64,000 nt of DNA from Amphirosellinia nigrospora. Lineage: Eukaryota; Ascomycota; Sordariomycetes; Xylariales; Xylariaceae. The notes below the pieces were generated by a model, which worked only from the letters and a program-made list of their open reading frames with translations, was not told the DNA's origin and did no database searches. The stretch spans positions 3,092,001-3,156,000 of the forward strand of contig SCHM01000001.1 in NCBI GenBank assembly GCA_004123355.1. Reading direction: 5' to 3'. This document shows positions 1 to 64,000 of the stretch, piece by piece. Positions within the stretch are counted from its first letter, which is position 1, and each line of letters opens with the position of its first letter. Made by a program: the position numbers and the translations under genes.

Positions 1-3000
1 GAGTTGGGGCGGGCGCCCACAGCTAAATGAGCCACAGTCGCTCCCATCACGCCCTGGGTAGCTACTTTATTCGGCCAGATTCGTGTGACGGCCTGCCGAT
101 CACTGCCGTACAAGCCACAACCTCCGCAAGTGGATTCGGCAAAGTACAGGTGCGGGCGCTCAACAGGCATATTGCTCGTTTAATCCCGGCGGGCTGTCTC
201 GATGGTGGTAGCGTAGCGGTCCCGGCACCAGAGACAAACCCAAGTTCGCCACACAGGCGAGAGACGTACCGACGCAGGCGAACTTACGGCTGTGGCCAAT
301 GACTTTGCTCTATTACTCTCTATACTTTCCCCATCAGGCAGTCGAGGCCACGCGCCACACGCTCTTGTATGTAGAGTGTCCTACCTGCGGTCGCCCTCGA
401 GTGGCCAAGTCATTTTCCTACGGCGGTTCTCGCTACCCAACCTTATCACGACCTCCCCAAGGCCGTATGAAAACCTCGCCGAGTCTTTGCTAAGAGCAAT
501 GCAAGGAGCTCAAGAGTTGGAGATATCAGTCGCGTTTCGCCACCGATGCCGTAAGACTATGTGCAAAGGCCAGGTACCACGCTCTTGAGCGATGGGTCAA
601 GCCTCGCGCACGATCAGGGTAGACCGACTATTGAGCGAAGCGTCCGTGGACCATCTTACCATCTTCATAGCTGATGCTGCGGCTGGTGTGCAGCAGAGTA
701 CTCGTCTACGGTGATCGCAGAGACTGCTGCCGTTTACGGACTCGGTAGCGGGGGGAAGGTCGAGACCTTTTACTTGGGCTGCTGCTTGGGGAAATGGCTC
801 GGCAACTACACTACAATTGATCCCGAAGGAGACAACTTCAGCCATTTCTCGGGTGCCCCTTATTCTCGTTCGTATTCATCAAAACTCTATCTCCACAAGG
901 CCCACGCGCTTCTACACGACGAGAGCATTAAGCTGGGGGCTATCCGCAAATGGATGAGGGTAGTGTAAATACGATACCAGATGCTGATTCGCAGAAGAAA
1001 ATCGTACGAGCAACTCACGAGGGTCCTCGAGAGCGGGAGCGATCTGCACCGCTACTGTATGCGTGATGATGCGGTTCTGAACTCACAAGCTTCTATTCTG
1101 GAATCCGATCTCTGCCATCGATATATTACTATGGGGTATTCCAGCTTTTCCATGATTAGCTCATCTTGATTTTCCTTTGAATATCCCCATTGGTTTCTGT
1201 GATCTTCGACACACTAAAGCAGCAAAGGACGTGAATATACCCTCCAAGAGACGGACGTTGATGTTGGCATGTGACGTCATGGCCCACAGGGGCTTACCAG
1301 CCGTATCATGGCTCCGCTCGTCTGCAGCCAGCATATGCACCATAACTTTTCTCCAAACATGGCTGGAAATTGGAGAAATGGATAGTCAGGTCAACTGATG
1401 CATTCCGACGGGCAGTTGCAGCATTGTCGAGGCATGCATGCTCTTCGGATGTGAGCACAGTAATTCTGATAATGTGTCTCAACGAGCGTCCTCGCGTCAT
1501 CAGTTAGGTTACCCCTTTTAAAGTTCGGGCGAATGATAACCGACTTGGTTTTTTCTGGTAGCATCGGAGATAGGCAAGGTAGTGGCTTGTTGTGGCTGTG
1601 TTATTTCAGTCAGGTTACAATGTAACGGTCGACGGGGACGGCAACTAAGTTTTCTCATGCAAATAAGCTCGTAATAGGCAACGTAGTTTAGTGGCGTGTC
1701 GCCAACGAATCTCCCAAGGGGGTGCATTGTTGACGATCGATCTCTTTTTATATCTCCTGCAAGCCTACCGTAGGAACTCTCGTAGCTACCTTCAGAAGAC
1801 TCGTTGCTGCTATTGAGGCATCTTTTATGCTTTGCCTTTTTCATACTTTGTATGACGCCCGGGACTTGTTATTTTAGTGGCTATATCACAGGGTAATGGA
1901 TGACTTCGGTACAAGACATCATAGTTTTTGCACAAGGGACTTGAGCAAAAGTATCGGCTACATAGATAGAGATCCCGCGCTATTGATTGTTGGCCAACTC
2001 AATTTTATCCCGGTAGGATATTCATAATAGGGGAACCTTAGCTCATGAGAATTATTCGAGCCTGCCTCTGGGTGTATAGTAGCAATTGAGAAACCCGGCA
2101 CCCCCTGCGACGATGGGAGAACCTAGCCGGTGCCAAGTTGGCATGATATACTCTCGAAAAGCGGAAGCAACGCCTCCCACATGTATAAACTTCATAGAGT
2201 CTGGCATCTTCCCTGTCCAAATGTGATGAGGATGTAATCAGAGAGCTTGAGATTGAATCAGTTTACTGATGAACGAGTATGGCGCCGAAGGTACCTAAAG
2301 AGCTATCTTCTACATCTCCAGGCTGGAGGATTCCATGCCCTTTATATTCCAATATTCGAATATCCTTGTATCTATTCCTACAGCCTCGCGGGCTTCGGTA
2401 GGCCCGCGTCTCCGGATTTCTCAGTGCTCGGTATCGGCCTTCGGTGAAGGTCGGAGACTTGTGCGACTCCGTCAACCTGTCTTTAGCTGATAGACGAGAT
2501 CCGTGTGGCACCAAACGCCATTAGACTTAGTGTCAATATAAAGAAAGGGGCTCTGGATATCATGCCTTAGAGGTGAATGCCTGGAATATTAAAGGTGAAT
2601 TATGTACTCTAGTACAAGGCAACTACGGACATGAAGATCTAGATATTCACTTTCAGCTGATGTCCGTCGTCGACAGCTTGATTCAGAACCAATTAGTAAC
2701 TAGACTGGAAATTAAACTGTTGCTAGATAAGTTTTTGCTTACTATCAAGGCCAATCTCGTAGATCTCATTTTGTGGTATTCTCTGTTATTGATACACTCT
2801 CTTCTTCTCGTCGAATTTGAAGATAACAATCTTTATTAGAGCTTCCCAGGATGCGTCGTTCGTTCTTGAGAACAACCAAGTAATGTGTTGCCTCGTGATT
2901 GGCGTATATTCTAACCACTGTCAGAACCCTTGCAATACGCCCCCTTTTAACACCTCGTCCTATATCCCAACCGAGCATCTGCAGCATTGAATGCTTATTA

Positions 3001-4878
3001 TACCGTATTGTTGCACAGGAAACTGAAGAGTCAACGCTCATATATACCTATCCTTTCTATCAACATATGAGTATCATATTGCGAAATGTCGCAAGGCACA
3101 CAAAGCGACTTCGCCGAGCGCACCATGGGGGAGACTTGATGTAACAGTGATGGCACTGAATACGGAAAAGGAGTGAACAGTTTCGTACCAGAAGAATGGC
3201 TGGCCTGTAGCGTCCAGACCAACGAAAATTTATAATAAATGACGATTGGTTTAGAACAGCTGGTAAGTTGAATTCTAATTCGAGTCTATTCTAATTAGTT
3301 GCTACAAGAAGGTACCAATACCCATTCGAATTGGACGACGACTTTCAAATAGCCTCCGCCTGCCACTGCGATTGAAACATGTCGTTTTATCAACACGACT
3401 TACGATAAATGGAATGGGACTCATTGTCATCGATCATGCGATCTAGGTAGCCAAGGTGTTGCTCGTCGCGCACCAACACTCGTTCCTGTATAGTGTGTCG
3501 GGCGTAGAGTGGATTGACACATTCTTGCGTGTCGAAAATATGAGGAATATCCTGTATACGTGGTGAACATAATTCGGTGAAGATGTTATAGTCGAGTGGT
3601 TAAAAACACTTGGCCAGCGCAGCATCAGACGGGCGGAAACTGGAAGATTCAAAGCAGAAGTATGCCGAGGTAAACAAATGATAGAGGAGAAGATTAATAT
3701 TTGTACAACTCTAAAGAAGAGGTGTGGAGCTTCAACGACGTTGGTCATCTCTACCTGTGTCATAGGGATCTCGTCTATTGACATCTACGAGGGTAACAGA
3801 GTCGTACGAATCTCGTGAGCCTCACCGAAGACCGAAATCAATCACCGAGACGGCAGACTCTGGATATACGAGTCTACCAAGGTCTGCGGAGCTGTGGGAT
3901 AGATAACTACAATGCTGTTTCGAGAATAAAAGCGACGGAATCATCCTGCCTGGAGATGTAGAAAATATGAATTTCCATGGCACCTTTGGTAACACAGTTG
4001 ATTAATAGATATATTGATTTCATCCAAGCCCTTGTTACAACCTATATGTCACAAGGGCTCAGATAGAGGGCCTGGAATTGGTTCAAATTGAATAATAAAT
4101 AACAATAGTGCCAAAGGTTCCATGAAGATCTAGGCTCCTGTTCTCTGGGAGACAGGATTCGTGCTCGAATTCCTCTCGTCTATCCTTCGCGGACTTCCAC
4201 AGACCTGTGTAGCCGGAGACTGAATGTCTCGGTGGTCTATTTCAGCTTCGGTGTCTGTTTGAGACTCACGATAACTTCGTACGACTGCCTCAGCCTCGTA
4301 GGGTAGTATTTAGCGAACTCCGTATGGGATCCGTGTGGCACTGTATAGTGCATTCATGCAAGATACGTGTCTTCTACACAGTAACAGTTTCTTATTTCCT
4401 ATTTCCCCTAATATTTCGCCGTACGGAGGTCGGGAGTCACACTTGGCGGCTCCCATGGGGTCCGAGACCTCCGCCTATACATTAAGTGACTGCAAATGCG
4501 TTTCATAGCAGGCTACCTTAACGCAATCAACAAGACACTAATTGTTGGCGAATTAGAGGGATTGGCACCAATCTTCTTGACAATGTTCAGTAAAGCAACT
4601 ATGCTTCTACTTGGAAGCGCCTGATGATTAGATGTTCGCAAAATGTATTGCTATAGGGTATCCATGTATTAAATGTCGGGCATCTCTATGTACGGCGGGT
4701 TTGACCCTGAGGCTATTTTATAACCCATTAACTGTAATGTCCAATCCATATCCAACTCCAATCATGCAACGATCGTTTATATCCATTAAAGATGCTAAAT
4801 ATTTCAAGATTAAAACTCGAGAGGCTTCTGATGCTCATCACCGTGAAGTCCCTTGGTTCGATTGTTTGCGAATCACCT
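1..4878. other. Gene-free stretch
   Basis: I recognise no protein, tRNA or rRNA on either strand. Open frames are short, lack domain-like patterns and overlap on both strands. Base composition is mixed, with an AT-rich patch around 3200-4130. Two things stand out: an imperfect palindrome at 3971-4128 (separate entry), and a shared 14-base word, GATCCGTGTGGCAC, near 2500 and again near 4329. The second could be a trace of an old dispersed repeat. A short inverted repeat also lies at about 4425-4474 (cggaggtc / gacctccg). Confidence 0.6.
3971..4128. mobile_element. MITE-like imperfect palindrome
   Basis: The outer arms, ttccatggcacctttggtaa at about 3973 and the reverse complement of agtgccaaaggttccatgaa at about 4107-4126, match at roughly three quarters of positions. 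A second pair of inner arms, aagcccttgt (4026-4035) and acaagggctc (4051-4060), is perfect over nine bases. The AT-rich segments between them also mirror each other loosely. There is no coding capacity. This fits a decayed miniature inverted-repeat element, but I see no clear target-site duplication and no second copy in the window. Confidence 0.4.
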
Positions 4879-6891
4879 TCAGACACTTTCTTCTTTCGTT
4901 GCAGGTTCTGCTTCAGTGTCGATGGCACTTTTCTGCTGCATCCTCTCCTTTCGTCTGTGAGCCCTAGCTGCTCTACGCTCAATTCTTTCTTGGTCCTCCC
5001 GAAGGTTGCGAATAGCTGGGCTCCTGGCGCGAATTTTGTCACCGTACCTAATGCAGGTTCAACGTTAGTTATCGCCATATGGAGCATGATCAGTCGGAGG
5101 TTGACAAGCTTATAGACGTCATCTCGGACAATAAGACAGTCCTAATCTCCAAAACTTGCCAAAACAAGAAGAAAATAGGGTTGAGAACTTACCGCCAGAA
5201 CACAAATGGGATGGGAATCAATGCTACTTCAAGCAGACCAAGGAAGGTACCAGCCCACGGCGGTGTAAGGGTTGCATATAGCTTTGGGCCGGCGAGCGGA
5301 AGAAGTCCACCTAGTAAACTACGTGTCACGGCATTGCCGGCGAGAGCCGAGGCAGCGTAGATGCCATAAGCACCCGCGAGGTAGTTTGATCCGTAAATGA
5401 AGCTCAAGGCATTCCCAGTTCCAAAGGGAATTCCGAACGCGATGGGAACAGCCCAGTGTGTTGGGGCAGGGACGTCCAAGCGAAGATCAGCTGGCCTATG
5501 GGCGTTAGGATTGCGCCAATACAGAGAATACGTGCCGTGGCCTCTGGAGGTACGCGACCTGTTGCTGGGTCCTTGGGGTGAGAGTTAATGATCTTACGCC
5601 AGAAAGGCTCGCCCAGAATCCCTATCGTTGTGCCGATACCAAGTCCTACGAATGACAGACCCGTGAGGCCGGGTCCCCAGCCGCGATGATCCGTGAAGAC
5701 GATGGGATATGCTACGAAGCACAAGTAGAGAATTCCGTATATAATCGAAATCCTGCAACATGTTAGTCCACGGTCTTTCACGATGCATCTAGTCTTACCA
5801 TAGGTTAAAAAACCATAGGATGGGTTCGGTCCAGAAAAGGATAAAGGGCCGAGTGAGGTTTATTTTGACGATTTCAAGCGGTGCGAAGTTCAGGTCGTAA
5901 CGAGTCCACCACCTTTCGTCGTCTGTCTCTTTGCGCAGCCGCGCTGCTTTGGCCTTTAGGATCGCTGGTGCATATGTTTCCTTCGTGAAAGCCACAGCAA
6001 TCGTAGCAACGCCCGCAAGAATGAGAATGAGCCAGTTATCCCATCGCCAGCCGAGGTATTGGTAAACAAACCCGCCAATAACAGGGCCTGTAACCGGTCC
6101 ATTCAACGGCGCAATGGACCACAATGACAAAACCAACGCTCGGTTATCCTCAGTTGAAATGTCGACAACCGTTCCGGCACTATTCGCGACCATGGCGGCG
6201 CCGAATAGAGCACTAGACAAGTAACTATTAGTAGATGTTCCATACTAGAATGGCGACCCGACATACCCGAAGAACCGGACAACGAGGATCTCGGTTAGCG
6301 AGGTCGCGAGACATGACGGGAGGATTAGAAGTGTGAATACTGTCATGCAGACAATATACACAGGCCTACGCCCGTACAACTCGCTGACCGGTGCCCAAAT
6401 GAGAGCGCCTATCCCCAAACCCAAAAGGTATGTAGTGACCAAGCGTCGCAACTGTTTGGCTTTGTACATTGAACTCCTTGATCAGGCCCGGTATAGGAAG
6501 TATATGTTGTACTGTATAGGACGACTATCCACGTCGAGTAACTGATGGCAAAGGTAATCCAGGCGCGATATAACACCGGCCATTCTCTCGGGTTGTCGTT
6601 TTCGCTGAAATCGACCTCGAACTCGGGCGGCCGTTGCACTGAACTGCCTATGCTCGTTGCTGTTTGGATTTGTATCACTTCTTGTAGGGCTGGTGATATG
6701 GCATGGTCCAAGGGTTCTATGGCAATACTGTCTTCCGATGCGCGGCCAATTGAACTGGAATCACTACTGCGACTCGAAGTCTCTCCGGCTGTGAGCGACG
6801 CCTTTCTTCTTGTGTGATCATGCGTCTCTATAGGCGTCTTTTCGCTACCCCCAACTCTGCCCGCCTTTTCCGAACCTCCTGACTCGGCCAT
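4879..6891 (-). CDS. MFS multidrug/polyamine exporter (TPO1-type)
   Basis: Plasma-membrane proton antiporter of the DHA1 (TPO1-like) branch of the major facilitator superfamily, exporting drugs or polyamines; the substrate is not predictable. Exons: 6891-6267, 6212-5799, 5752-5193, 5047-4879. The cytosolic N-terminus is Ser/Thr-rich, followed by the conserved NPREWP block just before TM1, the loop motif APVSELYGRRP, a GPVIGGF motif C-like segment, and a basic C-terminal tail starting at YGDKIRARS. The start ATG (MAESGGSEK) is the first in frame. Three frame breaks occur: near 6496 and 6440 (2 bases missing each) and near 5464 (one C missing from a C run). With these added back the spliced frame is 591 codons, the usual length for the family. 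The neighbours give no substrate clue. Confidence 0.88.
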
Positions 6892-9462
6892 TGGGACGTC
6901 AACCACTCGATACCCTCGAAAGCATCCACTAAGACCTTGGTGTACCAATGATTGCTCTGATGAGTCAGTAATAGGCCGTTGAAATCTGACTCGCTGCTAC
7001 AGGTTCTTGGGGCAAGAGTTGTGGAGAATCAGTTCCGTCGCGAAACTCTAGAGGGAAATCTGCCGAGCAGAAGCTACATCTTTTAAGAAAAAAAAGAAGG
7101 CTGCGAGTACAGGGTATCGCCCCTGTGGGTTCTGGTATTCTGATTAGTAAACTGCTCGTCGAGGACTCAGAGGTGGCCGTGAACGGCCTGGTCAACATTA
7201 CCCACCCTCTACCCGGGTAACTGTTACAGTCATACGGCGTTTCAACCATTCATGATGCTCCCCAAGGTAGCTGTCCCCGTTCGGAAGGTCGCGCCAAAGT
7301 TGATCGGACATAATGGTTCCCACAGCATGTGGAGTGGAGTGCTCGATCACAGTTACATGGCTAATCGGATATGCACCCTTTATCTGACTTCGTGAGCTAA
7401 GGCAAGGAAGGATGCGGGACTGGCGGTCTGCGTAAAGCTTGTTACCGCTGCCGATTTGACAGTTGAACTACCTATCTACGGTACTCAACATCGCGAGAGC
7501 TCCCGAGAGGGGAGACCACACGTCCAGTGCCATTTGACACCGGTTGCAATTTTCCTTCAAAACAAATACAATACTGCTGGACCGTCAAAAGGGGGCCGGA
7601 ATTTACCGGTCGTTGCAGCCCAATACAAGGGCTATTGTACTTAACGAACCAATATTGCCAAGACTATTTATTCATGGGAATCTTTTCAAAAAACCTTAGC
7701 TTCGCGCTTCGGCTTTTACAAAATACAGCGAGAACGAATGGCTTTGTTGATCAACGATCGCTGACCCTGTGTGTCAGAATGCTTTAGTTGTATGTAAATC
7801 GTATATTTCGCACTCAGTCCATGTAATGCTAAAGTGAAATATCTCGAGCCTTGTATCATATCGCTTCGCGGTTTCCTCTCCGTTGGCGCAAAGCCAGTGA
7901 TGCTGCAATCGGGCAAAGGGCAAGCTTGGCGATAAAAATTTGAGGTGGGGTTCGCATGGATAGATGGATGGATGGCAAGGGTTCTTTTACCGACGACTCC
8001 ACAACGGTTCAATCCTTCCCTCGGGAAGTGGAGGTCAATGTGAGAACTACGTAATGACCTATTATTCAGCTGAAGGAAGACCTGAAGAAGGCTCAAGGAG
8101 AGTTTATGTTTGTGATTCTCTATTCCATGACTACGAGAGATATACCCTATGTTGTCGTTAGCTGCATTGATAGTATGAAATAATAGAGTGTATATGATCG
8201 AATATGTAGGTGAGAGAATAGGAATGTTAATGTAGCATCCTAAACCCTGGCCCGCTTCTACAACTTAGTCTTGAATGTGGCCCAGCAGAACGGATAAGAC
8301 ATGCTTACCCGTGCTGCATGTCTTGGGTGCGCAGGCATGATGCTAAATGGTACTAGGTCAAAAACCTCAGCTTTGGTATTTAAGTAGATAACCTTTATAC
8401 TTCCGAAAAGTATCGTCAACCGCTTAACGATAACACGGGGCCCCCAGGACGCGTTTGATGCAAGTCCAAGTAGATAAGTTAGGTTCCCCATGCCTCTAGC
8501 ACGCCATTTCTGATATGGAGTTAATGTTTGCCATTCTCCGATCCGCCAGTTACTATCTTTTTAACTCGCCCTTAGTGTGCTCCTAGTCGGCAACTAGCAA
8601 CAATCAGGTGGTGACTTTGGCCACACTATAGAAGAACATACCACTAACTAGAGCAAAATGCCAAGCACCTAACACCTGCTAGCTAGTGATATGAAGGTAT
8701 ATGTGTCTTGTCAGTTCCAACTATTATCGAGGGTTTAACCGGACGAGAGGATTTCTTCGGCGTTTACCCTCAAATCTCCGTACAAAGCACATAGGGGATT
8801 ATGTGATCATTCTCACCATAATCCTTCGGTTCGCAAGATCTTACCGCATCTTCTAAAGGCGTGCCGCTACTATTGTACCCCGTAATTTCTTTGATCGGGT
8901 TGTTATACTCGAGTCGGGCTTACTATAACTTGTAAATTTTATGTCCCCGTCAGCGGCAAAACGCTGCGATCTTAGCCATGTGTGTGGCGTTGGGTTGAAT
9001 AGGATAATGAAAACGGTATGCCTCCTCAAGTTCCTTCTTTATAAAGTTTCTCTCTTCGGTATCTAAATCTATTTAAAATTAAAAATCTCACAAGGCGCCA
9101 TATCTACTAAACTCTAGATCTGTGAAAGTGATATGATAACTAAAAACCGCGGAGGGCATCAAATGACTCGAGGAGTTGAATGTGGAATGATATATAACGA
9201 ACAGTACTCCAATAACTATTGACCTGGTCATACAAGCTTTCTCCTTCTCAACTCAGCTAATTTCTCACACCCACGATGTCTAAGTATTATTAATTTATAC
9301 AAGAGTTGCTTGCCTTAGTTGTATTACAACCCAGTTTTCATAACACCAAACCGCAATTTTTATATAGCCTTGAACCACTGAGATTCTATCTGATGATGAA
9401 CCCGGCCTGTATTCTAACATGTGCACAAGAGCTGCCAATTGGAGCAAGATGAAGACAAACAA
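6892..9462. other. Gene-free stretch
   Basis: This contains the upstream region of the MFS exporter and the 3' flank of the S41 peptidase. I see no recognisable protein on either strand. A short GATG/GATA microsatellite (atagatggatggatgg) lies near 7960, and 9040-9400 is AT-rich. No RNA gene was recognised. Confidence 0.5.
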
Positions 9463-12402
9463 TCAATAGCCGGGTGCAGGTCCCAAGTACTGCTTATTCT
9501 GAGCCGGACAAGGTGGCGTACCGACGACGCAAGCCCCATCAGTAATGCGTTGGGAGCCGAGCATCTTACCCGTAAAGGAGGTCGGTCGGCACTTGCCCCG
9601 GCGAGAGAGATCGAAGCACGTTTCGTCGATATCATTACACACCGACACGCAGACGTGCCTCAACGCCGCCGTCTGGCACGGCCTCTGTTGCACGCACGTC
9701 AGGCTGCGGTCTCCGCAGCCCTGGTGGGATTGCACAACTTTGGCTTGGTAGTGGCGTAGTTGGTTCGTGAACTCGCGCCACTAACATCGAGAAGCTCGTC
9801 TGGCTGTATTAGATTGGCGGGGATCGCGGCACTGTTGGAGGCGCCGGCGCTGAGGTCCAACGCCGACGTCTTGTTGGTACTACTACCTCCCGGGCCTGCC
9901 GAAACCGAATCAACATGGCCGGTAGATCCCGGTACGCATAGGCTGGCGTTGGTCCATATGGCCGCGGCGGCGTGTTCCCATAAGTTAGTGTAGTTATATA
10001 CGGTCTGCGGGGTGTAGTATATTCTGCAGTCGGCTGGGAGATAGGCGAACTGCAATGGCGTGGTCTCCCCGCGGCGGATCTGATCGCGCAAGTTGACGCT
10101 CGCATCGAGGATGAAGACGTCGTTCGCTTCAGTGCGGTTCGGTAGAAAGGCAGCATCGGGCGACTTCTGTGATTGTAAGACTAGCTGGACGAAGTTTATG
10201 TTCTCGTCTAGGACGTCAATATCGTATTCGCGCGCGCCTCGACTGCCTGATGGCGCTTGCATGGGGCCGTCTTTGGGTTGACCGCCAACAGCGACGGTAC
10301 GTACGCCCGCTTCGTGATGCATCAGCTCCATGAATAGAGCACATGAAGAGTCGCAGATACCATCGGAGAGCTAGGGAGAGGGAGAGAAAAAAGGTGTCAG
10401 AAAACTCAGGTTCTTATATTCAGGCTTAGGACATTTATCACACTTACGATGATAACATCGCTGGCCGCGAACGGTGGGGATACTTTAGCTACTGGCGAAG
10501 GAACTGTGAAGTTGGCGCTTTCATCGGCTGATTCGTAATCGAACAGGGCATTGGACGTGTTATATCGTTGCTGATTTAAAAGCTTGAGTCAGTACCTTAT
10601 TCTACAGCGATGACACATGATTTACTGACTATATTCGTGAAGTTATCGCCGTTATAGCTATTAGGGCCGTAAAATTCTCTCCAGGAATGAAAGTATTGAC
10701 CTGTTCTAGGGTCGATACGATCTGTAACCACCCACTCACTGGCAGCCAACGCGCCATAGTAAGGGTCATTCATCGCCAGATTATCCCAGAAGGTTGTATC
10801 CGTATTTCCCATGATGTCGGCAGCGTGGTGAGCCCGCATGCGTGACCCGGCAAAGGGTTGGACGTTGGGAAAAAAGCGTTGGAAGGAGTCAATGGCCAAA
10901 AGTGGCTGTCCGCCGACATTCTGTTGAACATCTATGACGACTTTCGTCATACCCGCCTCGTGGCCTGTTGAATGAATTCCTGGACGGTCCTCTGGAAACT
11001 GTTTATCGCGTCGCCATATTCGTCGAAACTTGGGATGCTTAACACAGCGATGGAGGACGATCGGAGGAAGTACCCTAGCGCATATTAATATTGTGATGGG
11101 CTTCAATTCAAGGAAGCGAAATGCCATATAACTGCTTTTGCTTCTCCATATGTATTTACCTGATAGATATCCGCCCCCAATTGTGCCGAGATCTGGCTGA
11201 GCAACATCGGGTGTGCTAGGATAGGCCTGATTATCCCATCCACTTGGTGTCATTGTGGCTGCTGGCTGAGACACCGTCGTTGACGAAGATGAAATATCGG
11301 AGTTGGTAGTTGAGCTCGTATTGCTGCCACTACCGTCGCCATCGCTATCGCTCTCATCGTCGTCGCTATAGGGATCAAAGCCTGCAGGGTAGAAACCTAA
11401 AACAAAAAAGTTATAAAAGTCGCCGCCAGTCTCTAAGGGGCCTGTCGGGCCTTGACTAAGATAGATGCCTAGGTAGTCTTCTGTTTGACTAGTTCCATTC
11501 TCGAAAACCCATGTGATGGTATCTCCAGGGTAAATGTTGCCCCCCCACTGAAGACATCGTAGTACCCAAGAATATCCAGCGCGGGACTAAGCATTAGCTG
11601 GTTCCAATCTGCGTGAGGCTCCAGCGTGCCCGCGGAATTATTCGCTGCGAATTGCTCAAGATACGTCACTACATCTATGCCGTTGATGGACTGCAGAGCG
11701 CTTGGTTGGAAAGAAGTAAAGAAATTGCTGTCAAATAAGTCCTCTTCGAAAGGGTTAGTATGTATAATTCTATAGGCACAGTCGCATAAATGGCCTAAGG
11801 AGTTACTATACCTGCAAAATAAACTTTAGGTGGCGAAACTCCATCAGTAGACACAGATACGATGTCTCTCGGACTAGCAAAGGAGAAGGCCGCAAGAACA
11901 CCTTCGTAAAGTCTGAGGTGCCCATCGTGAGCCGCATAGACGAGTCGAATGAGATCTGTTTCAAAATTATACTGGCTGCCATAAAGACCTTCGTCGATGT
12001 TTTGTTGGAGACGACCTAGGCCTTCTATCAAGTCTACACTATTTTGCTGGTAGCTTGGGGGTGGATTCTTGAGGTAGGCCAGAGTGCTTTGGAACTGTAG
12101 CGTGTCATTGTAGTAGGAGACGAAGCGAGTGGCGACGGCAGCGTTGAAAGGGACGCTGGTCATGCACTCGTAGACCAGGCTGGCGCTAAAGATGAAGTCT
12201 AATCGCGGAAGTAAGTTAGATCTAAGTATCGAGGCAATCAGCTCACATTAGAAAAGGGAGACCTACTTCCGAGTTCACGATTTCTCCACAAGCCGTAGAT
12301 TGCGCCCCGGATGCTGTCGATGTTGATGTGGCCGTCGTTGACTGGGCTGCAGTATGACCTACTATATACCATCCGATAATGGTCAGCAAACGAGGCCAAC
12401 AT
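9463..12402 (-). CDS. Secreted S41-family peptidase (UstP-like)
   Basis: Fungal extracellular serine peptidase of clan S41, the group that includes UstP of the ustiloxin cluster. A hydrophobic signal segment (RLLTIIGWYIVGHTAAQ) is followed by a Thr/Ser linker, then ACGEIVNSE, a helical region with FVSYYNDTLQFQSTLAYL, and SINGIDVVTYLEQF. A Ser/Asp-rich insert precedes the protease core. The likely nucleophile lies in SDGICDSSCALF (about 10330-10365), after VVIDVQQNVGGQP. The Cys-rich tail includes LTCVQQRPCQ and VSVCNDIDETC. At least four introns are visible, for example GTCAGT..CAG after NGDNFTNI. Frame breaks near 9717, 10957, 11533 and 12399 look like single lost bases in short runs, or two T at the start. 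The start is uncertain, and the first exon junction does not keep phase. No UstY/DUF3328 gene or repeat precursor peptide lies nearby, so a RiPP role is not supported. Confidence 0.8.
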
Positions 12403-13194
12403 GTTTTCAATGAATGTAAGTGTAAGCTCGTGAAGTCACGCGTGAAAGACCGAAAGCAAGATCAACTTTACAATAGTAGCGAGCGACTAACATACATTTT
12501 GTATGCTACATATTGAGCTTGAAATTTCTATCTGGGCTTCCCCTCTTAAACTAGTCGATTGGATGACTCTGATCCCCTTTTTTATTAAAACAAATCATTG
12601 TTGCACGAGTCCTGCCTGGAAGCCCTGTTGAATGCCTGGCAGATTGGCAGAAACCATGTAACCGCGCACCATACGCACCATACACACCATGCTGTCAGCT
12701 CATAAGCCATTCATATCAAGTTGCATCTCGAGCTAAACTAGCTGCATTTTTTTGTTTCAAAGATTCTATTTCGAGAAACTGCCATAGCGTCGCAAGCTGA
12801 ATGCAACTTGTGGAATTACCTAATTGAGCCACCTGCGTGAGATGGCGTCGAATGAGTACCACGAATGCAGCTAGACTTGGGAATCAGTAAGTAAATGAAT
12901 TAGTAATTAATTTATTAGATAAGGGAGCCTCACCTAGGCAGACATCCTCGCCGAGCTGACATACCTAAGTCTGGCTTCTGATTGCTTGATTTTTAAATAA
13001 GGGACTGCCCTCGTTCATGCAGGCTGCGCCTCCTAGAGCCGCACATCGGGGCATTGTTTTCGATTATTCTAAAGTCGCTCACATGTTTACCATGTTCTTG
13101 CGAAACTAGTCCTGAGTGCTAGGAATGCAACTCTATCCTCATTGAGAGATCGCAACGTCCTAATTGATAATTGATAGCAGCCGAGCAACGCGAC
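12403..13194. other. Divergent intergenic region (S41 peptidase / HET)
   Basis: This AT-rich spacer separates two divergently transcribed genes and must hold both promoters. A short imperfect tandem array of caccatacg-type 9-mers lies near 12665-12690. No gene or RNA was recognised. Confidence 0.45.
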
Positions 13195-15332
13195 ATGTAC
13201 TCGATCTTACCATCCGACAGACATATTCGGCTTCTCTGGGTTTTTCCCGAGTTAGACCCGGGCCAGAAGATAAAATGTACTCTTCAAATTGCAGATTTAG
13301 ACAGTTATCCGCTGTTCGATTGTCTGTCTTACACTTGGATAAACCCTCTTGGTCTTGCGGAATCCTCAGAAGAGGTCCGAAAGGAGAAACACAACCCTCT
13401 TGGTGAGCAGATTCTATGTGATGGAGAGCCTTTTGCGGTTTCTCGGAACTTATTGCAATGTCTCCAATTCTTTCGGCAGAAAGGTCTCCATGTACGAAGC
13501 GCGGACGGCACAGCATCCTCGTCTACTCGACCTATATGGATAGACGCAATTTGTATCAATCAGGGGGGCGAAGAAAAGCCAAAGCAAATCTTAATGATGA
13601 GTAATATCTATGCTCGTGCACACCAGGTCTTGATCTGGCTGGGCCCTGGGGATGAACACAGTGGCCCAGCAACTTCCGTTATCAATCGGCTCGCGTCAAT
13701 CGCGAAGGGAGTCAGTGGTTTGCAATACTATGACCTCGACACCGAAGATCCATGCCCCAAGCTAGGGATAGAGCCGTCTATTAGTCCAAATGAGTGGTAT
13801 AGTTATGCGACGTTGCTCCAAAGGGCCTGGTTTAGCCGTGTTTGGGTGGCTCAAGAAACCTATTTTGCCAAATCCATTGTCGTTTTTAGCGGCGAGACAG
13901 AGGTCATTTGGAAGAACTTAGTGAAATCTGCGAGGGTTTTACAGGAAACCGGCCTTGCGGAGGCGCTGCAGAACATGATGAGGAGCAATATGGATTTCGA
14001 GGCTCTGATAACTGGTAACCCAGTTGACTCACCTAGCCTGGAACCAAATACACCACCATTCGAGTCATTCTCGCCCCTGAAATCCAGTCTCAATAACCAG
14101 CTTATACTCACAGTATTCGGTAGTGAGGAAAGGAGGGTGTCATTTAGCCTAGATAGATTATTGAGCTACTCCTGCTACCTAGATGCAGGGCTTCCTCTCG
14201 ATAAAGTCTTCGGGCTTATAGGGATTTGGCAGGACTCTGTCGCAGACAAGAATCTGGAAAATTTGATTCCAGTGGACTACAACAGCTCAGTGTCTGATGT
14301 CTTCATGAATGCTACATACGCGGCAATGCGTGAAATGGAGGGCCTTAATCTCCTTCGACTTGTTGGGCCAACCCTCTCTACCCAGTTCGAACTTCCATCA
14401 TGGGTGCCAGATTACACTTGCTGGCCGCACATTCATAACATAACCACCCCTAAAATCCCATCTATCATAGATGTGGGCGGGATCGGGGATACCATCTCAC
14501 GGGGCGAGTCTTGGGTGTTGCGACCCAACCTTGGAGCAGAAGCCCATTGTACTTGGCGAGCTGATGGAGGCCGAGCTTGGCATATCCCTATTCTCGAACC
14601 TCAATCGAAATGCTTAACCACCAAAGGAAATTTGTTTGAAACTGTCGCTGACGTTGGGCCATCTTACCGTCAGGTCGATTCAGGACACGAGTTGCATCTT
14701 CTTCTCAAGCATCTTGGTGAATGCCCAACATGGCCATCTCCGTATGGTATGAAGTCTTCCATGGTCTGGCTCCAGACGTTGGTCGCAGGCAAATATCGGA
14801 ATCGGCCTGCTGATCATGAAGCCATCCAGGCTTTTCACGACCTGATTGCGGTTTTTGTGAAAGAATTAGAAGAAGCGTGGCAATTTTCTGACCTCGAAGA
14901 GCTGCCCGGGGCAAGGGATATAGAAAAGCTATTTGAACATACCAAAAGCGCTATCGACGATCTCAGCGCGAGGCAATCAAACCACGGCATCATCCCTACC
15001 TGGGAAAAGGTACGGCAGTTGATCGAGATATCACTTAGGGACCTAGATGACGCGGAAAAGCGTAGGATGGATTCTGATACAGATGCTATGCGTCTGAGTT
15101 TCGATAGAGCGTACGGGGGGAGGAGGATCTTCCGAACAACAGGGAATTACTGGGGTATATCTTCTGAGTCTCTGAAAGAAGGTGACCAAGTGTGTGTACT
15201 ATCAGGCGCAGATACGCCTTATGTTCTGAGGAAAAGCGATCGGGGATGGAGGTGATAGGCGAGGCTTACGTGCACGGTATCATGCATGGAGAAGCTGCAC
15301 ATGGTTCATTCGAGGATCTAAGACTTATATAA
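13195..15332 (+). CDS. HET-domain (heterokaryon incompatibility) protein
   Basis: Cytosolic protein with an N-terminal HET domain, the signalling domain found in fungal non-self recognition and programmed cell death genes. The diagnostic blocks are in order: FDCLSYTW, ILCDGEPFAVSRNL, RPIWIDAICINQ (about residues 115-126), QILMMSNIYARAHQVLIWLG, and LLQRAWFSRVWVAQE. A large C-terminal region with no recognised repeat follows. No NACHT, STAND, ankyrin or WD40 segment is visible, so partner-type specificity is unknown. The frame is uninterrupted for over 2 kb, then closes early at 15255. One missing base in the GGAGG run at about 15253 hides the conserved ending GEAYVHGIMHGEA, which runs in the next frame to a stop at 15330-15332. 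With it restored the frame is 713 codons. There are no introns. Confidence 0.9.
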
Positions 15333-17879
15333 TACTGTCGCAAATAGAGCCGGGTGCCAAGGGCTTGGAACAGTGGTTCGTATACACAGTTATGAGGCAT
15401 ATACGTAGGTTGGCTCATCACTTCAATAGAACCAAGTGCTTCCGGCATTATACCATGCTCCAAGATATGTTAGCAACTTCATTCGCCAATATCCATGAGA
15501 TATTCCGACCTTATGTGAGCCGAAGTGCAAGACAACAGCAGGCGGCTCATCTACGACCTATTTGTCAGGACCTTCGTGTGAGTGATACCACTCATGGGCT
15601 ACTCCCAGCCATATACACAGACCCCAATGCCTTTGTCAGTACCGGTGAGGCTGTACGAGTCAATCACGACAGTGGCGATAGTACTGCCGAGGCGGTGAGT
15701 CTGACACTATCGGATACCCCTGGCAGCCCTAATGTGATGTGCTGCTCACTAAAGGGCTCATTTTATAAGGTATTTAATCATCATAAGAGTTGTGCTAACA
15801 ATGTTCTTGTTGAAGCTCAAGTAAAGGAATTACTAGGTTTCAGTACTCGTCGGACGTGATTCGGGCGGCTTAGTTGCCCCTATTGACTGCTCATTTATCA
15901 TGATACGGGGGAATAACAAACATTAGTGGGATAATATACTATCTTAGATGTCGAAACTTTACGTGGCTTTAGTACACGTAAAGGTAAGTCGACGCCGCCA
16001 AGATTATCACACGTACCGAAGAACTAAGTCCTGAATCTGCAACTCGAGAGCTACATATCATGTACACTTTCATACAAGTGTGACCCAGAATTACCCTCCT
16101 CCATTTACGTACAATTCTGAAACCGCAACCTCATGCGGGCGTCCGTTTCATAAAACAATGGAGTAAGATTGCATTAAGATATGATAATGTTCTTAGCAAT
16201 AGAATGCTTAATACCCCAATCACTCGCAGCCCTCATAAAGTACTATGTTTTGCCTAAAGTCTCCTTTCGTAATGATGAGCTATAGAATAACGGCCACATC
16301 TGACTACATCTTGTATTTCATCCCACGCATTTTATTATGTAAAAGATTATGCATTATCAAGAAGAAGGAAACTATACTGGATTGTGCTCAGTTAATTGAA
16401 TGGTATTTATAGGATGCTACTCGGGCTCTGTGAGACTTGTCCCTTTGAACCAACAGGGGGGCTACCGATTAACAGAAAGCTAATATAAGTTTCCTGTTAA
16501 CATAATAGCTTCTAAAGGCTGGAGAAAATCGTGACTAACAATCCCGCTTCAAACAACATTAGTTCTCTGTTGAGGGATTCACTATTTTGCCACTATCGAA
16601 AACTGTCGGGGTTGAACTGCTCTGGTGACGAGAATGTCGCCTGGGGCGCTTAGGGAGGCATGCCATAGATATCTTCATCGCTAGACTGCTTGGGGCGGAA
16701 CGCATGATAGTCATGGCCAGTCCTTCCTCTTGGTACTCAAAAGGCCAACTCACAAACCCAACCTAGTACCCATTCGCGTACTGAGTGCATCTATGAACAA
16801 ATACACTCCGTTTTCTAGGCGCCTGTGCCCACAGTAAGCTATTTGGGAATCAGATCCGTTTGTTATGTCTTAGTACGGGATATACCGAGCCCTATGCGCA
16901 ATGCTGTCTTGGCTTGCCGTAAAAACTGGATTCGGACGAGATTCAAAATAAAGTGGAAATATAGCTAGTAGTCTTGCAAAGCTGAAAGGAACAAGCTGAT
17001 ATGTTTGTGCCATTCAAAGGGCTCATGACATTGACCTAGCAATCAAATGGTGTCCCGGAGATGTGTTTACTGCGTAGATGGCTGAAAGGATAAGTCTAGG
17101 CCTCCTTAAGTAGTAACTATTGACGAAAAGGCGCCTTCTACCATCCCACTGGGACTCGAGGAGCTGACCGGAGGCGATTTTATGATTGGGAAATTCGGTA
17201 GGGATATGCGCGTGGGGTGGATTCGTAATTTTTGGCACCGATGTCGTGATACTTGGCATCACACCATGGTCTCGCCCGCATGTGCATACTAACATGAATC
17301 ATTATGTGGTGTATAGATATGTCCCAGCGAGAATAGTATTCTTCAGCCGCAATCCCACCAGCTCGGAAACGGGCTAGGTAGCTGTGATGGTAGGACACGA
17401 TACTGCATCATTCCCGCGGAAATAGATGCAATGCACGTGGCTAGACCCAGAGAGTCGGGAGGGCCAGAACCCTGAGGCGGTCCTGAAGGGTTGTTCCCGT
17501 TTCGTTGATTGTATGCAGCCATCCCAGCATCATGCTTCTGGGCAGCCAGCTTTAACTTCTGGTTGCACGCTTGGCCCTCTCTTGTCGTATCTAGTGCTAT
17601 GGCAGCAGCTCTGGCACACTAATGTGCATCATTTGGCCCCTCGGGCACCATACTATCGGGGAGGTCTTTCCGTGTTGACGAGATGTATAATTAAGACGAT
17701 ATCCGCGTTGAAATTCTCAGTGACATTGGTCGATAGTGTATGAACTCAAGCAAGAACATCGACAACTGAATAATTAATGAGGTATTAGAACTTGGAACAC
17801 CAACTTCCAGGCCCAGAAAGTCCCTCATCCCACCTGATTGCTGCTTCATTGGGAAGACTCTTGATATCCGGATCGAGTG
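15333..17879. other. Gene-free stretch
   Basis: No gene is supported. A 164-codon open frame starts just after the HET gene (15365-15859) but begins on a non-ATG codon and matches no family I know. Near 16560-16750 the + strand reads a protein-like segment (KTVGVELLW, then IDIFIARLLGAERMIVMA) broken by a stop, which could be a relic exon. I cannot name it. The rest is AT-rich and unremarkable. Confidence 0.45.
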
Positions 17880-20635
17880 ATGGCAGGCAATAAGGTCGGT
17901 CGCAGCCTTGCTAAGGCTGTTGGCATCGACGTTGATGAGCGGTCTAAGACGGAGCCGTCTGCTCTTCTCCAATCTTCGGCATCTAATCTTCAGGCCCGGT
18001 CGATCGACCCATACTACGAAACCGAGCCTACAGTGAAGGAGTACCTTCTTGAACACCGACCAACCTTAGCAGGGGTTGGCCGCTACCTTCACAGCTTGTT
18101 TCCTTTTCTCAATTGGATTTTTCATTACAACGTGACAGTGAGCTTAAGCCCCCCTTTCCCCCCTATTTTGTGAGCCTCATGCGCTGACTTGCGGACTGCC
18201 AGTGGCTCTTGGGTGATTTAATCGCGTGGGTAATTTCCAAAACTGTTTTCTTCTTATTTGGCACCTTATGGCACGGGAACTACTTTAAGAGACACCTGTA
18301 ACCCTCACAATTCACGCCCAGAATATCGATAACTAACTTCGCGTCGCAGAGGTATCACCGTGGGTTCGTTGTTGTGCCACAGGTATGGCCTACGCACTCC
18401 TCGCCGGATTGAAACCGGAATTTGGTCTCTATACATCTTTTGTTGGGTTTATCTTATACTTCCTCTTTGCAACATCGAAAGACATTACAATCGGCACTGT
18501 GGCCGTAATGTCCACTTTGGTTGGACGAATCGTTGCACGTGTTACGGAGGAGCATCCCCAGTTTGTACCTGAAGATATTGCTCGAGGCCTGAGTGTTATT
18601 GCCGGCGCTGTCCTCCTGTTCATTGGTCTGATACGCCTGGGTTGGATTGTGGAATTCATCCCACTTGTTGGTATCTGCTCTTTCATGACTGGTGCTGCGG
18701 TCAACATCGCAGCCGGCCAGGTACCCAAGCTATTGGGAGTCAGCGGCGTGAACACGCGTGACCCTACCTACTTGGTCATTATTAACACGCTGCGGGCACT
18801 TCCAACCGCTAAGTTAGATGCTGCGTTAGGTTTAACAGCCTTGTTTCTCCTCTATTCCATCAGGTGGTTTTGCAACTACATGGCACAACGGCAACCAAGC
18901 CGCAAGAAGACTTGGTTTTTCATTGGGACGCTTCGACTAGCCTTCGTTATTTTACTCTATACACTGATCAGCTGGCTTGTGAATCGCAAGATAACTAACT
19001 CGAAGAAAGCGAAGTTCGCTATCCTTGGAACGGTTCCAAGCGGTAGGTTTTATTCACGAATATAAGCGATGCCATAGATCATCGAGATTAGCTAACCTGG
19101 GCTTTGGGTACAGGGTTCCGGGTTCACGGCGCACCGAATATTAGCACAGAACTGATCTCTGCATTCGCACCAGAGTTGCCGGCGACAATCATTGTTCTGA
19201 TCATCGAGCACATCGCCATCTCGAAATCATTCGGCCGTCTGAACAACTACGTCATTAACCCTCTCAGGAGCTCGTTGCAATAGGCTTTACGAATGTCTTC
19301 GGGCCGTTCCTGGTGCCTACCCGGCTACGGGTTCGTTTTCGCGCACTGCAATCAAGGCTAAAGCTGGTGTAGAACACCTCTCGCCGGCTTATGGACTGCT
19401 CTTCTCGTCGTATTGGCCTTATACGCTCTTACGAAAGTGTTCTTCTACATCCCTATGGCTTCCTTGTCCGGCCTCATTATTCATGCAGTCGGCGATCTTC
19501 TCACTCCCCCCGCAACAGTCTATCAGTTCTGGCAGGTATCACCTATCGAGGTGGTTCTGTTCTTTGCCGGAGTTCTCATCATGATCTTCACGGACATTGA
19601 AACTGGAGTATACTTTGTGGTCGCTGCCTCAGCGGCGCTACTACTACTTCGGATTGCTAAGGCTCACGGTAGTTTCTTGGGCAAGGTTGATGTATATCAT
19701 GTGTCAAGTAATGGAAGCGACCGTGACTTACCGACCGAGCACAATGAAATTGCAACCACAAAACGAGAAGCCTTCCTTGCGCTGAATCGAAGAGATGGCT
19801 CAAACACGAACATCAAAATCCGCAATTCGTATCCGGGAGTCTTCGTATACCGCTTTAGTGAGGGCTTCAATTACACGAATACGGCGCATTATATGGACAG
19901 TTAGTGCGTACATCCAGAAGTATACTCGACCTACCACTACCGACCGCTTTGAAAAGATTGGCGTAAGTGAAACCCGAAGATGTAATGGGAGACTTTACAT
20001 GCACAACTAGCCCTGAGCTCCTCTTCATGGACTGATCGAGAGACATTTTAAGCTTATACGTTATATAGGATCGCCCTTGGAACAACCCAGGCCCGCGTCG
20101 CGGGAAAGCGACCGACGCTGTAGATGATCGGCCTGTGTTCCGTGCTCTCATCCTTGACTTCGCATCCGTGAATAATGTTGATGTGACGTCGATTCAGGGC
20201 CTAATCGACACGCGGACCCAGCTTGACCACCACACCTACCCTGATCACGCTGAATGGCACATCGCTGATGTCAGCAACCGCTGGACACGACGGGCACTGG
20301 CTGCTTCAGGGTTTGGCTTCCCACGCGTTCAAGCAGATGCTACCGCAGAAAACACGTACTTGCGGCCAATTGTCAGTGTCGCGGCCTCTGAGAGCCCCTA
20401 CGAATCAGAGAAGGTTGTTGTGGTTACCCAGAAAGATATTGAAGTTGGTTCAGAATCAGTAGACCGGATATCCTCGTCAAGCCGGGATGGTGCTATCAAT
20501 TCTAATGAGACACCAAAAAGAATGGCTACCTTGCAAGGCGTTAATCGGCCATATTTCCACCTTGATGTTGCTGCTGCTGTGGAGACGGCGATTGCGAACC
20601 TGGAGGGCTATGTCACTCGTCAGAAGATCGCATGA
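17880..20635 (+). CDS. Sulfate permease (SulP family, SUL1/CYS-14 type)
   Basis: High-affinity sulfate/proton symporter of the plasma membrane, feeding sulfate assimilation. The first exon gives a cytosolic N-terminus with SIDPYYETEPTVKEYLLEH. The SulP signature follows: ITVG, VVPQGMAYALLAGLKPEFGLY and the multi-TM core (GLIRLGWIVEFIPLVGICSFMTGAAV). Then come GAPNIS, the SFSRTAIKAKAGVRTPLAG loop and a C-terminal STAS domain (LILDFASVNNVDVTSIQGL). Exons: 17880-18137, 18203-18225 (23 bp microexon), 18350-19042, 19114-19962, 20069-20635. Six small frame breaks lie near 18365, 18382, 19262, 19311, 19370 and 19903 (five of one base, the last of two). Adding them back gives 799 codons, normal for the family. 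The density of breaks is the highest in the window, yet all conserved motifs are intact, so I treat the gene as real and functional. Confidence 0.93.
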
Positions 20636-21756
20636 GAAGATGGCAGTTTTAAATATAGTCTAATTGATTGTTTTAACACTTGATATCCGATTCCCTTACC
20701 TGCTTTAATGAATACGTTGATAGTAATGCTAAAGATATAAAACATATACTACGATTAGAAACCCCAACTGTATCCAAGGTAAGTGGCACAAATAAATTTA
20801 TTAATGCTGTAATCACTCTCTATAGATAAGGTAACACTGCTGTCTATTTTCTTACACGTTTTTCTTTAGGGGCTCAGTAAACCAAATACAAAGAGCGTTC
20901 GATAATTAGCGAACTATACTAGCGACTGAAAGACGCACCAGATTTACAATGCCCTTAAGATGATATAACATCTAACTATCTCTTATAGATAGTTTGTATT
21001 ACGTATAATTATCTATAAATAACGATGATGATACATATATGAGAAGAGCAACATCGACGTGCCACGTTACTACTAGGTAAGTAGAAAAGCTGAAAAGGGG
21101 ATGAGGAATAGACCTGTACTAAGTATTTAGAATATAAAAAAGGAGGCAGGGGGTTGACATGAGGATCGAGAACGATACAAGAAAAGTCCTTGATACGAAA
21201 AAGCGAAGTCGGATATGATGAACCCGTAACATATGATATGAAGGAGAAAATTCTTCGGTAGAAAAGAGAAGGTAATTAGCAAGTAATCAGATAGCCTCAA
21301 ACGCAAAAGGTCGACAAGCTACTGTGTTTACGTTATTCTACTTCGGACAGCACGAGGAAGAGCTCTCTTGCCTGACGTTCTAGGACATACATATTACGGC
21401 ACTCAGCTTATAAGCAAATGATGTCAACATATATCTCAGGAAAATCCCAGTTGATTTAGTCCTATGGAGAGAATGTACCGCAGCAAACATTTTACTACGC
21501 CTCTAATAAACCACTCCATTAATCCATCCATGAAACGCCCATTATGACCCTGCCACCGGTTGTACATCGCACCATTCCCGATCAACCCAACCATTAACCG
21601 AATAACATGACTTAAGCAGATCCAGCTATCATACATCAATTCCCTTGAGCCGGCGATACCACCAGTTATTACAATTCGGCGTGAAAATCGTCCATGTCGT
21701 TCATCGCCTTCATATAAAAATCAGATCTTCATAACAATTGTAGCTAGGCAAAAGCT
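20636..21756. other. Convergent intergenic region
   Basis: 3' flanks of the sulfate permease and the C2H2 factor, which end toward each other. The region is AT-rich with small hairpins, for example ctatctcttatagatag near 20975. No gene or RNA was recognised. Confidence 0.45.
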
Positions 21757-24209
21757 TCAAGAGCTCCCGAAAATGAGATCATCGTTATTGGTGAACATAT
21801 CCACGCCATCGTAAGTGTCATCGAATTTCGTCTCAGAACCGAACATCAACATCTGCGAGTCACATTCCAGTATGAGCCCATTCTCGTTTGAGCCCATCGA
21901 GAGCATACTGGGCATCGCGGACGTGTCGGCGCCTGCAGAAATCATAAGATCAAGCCCGCTTGAGTTCGGCTCCGTGTCGAAATAATGATTGGCGGGTGGT
22001 GATGAAATGTGCGATAGCTCTGGTGGGTCGTTTACTGTGCTAGTAACGCTCCTGGCTGGCGAGCCGGGGTGAGATGGTAGTGTATCTGCTGTTGATTCGG
22101 ACTGGAGCGGCACTTGAGGCGATTGAGAAGTAGATGAATGAACGCTCGCCGTTGAGGGTGAATGCCCACTCAGAGCGTCATCCATGCCGAGCGTGGGCAT
22201 TGGTGCGGACGAAGACCCTAAAGATTGAAGGTTGCTTGGGTTCATCGTTGTTCCGCCGAGCGACACATCCATGAACTCGTCTATAATATCGAAGTCATCG
22301 TGATCTTCGGGGGATGTGGCGGCCGAAGCATCAGAGCAGGTGCCTTGCGACGAGATGGATGAGACCGACTTGTTCTTCCGCCGGGTCCGAGTTGCCTTCT
22401 CTCTGCGCTCGTCGTTATCAGGTCTCGGCTTACGAGGACGCCCCCGTTTCGCGTTCTTCGGCGCGGACCCTTCAAATGCCCCAATACACATGCCCCTTTG
22501 CCGGTGTCTCGTCAAGGCGTCATGCCGAGCGAAACTGTTGCCACATGCACATGGGTACGGCTTGATTCCGGTATGTATTTTGGCGTGACGCTTGAGGTCA
22601 TGCTGGCGAACAAAACATTTATGGCATGCTGGACATTGGTACTGTCGATCGTTGAGGTGTGTTTGCACGTGCGATTTAATGTTCTCCTTGCGGCCGAATT
22701 TCTTGTTACAGCCCTCAAAAGTACAGACCCACTTGTTGTCTTTTGGATCTGGGCCCTCGATGTATTGTTGAATGTCATCAAGCGTAATACCCGTAGTTGT
22801 CTTGGTGCTTTCAATGTCTATACTCGCTATGCTTGCAGCACTAGCTAGACTCGCAACAGATTCTGTTCGCCGATGCTGAGATGCCCGGCTTGAAGGCGTC
22901 TGGGTTGAAGATTGTGCGGCAGTATCGTAAAGCATATGAGTTGCTAATGCCTGTGCACTGAGCTGGGATTTATCGAAGTCGAAAGCTTCAAACTCAGCTA
23001 GGTTAGATGTGGCGGGGGACATGTGATGAGAGAATTCAGACGAAGCGCTCAATGGATATGAGGGACCTTGATATCCATCACTGGCAGTATCTATGCGAAG
23101 CTCGGCGCTATGTGTCTGGTTCATGGCCAAGTAGTCTGATGTAGGCGTCGAGGTTAAGTTCATAGTCTCAACCGTGGGCATGGTGTTAGCCCGCCGTACT
23201 TCAGGCATTATAGTCAAGGCTTCAGTTGCTTGTCTCATCTCATCGAATACAGTCTGAGATCGCCCGTTCCCCCGTTGCCTAGGTGGCTTCACAGTTTCCT
23301 CATTGGACTCATCGTAACCCTCAGTAAATCGTTGTGGGGCTGAACGTGCTCGAACGATCCGCCCTGGGGTGTGTCCATTGGAGTAAGCGGGACATAATCT
23401 GCATGATTCATTAGCTGGTGGATTGACTGCGAGCGGAGTAGTAGCCTACCCAATTCATTCTGAGTTGAGGGTGTGAGAGGCCGTTGCAACGGCTCCTGAT
23501 TCATATTTTCGAACTTATTCACTCTGTCCATGATTCCATTGCTAATTCTCCTAGAGCTCCCTCTCGAGTTGGCCGTCTCATTCTCAGACATCCAATCGGG
23601 AGTGCCAATCGCGTTGTCTGGAAAGTCCATCATGGTAGGTGTGGACATGGCGCTCGGTGCGAACGCCTCGAAATCATTTGTAAGGTAGCCCTCCTGGCTC
23701 TTCTTCATGGCGACGCTCATGGTTCCGTTATACATGCCAAATGACATGGACATGTCGTTGAGAACCGGGAGGCCATCACACCACTGCTGGTCAAAACTTT
23801 GGGTTAGTGGGGTCGCGCTGGGCGATACCAGGTAGTTCTCGTCGATTGCTAAGTTCGCGTACGCCTGCTGGGGGCCCGGGCGTGCTATGCGTTGCTGCTG
23901 CGCTTCTCGCACCACATGCTGTGGTGTGCTTGCTGATCCTGTGTTGTTAGTATTACTTACCATATTGTATTCCTGCCTTCTCTGGGAGAGAATCTGCCGA
24001 CGGGTATCGAGGCTCATGCCTCGTCGGTGGGATACCCGCGGTTGTTGCTGCTGTTGCTGTTGTTGGGGCCGTGGACGCAGCAGACTGGGCTGGATGTTGG
24101 TCATATTTGGGGCGATCTTCAGGTTGTCGTATGCTGTTGGTGTCGAATTTTGTCGCCTATGTTGTCGAGCGCGGGCGTGGAGACCGCTTGTGGGCGGATT
24201 GGACAGCAT
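21757..24209 (-). CDS. Swi5/Ace2-like C2H2 zinc-finger transcription factor
   Basis: DNA-binding regulator resembling the Swi5/Ace2 group, which in yeasts controls late-mitosis and cell-separation genes. About 500 residues of low-complexity sequence with a polyglutamine run (24040-24064) and many Ser-Pro/Thr-Pro sites precede three tandem fingers. These are CTFEGCNKKFGRKENIKSH, CPACHKCFVRQHDLKRH, and the atypical third finger CACGNSFARHDALTRHRQRG. A basic GRPRKPRP stretch (AT-hook or NLS) follows directly. The Ser-rich acidic C-terminus may activate transcription. The coding region is one exon. A single frame break near 23363 (one G missing from a GGG run) splits it; with this base it is 818 codons. 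S/T-P density suits cyclin-kinase control of nuclear entry, but that is inference. Confidence 0.9.
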
Positions 24210-25982
24210 TGTGATGAGAGGGAGTCCGGACGGGTTTGCTGTTGTCGATAGAAATTAGTTGTCGAGGTGAAGGGCCTATCAATTGGGTCCGAAACTATAT
24301 AAATCTATTAATTATCGTGTCTCCATCCAACGACTGCCTTCTGTTTAAACAGCAAGCGTGCCAACGTAGGAAATAGGATGGCTAGTTCAACTCACCTCGC
24401 GCAGCGCGCAAGCCAGGCTAGCCGGGCAACGGGTGTATTAGACTATCCTCAGCAAGCAATACGGAACTTAGCAAACGACCTAGATGTGTGTAAGTAGCGC
24501 CTGTGTTAGGCGACAGTTAGTTGACTGAAGGCGCAGTTGTAAGACGAGGAACTTCTTTAGAGTTCAACTAGTGATACTAGACTTGGAGTGGAGTTGGAGG
24601 CTGGTGGATGGAGTTAAGATGGAAGAGAGGGAAGTTCGCTCGAGACTGTGGGTTTTGCAAGCAGGTTCCCGATAGCTTCAGGGTTGTTGGTTGGGTTGCT
24701 GAACTGTCGGATGCAGACGGTCCTTATGGGTGGAGGCAGGCGCATTGCAGCGGACCTCTGTTGACTTGCGCTTCCGTATCCCGTTGCTACGGCGACACAG
24801 GCCCCACGCGCATCACCAGCTGCGACACCCCAGCGCCTCGGTTGCTCCATGCTCCCGATCTGGCCCAAAATAGCCGCCACTGACAATTGTACATGGCGCT
24901 AAGGCCTTTTCCAGGACTATTTCCATTCTAGCCTTGGCTTGGCAGACGCATTCGCCATCTTTGGAGATTCCAGACATTCAGTTTCTCGTTTCTCGTTTCT
25001 CGTTTCTCGCCGTTCATTGACAAGCATTGTCCTTGCATCTACCGATATATCCTATCCCATCTCTTCCCTGTTCCTAAGCTTCAACAGGCTAAGTAACTAC
25101 ATATTATTAATATACCTGTCAATTCGCCATGTGGCAGATCTTGCTTCATCTACTATAGTTCCAGACTTTAATAACTCACTCAGTGCTGATGCTTTCTCTC
25201 TATCTACGGATTTGCAACATGGTTCCGTATTGGCTGTTTGATTGGCCGGTTTTCACCCGATTAACTCCTTACTAGCTCAGCTGCGATGTATCGCTATCCC
25301 TGCCCATAGCTATGTTTTTTTTCCTTTTACAGTAAATATCTATGATAATAGGTACAGTATGCGTCATCGTCACCATAGTCATGGAACCACTATCAACCAA
25401 ATCTGGCTGCTTTCGGTTTCACCTCATCTCCGAGACTCAACCTGCCGGCGCCCTGTCAGCACTAACAGTCCAATGGCACAGTGTTTCGTATATCCTACCT
25501 ATTCAGCTACCTCTAGCCCTATGATCAGCCCTTAGGCGGCCTTCCTAGCTCAAGACATAAACCAATTTAGCATATACCTCGAGTGTTGGTAGGAGATGAA
25601 GCCTATTTTCTTCTTCCAACTCATTCACCGAACAACATCAGACATTTTCCCCATAGGGTTCCTATTAAACCAAGTAACAAATTTTTTCTTTCTTTCTTTT
25701 CTTCAAGTCTGAGTATCTTTGTCACAATATCGTCGCTTTTTTCAGTTATGGATGTTTCAAAATCAACAGTATTGATTTTGAGCCAATCAAACGAGGGCAA
25801 TGATACGCCACCAAACTGCACTACTATGGGGTGGAGCCGCCAGCTCCTCATCGGCGCTCGAGAACGTCTCCCCACACTATGATGGTCAAATACATTTTGT
25901 GAATAGTACACAGTATCTGGTCCATCTTGCCAGGATAGATAACAACCCGTTCATCTTACTCATCATTCTAGCCCTTCAAGTC
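24210..25982. other. Divergent intergenic region (C2H2 factor / rhodanese)
   Basis: A 1.8 kb promoter region between two divergent genes. It holds a four-copy TTTCTCG array (separate entry), pyrimidine-rich stretches at 25690-25740 typical of fungal core promoters, and a TATA-like ttatatag on the minus strand at about 24295, some 85 bp upstream of the C2H2 start codon. No supported gene was found. Confidence 0.45.
24982..25009. repeat. Tandem repeat (TTTCTCG)x4
   Basis: Four perfect head-to-tail copies of the 7-mer tttctcg sit within a pyrimidine-rich intergenic region. This is a minisatellite that could vary in length between strains. No function can be read from it. Confidence 0.9.
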
Positions 25983-26545
25983 ATGGAGCCGGAACAGCCA
26001 TGGCATGCGGGTTTTCCACCGCCCAAAACAACCGAACCAGCCTCGCTCACACGAGAGGAAGCCCTACATAAGCTGCGAACAGGGGGCCACGACTTTATAC
26101 TTGTTGACATTCGTCGTAATGATTACGAGGTGCGCCCATGTTCGCTACGCCGATGAGATTTCCCCCACTCACGGCCGTCGCATCAGGGCGGCACAATTCG
26201 CGGCGCCATTAACCTCCCAGCACAAACCTTGTACCCAACCATTCCTACGCTCTACCAACTCTTTAAACATGCCGGCATTCGCCATGTCATTTGGTATTGC
26301 GGTTAGTATTGGTCAAGGCAAACTCGAAAGTGAAATAAGCTGAAATGTTCAACTCAGGCTCGTCGCGTGGTCGTGGGACTCGTGCAGCAGGCTGGTTCAA
26401 TGACCACATCCAAGAGCAAGGAGATAAACAGATGCAAAGTGTAATTCTCCTTGGCGGTATCAAAGGCTGGGCTACGGCTGGTGAAGATTTCGTCAAGCTC
26501 ATGGACGGCTATGTCCCCGAATACTGGACCCAATTTCAGCCATGA
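25983..26545 (+). CDS. Single-domain rhodanese-like protein (Ych1/Ibp1 type)
   Basis: Small sulfurtransferase/phosphatase-fold protein of the group containing yeast Ych1, S. pombe Ibp1 and fungal Cdc25-like arsenate reductases. Exons: 25983-26129, 26187-26301, 26358-26545, total 149 residues, all frames intact. Conserved landmarks are FILVDIRRNDYEGGTIRGAINLP near the N-terminus and the active-site loop WYCGSSRGRGTRAA. Its catalytic Cys is followed by five residues and a GR, as in Cdc25-type loops (CX5R). The C-terminal segment is LLGGIKGWA, the usual rhodanese ending. The second intron interrupts the codon after the catalytic Cys. Arsenate reduction versus phosphatase activity cannot be decided from sequence. 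Confidence 0.88.
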
Positions 26546-26734
26546 GACAAGGGAAATTTCGACACGCATTGTTAAGTGAAATCAAAGCTTTCAGATATCG
26601 AATAAAGAGCTTGTTGTTACTTTCAAAGAAAATGTTCAATGGCCTTCATTGTTGCCGATTGATCATTCAATAACAAGCCTATTTTATCTATACAAAAAGC
26701 GAACAATCCCTTTCAGGATGTTGGTTGGTGAGCA

Positions 26735-26740
26735 TATAAA
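26735..26740 (+). promoter_or_regulatory. Candidate TATA box of the HMG-box gene
   Basis: The sequence catataaacgg lies 138 bp upstream of the HMG-box start codon, within the short space after the rhodanese gene. It matches TATAAA exactly. Spacing is plausible for a fungal gene with a leader of about 100 bp. No transcript evidence is available. Confidence 0.4.
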
Positions 26741-26877
26741 CGGCCATCAAGCCCTTCGATCAGAGGGAATAACAACAACCTCAGAATTCAATCAAAGGCG
26801 GTAAGCAGAAGAAGCAGAAAACCAACCGCCGAACCAGTTCTGAGTTTAGAGAATAAGTAACCCACACCCCCGACACA

Positions 26878-27895
26878 ATGGAATACATCGACCCCCGGCT
26901 CTTCGACGGCCCGAGTTCGACCAACAGCGAAGTTAACTCACAGCCGACTTTCGACAACAATGCAGGGACTGAAACCCAGGATTCTTTCGAATACCCCCTT
27001 TAGATGATGGGTTTGTATTCCAAGGTTACGTAGGCGACTATTACCCCCATTCGCCAATTTCCCAACTCCGTACCCCTCTCAATACCCCTCTCCGTATCCC
27101 GAGGCGCCATTGATCCAGCAGTCCAGTTTTGATTACCACTTTTACGATCCTCACGCACTTGTTGCAGAGCAAGCAGCTCCGGAATTCACAATGCCTCAAG
27201 CCCCTGAGTGGCCTCTTGCCTACCCCAACTATGCGGCTCCGGCGTTCCCCGCCAACAACTACCCAACAGAGCCGGAACAGGCACAGCCAAGGCCTTCCAA
27301 GCCAACACCACCAGAGGTCAATAAACATTTCACCAGATTACAAGCACGGAAACACTCTAAAGCTCCAGCCAAAGGATCAAAAAATCTAGGTAAAAAAAAA
27401 CAACCCGTCCGAAAAGTTCAGAGCTCTCCTCCAGCCGTAGAAACGCTGGATAAACCCTTAAGCAAATTGGCACTTGAGCTACCGACTATTCCAGTGTACG
27501 ACATAGCCTCGTACGTCCGCCGTAGTTCGTCTGAGCGCATGCGTTATACCGCTAAGGAATCAAGAGTTTGTCGGCCTAACAACGCATTTATCTTGTATCG
27601 TAAAGCATACTCTAAACATCTGATAACCCTAACGCGTTCCAATGATCACGGCTGGGTCTCTCGACTAGCCGGGGCTTCATGGCGCATGGAGGACCAAGAA
27701 ACAAAAGATAAGTTTAATGCGTTTGCCGAGGAAGAAAAACGGCAGCATCGCGCTTGTTTCCCTGGTTATAAATTTCACCCTGGTAACCGGAAGCCCCGTC
27801 AGCCCAAGACGGCGCCAACGGACTCTAGCGACCAGGTTCTCGATGAGATTATTTGGGCTGGTGTTCAACAGGCATCGCCTTTTTTTGGGCATTAA
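26878..27895 (+). CDS. HMG-box protein (MATA_HMG-like)
   Basis: Putative transcription factor with a single HMG box close to the C-terminus (about residues 230-305 of 339). Landmarks are CRPNNAFILYRKAYSKHL, then WVSRLAGASWRMEDQETK, and KRQHRACFPGYKFHP, the pattern of fungal mating-type-like HMG boxes. The N-terminal half is Pro/Gln/Tyr-rich and disordered; a basic KGSKNLGKKKQ patch lies midway. No intron interrupts the HMG box, unlike canonical MAT1-2-1 genes, and neither APN2 nor SLA2 is nearby, so this is probably a paralogue and not the mating locus. Two frame breaks (near 26996 and 27046), each a C missing from a five-C run, split the N-terminus. With them the frame is 340 codons. Confidence 0.78.
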
Positions 27896-28345
27896 ATCGC
27901 TAGTGAGTTGGCATATTCTTTTGGCTCAGTTGCTCAATTTGTTTCTTTGTGTTTAAGGGGTATTTATCAAAATGGTTAATTATATTTTCTGTTTCAAGGT
28001 GCAATCGGAGCCATCATTAAGGGTTCAGATATATATAACAGCATTAGGTGCTAGTACACGGAGTTCTATGGAGTTGGTTTCTTATGCTTATATAGGAAAT
28101 TCTTAGCTATTAGTCGTTCTTTAACAAAAGTCATTACGACATCAGCATATTTTTTTTACGACTCCTGAATAGCTTCTATCGTGAAATGTCAGTTTCTTGT
28201 GAGCTATCAAGTCTATATGCTAGGTTATATTGTCATAGTCCATGGTAGTTACGCCTGTACTCAGGTCCTGTAGAATAAAGCTTGAGGCAAGGCCTGCACG
28301 CCGCCTATTCCGCTATGTCTAACTACATTTTCCCTAGATTCTAAC
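27896..28345. other. Convergent intergenic region
   Basis: Short AT-rich spacer between the 3' ends of the HMG-box gene and the cyclotransferase-like gene. No further gene was seen. Confidence 0.5.
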
Positions 28346-29175
28346 TTATTTCTCCATTCCATCTCCTCTCCCCCAAATCGGCGCATGGAAGTAGTCGTGG
28401 TGAAACCACATGAGAAAGACAGCAGTTCTGACAGTATAGATAACCCACAGCGGCGCATCACCCCTTTCATCGCCTCTTCCGCTCGGTTTCGTGATTTTCT
28501 CCATGGCCGACATAACTGGGTTCCAGAACGATTGGAAGAGTTTAGCCCCGGTCTTTCCCCAGCGCGTAGTAGGTGGGCGATATACTGGGAGCCGTGCGAG
28601 GAACTGCTGGTAGTCGACAGGCATATGTGCCTCACGTGCTCCGTTTCGTATAAGACCCTGTCATAGCTATTTAGCAGCGATGATCGACTCAGACCGGAAT
28701 ATCTACATAGTATTGACCACAAACATACCATATACCTCATACTTGGTCTGGCTTCCCTCCTCATGACAGTCACAAGCGTCCTCATTGCAATAGTAGCTCT
28801 CACGTCTCCGGCCCCACTCGAAGTGTCCGGTGGTATTTTCTCAGCCCTAATTTCCACTTCGGCGTAGGCAATCCCGCCGCCTTCGGAAGCTAGTACTTTT
28901 GCGTACATATCTGGCGTGAGTTTGTACGCCGTGCCAACCACTTGTACGGGCTTCTCATGCGTACTTCCGGCAGGCGAAATGCTGCCGAATGATGGATCCG
29001 AGTAGGGAAAGCCAGCGCTATCCATCACCAAGACCCAGCCTGGGACTGTTACTGTTAATGTAGATAATGGCACGATGCCGCGATCATGTATGAACTTTTC
29101 TTTATATACATTTGAGCCATACGCAAGATACCACACGCTGTCTTTGGGCGGCGGGAGCGCTGAGAGAAGCAACAT
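28346..29175 (-). CDS. Gamma-glutamylcyclotransferase-like protein
   Basis: Enzyme of the gamma-glutamylcyclotransferase/AIG2 fold, which releases 5-oxoproline from gamma-glutamyl amines and is tied to glutathione turnover. The N-terminus has the substrate-binding motif WYLAYGSNVYKEKF. It is followed by GIVPLSTLTVTVPGW, a GTAYKLT segment and GGIAYAEVEIRA. The last part ends the acyl-acceptor region (GAREAHMPVDYQQFLARLPVY). A hydrophobic C-terminal segment (LWVIYTVRTAVFLMWFHHDYFH) resembles the extended fungal forms. Exon 1 is 29175-28743 and exon 2 is 28666-28346. A 2-base contraction (TCTCTT read as TCTT) near 28650 breaks exon 2; with it the frame is 252 codons. The catalytic Glu expected in this family may be that in the LASEGGG segment; I cannot assign it firmly. 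Confidence 0.78.
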
Positions 29176-30452
29176 GCTGTGAGATGTTCGGTAAGCAGCG
29201 AGTAGAGTTGTAATGTAATAACTGGACTTCAGGACTATGAATTCTTAAAAGACAATCAAATTCAAGGAAACGGGATGGTAAGCTTCATTATCATGCGGGG
29301 ACTTTGAATGTTGCAACCAATTCATTTTGATATACACGGCCCGAGGTATTGGCACATTAACATGCAATGACATCGGGAAGCGGAGAATTGTGCAAGGGTC
29401 AAACACTATACAATGCGGGCTGATCCTGGGTGGCCTAGGTAGTTGTAAAGACAATTTTGGTATATGTGTAATGTTTTTTAAAGATCACAAATCTAAACCT
29501 ACGTTGAATAAAACCGATAGGTATTCCAGACTTCCGTGTTTGGCTGAAGATGAGGTTATCGTTATGGATTGGATATAATGGGCACTGAGTCACTAGCCGG
29601 CGTGAAAACGGTGATCGAGGTCTCGGTTGCCGAAGCTCGGTGAGCTGATGAATATACATGGCGCCTATCTCTTCACGTGATATTTCTTGCTCTAAGTGTT
29701 GATATCGACGGCAAAAACCACGTAAAGATTTAATTAGCATGAAATAAGTCTTCAGTCTTTTTATCAATTCTTTTTCAATCGCAATTGATTCCGACCACGA
29801 CAACTTTCAGGGGGTGGTGTTGGGCTAGCACTAGCAATATCAGTATCAGCAAGTAGATGCTTGGCAGACGGCCATACCACCTCGGCTACCTTGTATATAA
29901 TCTCCAGACGCATTCGAGAATAGCACTGATTGACAAATCGTAAATTCTTGATATTCTTGGGGATCAATCCATTTATATCCATGGTGCAAGCCATAGTTCT
30001 GAATGGCTAGGGTAGGCTACCCCGCGTATTGTGTCAATAAGAACAGCTACTAATGCCTAAATATAGCGGACTAAGTATAAGACTAATAGAATAGAATGCC
30101 ACATTTTCACCCTGCTCTTGGCCTACCCATTATATTCACACCGAGATAGATCTCCCATCAGTTTAAATAAGGATTATACATTAGGCATGGGCCACGGTGT
30201 CCACTTTTCCAACTGATATATAGTAGAAAGAAAGATAGAAATCACTATTAACGGAGGTCCTACTACCCTCTACAACCTACCAACATACCGTCCTTGTGTT
30301 GTCCTCGCCTCATAACCTATGAGTATTTCCACTCAAGTGATATCACACCACTTGCTATACCGCTTACTGTAATTCCAAGTAAAGTGGCCATCATTGGCGA
30401 TGCCATTGTAGTGAGTAGATTCTTATCAATACCGGAGGTTCCGCACTGCTAG
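29176..30452. other. Intergenic region with a possible gene fragment
   Basis: The minus strand carries two overlapping open stretches: 29994-29764 (starting MACTMDINGLIPKNIKNLRF) and 29803-29435 (containing YFMLIKSLRGFCRRYQHLEQ and IGAMYIHQLTELRQ). The second reads like genuine helical protein, but I know no family for it, and a stop precedes it in frame. It may be a relic or one frame-broken small gene. Nothing else was recognised. Confidence 0.3.
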
Positions 30453-31579
30453 ATGCCTCGTCTCCATCGTCGTTGGCTATGCGTCTTATTATCGTCGCCA
30501 AACCATCTTATCCTAGGGCCTCACGCTTGCTCTCGGGTTGCACGACCTAAATATACCGGCTACTGTCTACGAAGCCTAGCCGGAGGACTTCGATCAAGGC
30601 GGTGGTATCATGCTCTTGTCAAGCACCTTGCGCGTCATTGATAGTGTCGGTGTCTAGGAGCGCGACCAAGAAACTCGCTCCAGTTTTGATACCCTCACTT
30701 TCAAGAATGGCCAAGGAAAGACTGCTGATGAATATAACTTCGGATCCCAGAGGCTCTCACTCGACTGTCTGTAACGTTGTAGAAATTCTCATAACTCAGG
30801 CTCTAAGATAGTGGTGATGAACTCTGAGTGTTCAGGTGCGCGGCACCTTCATGCTCAGGTGAAACTAATACATATCGGCTTTATTGGGATCAATAGCGCA
30901 GTACCGCAATCTAAGCTTCGAATTCCTGATGGGTATAGGTATAGCCTTCCTGCAACGGTCATGGACAAGCCTGATGCGTTTCTGCTTGTCCCGCAAACAC
31001 CTGATGGCTCCGAGCTCTTCATCGGATTACAACGGCGATTCGCCGAGTTAGACACGACGGGATGGGAGCCACTCCAAGAGGGTAAGCAAAAGTGATACAA
31101 CATGCTTCAAGAAAACAAAGCCGACTGGCTGGACGTGGTATTGTCGGCGTTAGAGGCCGCCCTATCGACCAGATGGGCTTCTGGGCGTTTTACGACATCC
31201 CGCCGCTATCATCGTGATTATCCAACTATAAGTAGATCATTCTCATCGGGGACGCGGTCCATGCCATTCCGCTGGACGGCTGGGTCAACAGGGCATTTGA
31301 AGATGCGAGGGCGCTGGCTACCCTCCTCTCCAAGCTCTCGTCGGACATGCCCCTAGCCAAGGCGGCCGCGCAATGGCAAGCGTACCGCCAAGCTTGCGTG
31401 CAAAAGGTTCATAATTTGACCTCGCAGATGAACGCGAAACGATTGCTAGAGTCCGAGCGAAGCAAGTCGCTAACCTGCGCTATTTGGAGCGTCTCGTCAC
31501 TGTCACGCGGAGACGGTGAAGAGTTGCGCTGGTTGTACGACCGGACCTGGCCCAGGAGACTGATGGGTGGGTGCAATAA
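30453..31579 (+). pseudogene. FAD-dependent monooxygenase, degenerate
   Basis: Remnant of a salicylate/zeaxanthin-type FAD monooxygenase. The pieces in order are VSIVVG (dinucleotide fold start), GLTLALGLHDLNIPATVYEA, then after a TAG stop PEDFDQGGGIMLL, and RVIDSVGV followed by a second TAG. Next come FKNGQGKTADEYNFGSQRL, IGFIGINSAVPQSKLRIP, WLDVVLSALEAA, and IILIGDAVHAIPPTGW with NRAFEDARALATLLSKL. The end is ELRWLYD..DGWVQ at 31577-31579. Between about 30770 and 30870 roughly 100 residues are missing, including the expected GADGxxSxVR motif. In-frame stops plus an internal deletion separate this from the single-base breaks seen elsewhere. I judge it non-functional. Confidence 0.75.
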
Positions 31580-33544
31580 CTTTAACAAGCTGCTCAGTCT
31601 TGAGATGGCAATATGTGTATAATAGAGGGTCGATTTCGTTACTATGCTACTTGGTCCACAATGTATTTCGCTTCCAGTCTGGTTTGTAGCAATATACCGA
31701 TCCGGCGGACATATCGGCCGAAGCCAACTAGACGTACTACCTAGTAACCATGAATGAAAATCATTGACATTTAATCTGGTATTCTTAGCTGGCTGCGCTT
31801 GGTCTAAAAATAGAGCGGTGTATAAGTTAGTTAGCTACATGATGTCTCGATTTATTGATTAATTAGTGCACTGCCGGTTTAAACCTCGGGCAGGTCTCGG
31901 GCGCAAGATGGTAGACGTCGAAAAAGCCAAATTAGCCGCGCAGCCTCTTTTGCATGTGCTTCGCGAAGAATGCTAGCCTCTTATTAGGTAAAGGGCACAA
32001 GCCTTATGACAATGCGGCGTCACGAGACCCGCGGCTCGAGTACAGCATAGCAAGTCCGGCATGGGAATCGGACTTCTAGAACATGTCCGCCCCCACACTA
32101 GGAAGGTAGTGTAAATCAACCAAGGTGGCATAAGTACTGCAGCGCGCAACGTCGAGGTGCCAAGTTACGGAGCAAACATGGAGATGGATGGGAAAAGACG
32201 GTCAGAGCCTCGTCAGATGACCCCTTGGTGACCAAATGAGCGGGATTTCCCGACAACTCGAAAAAGCTGAAAAAAATCAGCCCATCTACGTAACCATTAT
32301 GCTCGCGAAATTCCTTTCGGCGGACGTTTGTCACTTAGGGGGAAAGCGTTGGAGGAGGTATATCACTTAGGGGAAAGCGCGGCAGAGTGCTGTCAGGACG
32401 TTTATCACTTAGGGGAAAGCGCTGTTGCGCTGTTAGGAGATATGTCACTTAGAGGGAAGGCGGCTCGGGTCAACGCGGGCCTCTCGACACAGTACCGTTT
32501 AGTTTAGGGTACAGTAATTGGGCGTTTGTGCTCCCCACCCTCGGACACATGCGGTGGCTGAGTCAGGAGGGGAGGTGTGGGAGTGTGGGATCGGCGACAG
32601 AGCATAGCAGCGTAAGATAAGCAAATATTTCCATGTTAGCGACAGTTTACGAAGCAGAGCGACGCAAGTTGTAGATGGATGGAATGTGGTGGTTTCGGCA
32701 CTTGGAACAGATGGAATTGCGCAAGGGATCAACGAACGGGGTACGGTAAAGCGAAAAGGGAAACGTCTAAAGCTAAGACGCTGAAACAAGCGAATAATAG
32801 GGTCCGGCTTGTCTGGTTTTGGCAAGTCTACTTATCCGGGAGGCCGCCCCACCACAGATGCCACAGATGAGCATGGGCGTACCGCATATGCCGCCCCGAA
32901 CCGAACGTATCGGCAACCTGGACTAATAAACAATTCGCATTGGAGGTGGGCGGCTGACTCTATCTAAACCGTTATGTATTCGATGGAGATAAGAGGGTGC
33001 TTGCGTAACTCTAATACGAGCTTCCTAATCCATATCACATTCAAGGGGGCCATGGAACCTCCGGTCCGCCAACTTTGAATAATTGTTGCACCGGGACAAG
33101 TAGTCGACAGACTACACGAGTTTCTAGAAAAATAGAACAATGAGACGCAAACTGCAGGTGCAAGGATGATGCCGGGATCTGCATTATCAGATTGTACTAA
33201 GAAAGGTGCCAATGTGGGTTGACCAGGCCGATCGGTTGTACTACCTAGGTACGCCTAGCACTGTATTGTTGCTTCAAGACGTCAGTCGTTGGTCTTTGTG
33301 CTTAAATAGTGTGCTCGTTAGCTACAAATTTAGTAAACAACCCCACGAAGTTTGTGAACACTCTCCAACTGACCCGGGCAAACATAAACCTTCTTCCATC
33401 TTTATAATCGTACATTCGTCTCACCTCGTTTTGCCTGTCGCTATCTCCCATATCAACGTAAATAAGCTGTCAAAGGTCCACTTGTCTCTGTTAATAGGAC
33501 TACATTTATTTTGCTAAACACCTTGATACTGCAATCTACCAATA
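31580..33544. other. Gene-free stretch
   Basis: No protein was recognised. The main structure is a four-copy direct repeat at 32331-32461 (separate entry). The last 200 bp form the arginase promoter, with a tataat-like word near 33400. Confidence 0.5.
32331..32461. repeat. Four spaced direct repeats of TCACTTAGGGGAAAGCG
   Basis: Copies start at 32331, 32363, 32405 and 32445, giving spacings of 32, 42 and 40 bp. Copies 2 and 3 are identical over 17 bases; copies 1 and 4 differ by one or two changes (an extra G; an A inserted in the G run and AGG for AAG). The linkers are also alike in part: gg(t/c)gttggaggaggtata, gctgtcaggacgttta, gctgttaggagatat. This suggests an array with a decayed period of about 40 bp. 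Each copy holds TTAGGG, but the array is not telomeric. Confidence 0.8.
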
Positions 33545-34670
33545 ATGAACACCTCCATGGTAAAATCCAAGTTTCTCTCCAACCCGGAGGATATCGGGGT
33601 GGTAGCCGTGGGCTTCTCTGGTGGTCAGGTATGAACACGAACCAGCAGTACATATTCCCAGCTTTAGTACACAGACTGACAAGTGCTATATGGTACAGGG
33701 AAAAGCTGGTGTCGATGCCGCTCCCTCGGCCCTCATAGAATCCGGTCTTCTCACTCAACTACGAGATGAACTCAACTACAAGCTCCACGGCGACGAAAAA
33801 GTCAATGCCTACAATGATCTGGTGCCCAAGAGCGATCCACCCTTCCGGAATATGAAGAACCCTGGTACCGTGAGCGCCGTGACACAGCGTCTCAGCGAGC
33901 AGGTGTATGCACATGCAAAGGAAGGGCGGATGGTGCTAACGCTGGCGGCGACCACTCCATCGCGATCGGCACCATCGCCGGAACCGCCAAGGCGATCCGG
34001 GAACGACTTGGACGCGAGATCGCAGTCATCTGGGTGGATGCGCACGCCGACATTAATACGCCCGAGACGAGTGATTCTGGCAACATCCACGGTATGCCCG
34101 TGGCTTTCGTGTCAGGCTTGGCCAAGGAAGAGAAGCCCGAGTATTTCGGCTGGCTCAAGTCTGAGCACCTATTGAACGTCAACAAGCTAGTCTACATTGG
34201 CCTACGAGACGTGGATGCCGGCGAGAAGAAGATTCTGCGCGAAAATGGCATCAAGGCGTTCAGCATGTTCGACATTGATCGGTATGGCTTCCCATCAGAC
34301 CTGTTTCCCCGCCCCCACATCTAGGATCAACAGCGAATACTGACATGCAAGTTGCGTAGCCACGGCATCGGAAGGGGTCGAGATGGCGCTAGCTCATATC
34401 GGCAATGACACGCCCATTCATCTATCTTTCGACGTCGACGCGCTGGATCCGATGTGGGCTCCCAGCACCGGAACGCCAGTTAGAGGTGGTCTAACCCTGC
34501 GGGAGGGCGATTTCATCTGCGAGAGCGTACACCTGACGGGCAACCTAGTGGCGGTGGACCTGGTTGAGGTGAACCCAAGTCTCGCGGCGGACCGTGAGGC
34601 AGAGGCGGCCGAGACAGTCAGGGCCGGGTGTTCGCTTGTTCGATGTGCACTTGGGGAGTCGCTGCTATAA
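33545..34670 (+). CDS. Arginase
   Basis: Manganese enzyme cleaving arginine to ornithine and urea, cytosolic in fungi. Exons: 33545-33628, 33699-34281, 34360-34670. It opens with VVAVGFSGGQ|GKAGVDAAPSAL; the first intron splits this conserved block. Metal-binding motifs are present: GGDHSIAIG (in the broken frame near 33944), WVDAHADINTPETSDSGNIHGMP, and LSFDVDALDP. The late block TPVRGGLTLREG and the Glu-containing DLVEVNPSL complete the active site. Two breaks occur: one G missing at about 33944, exactly inside the first metal motif, and a G-run change near 34373 (best read as a lost GT from GRVVEMAL). Adding these gives 327 codons, the family's normal length, so the gene is probably intact in the cell. 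Confidence 0.93.
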
Positions 34671-36094
34671 GAGCGGCTGCAAGGGGCCGATGCCGCGCAT
34701 CGTTTGCCGCCTCAACTGTATCTGGCCATGATAAGCCTCGCTCCATCTACCTACGCAGAGTAAAAACAAAGACAGCGACCGGGGATGACGGATATCGTTA
34801 GGACACAGGTTGTATAGACATTCAGGCGTTAGCTGGGGAAAACTGGTCACTGAGGAGCCGGCAGGATATAGCTATTGGATTCTGAGATAAAGCGTCTGGA
34901 CGACTGACTGACGGATCACCTAGAAACTCAGGCAGATCTAGGGGGCAACTTTGGGTTGATGCATGGCAAGTAATAGCGATAGTTACGATTTGTAGAAAGG
35001 CAGGAAGAAAGCCAGGGACGAATCTATACGATTCGTCCAGCATACAATTCATGTACACGCGTTCGCCGTGTCTCTTCACCAGCAACAAAAATTCCTAGCA
35101 TTTATATTGTGAAGATGACTGTGATTGTGATAGAAAACTACCTAAGGTACCTATAACAAGTATGGCAGGCCGAATGTTAGCTGTGCAGCGCATCGCCAAG
35201 CGCAAGACAACCTTCGTTGCGGGGCCTAAAATATGCCCTCACCTTACAGCTGAAGGCCGATCTAATGCTATCTGCACAGGGTAGAGTGCTCCGTAGGTAG
35301 GTGGTATAGGTATCCGGTTAGTGGCTAAAGTGGGCGCTTGTGTTGCGACACGCCCGCATTTGATGATCTACATCCCTCCCTAGGTACTTGCTAGTCTAGC
35401 AGATCTATAAGAGCTCCCAACATCACAGACGGTCAAAGCTACGGCGCAGTTAAGGTCGCTATCACGAGACTCTGACACCGACAGATAAACGAAGCAGATT
35501 GCTCCTTTGCCACCGCCAGAGAAGGTTGCGAGAGCAGGGTTCTTCCATATTCTCCGCCAGCGCGCGTGGCCGCCCGAACCTACGTCGCAAACCGATTGGC
35601 CGCGCGCATCTCTGAGTTGGCAAATTGGGCGCGCGTCCCTCGTCGTCGCCGGCGCCGCCTCTGCTTCGCCATTGGACTTCCCAAGTAAAGCGGTCAACTT
35701 TCTTGCATTGGTAGTGTCGACACCGACCGGGTCCTGACGATCGATCTACACCTACGAGATTCGAGCCTCAACAACCTTAGCCCACCTTCGACTACCTACA
35801 TTAGATTACCGATCAATCGCCTTGGAGACGAAAAGACAAATAGAAGAGGGGGATCTTCTGCGGCCTTGAAGAAGCCTTTTTCAGTCGGAACATTGAAATC
35901 TTCCGATCGGTGATGATTTCTGGCCTTGGGTTATTGTTTGCGCCAACGAACATCATCGAGAGAAAGAATTTTGGCGCGGCTGGGTTACGAGACGGCGCAC
36001 GAAAAACACCGCACCACTTCCTTCCTCCCAACTCGCGTCGAACCAACTTCCTACAACCCAATTCACGAACCGTAATTACCCTTCTCGACCCATA
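34671..36094. other. Intergenic region
   Basis: 3' flank of arginase and upstream region of the four-TM gene. A GC-rich open stretch at 35507-35737 shows no family signature. No RNA gene was recognised. Confidence 0.45.
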
Positions 36095-36855
36095 ATGGCC
36101 GCGTCCACGATGGGACCGTCAGACTCGTACGCCTTCGAGCGACGGATTGCCCGCGTACACAGATACCACTGGCCCGCGATACAGCTGAACATCTGGATGA
36201 TCGTGATGCTCGCCGCCTCACTTCTCATCATCGCCGTTTTTAGCTCATTTATCGATATTCAACAGCAATTAGACCTCTACGTGCCCTGGTAAGGAAAACA
36301 CCTCCCTCGCAAACCTTGATATCTACTTGGTAGATAGTTGGATACAGATGCGTGAATGTAATCCATCTAAAGATGCATCTAGCTAACCGAGGACACAGGT
36401 ACTTCCCATACTACATCACCACCTCCGGCCTAACCGTACTCTTCATCATAATATTGCTCTGGCTGATAGCCCAACGTCGCCTGCTCCCGCCATCGTCATC
36501 ATCGGCGCCTTCGTACTCTTCGTCCTATGGCTCGTCGGCCTGATAGTGATCAGCATCGAGCTCTGGGGCCCAGCCGGCTCCGTCAGCGCGAATTGCGACA
36601 ACCTAGTCTGGAACAACCCGCAGCACGGGAATAACCAGGCAACGCTCGCTTGGTTGGAGCAGCGGTCAATATGTGAGTGGCACGCCCTACTACTCAACTT
36701 TTGAAGTTTTAGCCAGGAAATCAAGTGCTAACGGCAATGGCTCTCTTATAGGTCAACAATGGCAATCCGTCTTTGCCTTTGGCCTCATAGGCAATATTTT
36801 CTTACTCTGGATCATCGTCATGGCCGTGCAAGTCTTTTACGACGACGCAGAGTGA
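36095..36855 (+). CDS. Four-TM MARVEL-like membrane protein
   Basis: Small integral membrane protein, 190 residues after correction. Exons: 36095-36288, 36399-36672, 36752-36855. Four hydrophobic segments are clear: IWMIVMLAASLLIIAVFSSF, SGLTVLFIIILLWLIA, the segment starting AIVIIGAFVLFVLWLVG, and one starting FGLIGNIFLLWIIVMAVQ. The loop between TM3 and TM4 has two Cys (SANCDNLVW and QRSIC), typical of fungal MARVEL-domain proteins with a possible disulfide. The N-terminus is short and the C-terminus ends FYDDAE. One C is missing from the CCC run at about 36487, shifting frame between TM2 and TM3. The function is unknown; membrane-trafficking or eisosome-like roles are known in relatives. 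Confidence 0.72.
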
Positions 36856-37474
36856 CTTTAACTTGAGCGAACAGCGTTGATTAGAACCACCACCGTCTGT
36901 TTTTAGCCCAAGTATCCTACTTTGTAGTGGGAACACATCCTCACGAGGAATGATATCTTGGCTATGTATGATTTTGAAATGTCCATAAATTAATCTCTAT
37001 TGTCACACTGAATCAAGAGCAGCAAAATATCGGCGTTGGGGCACACTGTATAATCTGGAAGAAATGTTGCATTTTCTTAGAGGGAGATGGTTTGAACGAG
37101 ACACTTGACCGGAAGGAAATAACGAATCTCCGGGGCGTTTTGGACCGGATTGTTTTTTTAATTTGTGTATTATTGTGATAGTATATTAATTAATACACTC
37201 CCGTGCTGAGCTGACTGGCTGTTTGGCTAACATCATCTAGCCCAATCTCGCCATGTCTTGCAATTATCTCATTCCTAATAACGTCATAGCCATGACGTGA
37301 TACCAGTCGTGTCTCATTTCAGGTTCTGCTGTTGTACAGGTGTCGTATGTCTGTGGATGCAGACTAGACTAGTTGGAGAATTTCTCGGGACAACCTTGCT
37401 ATATGACGAGACATTTGTTAGTGTTCACTCAACAACGATTGGCCTAGTCCTCCTTGCAGGTGATGGAACAGAAC
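36856..37474. other. Convergent intergenic region
   Basis: Spacer between the 3' ends of the four-TM gene and the 72-residue gene. It holds an AT-rich patch near 37150-37190. No gene was recognised. Confidence 0.5.
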
Positions 37475-37774
37475 TTACCCCGTCGACTTCTCGAAGCCCT
37501 CACGCCCGGCGTCGGTTATCTTCTCGAGCTGGTCGTGGCTGAACTTGCCGCCCAGGTATTTCTTGTTGATCATACCGGCGCCTGTGGAGTTTGTTAGTCG
37601 TGACGTTTTCCTTGGGGAGATAGATTCGCGGGATGAATATGGTGGGGGGAGGTAGAGACTTGCCCTTGTCACCGTAGTCGTCCTTCTGGCCGACCGGGCA
37701 CCCAGCGCCAGCGCCAGCAGCGGGGCGGCATTGTTGTTGCTTCCGCCGCCAACGACTTTCTTAAGAGCGTCCAT
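37475..37774 (-). CDS. Small conserved fungal protein, 72 aa, function unknown
   Basis: A short hydrophilic protein beginning MDALKKVVGGGSNNN, with an Ala/Gly linker, then CPVGQKDDYGDKG. After an intron it continues INKKYLGGKFSHDQLEKITD and GREGFEKSTG. This layout (amphipathic N-terminus, DKG, EKITDAxRxGxEKxTG) matches a family of small ascomycete proteins I have seen only as hypothetical. Exon 1 is 37774-37664 and exon 2 is 37581-37475. The intron starts GCAAGT, so it is a GC-AG intron, which is uncommon but accepted. One C is missing from the CCCC run near 37723; with it the frame is 73 codons. The stop overlaps a GGTAAGT sequence, so a further exon cannot be excluded. Confidence 0.6.
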   Translation of the reverse strand: MDALKKVVGGGSNNNAAPLLALALGARSARRTTTVTRASLYLPPPYSSRESISPRKTSRLTNSTGAGMINKKYLGGKFSHDQLEKITDAGREGFEKSTG

Positions 37775-37906
37775 GATGAATTGGGGTTATTTGTTTCGTT
37801 GGTTGGTTGGTTGTAGGGGATAGATTGGGGTTCAAGGTGTATGTTGAACTGCTTGGTAAGGTAGGATGTGGAATAGGATAATAGTTAAATCCGTAGCTTA
37901 GTTCCT

Positions 37907-37916
37907 CTTTATATAC
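37907..37916 (-). promoter_or_regulatory. Candidate TATA box of the 72-aa gene
   Basis: On the minus strand the sequence reads tggtatataaagagg, about 135 bp upstream of the start codon. It contains TATATAAA and is followed by ordinary leader sequence. It is a strong consensus match without transcript support. Confidence 0.45.
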
Positions 37917-38286
37917 CACAGGGCAAGAATAGAGCTAGCATCAGCCTTCTACGTACTTGTCATCAGTTATTGCAATTGAACTTGCTTGTCCTCGATTCAG
38001 AAGCATGCAACCGCCCGATATGACATCTGCTATGACGTCGCTTACGCCTAGCTCAGCCTGCCCTGCCCCTCCTCCAGACAAAGGAACCGTGCCGATAGAG
38101 CCGGGCAAGCGGGTGAGAAAAAAGCTTGTCCAAGATCCCCCCTACATCCATCCTTTTGGAACCGGGTAGGTACCTACCTAAGCCTAACTGCATAGACCTG
38201 GCGGGACCAGGGTCGCTCTGCACGTCATTGTGCCTGGTTGTATTCTGGGATGATACAATACTTGATTGCAAGGCTTCACACACTTG

Positions 38287-38475
38287 TATCCCTTTAAGGG
38301 GACTCGGCACCAGTACATAAAATATAGAAAAGCGGGACTACGCAGATAACCAGATCAACGAATCAGACTTTTATTCAAGTAAGTAGAATTATTCTGATTC
38401 GTTGATCTGGTTATCTGCGTAGTCCCGCTTTTCTATATTTTATGTACTGGTGCCGAGTCACCCCTTAAAGGGATA
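38287..38475. mobile_element. Palindromic MITE with TA target-site duplication
   Basis: Two arms of about 80 bp (38289-38367 and 38393-38473) are reverse complements, separated by a 25-bp loop. The outer ends read TCCCTTTAAGGGG, with TA directly outside on both sides (38287-38288 and 38474-38475). The only difference between arms is a TG present in the right arm and absent from the left, just after GGGG. TA duplication and terminal inverted repeats are the hallmarks of Tc1/mariner-type transposition. The element has no coding capacity, so it would depend on a transposase elsewhere. Near-identity of the arms suggests recent insertion, or strong hairpin-based conversion. Confidence 0.85.
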
Positions 38476-39264
38476 ACAAACAGCATCCTAGGATTCACCA
38501 ATAATATAGTCGCCCCAAATGATCAAGGATATCTGAGATACTCTACCAATATTGTTCATCTCACAACAGGTGCTCCTCTACTTCCATCGGCAACAAATCT
38601 TGAGACTTCAACTTATCTTATTACGTCACCGCTGAGCCGTTTTCATACATTGCCCTCTCTTCATGTGTTTCTTTATAACAACATCTTCTCCGAGAGGAGA
38701 GGTCGTTCTTATTAACCCCTAGTGTACCCGCATCTATATACACATATTTGATTATAGCTTTAAGTTACAGGGCTATGTAGACGGAGCCGAAAAGCTACCT
38801 CACGTAGGTGGGTATGTTGTTCCATGGCAAAGCCAGAGCCGGTCCGGCCGGTAGTTTTAGTTCAAGGAAGCTAAAAATAAGTACCTCTGGCGATAGTAAT
38901 ACATAATACATTATAAGCATGCACTCTAATTCATGATACCGTTCCGTTATGGCGTGTCGGAAAACATCAGAACGCACGAGTGCATGTATCGGCGGGTGGG
39001 AATTGGCACTGTAATGCGATATGCATATTGCGCGTCCCGTTTCCACTTCAACAAGGATATAGTCCAAAAATTCCTACCCTTTCAAGACAATTCACGGCTT
39101 CTCTTCTCGCTACACCCGTGTCCATGCCAAATTGATACGCCAACAAACGCCCATCGTATGATACATCCATCCATGCGCCGTCTTATACACAGGTGTGATC
39201 CATCTTAAGGACCTCATTGGGGTATGATGTGGGGATAACCCTCCAAAACGTTTGTCTCGTCTGC

Positions 39265-41517
39265 TCATGATGTTAGATCGTCAACCCATCCCAATTTTTC
39301 CCTTCGATCGTCGGAGAGGCGAGCATATTCAAGCAATAGCCGGAGGACATAGATTTGCATGTCCTCCTTCCTGAGTACGCTCTCCGCCCAAGCCTTGCCG
39401 TCCATGGCAATCTTCTTGGCGGCGGCGTCATGACCCGGTCTAACTTCACCATCTCCCAAAAAGTATTCCATAATTCCATAATAATCGCTAAAGCGGTTGT
39501 CCATGGGCACAAAGTGCTTCCAGGCGATCAACCGGCTATCGTGCCATTCGTGCCACAGAGTGCTCTTAATAGGCACCCCGGTACTTCGAAGGAAGCCGAG
39601 ATATCGACCAGAAAAGGAATTGCCATCGATATCGGGCAGGTATTTGTATGCGAACTGGTCCGCCAAGTCTATGCTCTCAGTGACTTCAAAAAATGCATCT
39701 GTATAAGGGCACATGCCATCTTCCGGCTTCGGTTCGTACTCCGGGTCACACATAAGATCGGTGAAGCCAACGTTAGCCCACTGAGATACCCACTCCCCTA
39801 AACGCCTCTCCTTGCTGGCCATAATATCATAGGTAGCGGCGGGCATTTCAAAGTTAACAGGAGATTCAATCTCAGCTTCGGCAAGGGCAAGTTTCGTTCC
39901 ATTATTCATCGCTACAAAGCGGTGCCGTTGGAAACCTCGCCAAGTCGATTCCTGGTTCAATCCTCCTGTGGCTACACCGCGCCAGACGAGTGGGCCAACT
40001 TTGTCTTCCCATTCGGGCCCGTGGTCATCTCCACCCGTAAACCTCTCTTCTTCATTCCAGTACATGGGTGCCGGTAAAAGAATTTCATTATTTGTAGCGA
40101 GCTTACTCCCTCCGAAGAGCGGCCATAGAACTTTAGTTGAACGGGTTGATAGCGGATGGATGAAAATGCCCTCGAGAGCTTGTAAGTCCGGTTGGTGGCA
40201 GAACTCAGTCGAGAGGGAGAAGTTCGAGACATAGCCTTGATACTGATGAGGCGTAGCCCATTCTGGTGAGAAGTTAGGCGCATGGTCGTAGGAGTCTACT
40301 ACAGCTAGCCGACGAGCTGGACTGTCTGGGGGACAGCCGCGGCGTGCAATCAACCAGAAGGGACCTATCGAGAATTAGTATTGCTGATCACTGCAGGCTG
40401 CGAGCCAATGAAAATATCGTCTTACTCGTCTCTTCATCCCAGTTCTTTTTCCTCGTAGCTGGCTTCTTGGATCCTTTTCCAGGGGGAGACAAGTTCTGAA
40501 ATGTCGATACAACCTCATTTACAGGTGTTAGTTTACGGGTACGTTCGCCCTTCTGCACATACGTCGCCACATCTTCCCACGGTACCACCAGCCGAGGTTC
40601 ATCCATAGCATTAAGGGCTACGTCCATGTCAGGTAATAAGTGCTCAATGGTCTTAAACATCTTCAGCCAAATCTGTGTCCAGAACCAACCGCTCTCCGCG
40701 GATGCATTATGATTGCGAATGTTGATTGTCATCTCAAAGTCCCAGGCTTCTTTACGGATGACGTTCGGATCAAGGCCCCAGAATGGGTTAAGGTCGTGGT
40801 AGATGCGATCGAAGAAATCCTCGACTATAATGGCCTTGTTCTCTTGGGCAAACTCGAACCACTTGTCGAAACCAGGAGGGGGATGTCTGCCCCGGCGCTC
40901 GCGATAGGCTTTGGCGGCCTCAGCGATGGTGACCGATTCTTTAGCAAGCACCTCCTTGAAGCTCTTCTCGGCAATCCTGATTAGTTCGTCAATGGGGTGA
41001 TCGCCCTCAGTATCCGAAGTCGGGGCTCTGGCGATTTCGCAGGCGTCGAGTCGTCGTCGTCACTTTCGCTAGAGCCGCTTTCTGGTTTCCTGGAGTCGCC
41101 GTGGCCTTTGTCGGCGCCTTTGCCCTTATCTAAACTCCCCGAAGCGCTATGTGTGTCGCTTGCTTCGCCTTTCATCTCACTACTTCCGCCTACCAGCTTC
41201 CCAGTCGAACTGTGCACATCTTCTGCTCCTTCTTCTTCTTCTTTTCCCTTGTTATCTACGACATCTTGAATCTTCGGTTCCTCTAACGGCTTTTCTAACG
41301 AGGATGGTGCGGGCGGATGCTCTATCATGGCTTGGTCGATAGAATTGGCATTATCGAGAACAGGGGCGCCATGGCCGGGAGTAAGGGGGGCGTCGGGAAC
41401 CGAAGGGTGGTAGGAGTCGCTGGAGAGGTAGTAGATGATGCATATTAGGAGCGCAACGGGAAAGACATAGCGGATGATATGCGATGGTCGTCGTGGTGGG
41501 AAAGCGGGCGACCGCAT
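39265..41517 (-). CDS. GT90 glycosyltransferase (CAP10-like)
   Basis: Golgi type II membrane glycosyltransferase of family GT90, related to Cryptococcus Cap10 and xylosyltransferase-type enzymes. Exon 1 is 41517-40426 and exon 2 is 40364-39265, total 731 codons after correction. A basic N-terminus precedes one signal-anchor (VFPVALLICIIYYL). Next is a long acidic Ser/Lys-rich stem (about residues 35-170), then the catalytic region: RHPPPGFDKWFEFAQEN, PLVWRGVATGG, RHRFVAMNN and VGFTDLMCDPEYE. The hallmark block KYLPDIDGNSFSGRY, followed by LRSTGVPIKSTLWHEWHD, comes last. Both the DxD-like and Arg-rich positions typical of GT90 appear kept. One C is missing near 41023, between stem and catalytic domain. 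The acceptor is unknown; a cell-wall or capsule-type glycan is likely. Confidence 0.9.
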
Positions 41518-43068
41518 GGTAGAGATGGTGATGCCGCCAGCACAGCAGCGGTGCGAAGCTCCGGACGAAGAGGTAAGATCGGGTTGCGCTCAAAAGCGCG
41601 TGGCCGGTCGGCGACCCTCGAGATGACAGACACCGAGACCCAAGAACTAGGTACTATGTAGAGAAAGCCAAGTTGATGTGAAAGTGCACAAGGAGCCACA
41701 TCTGAGACCCGTGTCCTCTGGTCAGGTACTCTCTATCACGTCTGGATAGGTTCATTGAAGACCGTAGGTGGGAAGGGGAAGTGGAGAGACAAACACAGCA
41801 TTAACGAGGGTTTGACGAGGGCAAAGCGAAGAATACATGTAGACAGGTAAAAATATTATCGGCTGGAGGTAGGTCATTGCTCCAGTGCTAGGGTAGGGGT
41901 AAGGCCGCTAATAGGCAGCGAAATGCCTATCACCTGGACCAGTTACCCAGTTAAGCGGAGGAGGTCACGGTCGAGGATGTGGCCAGTTTATCTTATTATA
42001 TACTCCAAATTAGGGCGATGGCGATGGCGATCTTCGAGAGGAAATAAAGCATACGCAGCTACCACTCAAAACCTGGTCTTAGTTTATTTTGTCTCGCATT
42101 CACCTCTTCAACCTAATGTACGGGACACACAACGTACTTGTACCTAGGTGTACTTGAGGGCCTAAGTGGAACGGGGCACAGGTAGGTACCGTGCCGAACC
42201 ACTAGCAGTAGCCGCGCAGGGAGGAGCTACGGGAAACTGGGTTTGAGCCCGCTTCCGTAAGCTTCGCAGTTATGCATGGGAATTGGTCTAGAATCACAAG
42301 TGCAGTAGGGAGACTAAGAAATCGTGTTGTAGAATGAGGAGAAGGAAATTCTAGAATTACAAACATAGGTACGTACCCTCAGGATGGTTAAAGCCAGCGT
42401 TCTTAGAACAAAGTTGGTAGGGAAATGAAGGAGGACGAATTGTCTTCAATCCAAGGCACGTAGGACTTCCCCGGAAAGCTGCAGAGCACTAAGGTACCTA
42501 GTCTAGTACCTAATCTACTTAGTGTACATGTATGGTCCTTCGCCAAATCTCAAGAAAGGCACAGCGATTAATAGCTGCGATATACGCTACTACCTAGCAC
42601 ATTGAATGCCTGCACGGGTTCTTGCAAAGTGAGAGATCAAGGAAAGTAGCCAATTTGCTGAAGCACCCCCACGGGACAATACTGAGGCGCCTAGGTGTTA
42701 GACATTTACTGTACACTAGAAAGGATAGTCATACTGACAGATACTAAGATTAATACAGCAAAATGTCACCAAAAGAAAAACCTTAGTGCAAGTAATTCAA
42801 GTTACACTATCACCGGATATCTCGACAATGTTCAGATCAGAGTTCAGAGCACACAATGTGCAATCGTTTGTGAAGGTACGTCTTAGTCTCACATCGTACA
42901 CGTGTATATATACATTTAGCCAGACGGATACTCTTGGAAGCCAAGACAATTTATCCTAATGGTACAGTGCTGGAAGCCGCCACACCTAAGAAGAGTGGCA
43001 ATACGGCTACGCATCGTTGGAAGCGCCCTCGTCAGTTTTCTCATCCAGGTCATCGTGCATCCGCCCCA
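41518..43068. other. Intergenic region
   Basis: Upstream of GT90 and downstream of the Mtf1-like gene. Many short TAGGTACC/TACCTAGG words occur at 42140-42200 and 42360-42530. This is a common intergenic texture in Sordariomycetes. No gene or RNA was recognised. Confidence 0.45.
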
Positions 43069-44716
43069 CTAACTCATGAAACTGGGGCGGAACGGCCACT
43101 CCATCCAAAGCTCCAGCAACTCTTCCAGCTGTCGTGCGTCCAACTGCCGCGGGACCGGCTCGCGGCGTAGCGCAGATTGTGAGGGAAACCTCCCTGAGAC
43201 AAGTCTTGAACACTAGTCCACCGTGGCAAGATATAGTCCGACGCACCCGGCCACAAGGAATCCAGGGCAGGGCCGAGCGGTTGCGTGAGCGAACCCGCCA
43301 ACGATCCCAACACAACGTCGAACATGTCGGCGGCGCGGTTCGAACCCGGCCCCGTCTGACGCATGAGCGGATGGGGCGCCCTGGGCTGGATGTCTAGGAG
43401 ACTACAGTGTGTGTTGGGGAAAAACTCGTCGGCCTGTACCGTCATGGGCTCATATTTCCGACGATCCCATTGCAGCAGCCGTGGTGAGCTACGATATGCG
43501 TGTAGGTTGTCCTTGTATGTCACGAATTCGTCCAGAAACGTGTGCGAGAGCTCTCGCACCTCTGCGTCCCATTCGAGCTCTGCAGCCGCTATTTTTTTAG
43601 GAGAAGCTTTTCCAGATTTGAGAAGCTTTATGATTTTGTCCAAGTGGGTTGATTGATATAGTAAACGTTCGGCCTTCTTCACATCTGCAGCGGCTCTCCA
43701 CCTGTAGGTGTTCATGGTTTTGCGGTCGGCTGAGTCCTCGGCGAGGCCACCTTGCTCGAGATCGGCAGCCTGTAGGTCAGCTAAGACATCTTGGTAGGGT
43801 CTTTTGAAGGTCGGGACATGCTTCCCCGGTAACAGCACTCGTTTTTTCTCTTTGACTACTGCTAGCGTCTCGAGGAAATCCTCGGGCTCCCGACCAGCCG
43901 GTAGGTTTATCTTTGCTGCACGCATCTTTTTTATTGTCGACACCAAGCTGGAATGATTGATGGCATCTTCGCGGGCAAACCAAGCGTTTGACGCCGCCTC
44001 GCCCCCGCAGACCTCCTCTACCCATTCACATAATAGGTCATTTTCAATCGCTTGCCGCTTCCGCCTCTGTATATTTCTGGGTATGAAACTCAGCATATCG
44101 TCCGTGCGCGTCCATACCAGCATGCGAACGAGACCATAGCGCTGGAACAGGCTGCTGGTGCGGATGGCGTCCACGAATTGGTGCAAAATCAAGGTTGCTA
44201 TAGATTCAAAGTTGAGGAAACGCTTCCTGGGATGGAAACAAAGGTTAGCAGTCACTAGCAGCGTATTATTACGCTCATTCACGTCGTCCGGGACGGCCTG
44301 GTGGGGAAAAACTCGGGCGTCAGAACCGAGTTGAGCTCACGCCAGACAATGCCAGACTTGGGCACCAGCGTAGTGCCAGGCTGGTCAAGCAGTGGCTGGA
44401 GAAATGGGCGGTATAACTCTGCATCGGGTTCCAGTAGTACATGAGATCGAGGCTGGAGATACTGGTGCAGTTTACTGCTCCATAGACCGGCGCCTGGGTA
44501 GACGTCAAGGATGTCGCATCCGTGATGACGCTTGAGTGAAGGGCCGATGTACGACAGGATATCGTCGCATAGCTTGTCGGCTACAATATTGACACGCGCT
44601 TTGTCGCCCGTACGATTGGGGGAAGAAGCTGACGAGCGCCTCTTGGGCTTGGGGCGCTTCGCATCCCATGTTCCGGTGTCAGCCAACTGCTCAGCAACGG
44701 GCCCACGGGCCTTCAA
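43069..44716 (-). CDS. Mitochondrial transcription factor B / rRNA dimethylase-like (Mtf1-like)
   Basis: Member of the KsgA/TFB family, which in fungi serves as the mitochondrial RNA polymerase specificity factor. The AdoMet motif region reads CDILDVYPGAGLWSSKLHQYL (residues about 65-85) with DVYPGAGLWS in place of the methylase consensus DxGxGxG. Motif II-like HVLLEPDAELY follows. The NLCF position sits where methylases carry the catalytic NLPY-type motif (VTANLCFHPRKRFLN). The helical C-terminal domain runs to ELWMEWPFRPSFMS. An N-terminal mitochondrial signal is not obvious; the start MKARGPVAEQLADTG is basic and Ala-containing. There is no intron. Breaks near 44303 (one C missing) and 43170 (one base) are needed; with them the frame is 550 codons. 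The altered catalytic motif favours transcription over methylation. Confidence 0.78.
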
Positions 44717-45457
44717 AACGGTGTGATCGAGATACCTCGAGCCAGTCGAGGCGGCAGCTGATCGGCAGTATGTTGTGGAAAAGAGCGACCGCCGGCTAAT
44801 TAGAAGGAGGAGGGAGAGTACAAGGCCCGGCCATGGCTACCACGGACCGTGAACATATGAAATGACCGACGAAAGGTGGAGGGAGGGAATATAGAGGAAA
44901 CGGATCAAATTATGATGAAAGAGCGTAATATGTGAAATATCTATGTCATGCCCAGATTAGCCCATTCAATTTGAATCCACCCACGGGTTATGTACGCTAT
45001 TCCTCTGCCGAAAGTCGTCGAGTTATACCGTAAAAAGGCTTTTTTTGAGCTGATTCGTGGCGTGAGGCAAGACCCTACATATAGTGCGTGGGGCTACCGC
45101 CACATCCCCTCAGCCACTCCTCACCAAACAATGCTGCACGTCCGCGTCATACCTGGTATTCACTTAACTTATTATCTAGATCCTTTATAATTTGACCGAC
45201 ATACCTGCTAAACAGTTATTTTTAACCCCACCAGCTCCCCTATTGCCGTCACTGTTGTTGCAGTTTTCTTTTCTAGTGAATGAATATTGTCGGCATGGGG
45301 TTGTGGTGAGGCAACATGAAATACCTCCGACCCGGCGATGGCAGCATTCTTCTGCCGCTTTATGAGAAGACTGTAAATGAAACCCGTTAGTCCAGCGAAC
45401 GGTTAAGCAAAAATTGCCCGGAGTTGAATACAAGGACGGGAGAAGAAGGGTGGCTCA
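44717..45457. other. Intergenic region
   Basis: Upstream region of the Mtf1-like gene and 3' flank of the surface protein gene. No supported gene was found. Confidence 0.5.
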
Positions 45458-47269
45458 CTATAAACCCCCAGCAACAACGGCCAGGAACGGGACGCCGAGG
45501 CCAACAGAGAGGCCAATGATAAGTGGTGTGTTTGCTTTGGTTTTGCCTGTGGGTGATTCGTCATTTGGTTTGCCACTCTGCCCTCCTGAATTGGGCGTTG
45601 TCGCAGTCGAGGACGGCGGCGGGACATACGAGGTGAGACTCCCAGTCGTCGCAGCAACGCTTTTGAGGTTCTTCGAAAACGGAATCGTCTCTGGAATACT
45701 GTTCTGCATCGTCGCTGGGACCGTAGCCTCAGAACCCGAGGGGACCGTGACCACCAACGTCTTCGTACTTATAACCTTGGTCGTGCTCTGCAGGGAGGCA
45801 GGACAGTCGCTAAGGCCTGCCGATACACACACCAAGCCTGTGAATGTGGCCTCGTCTGTTAGGGTCGTCGTCGTCGCATTCTCATCCGCTCTCGCAGCAA
45901 CTACTGACGTAGGTATGTTAATGGCCGTCGTAGAGGCGGTCTTCGTCACAGACTCGGTACACTCGTCGGCCAAGGTTGTATAGAAGATAGGGATCTTCGT
46001 CGAGGGTCCGGGCCCCAAGTCTGTTGTCCGATGGCGAGCGTTGCGCCGGCAGCGGCTCCTAGCGCCAACTGGTACGCTTGCTGGACGCGCAATTGGCAGT
46101 TGCTGTCGTCGCCCTCCGGTAGAGCCGTAATGTTCGTCGTGAATTCAGCTAAATCTGCGTAGACTAGTACCTCGGTACCCGCGCTAACTTGTGGGAATGA
46201 ATCAAAGGTATCAAATTCTTGTGAGATGCCTGCGTGCATCCCTACTCGCAGCTTTGCCGTCAGGACGCCGTTTGCGCTCTGAACGGTGACAGGCAGGAAC
46301 TCGAAGGATCCCCCATTACTGAGTCAATGTCAGCTTATTGGGCTTAAGAAGTGGGACAACGTTATACGAATTCATTGCCACTTACAAGGTTACGCTTGAA
46401 ACATATTGGCTAAAAAGTGAAAGATCAAGCGTCATGCCATCATCGACCTTAATGTGCAAGCCACTGCTAATATCAATATCGGCGTCAGCCCCTAAAATGA
46501 GGTCGATAGAGACGATAACCCCCACAAACGTTTCGCTGTCGATAGAGAGGCCAACAGGGGTCTTGCTTGAGTAAAGATTAAGCGTATACGCCGTGCCCGC
46601 TGAGATGACTGTATCTAGTAGCATATAAAGTTCCAAGTCGTCGAATTGAAAATGCAGGTGACACTCGGGAATGTCTGGTACGTCAACATTGAAACTGATA
46701 TTCAAGGGTGGGAAGTCAATGTCGCTAAGGTCGAAATCCTCGGTCAGGTTCTTTATTAACCCCTCGGTTTCATTTTCCAGGTAGGTGAAAGCAGTTTCTG
46801 TGACATTCTCAATCTCCTGTCCTACATCTTCGGTGAAGTTTGTGATGGCTTGGCCGAGATTAAAATCGCTGGCGAATCCAAGTTCAGCTGTCACAAGCCC
46901 CTTTATATAGCACGTCACACACGTCACATCAACCCCGGCGGATATTGACGTATTGCCATAGGCTACTTGGCCTTCACTATCTATGAAGTTAGACATAAAC
47001 TTGATTCATTTTCATAGGGTATCATGGATAATTTCTCACAGGCTGAAAAGCGTGGCACCAATCCAACTCCTCTCTATGTTAGTGGCATTTTTTAGTGAAC
47101 TATCGCGTCCAGATAGCCTATTACGTTGTATCGTCCTCGAGACAGCACGCAAAGTGTTCGATGGAGGTGGAGTTCTTGGAACACCGAGTTGATGGGGCCT
47201 GCCAATCCCACTGACATCTGATACTAGTACCAGACCTAAAAATGATGAATATATAAAATTAATTTTCAT
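45458..47269 (-). CDS. Secreted, anchored cell-surface protein, function unknown
   Basis: Exons: about 47269-47040, 46999-46386, 46318-45458. It starts with a signal peptide (MKINFIYSSFLGLVLVSDVS). A beta-rich ectodomain follows with many N-glycosylation sites and a Cys pair (VTCVTCYIKG), then CHLHFQFDDLELYMLLDT and SIDLILGADADIDISSG. After the third exon's ADECTESV block, a Ser/Thr-rich stalk ends in a single hydrophobic segment (TPLIIGLSVGLGVPFLAVVA) at the extreme C-terminus, consistent with a GPI signal or a TM anchor with almost no tail. This resembles a Pezizomycotina family known only as hypothetical. One G is missing near 46012. Exon 1 to exon 2 needs one more base to keep phase, so that junction is uncertain. 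Confidence 0.65.
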
Positions 47270-50200
47270 GATTACCAAATGAGCAGGATGGAAAAATTTC
47301 ACGTTGAAAGGCCTATAAGCATAGAGAATGGCTAGAGAAACAACAGGAAAACCCTATGGAGTCCAAAGCCCAGGGTACTAGTATTTATCGAAAGCACATC
47401 TTAAGCTAGCTCATGAAACAATAGGAACACCTTACGGGCTCCGCGATTCTAAATGGAGGTTGTGCCGGCGCGGCGCGATGCATGTAGCTGATCGAGGCTG
47501 CGCAATCATAGCTTGGTTCTGTTTCACGCCTTATTCTCGTCGTGCCAGAATGAGGCAGGAGCTGAAGTCGGAAATGGGTCTGCCCCAAATCCTCCGGATA
47601 TCAAGAAGTGGCCGCAGGGGTTTGTATGCAGGTTTGAGACAATGTTGGCAACACTTGTTTCTGCGTGCAGTGCATTTGTGATCCTTCGCCCCCAAATGTG
47701 AGATTCGAGCCCACGGTTCTGCATGCGCAGATACCAACTAGCACTAGCGATGGATTAGCCACACGAATAATAAGACAAACATAAAGCTTGCTTTTCCCTT
47801 CTATTCTATCGTTCTTAGATGGATGGATCAACTCCGCGATATTGATTTGCGTTGCTTTTCCAAATAGTCTAATGAGTGCACCGTGGAGAGCTATGAACAA
47901 CATGATCATTAACGGCACATACATACAACCAACAATACAAAAAATCGGTTTACAAATTAGGACGAGACCGCTATAACTATAACATTCGGACACGATTGCC
48001 ACGATGTAAACTAGCAAATTTCTCCTCCATGGCCAATAGACAAAAGAAATCTCGATTCCTTTTAATAGGATTGTGATACCACCCACTCGCGAGTAGAAAC
48101 TGTGTCAGCTGGTCAATTTCGGGCGTTTCCCATTGCGCCCTGTCTACATATCTGCTTACATAGGTAAGCCCTCGTAGAAATACGGAATCGAGCTTTTATT
48201 GATTATTATATTACTGCTTTGGATAACGCGCTAGATTTCTTAGGTAAGTATGTTCTGATCTTACTGGGAGTCTGGTGATGTTCACACAGCCCTTCAAAAG
48301 ATGAGGAGGAAGCGCAATAATCTTAAGTCTAGTCTCAGATACCGGAGATTGGGGTTACATCCCGAGGCTGGACTCCGACGTTTGCACAACCCTACGATCC
48401 GGCTGAGCAGTCGGGTCGCGGGATAGCTCGGTATACCCAGCCACAAGCTTATCTATCATTAGAATGGGGGTGACGTGTCATTGACTTTAACGACAACTAG
48501 TTTCAGAATATTCGACACAAGATCTATTAAAGATACAGTGGCTGTTGCTTGACGCGGCAGATCCCGTCGATAGTGTTTGCTGTGCTCCACCAGCCCGTAT
48601 CTTAGTATACACGGCTAAGTCAAGGGCTGGACATCGTTTCTCCCGAACCAACTCCCTAGCTAAAAGCTAGCCAGTTATTCTCTTCCACGACACTTCTTAT
48701 ATGCGTTCATATCCCTCTTACCCCAACATGATGACTTGCTCGTCGATCCTGATCCGCGACTGATATCAGTTTAGTCGTACACATGCCTTTGCTAGCGAGG
48801 CTGAACGAAGACGGGTGAAACTCCCGATTGTATTTGAGGACATGGCCGGCGCTTTATGGCTTGAAACTTGGCTTGCAGTCAGAACGCTACATTTTAACCG
48901 CCAGGGGGTTTTCCTAGGCGAGCCTGCCGTATGTCGAGTGTCTCAAATTAGAGGTATACTTCTTCAAGCCGCGATCTACGAGGAGCTACGCGTCAATTGC
49001 TTTTCTATTTTGGTGGATAGCTTCGCTTACGAAATCCCCAATAGGCTGCCTATCTGACCTTACATGCTGCCTTCGTAACACTGGCAGTCTATAAATTTTG
49101 ACACTTTATCGATATTATATATATTTGGAGGGACTAATCGGTGAGAACTTTTTAGAGTAGGCAGTGTATTAGCGTAACAAACAAGTCATTGACGTGACAC
49201 CACATAGTGCGAGTCTCAGTTCGTCTAATTTGCACACCTCCGCCACTTATAGATCCAGTGCCAAGTGGCAAAGTTCATATGCTATAACTAGCCTGACAAA
49301 AAGTGAGGAGCCATCCCTTGTCGAGTTGTTTGGCTTTGCTTTTCCTGCTCTTGGGCTAAACAAGAAACTTTACACTACTTTGGGGGTAGGCCATATGGTA
49401 GAAACAGAAACAAACGATACGACACAGCCGAAAATTCATTTAAACGGAATGGTTCATAATATAATTAATTAAATCCTCAGTTAGAAGTGTCTACGTAGAA
49501 CATACTTACCGTAGCACAAGTAATGGCTTTTTAACTAACGTTTGCTCGTTTGATGAAATAAGGTCGGAATAAGTATTGTTTGATTCGATTTAGGGAGAGA
49601 ATTTATGATTCAGACCTGCCCAGCATGGACGCTAGAGGACTAACTGCTTTTTTTCTATGAGGCTATCATTGACTCCCTGCTCGAGGTAGAGAATAGAGAC
49701 CTGTTGCACGAATGTGACTGGGGCTTATGATCAAATGCTTGAAACATTTTAGTTACATTCCGTCAATATTTTCATTGGCCTTTCCGTAATTAACCTCGTT
49801 TTTGCTCTTGTTTTATAACCAGATCTTTAAGCCGCCTCCTTCGATATGATCTCCGATTGTAGACCGCTTAAGAAAGACCTGTACTACATGAGACAATTAT
49901 AACCAATGTCCCTTTCCTCTCCAGCTATATGTCTCAAGCCTCGAGAGAATGTCAGGGATCGTTTAGGTTTTCTAGGTGGCTTGAAGCGTTGGGGCTCATA
50001 TGTAATTCTGTGGCTTGCTCATATCACCTACATCTGACTATCTATGCTTGTGTATCTGTGCTTAATTATGCTTCGTGGCAGAGGCCAACAATGTTTAGCT
50101 TTAAGCGCCATGATGTGTATGCCCATTCTCCCTAGGGACTTTCCCTTGTATGACACGAAAACACTGGAGAACGTTAAGATTTGGGTGCACATGATGTGGA

Positions 50201-51619
50201 GATTCTACCCGAGCATTAAGCGAGAGTATTGTCAGACTTAAACGCCTATAGTGCCTTTACACATGGCAAGTCGATAAAAGGGAGCCGATGGTTTAGATTG
50301 TGAGAGAGATGACGGAGTTTTCTTGGATACGGCCGTACAGTCATTCGTTTCAGCAGTGTCTTAAGGTTAGGTTGCGGCTCAAATCACTGGATGACGGAGG
50401 CTCAATAATGATAGGCTAATCTTAGTAGTCTGTTTCTTAAACGACATCACTGAATGAAGCCTCGCCGCCATGATGGCGCATTGTGTTGCAAGAAAAGGCA
50501 AGACATTAAGCAATCAAACGACTTGGTGCATCGTAATTGGTGATTCGAACGACTGACCATAGCTATAGCGAGGAGCGATAATTACATTGCAATATATGCA
50601 CAAAGAAACAAGCTAAATTCTTTGAGAGTCTCGGTATACTGTAAACAAACTTAATATCACGAGCTGCCTGGGCGGGGACATGTCGCGGATCTACCGAAGG
50701 TAAAGTGAAAGTAAGTCTGCTACTTGTGTTGAAATGTTAGGAATTTGTGGCCTAATAATAAGCGGCGCATCAGTAGATCAAAGTCCGCGGAGCGGTTCAT
50801 AACAATCCTCGGGAATAACTATCCGACATACTGTAAAGTATGGTAACCAATTGATTTCGCCAGCGACTGGCAGCAATACTAAATACTGCAGCCGTCTCAC
50901 GAGAGAACGGACACGGAGCCACTGATCCGTCATCTAGATAAGCGAATGCGAATCTGATCAGCATTGCGACGGCTCGGAGGGGCCGGGTCATCCTGGGGCT
51001 GAACCGGTGGCAAGATTTTATTGCCGCGGACCGTTGAAAATAATGCACGAGAAACGCTAGAGATATTCCCGAGGCCCTCTGTGATTAATGATCATTATTA
51101 TTGGTCTGCAATTTAGCTTGTTCCGCAAAGGGTGTCCTTTCTTGGGCCGAAATGTATCCACATAATGGGAAATTAATTCTTATTTTAGCTGAACGAATGT
51201 TTGCACGCACGCAAGGCACAACTCTGTGAGGTTTGCACGTGGATAGTGTTCGTTATTCGTCACAAGCTACGCGCCGCCACAATGTGCAATGCTCGGATAG
51301 ACATCACAGATCGCAGGTCGGAAGCGGGCAAATAATCAGGGCAGGCTAGGGACGGAGACTTCACCACGCCGTATCTTTATTGACCATCGAGGGGGTCAGA
51401 TTATAGTCTCAACCAGACCGCGTCTGAACTATAAATTAACATCGTGCCCTTTGCTTCAATTTTTTGGCATTAAACTTGAAGAGTATACATACTCGCATGA
51501 TAGAATATTATCCTTCCTCTGCTTACCCTGCCATTATACTTGAATAGTATATATGCTCGTGCGATAGAAGAAGATCATTAGACTTACTTTACCTCGGCTC
51601 GAAATCTTTAGAACGAATC
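47270..51619. other. Longest gene-free stretch
   Basis: Over 4 kb without a recognisable gene on either strand, AT-rich in 48900-50300. Open frames are short and show no family pattern. The right end is the promoter of the FAD monooxygenase and holds a 64-bp tandem duplication (separate entry). Confidence 0.5.
51468..51595. repeat. Tandem duplication of 64 bp in a promoter
   Basis: Units 51468-51531 and 51532-51595 align head to tail. Shared parts are catta(a/t)acttgaa(g/t)agtat and at(a/g)ctcg, then (c/t)g(a/c)(t/g)(g/c)atagaa. The first unit contains the perfect inverted repeat GAGTAT-AC-ATACTC; the second has a decayed form. The pair ends 25 bp before the FAD monooxygenase start codon, so it lies in the leader or core promoter. 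Confidence 0.7.
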
Positions 51620-53014
51620 ATGCCTTTTCGCGCAATTGTGCTTGGCGCAGGGCCCGCCGGACTATTCACCGCACACTCTCTGGCCGCAGCAGGCATCGAC
51701 TTCATAGTCCTCGAAAGACAGCCAGAGATTGTGAGATTTCGCGGAGCACTGATCTTGCTATGGCCGCCCTTCGTGCGGTTGATGGACCAGTTGGGTTTGT
51801 ACGAACCGGCCATGCGATATTCCACGCGCATAACTACCAAGACACTTTACCAATAGCGGTGAGCCCTATGTAGCGACCGCGCGTTCGAGGCTGTTGCAGA
51901 TGAGTAAGTTAGCCCTCTAAGATCAGCGCGAAAGGCATCCACTAAAGAAATACATGGTAGACTTGGCTATCCCACACTAGGACTCTCTCGTGGGAATCTT
52001 CTTCGTGTCCTTTATGAAAATTTGCCTGGGCGCGACACCAAAGTCAGAGTAAATGCAAACGCAGTGAGAATTGAAACGACCCAGGATGGGGTGCGCGTAC
52101 ATCTCGCGGACGGAAGCATAGTCGATGGGTCAATAGTAATTGCCGCGGATGGCGTGCGCAGCTCGGCCAGAGAACTCGTCCAGCGTCTTGGAAACGATTC
52201 GGCCTCATCAAGTGACCCGAAGCCTAAGTCACCGATGGTTCCCTCCTACATGTCGTTATTTGGCTCTACCCGAAGTATCCGGGACGATATCGCCCTAGGC
52301 GATTTTGCCGAGTCGCATGGGCCCGGAATAGCCTCCCAATCAGTCCGACTAGACAATACCATGTACTTCACCGTTATTAAACGGCTGCCGGAGCCTGGCG
52401 CCGAGAACAAAAGATTCACGAAAGAAGAGATGGGTAAATTTGCCGAGGAGATGTCCGATGTAACGATATTCCCGGGTATAAAGCTGAAGGAAATCTGGCC
52501 GACCCGTGAAGAGGCCAACGCCGTGTTGATTCACCAGGAGGAGGGCGTGGCGGAGAAATGGCACCATGGCCGAGTTGTACTCGTTGGCGACGCATGCCAT
52601 AAAATGACATCTGTGAACGGCCAAGGCGCGTTATCGGCCGTGCTCTCTGCGGCTGTCTTGGTCAACAGCCTGCGAGCGACTCTGGGCAAGAACCCGCAAC
52701 CCAGCACGGACGACCTCGAAGCGACCTTCGCTAAGTACGAAGCGTCGCGCAAGGCCGCCGCGAGTGGTGCGGTGGGCGTTGGTGTCTGGTTGACGCGCTA
52801 CATCACGTGGACAGCGGAAGGGGACGAGGCTCAGGATCGAAATCAAAGTCGTGCGCATCAAACCCATCCGGGCAACATGGCCAAGGACGTCATCAGCAGA
52901 TTTGTGCCGGGCTTCAGTAAGAGCCCGATATTGGACTTTATACCGTTTGAAAGTCGGCGTGGCAATACTCCATGGGAGGTGGAAAGCAAGTTGCCGGGCC
53001 GCCCGCAGCTTTAG
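51620..53014 (+). CDS. FAD-dependent monooxygenase
   Basis: Flavoprotein hydroxylase of the salicylate/kynurenine-type class A group. Exons 51620-51903 and 51981-53014, 440 codons after correction. The N-terminal Rossmann motif is IVLGAGPAGLFTAHSL with the acidic end of strand two in FIVLERQPE. The DG motif is IAADGVRSSARELVQRL, and the GD motif is VVLVGDACHKMTSVNGQGAL, which binds the FAD pyrophosphate and ribityl. All three FAD contacts are present, unlike the broken homologue at 30453-31579. The C-terminus is short, with no TM anchor. One break near 51849 fits loss of one AC from ACAC. Such enzymes usually act in secondary metabolism or aromatic breakdown; no cluster partner is visible, so the substrate is unknown. 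Confidence 0.87.
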
Positions 53015-53939
53015 GCCCCGACGTCGTTCCAAGGCTGGAGAGGTAAGCACAGTGATGCGGGAGATCGGGGGATCGAGTTTCCTTGCTGGATGTATTATTA
53101 ACATGTAGTCGGTATAGATACCTACAAGTCCATAGCTATAGATAGATACCTACATGTAGTCCATACATGTATATAAACTTTGCCATACCTACCTAGGTAT
53201 TCACTTACTCCCACTCTGAAATTGATATAGGAGTCTGGTTTCCCACATTTAATGTTTCATTTCAAATTACACATCTTATTTTGGGAATTGCCTATGCAAG
53301 TATCTACATTGATATCTACAGTTTATTGTAGTCTTGATTGAAAAATAAAAAGAGTTCGCGCATGTGACCATAGAGATGCTTTAAGCCATTCCCATCAACC
53401 TGGGAACCTTCAACTTCCTGTCAGTCGGTTAAGTACCTTGCATCGAATGGAATTAGGGTAAATTACCTAATAGGTACCTAGGTAATGTTTTGACATGTGC
53501 ATCACCTAGGTAGAATTAGATAGTTAAATATTACCCGCTAATACGATACTCAATTTTCTTCCGTCCATGCGGATGTGGGCTGCACTGTGTCTGCGGGGTG
53601 GCATGTGGGCTCGCGACATATTCCGATAGGTACCGTACATACCTAATTCTGTGTATCTCGGAACTAGAGTTACCTTTCCACTACACTAGTTGACAGGGAC
53701 CAGGCCAAATCTATACCGGTATGATCCTCGTGCCATCGAACTAGGTATCTAATCTATCTATTCCCCCTCTCTCTGGCGACTTTTATAACCTCGCTCACCG
53801 CTGCTCATCCAACCCACCCTCGAGCGCCTGGTCTTGCGCACGCTATCCTATCCCGTCTTCTTCTGCCCAATCTGCCCTTGCTGTCGCGCATAACCTGCAG
53901 GAATCCCCGTAATCTGGCCAGTTCCGCCGAGTTTATGCA
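53015..53939. other. Intergenic region rich in TACCTAGGTA words
   Basis: The spacer is crowded with short palindromic words (tacctacatgtag, cctacctaggtattc, taggtacctaggtaatg). They look like a slippage- or hairpin-generated texture and not like a gene. A tttataacc TATA-like word lies near 53783, about 155 bp before the CBS/PB1 start codon. Confidence 0.45.
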
Positions 53940-56213
53940 ATGTCAGGCACTACGAGAGGCACGCCCACTCGCGGGCAGGGGCGTGGGACGGCGCCAGTTG
54001 GGACCAGCAGCCCGGTCACCTCGAATATACCCCGACCGAGCGTCGAGAGTCACGGCCACTCGAGCTTTAGCCAGCCCGCCCCAGCGAGACTGCGTCCGGC
54101 GTAAGCGCCAGTCGCCAGAAGCAGAGCAAGCGGGATGAGGTACGTCGAGCCACACTCCTTTCTGCGTCCTGCGTGTTCGACGTTCAACGTCGTGTCTGTT
54201 TGTTTTGCATGGCAATTGCAGTAATTGCAGTCAACCACCACCACCGACATCATGGCCCCCGACACCTACATGACGCTGGACTACGACAGCTACCTCGCAT
54301 ACAAGCAGACTATGGATGCTGACTACTACCGCCAGGCCATCCGCCGCAAGCTGGAGAGCGACCTCTCCAAGAAGAAGCACCTGGCCAATCGCGCCCGACA
54401 GTCTCGCAAGGCCCCGCCGGGAACCGTCCTCGCCCTGAAGCCGAGTCCTGCCCTTCAGATCAAACCCTCGACCACTGTTGCCGAGGCTGCTCAGTTGATG
54501 GCCGCTAAGAGGGAGGATTGCGTTTTGGTGACGGACGATGATGACCGAATCGCCGGTATCTTTACGGCTAAGGATTTGGCCTTTCGCGTCGTTGGTACCG
54601 GCCAGAAGGCGACTAATGTCACTATCGCTGAGATCATGACCAAGAACCCCTGTGTGCTCGGACCGACACAAGTGCCACTGATGCCTTAGATCTGATGGTG
54701 AGGAAGGGCTTCCGACATCTGCCTGTCATGGACGAGAACCAAGACATTTCTGGCGTTCTTGATATCAAAGTGTTTCTATGACGCTATGGAGAAGTTAGAA
54801 CGAGCCTATGCCTCTTCAACCAAGCTCTATGCTGCCTTGGAGGGCGTTCAGTCTGAACTGGGAGCCAGCCAGCCAGCGCAGATCATTCAATATGTAGAGG
54901 CCCTCCGTTCCAAGATGTCCGGCCCAACACTTGAGTCTGTTCTCAACGGCATGCCTCCCACCACTGTCAGTGTCCGCACATCCGTGAAAGAAGCTGCCAT
55001 GCTCATGAAGGAGAACCACACCACGGCGGTTTTGGTGCAAGACCAAAGTCAGATTACTGGTATATTTACTAGTAAAGATGTTGTTCTGCGAGTCATTGCC
55101 CCCGGCCTGGATCCTGCTACCTGCAGTGTCGTGCGCGTTATGACGCCTCATCCAGATTTTGCCCCTATGGATATGAGCATCCAGGCAGCTCTGCGGAAGA
55201 TGCACGGTAAGCCGTTCTTGGTTGGGTGGCACATGGGTTTTAAACTGACAAGATGCAGATGGCCATTACCTTAATCTGCCTGTGATGAATGGCGAAGGTG
55301 AAATTGTAGGTATGGTTGACGTTCTAAAGCTCACCTACGCTACACTGGAACAAATCAACACAATGAGCTCGGGCGACAGTGAGGGCCCGGCCTGGAACAA
55401 GTTCTGGCTCTCGTTAGACAATGAAACCGAGTCCATGGTCTCGGGTGATGGTAGCCATCATCAGGGCACAATGGCGTCTCGATCCATTATGACGGTTGAC
55501 CATGGTCGAGAGCGCATCACTGATTCTCTCGCGCCCGGTGACAGTGCCTCTCACATAGGCATGGATTCTCCTTCTCACTCAATGTTGGCCGACCAGCCTC
55601 CGGCTGAGATTCCTTTCGCATTCAAGTTCAAAGCTCCCAGCGGCCGTGTACACCGCCTGCAGGTTATTGCCAGTCAAGGCGTTGCAGAGCTCGTGGCCAA
55701 TGTTGCGGCAAAATTGGGCAGCGAGGTCGCAGCAATTGGTGGTGTGCCTGACGTGGAAGAAGGCAAGCTCGACACGGATGGCTTTGCCTTGAGTTACTTG
55801 GATGATGAGGGAGATACGGTTAGTATCACTACGGATCAAGATCTACTAGAGGCAATCCTACTCGCTCGCCAGCACCACCATGACAAGGTGGATCTATTTG
55901 TGCATGACCCGGACAAGCCGGCGGTGGTGGTGGCGGCCCCCCAACCTGATCCCTGGCCAACCACACTCCATCTGCTAGCGTTGCTACATCCGAAGTGCGA
56001 CGGAGACGGCATCATGTGGATGATGAGGAGGACGAGGAGACGGAAGAGGAAGACTACTCGGCTGTTAGACGTCGTAAGAAGGTGGGTTCTCAGGGAGAGG
56101 CGGAACAAGTGATTGCCGGAGTGCCCAACGAACTTCTTCTCCCAGGTGCTATCGTCACTCTAGCCGTTGTAATAATTGGTGTATTCACCATTGCGAGGGC
56201 GACAAGCCGATAG
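53940..56213 (+). CDS. CBS and PB1 domain protein (Mug70-like)
   Basis: Tail-anchored regulatory protein with four CBS motifs and a PB1 domain, the architecture of S. pombe Mug70. Exon 1 (53940-54139) ends SRQKQSKRDE; exon 3 starts 55259. CBS blocks: LQIKPSTTVAEAAQLMAAKR, then DDRIAGIFTAKDLAFRVVG; LVRKGFRHLPVMDEN; TVSVRTSVKEAAMLMKENHT, then ITGIFTSKDVVLRVIA; and YLNLPVMNGEGEIVGMVDVL. PB1 is FKFKAPSGRVHRLQV to DTVSITTDQDLLEAI. A C-terminal TM (LLLPGAIVTLAVVIIGVFTI) ends the protein. Exon 2 most likely begins at 54336 (AIRRKLES), though 54231 is also open. Four breaks need repair: near 54101, 54648 (C run), 54767 (AC lost) and 55951 (C run), giving 677 codons. CBS pairs bind adenosine nucleotides; the ligand is unknown. 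Confidence 0.92.
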
Positions 56214-56866
56214 ATATTCAGTGGTTGATTTGGCTGCACCGCTTGACCTAGCCTTTTGTTGGAATCATGTCGAGTCACCCTTTGCTGACAGAGATTATAC
56301 GCGTATAGACCTCACGATGTCCGTTTAGTAGAATACTGATACCTTTTGATGATTACCTACCTCGGTGCTGAATTTTCAATGCTCTCCCATTCCCAAGTTC
56401 AGTTCTAAGCCGTCTACTAGATACCTTATTAAATAGTCTTAACCTGACAAGTACCTACTAAGTAGGTAGGTACAGATGGTACGAATTTGAATCCCAGTGC
56501 ACACTAGGTAGGTTAGATACCTATACCTATGTACCTAGAGCTCCATGATGGTGGGGGCGGGGCCGATAGGTACCTACTAAGTTAATTAGAGATATCCCTA
56601 CTAGGTTACCTAATTTCACGATTTGCCCCGCCAAGAATATGCATGTTACTAGATATATAGAGATAGTGAATATAGGTACATGCATCGGGGTTCGGCAGTG
56701 CCAGCTGGAACGCTCTTGCACCCCAGTATTTGTCACCTGGCCCATGTATCAATTGATGATATCGTCGCATCTGGAAATCTCAAAGTCGTCAAGCCTTTTG
56801 CAGGAAGACGGCAATCAATCTAAGTCACCACACTGGCTATGATAATAAGGGAGTTTGGCGTCCGCC
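56214..56866. other. Intergenic region
   Basis: A short spacer between two genes on the same strand. It is filled with tacctactaagtaggtaggtac-type words at 56450-56600. No gene was recognised. Confidence 0.5.
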
Positions 56867-58265
56867 ATGGTACGTGGATTCTACGCACATTGGTACACTA
56901 GAGCAATACTAACACTTTACCAATTGACAGCCAGACGGGCATTGGCTCGGCCTGCACACCAGGCTTATGTACGAACGCTCTTAACACAGTCCACGGCGAC
57001 ACCAACAACGACAATACAATCGACTGTGGCGCAAAATGCCCTCCAGAACCCAATCACCCAACCTAAACCGGGCCCTCCTTCCATCTTCGTCGCCAATGCA
57101 AAGTCAGCCCGCCGGCGGAAGCCTGACGAGGTCGACATGACGGCCGAGCTGTACCACCGAGGACAGCAGTTGAAGAGCCAGATAGGGAACCTGGGCACAA
57201 CCGTCGAGAACCGCTACCGCCCCGGCGACGTCTTCCTCGATCCGCCCGGCCCGAGGATGTCACGCTCGAGCTCCTAATGGCCTCCCAGGCGCACATGGGC
57301 CACCATACCTCGTTATGGAACCCGGCCAACGCGCGCTACATTTACGGCATCCGCCAGGGCATTCACATCATCTCTCTCGAGCAGACTGCTGCCCACCTGC
57401 GTCGGGCGGCGCGCGTTGTCGAGGAGGTTGCCTACCGCGGCGGCCTGATTCTGTTCGTGGGCACGCGACCCGGCCACACGCAAATTGTGACCCAGGCCGC
57501 CCAGCTCGCTCGCGCCTGTCACCTGTTCACCAAATGGATACCCGGATCTATCACCAATAGCGATGTCATCCTCAACACTATGCAGATACACATGCTCGAC
57601 GAGAACGACCAGCCTCTTGAGGGCTTTGACCGTCACCTCACTGAACGACGGCCGCTGGTCCCCGACCTTGTCGTTTGCCTCAATCCCCTGGAGAACTACC
57701 CGCTCCTCCATGAGTGCGCGCTTGCCAATGTGCCTACCATTGGTGTCGTTGATACAAATACCGAGCCCACGTGGGTTACGTACACAATCCCCGCTAACGA
57801 CGATAGGTGTGTACTCTCTCCCACTGCTCTGATTCTCATATCCTCGGCGAAATTTAAAGCTAATCTCTATACTATATAGTCTACGGTGTCTAGCTGTGAT
57901 CGGTAGCGTGCTAGGTCGCGCTGGCGAGACAGGACACAAGCGTCGTCTCGATGACGCAAAGTTAGGCATTGTAGAGTGGCAGACGCCTCTAGACGTACAG
58001 AATTTTAGTAAGCAATTGTCGAAATCCAAGCCATTCCCAGGAGCACAGAGATTTTCATTCGAGGTTATCATTATCTCATGAGTTTTTATCCCTATCTGAA
58101 ACAGTCACAAATTATTTAAAATTACGATTGCTAACTCTAAATGTCACAGTGGTCGTTAGCCGCAGGCTTGCTGAAGAGGCTGAAAAAGCTAAGCAAGTAG
58201 CAAACAACGAACAAGGCTCCGACGGTGCTAATTCTACCAACCTCAACTCTTTAACGGTTGGATAG
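56867..58265 (+). CDS. MRP4: Mitochondrial small-subunit ribosomal protein uS2m
   Basis: Nuclear-encoded component of the mitochondrial ribosome small subunit (bacterial S2 family). Exons: 56867-57806, 57880-58007, 58150-58265. The N-terminus (MVRGFYAHWYTRAILTLY) is basic and suits a mitochondrial presequence; an intron beginning at the GTACGT after the first ATG was considered but would break phase. S2 signatures: MASQAHMGHHTSLWNPAN (the HLGH-type helix), YIYGIRQGIHIISLEQT, GGLILFVGTRPGHTQIV, TKWIPGSITN, DLVVCLNPLENYPLLHE, and PTIGVVDTNTEPTWVTYTIP. The tail RRLAEEAEKAKQVANNE is a fungal extension. One G is missing near 57252 (read as PGPRMSR where PGPEDVTLELLMAS is expected). With it the frame is 395 codons. 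The gene is essential in yeast, so a real break here is unlikely. Confidence 0.93.
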
Positions 58266-59990
58266 CTAGCTTTAGTGGAAGACGCACGATAATCATATCG
58301 GAGTATTAGCGCTCTATTGAGGAAACTTCGGCTTGAAAGAGGAGGACCTTGACCGGGAACAACGCTGAAAGTTGAAAGGCAGCCTTATTGGCTTACTAGT
58401 GTAAGGGTATTGCTGTGTATATATAAGAAATAGCCTGTACCTACAGTAAAAGACAGGTGTGAGTGTCCACTTCGATTAGGACCTAGTGATAGGATTCTAG
58501 TTGTTTGGTGACATGTACTTGTGTTTGGTGATGTCAAGAGCGGTTTGAGTAGATCAGGTGCTGGAGATATAATCACAATCACAGACGTTTAAATGCACGA
58601 AGTGCAAGGCACCAACGTAATGCGAGATCTATCACTTTTTGGTCATATATACACGCTTGCCGGGAGAGCATGTGTGGGCTATTTATGCCAGCCTTAACAA
58701 GCGTCGTATCTCATACGACCGGGTACCAAGGTTGGGACTATTTTTACAATCATCGGAATTAAGTCCAAGAAAAATGGAGACAATAACGTTGAACAAAACC
58801 TCAAAGCCAACCAGTGCTATTATCGATTCAAATTCAAAGTAGCACAAGATGCAGACACCTCAATACACAGCATCATTACACAGAGTTGAATGAATGCGAC
58901 GCAATTGAATCCCAAGACACATTGCAAATCATGACCGGGGATTTTTTTCTCGGAATCCATCGTCAAGCTTTTGAGAAGAGTTGTGTGCAAGAGTATGTCG
59001 CGCCTAACACTCAAGTGGCAAGCTATTAACAACAGCATCTAGGTTCTCAGTATGCGCCACCGAGTGCCCGGGGAGCAGTACGATCTCCTTCGCCCTCGTT
59101 TGCGACATCACAAGTCGAATAGTTGTGCGAAATCTCAGTCGTTACGTTAGGGTCGCTCTAGTGACTAGCCCTTCGTAAAGGTAAGGGATTTATGTGAGAC
59201 TACTCTCAGTGAAGTGCAATTGAACCTCGGTTTGAAGCTCCAGGTATGGGTCAACGGGGGGGCTGGCCCGTTCTTTTGGAATGGCCTTGATGATGCCATT
59301 TAGGAGCCTCCTTGTTAGACACTGGCTGGCGCCGTAGTCGACGATGTATGCGGCGACTAGAGCAGAAGCACTCGATCCCCCCCACGTGGCCTAGATGAAG
59401 CGTTTCCATCTACGGTAGCTGTTACGTGCTCTCATCTAGTTTTTCTTCAAGCCAGGTTCGGGCCACGACATGCCGCCAGTTAGACGGAAGGCCGCCGGAC
59501 CACGCAGCCGGATCTTCATGCACAGGAAGAGTTCTTTTCAAGCCACCGTATGGGTCTAGACTTTCATCACATCGGTGGAAACGTCTGTCCAGTGAGAGCT
59601 CGCGTCGTCGTGTTATCGGGCGCTTTACCTCGGTGGTGAGGGGTTTGGTGGTTGACGCCATCCGCCTGCATCTTGGGGGGATATCACGCAATTGCTATCA
59701 GCGGCGCCGCGAGGGGGGCCCCGACATGGCGATCAACCACTCCCATCGGGCAGCCACATATTACGCCATTGGAGGTGTCGATGAACATATCGTAAACGGA
59801 GATAAGACCGCGCTGGTTATCGTCATGTCTCATCCGCTAGCACCACCACCCTGCCGAGGTAGGTAGTATAACAGTTAATAAATGGTGCCGCCTTCGCTAC
59901 CTCGATCGCGGGTTCTCGCTCGCTGCTCGATGATATCACTGATTCTGCCGAATTTTTGTGTGCGTGTCGCTGTGAATTGAAGTCGCCAAC
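58266..59990. other. Intergenic region with possible relic coding sequence
   Basis: Mostly non-coding. From about 59870 down to 59190 the minus strand reads protein-like fragments in changing frames: QGGGASG, VYDMFIDTSNGVI, RRFHRCDESLDPYGGLKRTL, NWRHVVARTWLEEKL, SALVAAYIVDYGASQCLTRR. The first two resemble, loosely, the DGGGxRG and GTSTGG motifs of patatin-like phospholipases, so this may be a decayed patatin-like gene. I do not regard it as proven. The right end is the promoter of the downstream permease. Confidence 0.3.
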
Positions 59991-62198
59991 ATGGCGGTAC
60001 CCCAAATCCAGGCGACTATACCGGTTACCGACAACCCAATCGTGAGCTCCAAGTCGACTTCGTCTCTGGACGACAAGAATCCCAGCATACGCTCCTCGGC
60101 CAATTCATTGCCCTCCGATGAAGAGCTTTCGCTCAAAGTCAATCCGTTCGCAAATCCTCACGTAGCTGCCCAATGGAAGAAAGTATACGACGATTGTCAG
60201 TATGAGTGCCGTCATGTCTTCGATGCCACGCTGGAGTGGACCGAGGAGGAGGAGAAACGGGTCATTCGAAAAGTAGACTGGAGGGTGTGCCTGTGGGCTG
60301 TACGATCAATTGGCTCTCCATCGGCGCCGCCTCTTAGACTAACGTCGGAGAATAGTGCACCATGTTTTTTGCGCTCCAGGTTGATCGGAACAATCTCACC
60401 CAGGTCATATCAGACAATTTCTTAGACGACCTACACATGAACACAAATGGTATGCCCTAAACCCTTCAAAGGCGGCCTACATATTGTCTGACCTTGATTT
60501 AGACTACAATGTTGGAAATACGATTTTTCTAGTCTCGTTCTTCTTTGCGGAGCTTCCGTCTCAACTCGTATCGAAGAAGCTTGGGCCTGATCGCTGGGTC
60601 CCGGCTCAGATATGCTTGTGGTCGATTGTCGCCTCCCTTCAGTGCCTCATCAGTGGAAAGGGAAGCTTCTATGCCACAAGAGCTATTCTCGGGGCCCTTG
60701 AGGTATGTACCTGTTCCTAGCTACGCAGTAATTACTACACGCTACTAGGAAGTTACTGATCACGCCGAATTCTTAGGGCGGCTTCATCCCGGATGTCGTC
60801 TTATGGCTATCCTACTTTTACACCTCCCGAGAACTACCCATTCGATTAAGGTACGTACAGCCAAGAATCACAGTGATACCTATACGGGTACTAATAATGT
60901 GGGAATGATTAGCTATTTTTGGACAACCTTGTCTGTGACCGGTGTATTGACATCCCTCTTGGCTTTCGCTCTATTGCACCTACGCGGTGTCGCAGGGTGG
61001 GCTGGATGGAGGTGGTTATTCCTTATTGAGGGCATCATTACCTTCACGGTGAGTTGGAACATCCGTCGATCTAGGACGATTGGCCTCCGATAACTTGCGC
61101 CGGTATAAGGATTTGGGAGACTAATACGGGTTACAGATCGGTTCCCTCTCGTTCTTCATGATGCCAGCTTCCGCAGTGCAGACAAAGACCTGGTTCCGCC
61201 CGAACGGCTGGTTTACGGACCGCGAAGTGGCCATCGTCGTCAATCGAGTCCTGCGCGACGACCCGTCCAAGGGCGACATGAACAACCGGCAGGCCATCAC
61301 CCCAAAGGTCCTCTGGGCCTGCCTCACAGACTACGATCTTTGGCCGCTGTATTTCATCGGTCTCATCGTCTATATCTCGCAGTCGCCTCCAACAAAATAC
61401 ATCACTCTAATCTTGCGGGGGTCTGGATTTGATACATTTACTACGAATCTTCTAACAATACCTTATGTGAGTGTCAATGATGTTATTGTCTGGTTGGCTG
61501 AATCGTCCTAACGTGGACCCAGAACGCGTTTCACATATTCACCCTTATACTGCTCACTCGACTCTCCGACTATCTAGGCGAGCGAACTCTAGTCTCTTCC
61601 ATCCAAAATATCTGGATCCTTCCAACTTTGGCGGCTCTACGATGGTGGCCGGGCGTCATTCAGAACGCTTGGGGAACTTATGCGCTAATTACCGTTCTGC
61701 TATCCTATCCATACTGCCGTAAGTATCTTTAAGGGCTTCTCGTCTACGTATTTCGAGGATAAAAAACTAACCACATATCTTGAAAGATGCGATCTTGGTC
61801 GCATGGGTGTCTAAAAACTCTAATAGCGTCGGCACAAGGAGTGTGTCAGCAGCAGTGTACAACGTGAGTAATTATCCAATTTCATCCCACTAGTCGTCTC
61901 CTTGACATAGATCGCGGGCTAACGCTCAGTCAAGATGGCCGTCCAAGCCGGTAACGTCATCGGCAACTTCATTTATCTCGACGACGACAAACCACTGTAC
62001 AAAAGGGGTAATAGTGTCTTGTTTGCTATCAACCTCTTGTCGATCGCTCTCTTCGTCCTCACCAAGGTCTACTACGTCTGGCGGAATAAGCAGCGCGATA
62101 AGGTCTGGAACGCGATGACTGAGGAGGAGAGGAATGAATACATTAGGAACACGACAGAGACTGGCAGTAGAAGACTAGATTTTAGATTCGCTCACTAG
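59991..62198 (+). CDS. MFS anion:cation symporter (Dal5/allantoate permease type)
   Basis: Plasma-membrane transporter of the anion:cation symporter family, whose fungal members carry allantoate, nicotinate, biotin or pantothenate. Nine exons: 59991-60299, 60356-60449, 60503-60702, 60777-60850, 60913-61048, 61137-61466, 61523-61718, 61787-61863, 61935-62198; total 560 codons. All phases fit and no frame break is needed. Landmarks are DWRVCLWACTMFFALQVDRNNL (TM1), DYNVGNTIFLVSFFFAELPS, GGFIPDVVLWLSYFYTSREL, WAGWRWLFLIEG, FFMMPASAVQTKTWFRPNGW, and the C-terminal cytosolic NMTEEERNEYIRN-like tail (AMTEEERNEYIRNTTE). The central loop RDDPSKGDMNNRQAI is conserved in this branch. It is the best-preserved gene in the window. 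Substrate not predictable. Confidence 0.9.
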
Positions 62199-64000
62199 CT
62201 CTTTGGAATCATGTGTAGGTAGGTACGGCTTGGAACAATTAGAGCCTGAGCAGAGTATATAGAGATTAGGGATAAAGCTGGTGATTTTAGGAGGGCCAAA
62301 CCACTGTCTATATATTCAAGCTATTTGTTGATACAACCGCCTCTATCAGATCAAACCTGAACTTGGAAAGTTCTCCGATCCGGTTCATTACTTTCGACTG
62401 TGGCTATTGCATTACCATCATAAGACATGAAAACAGCCCTTTCTCGTCAAAGAGTACCAAAAGCCTAGTTGAGAGACAAATATAGTTGGAAGGACACAGC
62501 CACTGATTCGACAACTATATTATAAAAGGAGGAACTGGTATCTCAAGAAGTAAACGCTTTACTTGCTCGCACTTTTCATATTATAACCGGGTCTACCATT
62601 AGCTTTTCTGGCATCTAATAGTGTCAAAATAGATATAAACACATCGAAATTAGTTGTCTAGATATGCATATAACGCGCTCATCTAGGCATCGAGTAGTAA
62701 TTCGATGAAGTATTAGCTAGGAAATTCTGCCGAGATCCTCAAACCTCTTTTCTATTTATACGAATAGAAAGCTTCATAAAGACCCTAGCCTTATGAAACA
62801 ATATCAGTCGTGTACTTTCCATCACAAAGTTCAAAATAATCATCAACCTGAATGTATCATGGCGGCCCAGGATAAGCGGTCGAGGAGAAGATAGAGAAAG
62901 ATCCTACTCGAATATATGTGCCGTGAAAAGCTGTTTTTACGAGGACGATCCCATGCTCTATTTCTCCTTCAGGGTCGATCTATAATGCGATATAGATCGG
63001 GAAGTATGTAAATTTGGAGAGAGAACAATTGCTAAAGCCTGAGATATTTAAGACCAAACTACGAGGCATATTCCACTTCCGTATTGCAAATTTTCCCTGC
63101 TGCCAGGCGAACGAACCATGTTCCTAGAATATACTGTGTTCACAAACACAGACCCAGAGGCTTGTGCTCCAGTGCTCAGCAGCCTCCCCCTCTCATTAGA
63201 CCACTGGTCGTAGGCTTATATGAGAGAGGTATAGCTATACTACAACACGAGTGTATCATAACTAACGCTCCTCATATCTCCAGCTACATGTCTTAGATTA
63301 CGGGAAGGTGTTGGAGGATATTCTACTCTCTAGGGTTCTAAGTAGCTCGTGGCTCCGTGGCTTATCCGTGTGACAAGACCGAACTTAATGATTTTGCGAC
63401 TTTTACAAGGTCCTAATACCTGCGATGAACCACTAGAGTTATAGTACTTGGATTATTTTTCTTTATTATAGCCTTGCATATAGCCCATCCGAAGAAGTAA
63501 GAGAAGAGTACGTATCTAGAGTCTGACAGCCAGAATAACTCCTTAGAAAGGTATTCCTGTCATTTCTGCTGATTCTTACCTTCTCAACGATTTGAGCTGC
63601 AAACTGAGGGCTTTCATAATGCTGGGGATATTGACGCCTTCGTGACCGGGCGACGTTATTGCTAAATAGTACTAAGTATCCTTCCCAAGTCGTCTAACTA
63701 TCACATCTAGAGCTTTTAGAATGCTGTGAGCAATGGTGAGTATATATATGCTTTGCTGTGAAACATTAAGTTAGCTGGTAAAACTACCGACGCTAGTGAT
63801 TCACTACATTTGGCGTTGGTGTGATAAAGTTACTCACTTAGGCATAGTATATTTTTATCGGACATAGCCATTACCTAACTCGGCTGCCTGGGCCAGACCG
63901 CTACCTAAAACGGTAATTGTTGGGGATATTGATAGGGCGCGCCCTCCGCAGATTAGCCGGCCGAAATAGGTCTCTAGTCTAACAACGGCAACCCGGCTTA
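62199..64000. other. Gene-free right end
   Basis: No recognisable gene on either strand. The sequence is AT-rich with short open frames lacking family patterns. A possible gene may lie beyond the window, but nothing here shows its edge. Confidence 0.5.

What the first reader, a model, noticed from the sequence alone, without database searches (positions are those of the whole stretch)
4879..58265. About thirty homopolymer or dinucleotide contractions break conserved genes
Seen: frame breaks in 16 genes near 5464, 6440, 6496, 9717, 10957, 11533, 12399, 15253, 18365, 18382, 19262, 19311, 19370, 19903, 23363, 26996, 27046, 28650, 33944, 34373, 36487, 37723, 41023, 43170, 44303, 46012, 51849, 54101, 54648, 54767, 55951 and 57252. 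Nearly all fit loss of one base from a run (mostly C or G) or of one 2-bp unit. After correction, 14 genes have spliced lengths divisible by three and normal family sizes. Essential genes (uS2m, Mtf1-like) are hit. Inference: uncorrected sequencing or assembly indels.
Basis: partly seen in the sequence, partly recalled or inferred. Interest (0 to 1): 0.7.

Follow-up and report, generated by a model that had tools for sequence, protein, structure and literature searches.

The report
Fungal genome assembly with indel errors
Genes in this stretch of a mould genome look broken because the assembled sequence appears to have lost or gained single letters and letter pairs, an error seen across the assembly and not a property of the living fungus.

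Summary
A homology-free frame tracker made 21 calls in the window; 16 of 32 listed positions lie within 65 nt of a call (random mean 2.6). Family matches and three-frame reading support five more; 11 of 32 stay undecided, one of them better read as an intron. The window is not special: 0.62 calls per kb of called coding here, 0.69 in 13 other 10-kb samples (p = 0.80). In four Pfam families 22 frame changes with no room for an intron fall in 39.8 kb, on six contigs, in chaperone genes among others. Noncoding repeats carry similar marks: three copies of a palindromic element, one in the window, differ inside it by no substitution but by two 2-bp losses. That losses are the rule, and that they lie in runs, is only partly shown: shift directions are mixed and run enrichment at independently placed breaks is weak. 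No reads were available and the platform is unknown. It is an artefact.

The parts
5194..7467 (-). MFS-like gene, frame changes near 5464-5479 and 6440-6496
   Evidence: tracker calls 5479 and 6476; PF07690 match to piece 5404-5859 below the curated cut-off
9469..12436 (-). Gene with a weak CPAF-related PDZ match, frame changes near 9702-9717 and 11533-11546; 10957 and 12399 undecided
   Evidence: PF23658 on 11795-12247, below cut-off
13177..15857 (+). HET-domain gene, frame change near 15245-15253
   Evidence: PF06985 E 1.8e-23; tracker
18337..20632 (+). Sulfate permease gene; two breaks at 18365-18382, a cluster at 19262-19370, one at 19896-19903; introns called at 19043-19114 and 19963-20069
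   Evidence: PF00916, PDB 9nf7 aligned from window 18379, three-frame reading, tracker
21763..24254 (-). C2H2 zinc-finger gene, frame change near 23328-23363
   Evidence: PF00096; tracker
27008..27895 (+). HMG-box open frame; the listed breaks 26996 and 27046 lie at its 5' end and are undecided
   Evidence: PF00505; single-strand tracker segments end at 26998 and start at 27044
33611..34667 (+). Arginase-like gene, frame change near 33926-33944; a GGDHS stretch (motif name recalled) lies in the next frame; 34373 undecided
   Evidence: PDB 5ynl E 1e-8; PF00491 below cut-off; tracker
38284..38479 (.). Palindromic (MITE-like) noncoding repeat; this copy is one 2-bp unit shorter than the C6 copy, with no substitution
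39268..41590 (-). Glycosyltransferase family 90 gene, frame change near 41023-41050
   Evidence: PF05686 on piece 39265-40374; tracker
43082..44832 (-). rRNA-dimethylase-like (Mtf1-like) gene, frame change near 44299-44303; 43170 undecided
   Evidence: PF00398 E 8.2e-5, just below the curated cut-off; tracker
45469..47350 (-). Gene with a weak Mid2-like match, frame change near 46012-46029
   Evidence: PF04478, below cut-off; tracker
51576..53011 (+). FAD-binding monooxygenase-like gene; listed break 51849 falls inside a called intron 51799-51913
   Evidence: PF01494
54226..56170 (+). CBS and PB1 domain gene; between 54648-54661 and 54767-54775 the frame leaves and returns, a further change near 55951-56016; intron called at 55207-55259
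   Evidence: PF00571 and PF00564 (the two CBS-bearing pieces are in one frame, the stretch between them reads on in another); tracker
56849..58076 (+). Mitochondrial ribosomal protein uS2m gene, frame change at 57251-57252
   Evidence: PF00318 E 5.2e-58; mitoribosome chain 6yw5_BB E 1.5e-92, alignment starting at window 57247, at the break; tracker

Best explanation
The frame breaks are consensus errors of the genome assembly: short runs and short tandem units came out with the wrong length, with some events outside runs, as happens in long-read assemblies without accurate-read polishing. They are spread over the assembly at roughly one per 1.5 to 2 kb of coding sequence, and the genes are intact in the organism. 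Shown: frame changes in several conserved genes on six contigs, the same density in and outside the window, and short indels in noncoding repeats. Inferred: that reads or consensus caused them, the long-read origin, and the intact state of the genes in the cell.
For: Tracker: 21 calls per 33.9 kb coding in the window, 45 per 65.0 kb elsewhere, against 11 per 49.3 kb on ORFs taken as clean. The HSP70 gene on C8 covers its Pfam model in three overlapping pieces and the one on C7 in four pieces less than 45 nt apart, in changing frames. 22 such changes in 14 of 32 gene clusters of four families. Three HSP70 paralogues on C1, C5 and C8 break at the same conserved place, model positions 457-461, and all three have a C or G run of 5-6 there. 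Palindromic repeat copies W, L039 and L040 show 0 substitutions within the element (one mismatch in a flank) and two 2-bp losses. In an older repeat 15 of 19 bases deleted against the majority are G or C, 13 of these inside a run of two or more (contexts). Published nanopore-only fungal assemblies show such damage: roughly one-fifth of the tested genes had a wrong sequence after long-read polishing, and all 305 test genes could be identified after short-read polishing (PMC7500977, passages; similar statements in PMC9453082 and PMC8011154, passages).
Against: Shift directions are mixed: 15 and 7 for Pfam pairs, 25 and 20 for tracker calls outside the window, and the tracker's false calls on clean ORFs lean to -1 (9 of 11). 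Run enrichment at 15 Pfam-placed breaks is weak. In the older repeat substitutions exceed indels and several deletions are shared by copies and may be inherited. The tracker was trained on the same sequence that it was run on, its clean control included. No clean fungal genome was run as a control for the Pfam fragment count. No reads were available; no ribosomal or mitochondrial control could be examined (searches found none; Rfam searches of the genome unanswered).
Confidence: 0.96

Rival explanations
1. Real inactivating mutations: the genes decayed into pseudogenes, for example in a dispensable region or a mutator strain lacking mismatch repair.
For: Breaks hit many genes; sampled parts of C9-C11 are AT-rich or repeat-bearing.
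Against: Density is the same on the four long contigs (34 calls in 48.2 kb coding) as on the short ones (11 in 16.8 kb; sums). Conserved genes such as uS2m, CCT/TCP-1 and HSP70 are hit while their protein sequence is otherwise conserved, e.g. an HSP70 piece against Hsc70 at E 2.9e-164. A viable cell could hardly lose these (established knowledge).
Confidence: 0.02
2. The organism decodes the broken frames, by programmed ribosomal frameshifting as in Euplotes or by insertional RNA editing.
For: The breaks are genome-wide and leave protein sequence conserved on both sides.
Against: The contexts of 15 placed breaks share no motif by eye; both shift directions occur; short indels also appear in noncoding repeats, where decoding does not act; 18 of 32 clusters of the same families show no such change.
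Confidence: 0.01
3. Some of the listed breaks are misread introns or misjudged gene ends, beside others that are true assembly errors.
For: 51849 lies in a called intron; 11 of 32 positions gained no support here.
Against: 21 of 32 positions have independent support, so this explains a minority at most.
Confidence: 0.3

Closest known systems
Indel errors of long-read-only assemblies (for example the Drechmeria coniospora ONT assemblies, PMC7500977)
   Same: Short indels breaking conserved genes across the assembly, mostly in homopolymers by the paper's account; similarity searches still find the pieces (passages seen).
   Different: Platform and polishing history here are unknown; in that paper polishing introduced more insertions than deletions, whereas here -1 shifts are somewhat more frequent, not significantly so.
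Nanopore systematic errors (Homopolish, PMC8011154)
   Same: Indels in homopolymers that shift reading frames and survive read-based polishing (passages seen).
   Different: Here 2-bp losses in short tandem units are also seen and run enrichment at placed breaks is weak.

Membership tests
Uncorrected assembly indels | Spread over the whole assembly, not confined to one region | tested here: met
   0.62/kb in the window, 0.69/kb in 13 other loci, p = 0.80; Pfam-placed breaks on six contigs
Uncorrected assembly indels | Hits conserved genes that a viable cell needs | tested here: met
   HSP70 and TCP-1 families; uS2m in the window; need of these genes is established knowledge
Uncorrected assembly indels | Also present in noncoding DNA, with indels exceeding substitutions between the most similar copies | tested here: met
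   Closest trio of 6 of 18 copies: no substitution within the element, two 2-bp indels; one more pair with 1 substitution and 1 indel; a fourth copy differs from the trio by 8 substitutions and 1-2 indels. In an older repeat substitutions exceed indels
Uncorrected assembly indels | Located in homopolymers or short tandem units | tested here: inconclusive
Uncorrected assembly indels | Absent from accurate reads of the same strain | not testable with these tools
   no reads held
Programmed frameshifting (Euplotes-like) | A shared shift signal at the sites and one shift direction | tested here: not met
   15 -1 and 7 +1/-2; no shared motif seen by eye in 15 contexts
Pseudogenisation | Confined to dispensable genes, with relaxed protein constraint | tested here: not met
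   conserved genes hit, protein sequence conserved

The most novel reading that the evidence does not exclude
A filamentous fungus whose nuclear genes really carry pervasive frame breaks that are restored at the RNA or ribosome level. Nothing here excludes it outright without reads, but short indels in noncoding repeats make it very unlikely.
Probability: 0.01. Interest if true: 0.95.

Novelty: not a real feature. Interest (0 to 1): 0.08.

Why it matters
It is a quality warning: gene models, pseudogene counts, protein searches and selection tests from this assembly will be wrong for many genes (14 of 32 clusters of four conserved families show a frame change). Comparing near-identical repeat copies gives a protein-free way to see such errors from an assembly alone.

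Tried and rejected
Single-strand frame tracking over-called on antisense frames and was replaced by a joint two-strand model. The clean control used stop-to-stop ORFs of the same genome, which were also the training set and whose ends may hold foreign frames, so its 11 calls in 49.3 kb are a rough background; simulated single-base losses were found in 14 of 19, 27 of 41 and 46 of 87 cases, with 15, 13 and 9 false calls. Mononucleotide run lengths in the window stay close to a geometric law, with no run of 10 or more, so the spectrum shows no gross truncation. Untranslated RNA controls led nowhere: Rfam found nothing in the window at gathering scores, Rfam searches of the genome did not complete, an ITS1-primer pattern with one mismatch had no match, ARAGORN found no tRNA in the window and one in 23 other loci, which was not examined further. 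COX1 was not found, so coverage contrast could not be used. Of 39 neighbouring Pfam fragment pairs 17 fell in the 'intron or long gap' class and were not counted. That count misses breaks that HMMER reads across, the window's own sulfate permease among them, and a few counted pairs overlap widely (up to 284 nt) and are less sure. The PF00006 search was not in the count; by hand 1 of its 4 pairs would be added, as +1/-2.

Full report
What the window is. It is C1:3092001-3156000 of a 48.1-Mb assembly in 11 contigs, 13.8 Mb to 18 kb long. The genes (HET domain, GT90, a uS2m closest to the 6yw5 mitoribosome, which is Neurospora's by recall) and short introns fit a filamentous ascomycete; the species is not known.

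Are the frame breaks there? A phase-specific coding model was trained on 52 long open frames of the window and 12 samples. A joint two-strand tracker with introns, no homology and a frame-shift penalty called 33.9 kb of coding and 21 shifts in the window. 16 of the 32 listed positions lie within 65 nt of a call, against a mean of 2.57 and a maximum of 9 in 5000 random draws; 15 of 21 calls have a listed position nearby. The limit of 65 nt was set after seeing the distances; at 40 nt it would be 15 of 32 (distances).

Homology agrees. In the sulfate permease, three frames in turn encode successive stretches around 18365-18382 and again across 19262-19370 (family sequence partly recalled); PDB 9nf7 aligns from window 18379 on, and the Pfam model reads 19101-19568 only through two stops. 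In the arginase-like gene the piece up to the break near 33944 matches arginases and a GGDHS stretch, a motif recalled as arginase-like, follows in the next frame. In the CBS/PB1 gene the two CBS-bearing pieces are in one frame but the stretch between 54648 and 54775 reads on in another. The uS2m match starts at 57247, at the break at 57251-57252. In all, 21 of 32 positions have support and 11 do not; 51849 is better read as an intron.

Is the window special? No. The same tracker gave 45 shifts in 65.0 kb of called coding in 13 other 10-kb loci, equal to the window (p = 0.80) and above the 11 in 49.3 kb called on ORFs taken as clean (p = 0.006 for the window, 0.0004 for the rest). Three further 10-kb loci with 10-24% GC (L009, L015, L016) were left out of the count. 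In the whole genome, Pfam families HSP70, sulfate permease, TCP-1 and class I tRNA synthetase gave 71 matched fragments in 32 clusters, 39.8 kb in all. Of 39 neighbouring pairs, 22 change frame with less than 45 nt between them, hence with no room for an intron, in 14 clusters on C1, C4, C5, C6, C7 and C8; 17 were left as intron or long gap. One HSP70 gene has two such changes and another three. Three HSP70 paralogues break at the same conserved site, at runs of 5 or 6 C or G. No clean fungal genome was run as a control for this count.

What kind of change? Of the 22, 15 are -1 and 7 are +1/-2 (p = 0.13); tracker calls are 13 and 8 in the window and 25 and 20 elsewhere. The tracker's 11 calls on clean ORFs were 9 and 2, so it leans to -1 by itself. 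Around 15 of the 22 Pfam-placed breaks, those whose DNA was held, the longest run is only slightly longer than at random sites (2.93 against 2.62, p = 0.08; 3.13 against 2.87, p = 0.15).

Noncoding DNA gives the cleanest test. A palindromic element of about 190 bp at 38284-38479 has 18 places in the genome. Six were compared: the three closest, the window's among them, show no substitution within the element (one mismatch in a flank) and two 2-bp losses; two others differ from each other by one substitution and one 1-bp indel; the sixth differs from the first three by 8 substitutions and 1-2 indels. In 13 copies of a second repeat (11 fetched of the 40 places scored, plus two in L014), 19 bases are deleted against the majority: 11 G, 4 C, 3 T, 1 A, 15 of them in runs; 27 inserted bases include one 11-bp piece and 2-bp units at two places; 104 substitution cells are mostly G to A or C to T (63 of 104), as repeat-induced point mutation would give (the RIP reading is established knowledge). 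Some shared deletions may be inherited, so this repeat is weaker evidence than the first.

Explanation. Errors of the consensus explain uniform density, hits in conserved genes and indels in noncoding DNA. Published nanopore-only ascomycete assemblies behave so (PMC7500977, PMC9453082, PMC8011154: found, passages seen). The platform here is not known. Pseudogenes, programmed frameshifts and editing each fail one or more of these tests.

Noticed in passing
38284-38479: Near-perfect palindrome of about 190 bp with other copies, 69-99% identical, on eight contigs: a MITE-like element.
   Followed up: partly
L014:377-583 and 5398-5605: About 205-bp repeat with many copies, several in same-strand pairs 7.7-8.0 kb apart, starting TG and ending near CA: terminal repeats of an LTR-type element by inference, with G-to-A and C-to-T changes like RIP.
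   Followed up: partly
L009 (C5:3000001-3010000) and L016 (C11:20001-30000): Blocks with 10% and 15% GC in a genome whose gene-bearing samples are mostly 44-53% GC, perhaps a centromere or RIP-degraded repeats.
   Followed up: no
59401-62167: A stretch called as one gene with eight introns and no frame break, in contrast to its neighbours.
   Followed up: no
whole assembly: No COX1 match and no match to an ITS1 primer pattern: mitochondrial and rDNA sequence may be absent or withheld.
   Followed up: no
   Followed up: no
32353-32462: Tandem array of 2.7 copies of a 42-bp unit.
   Followed up: no
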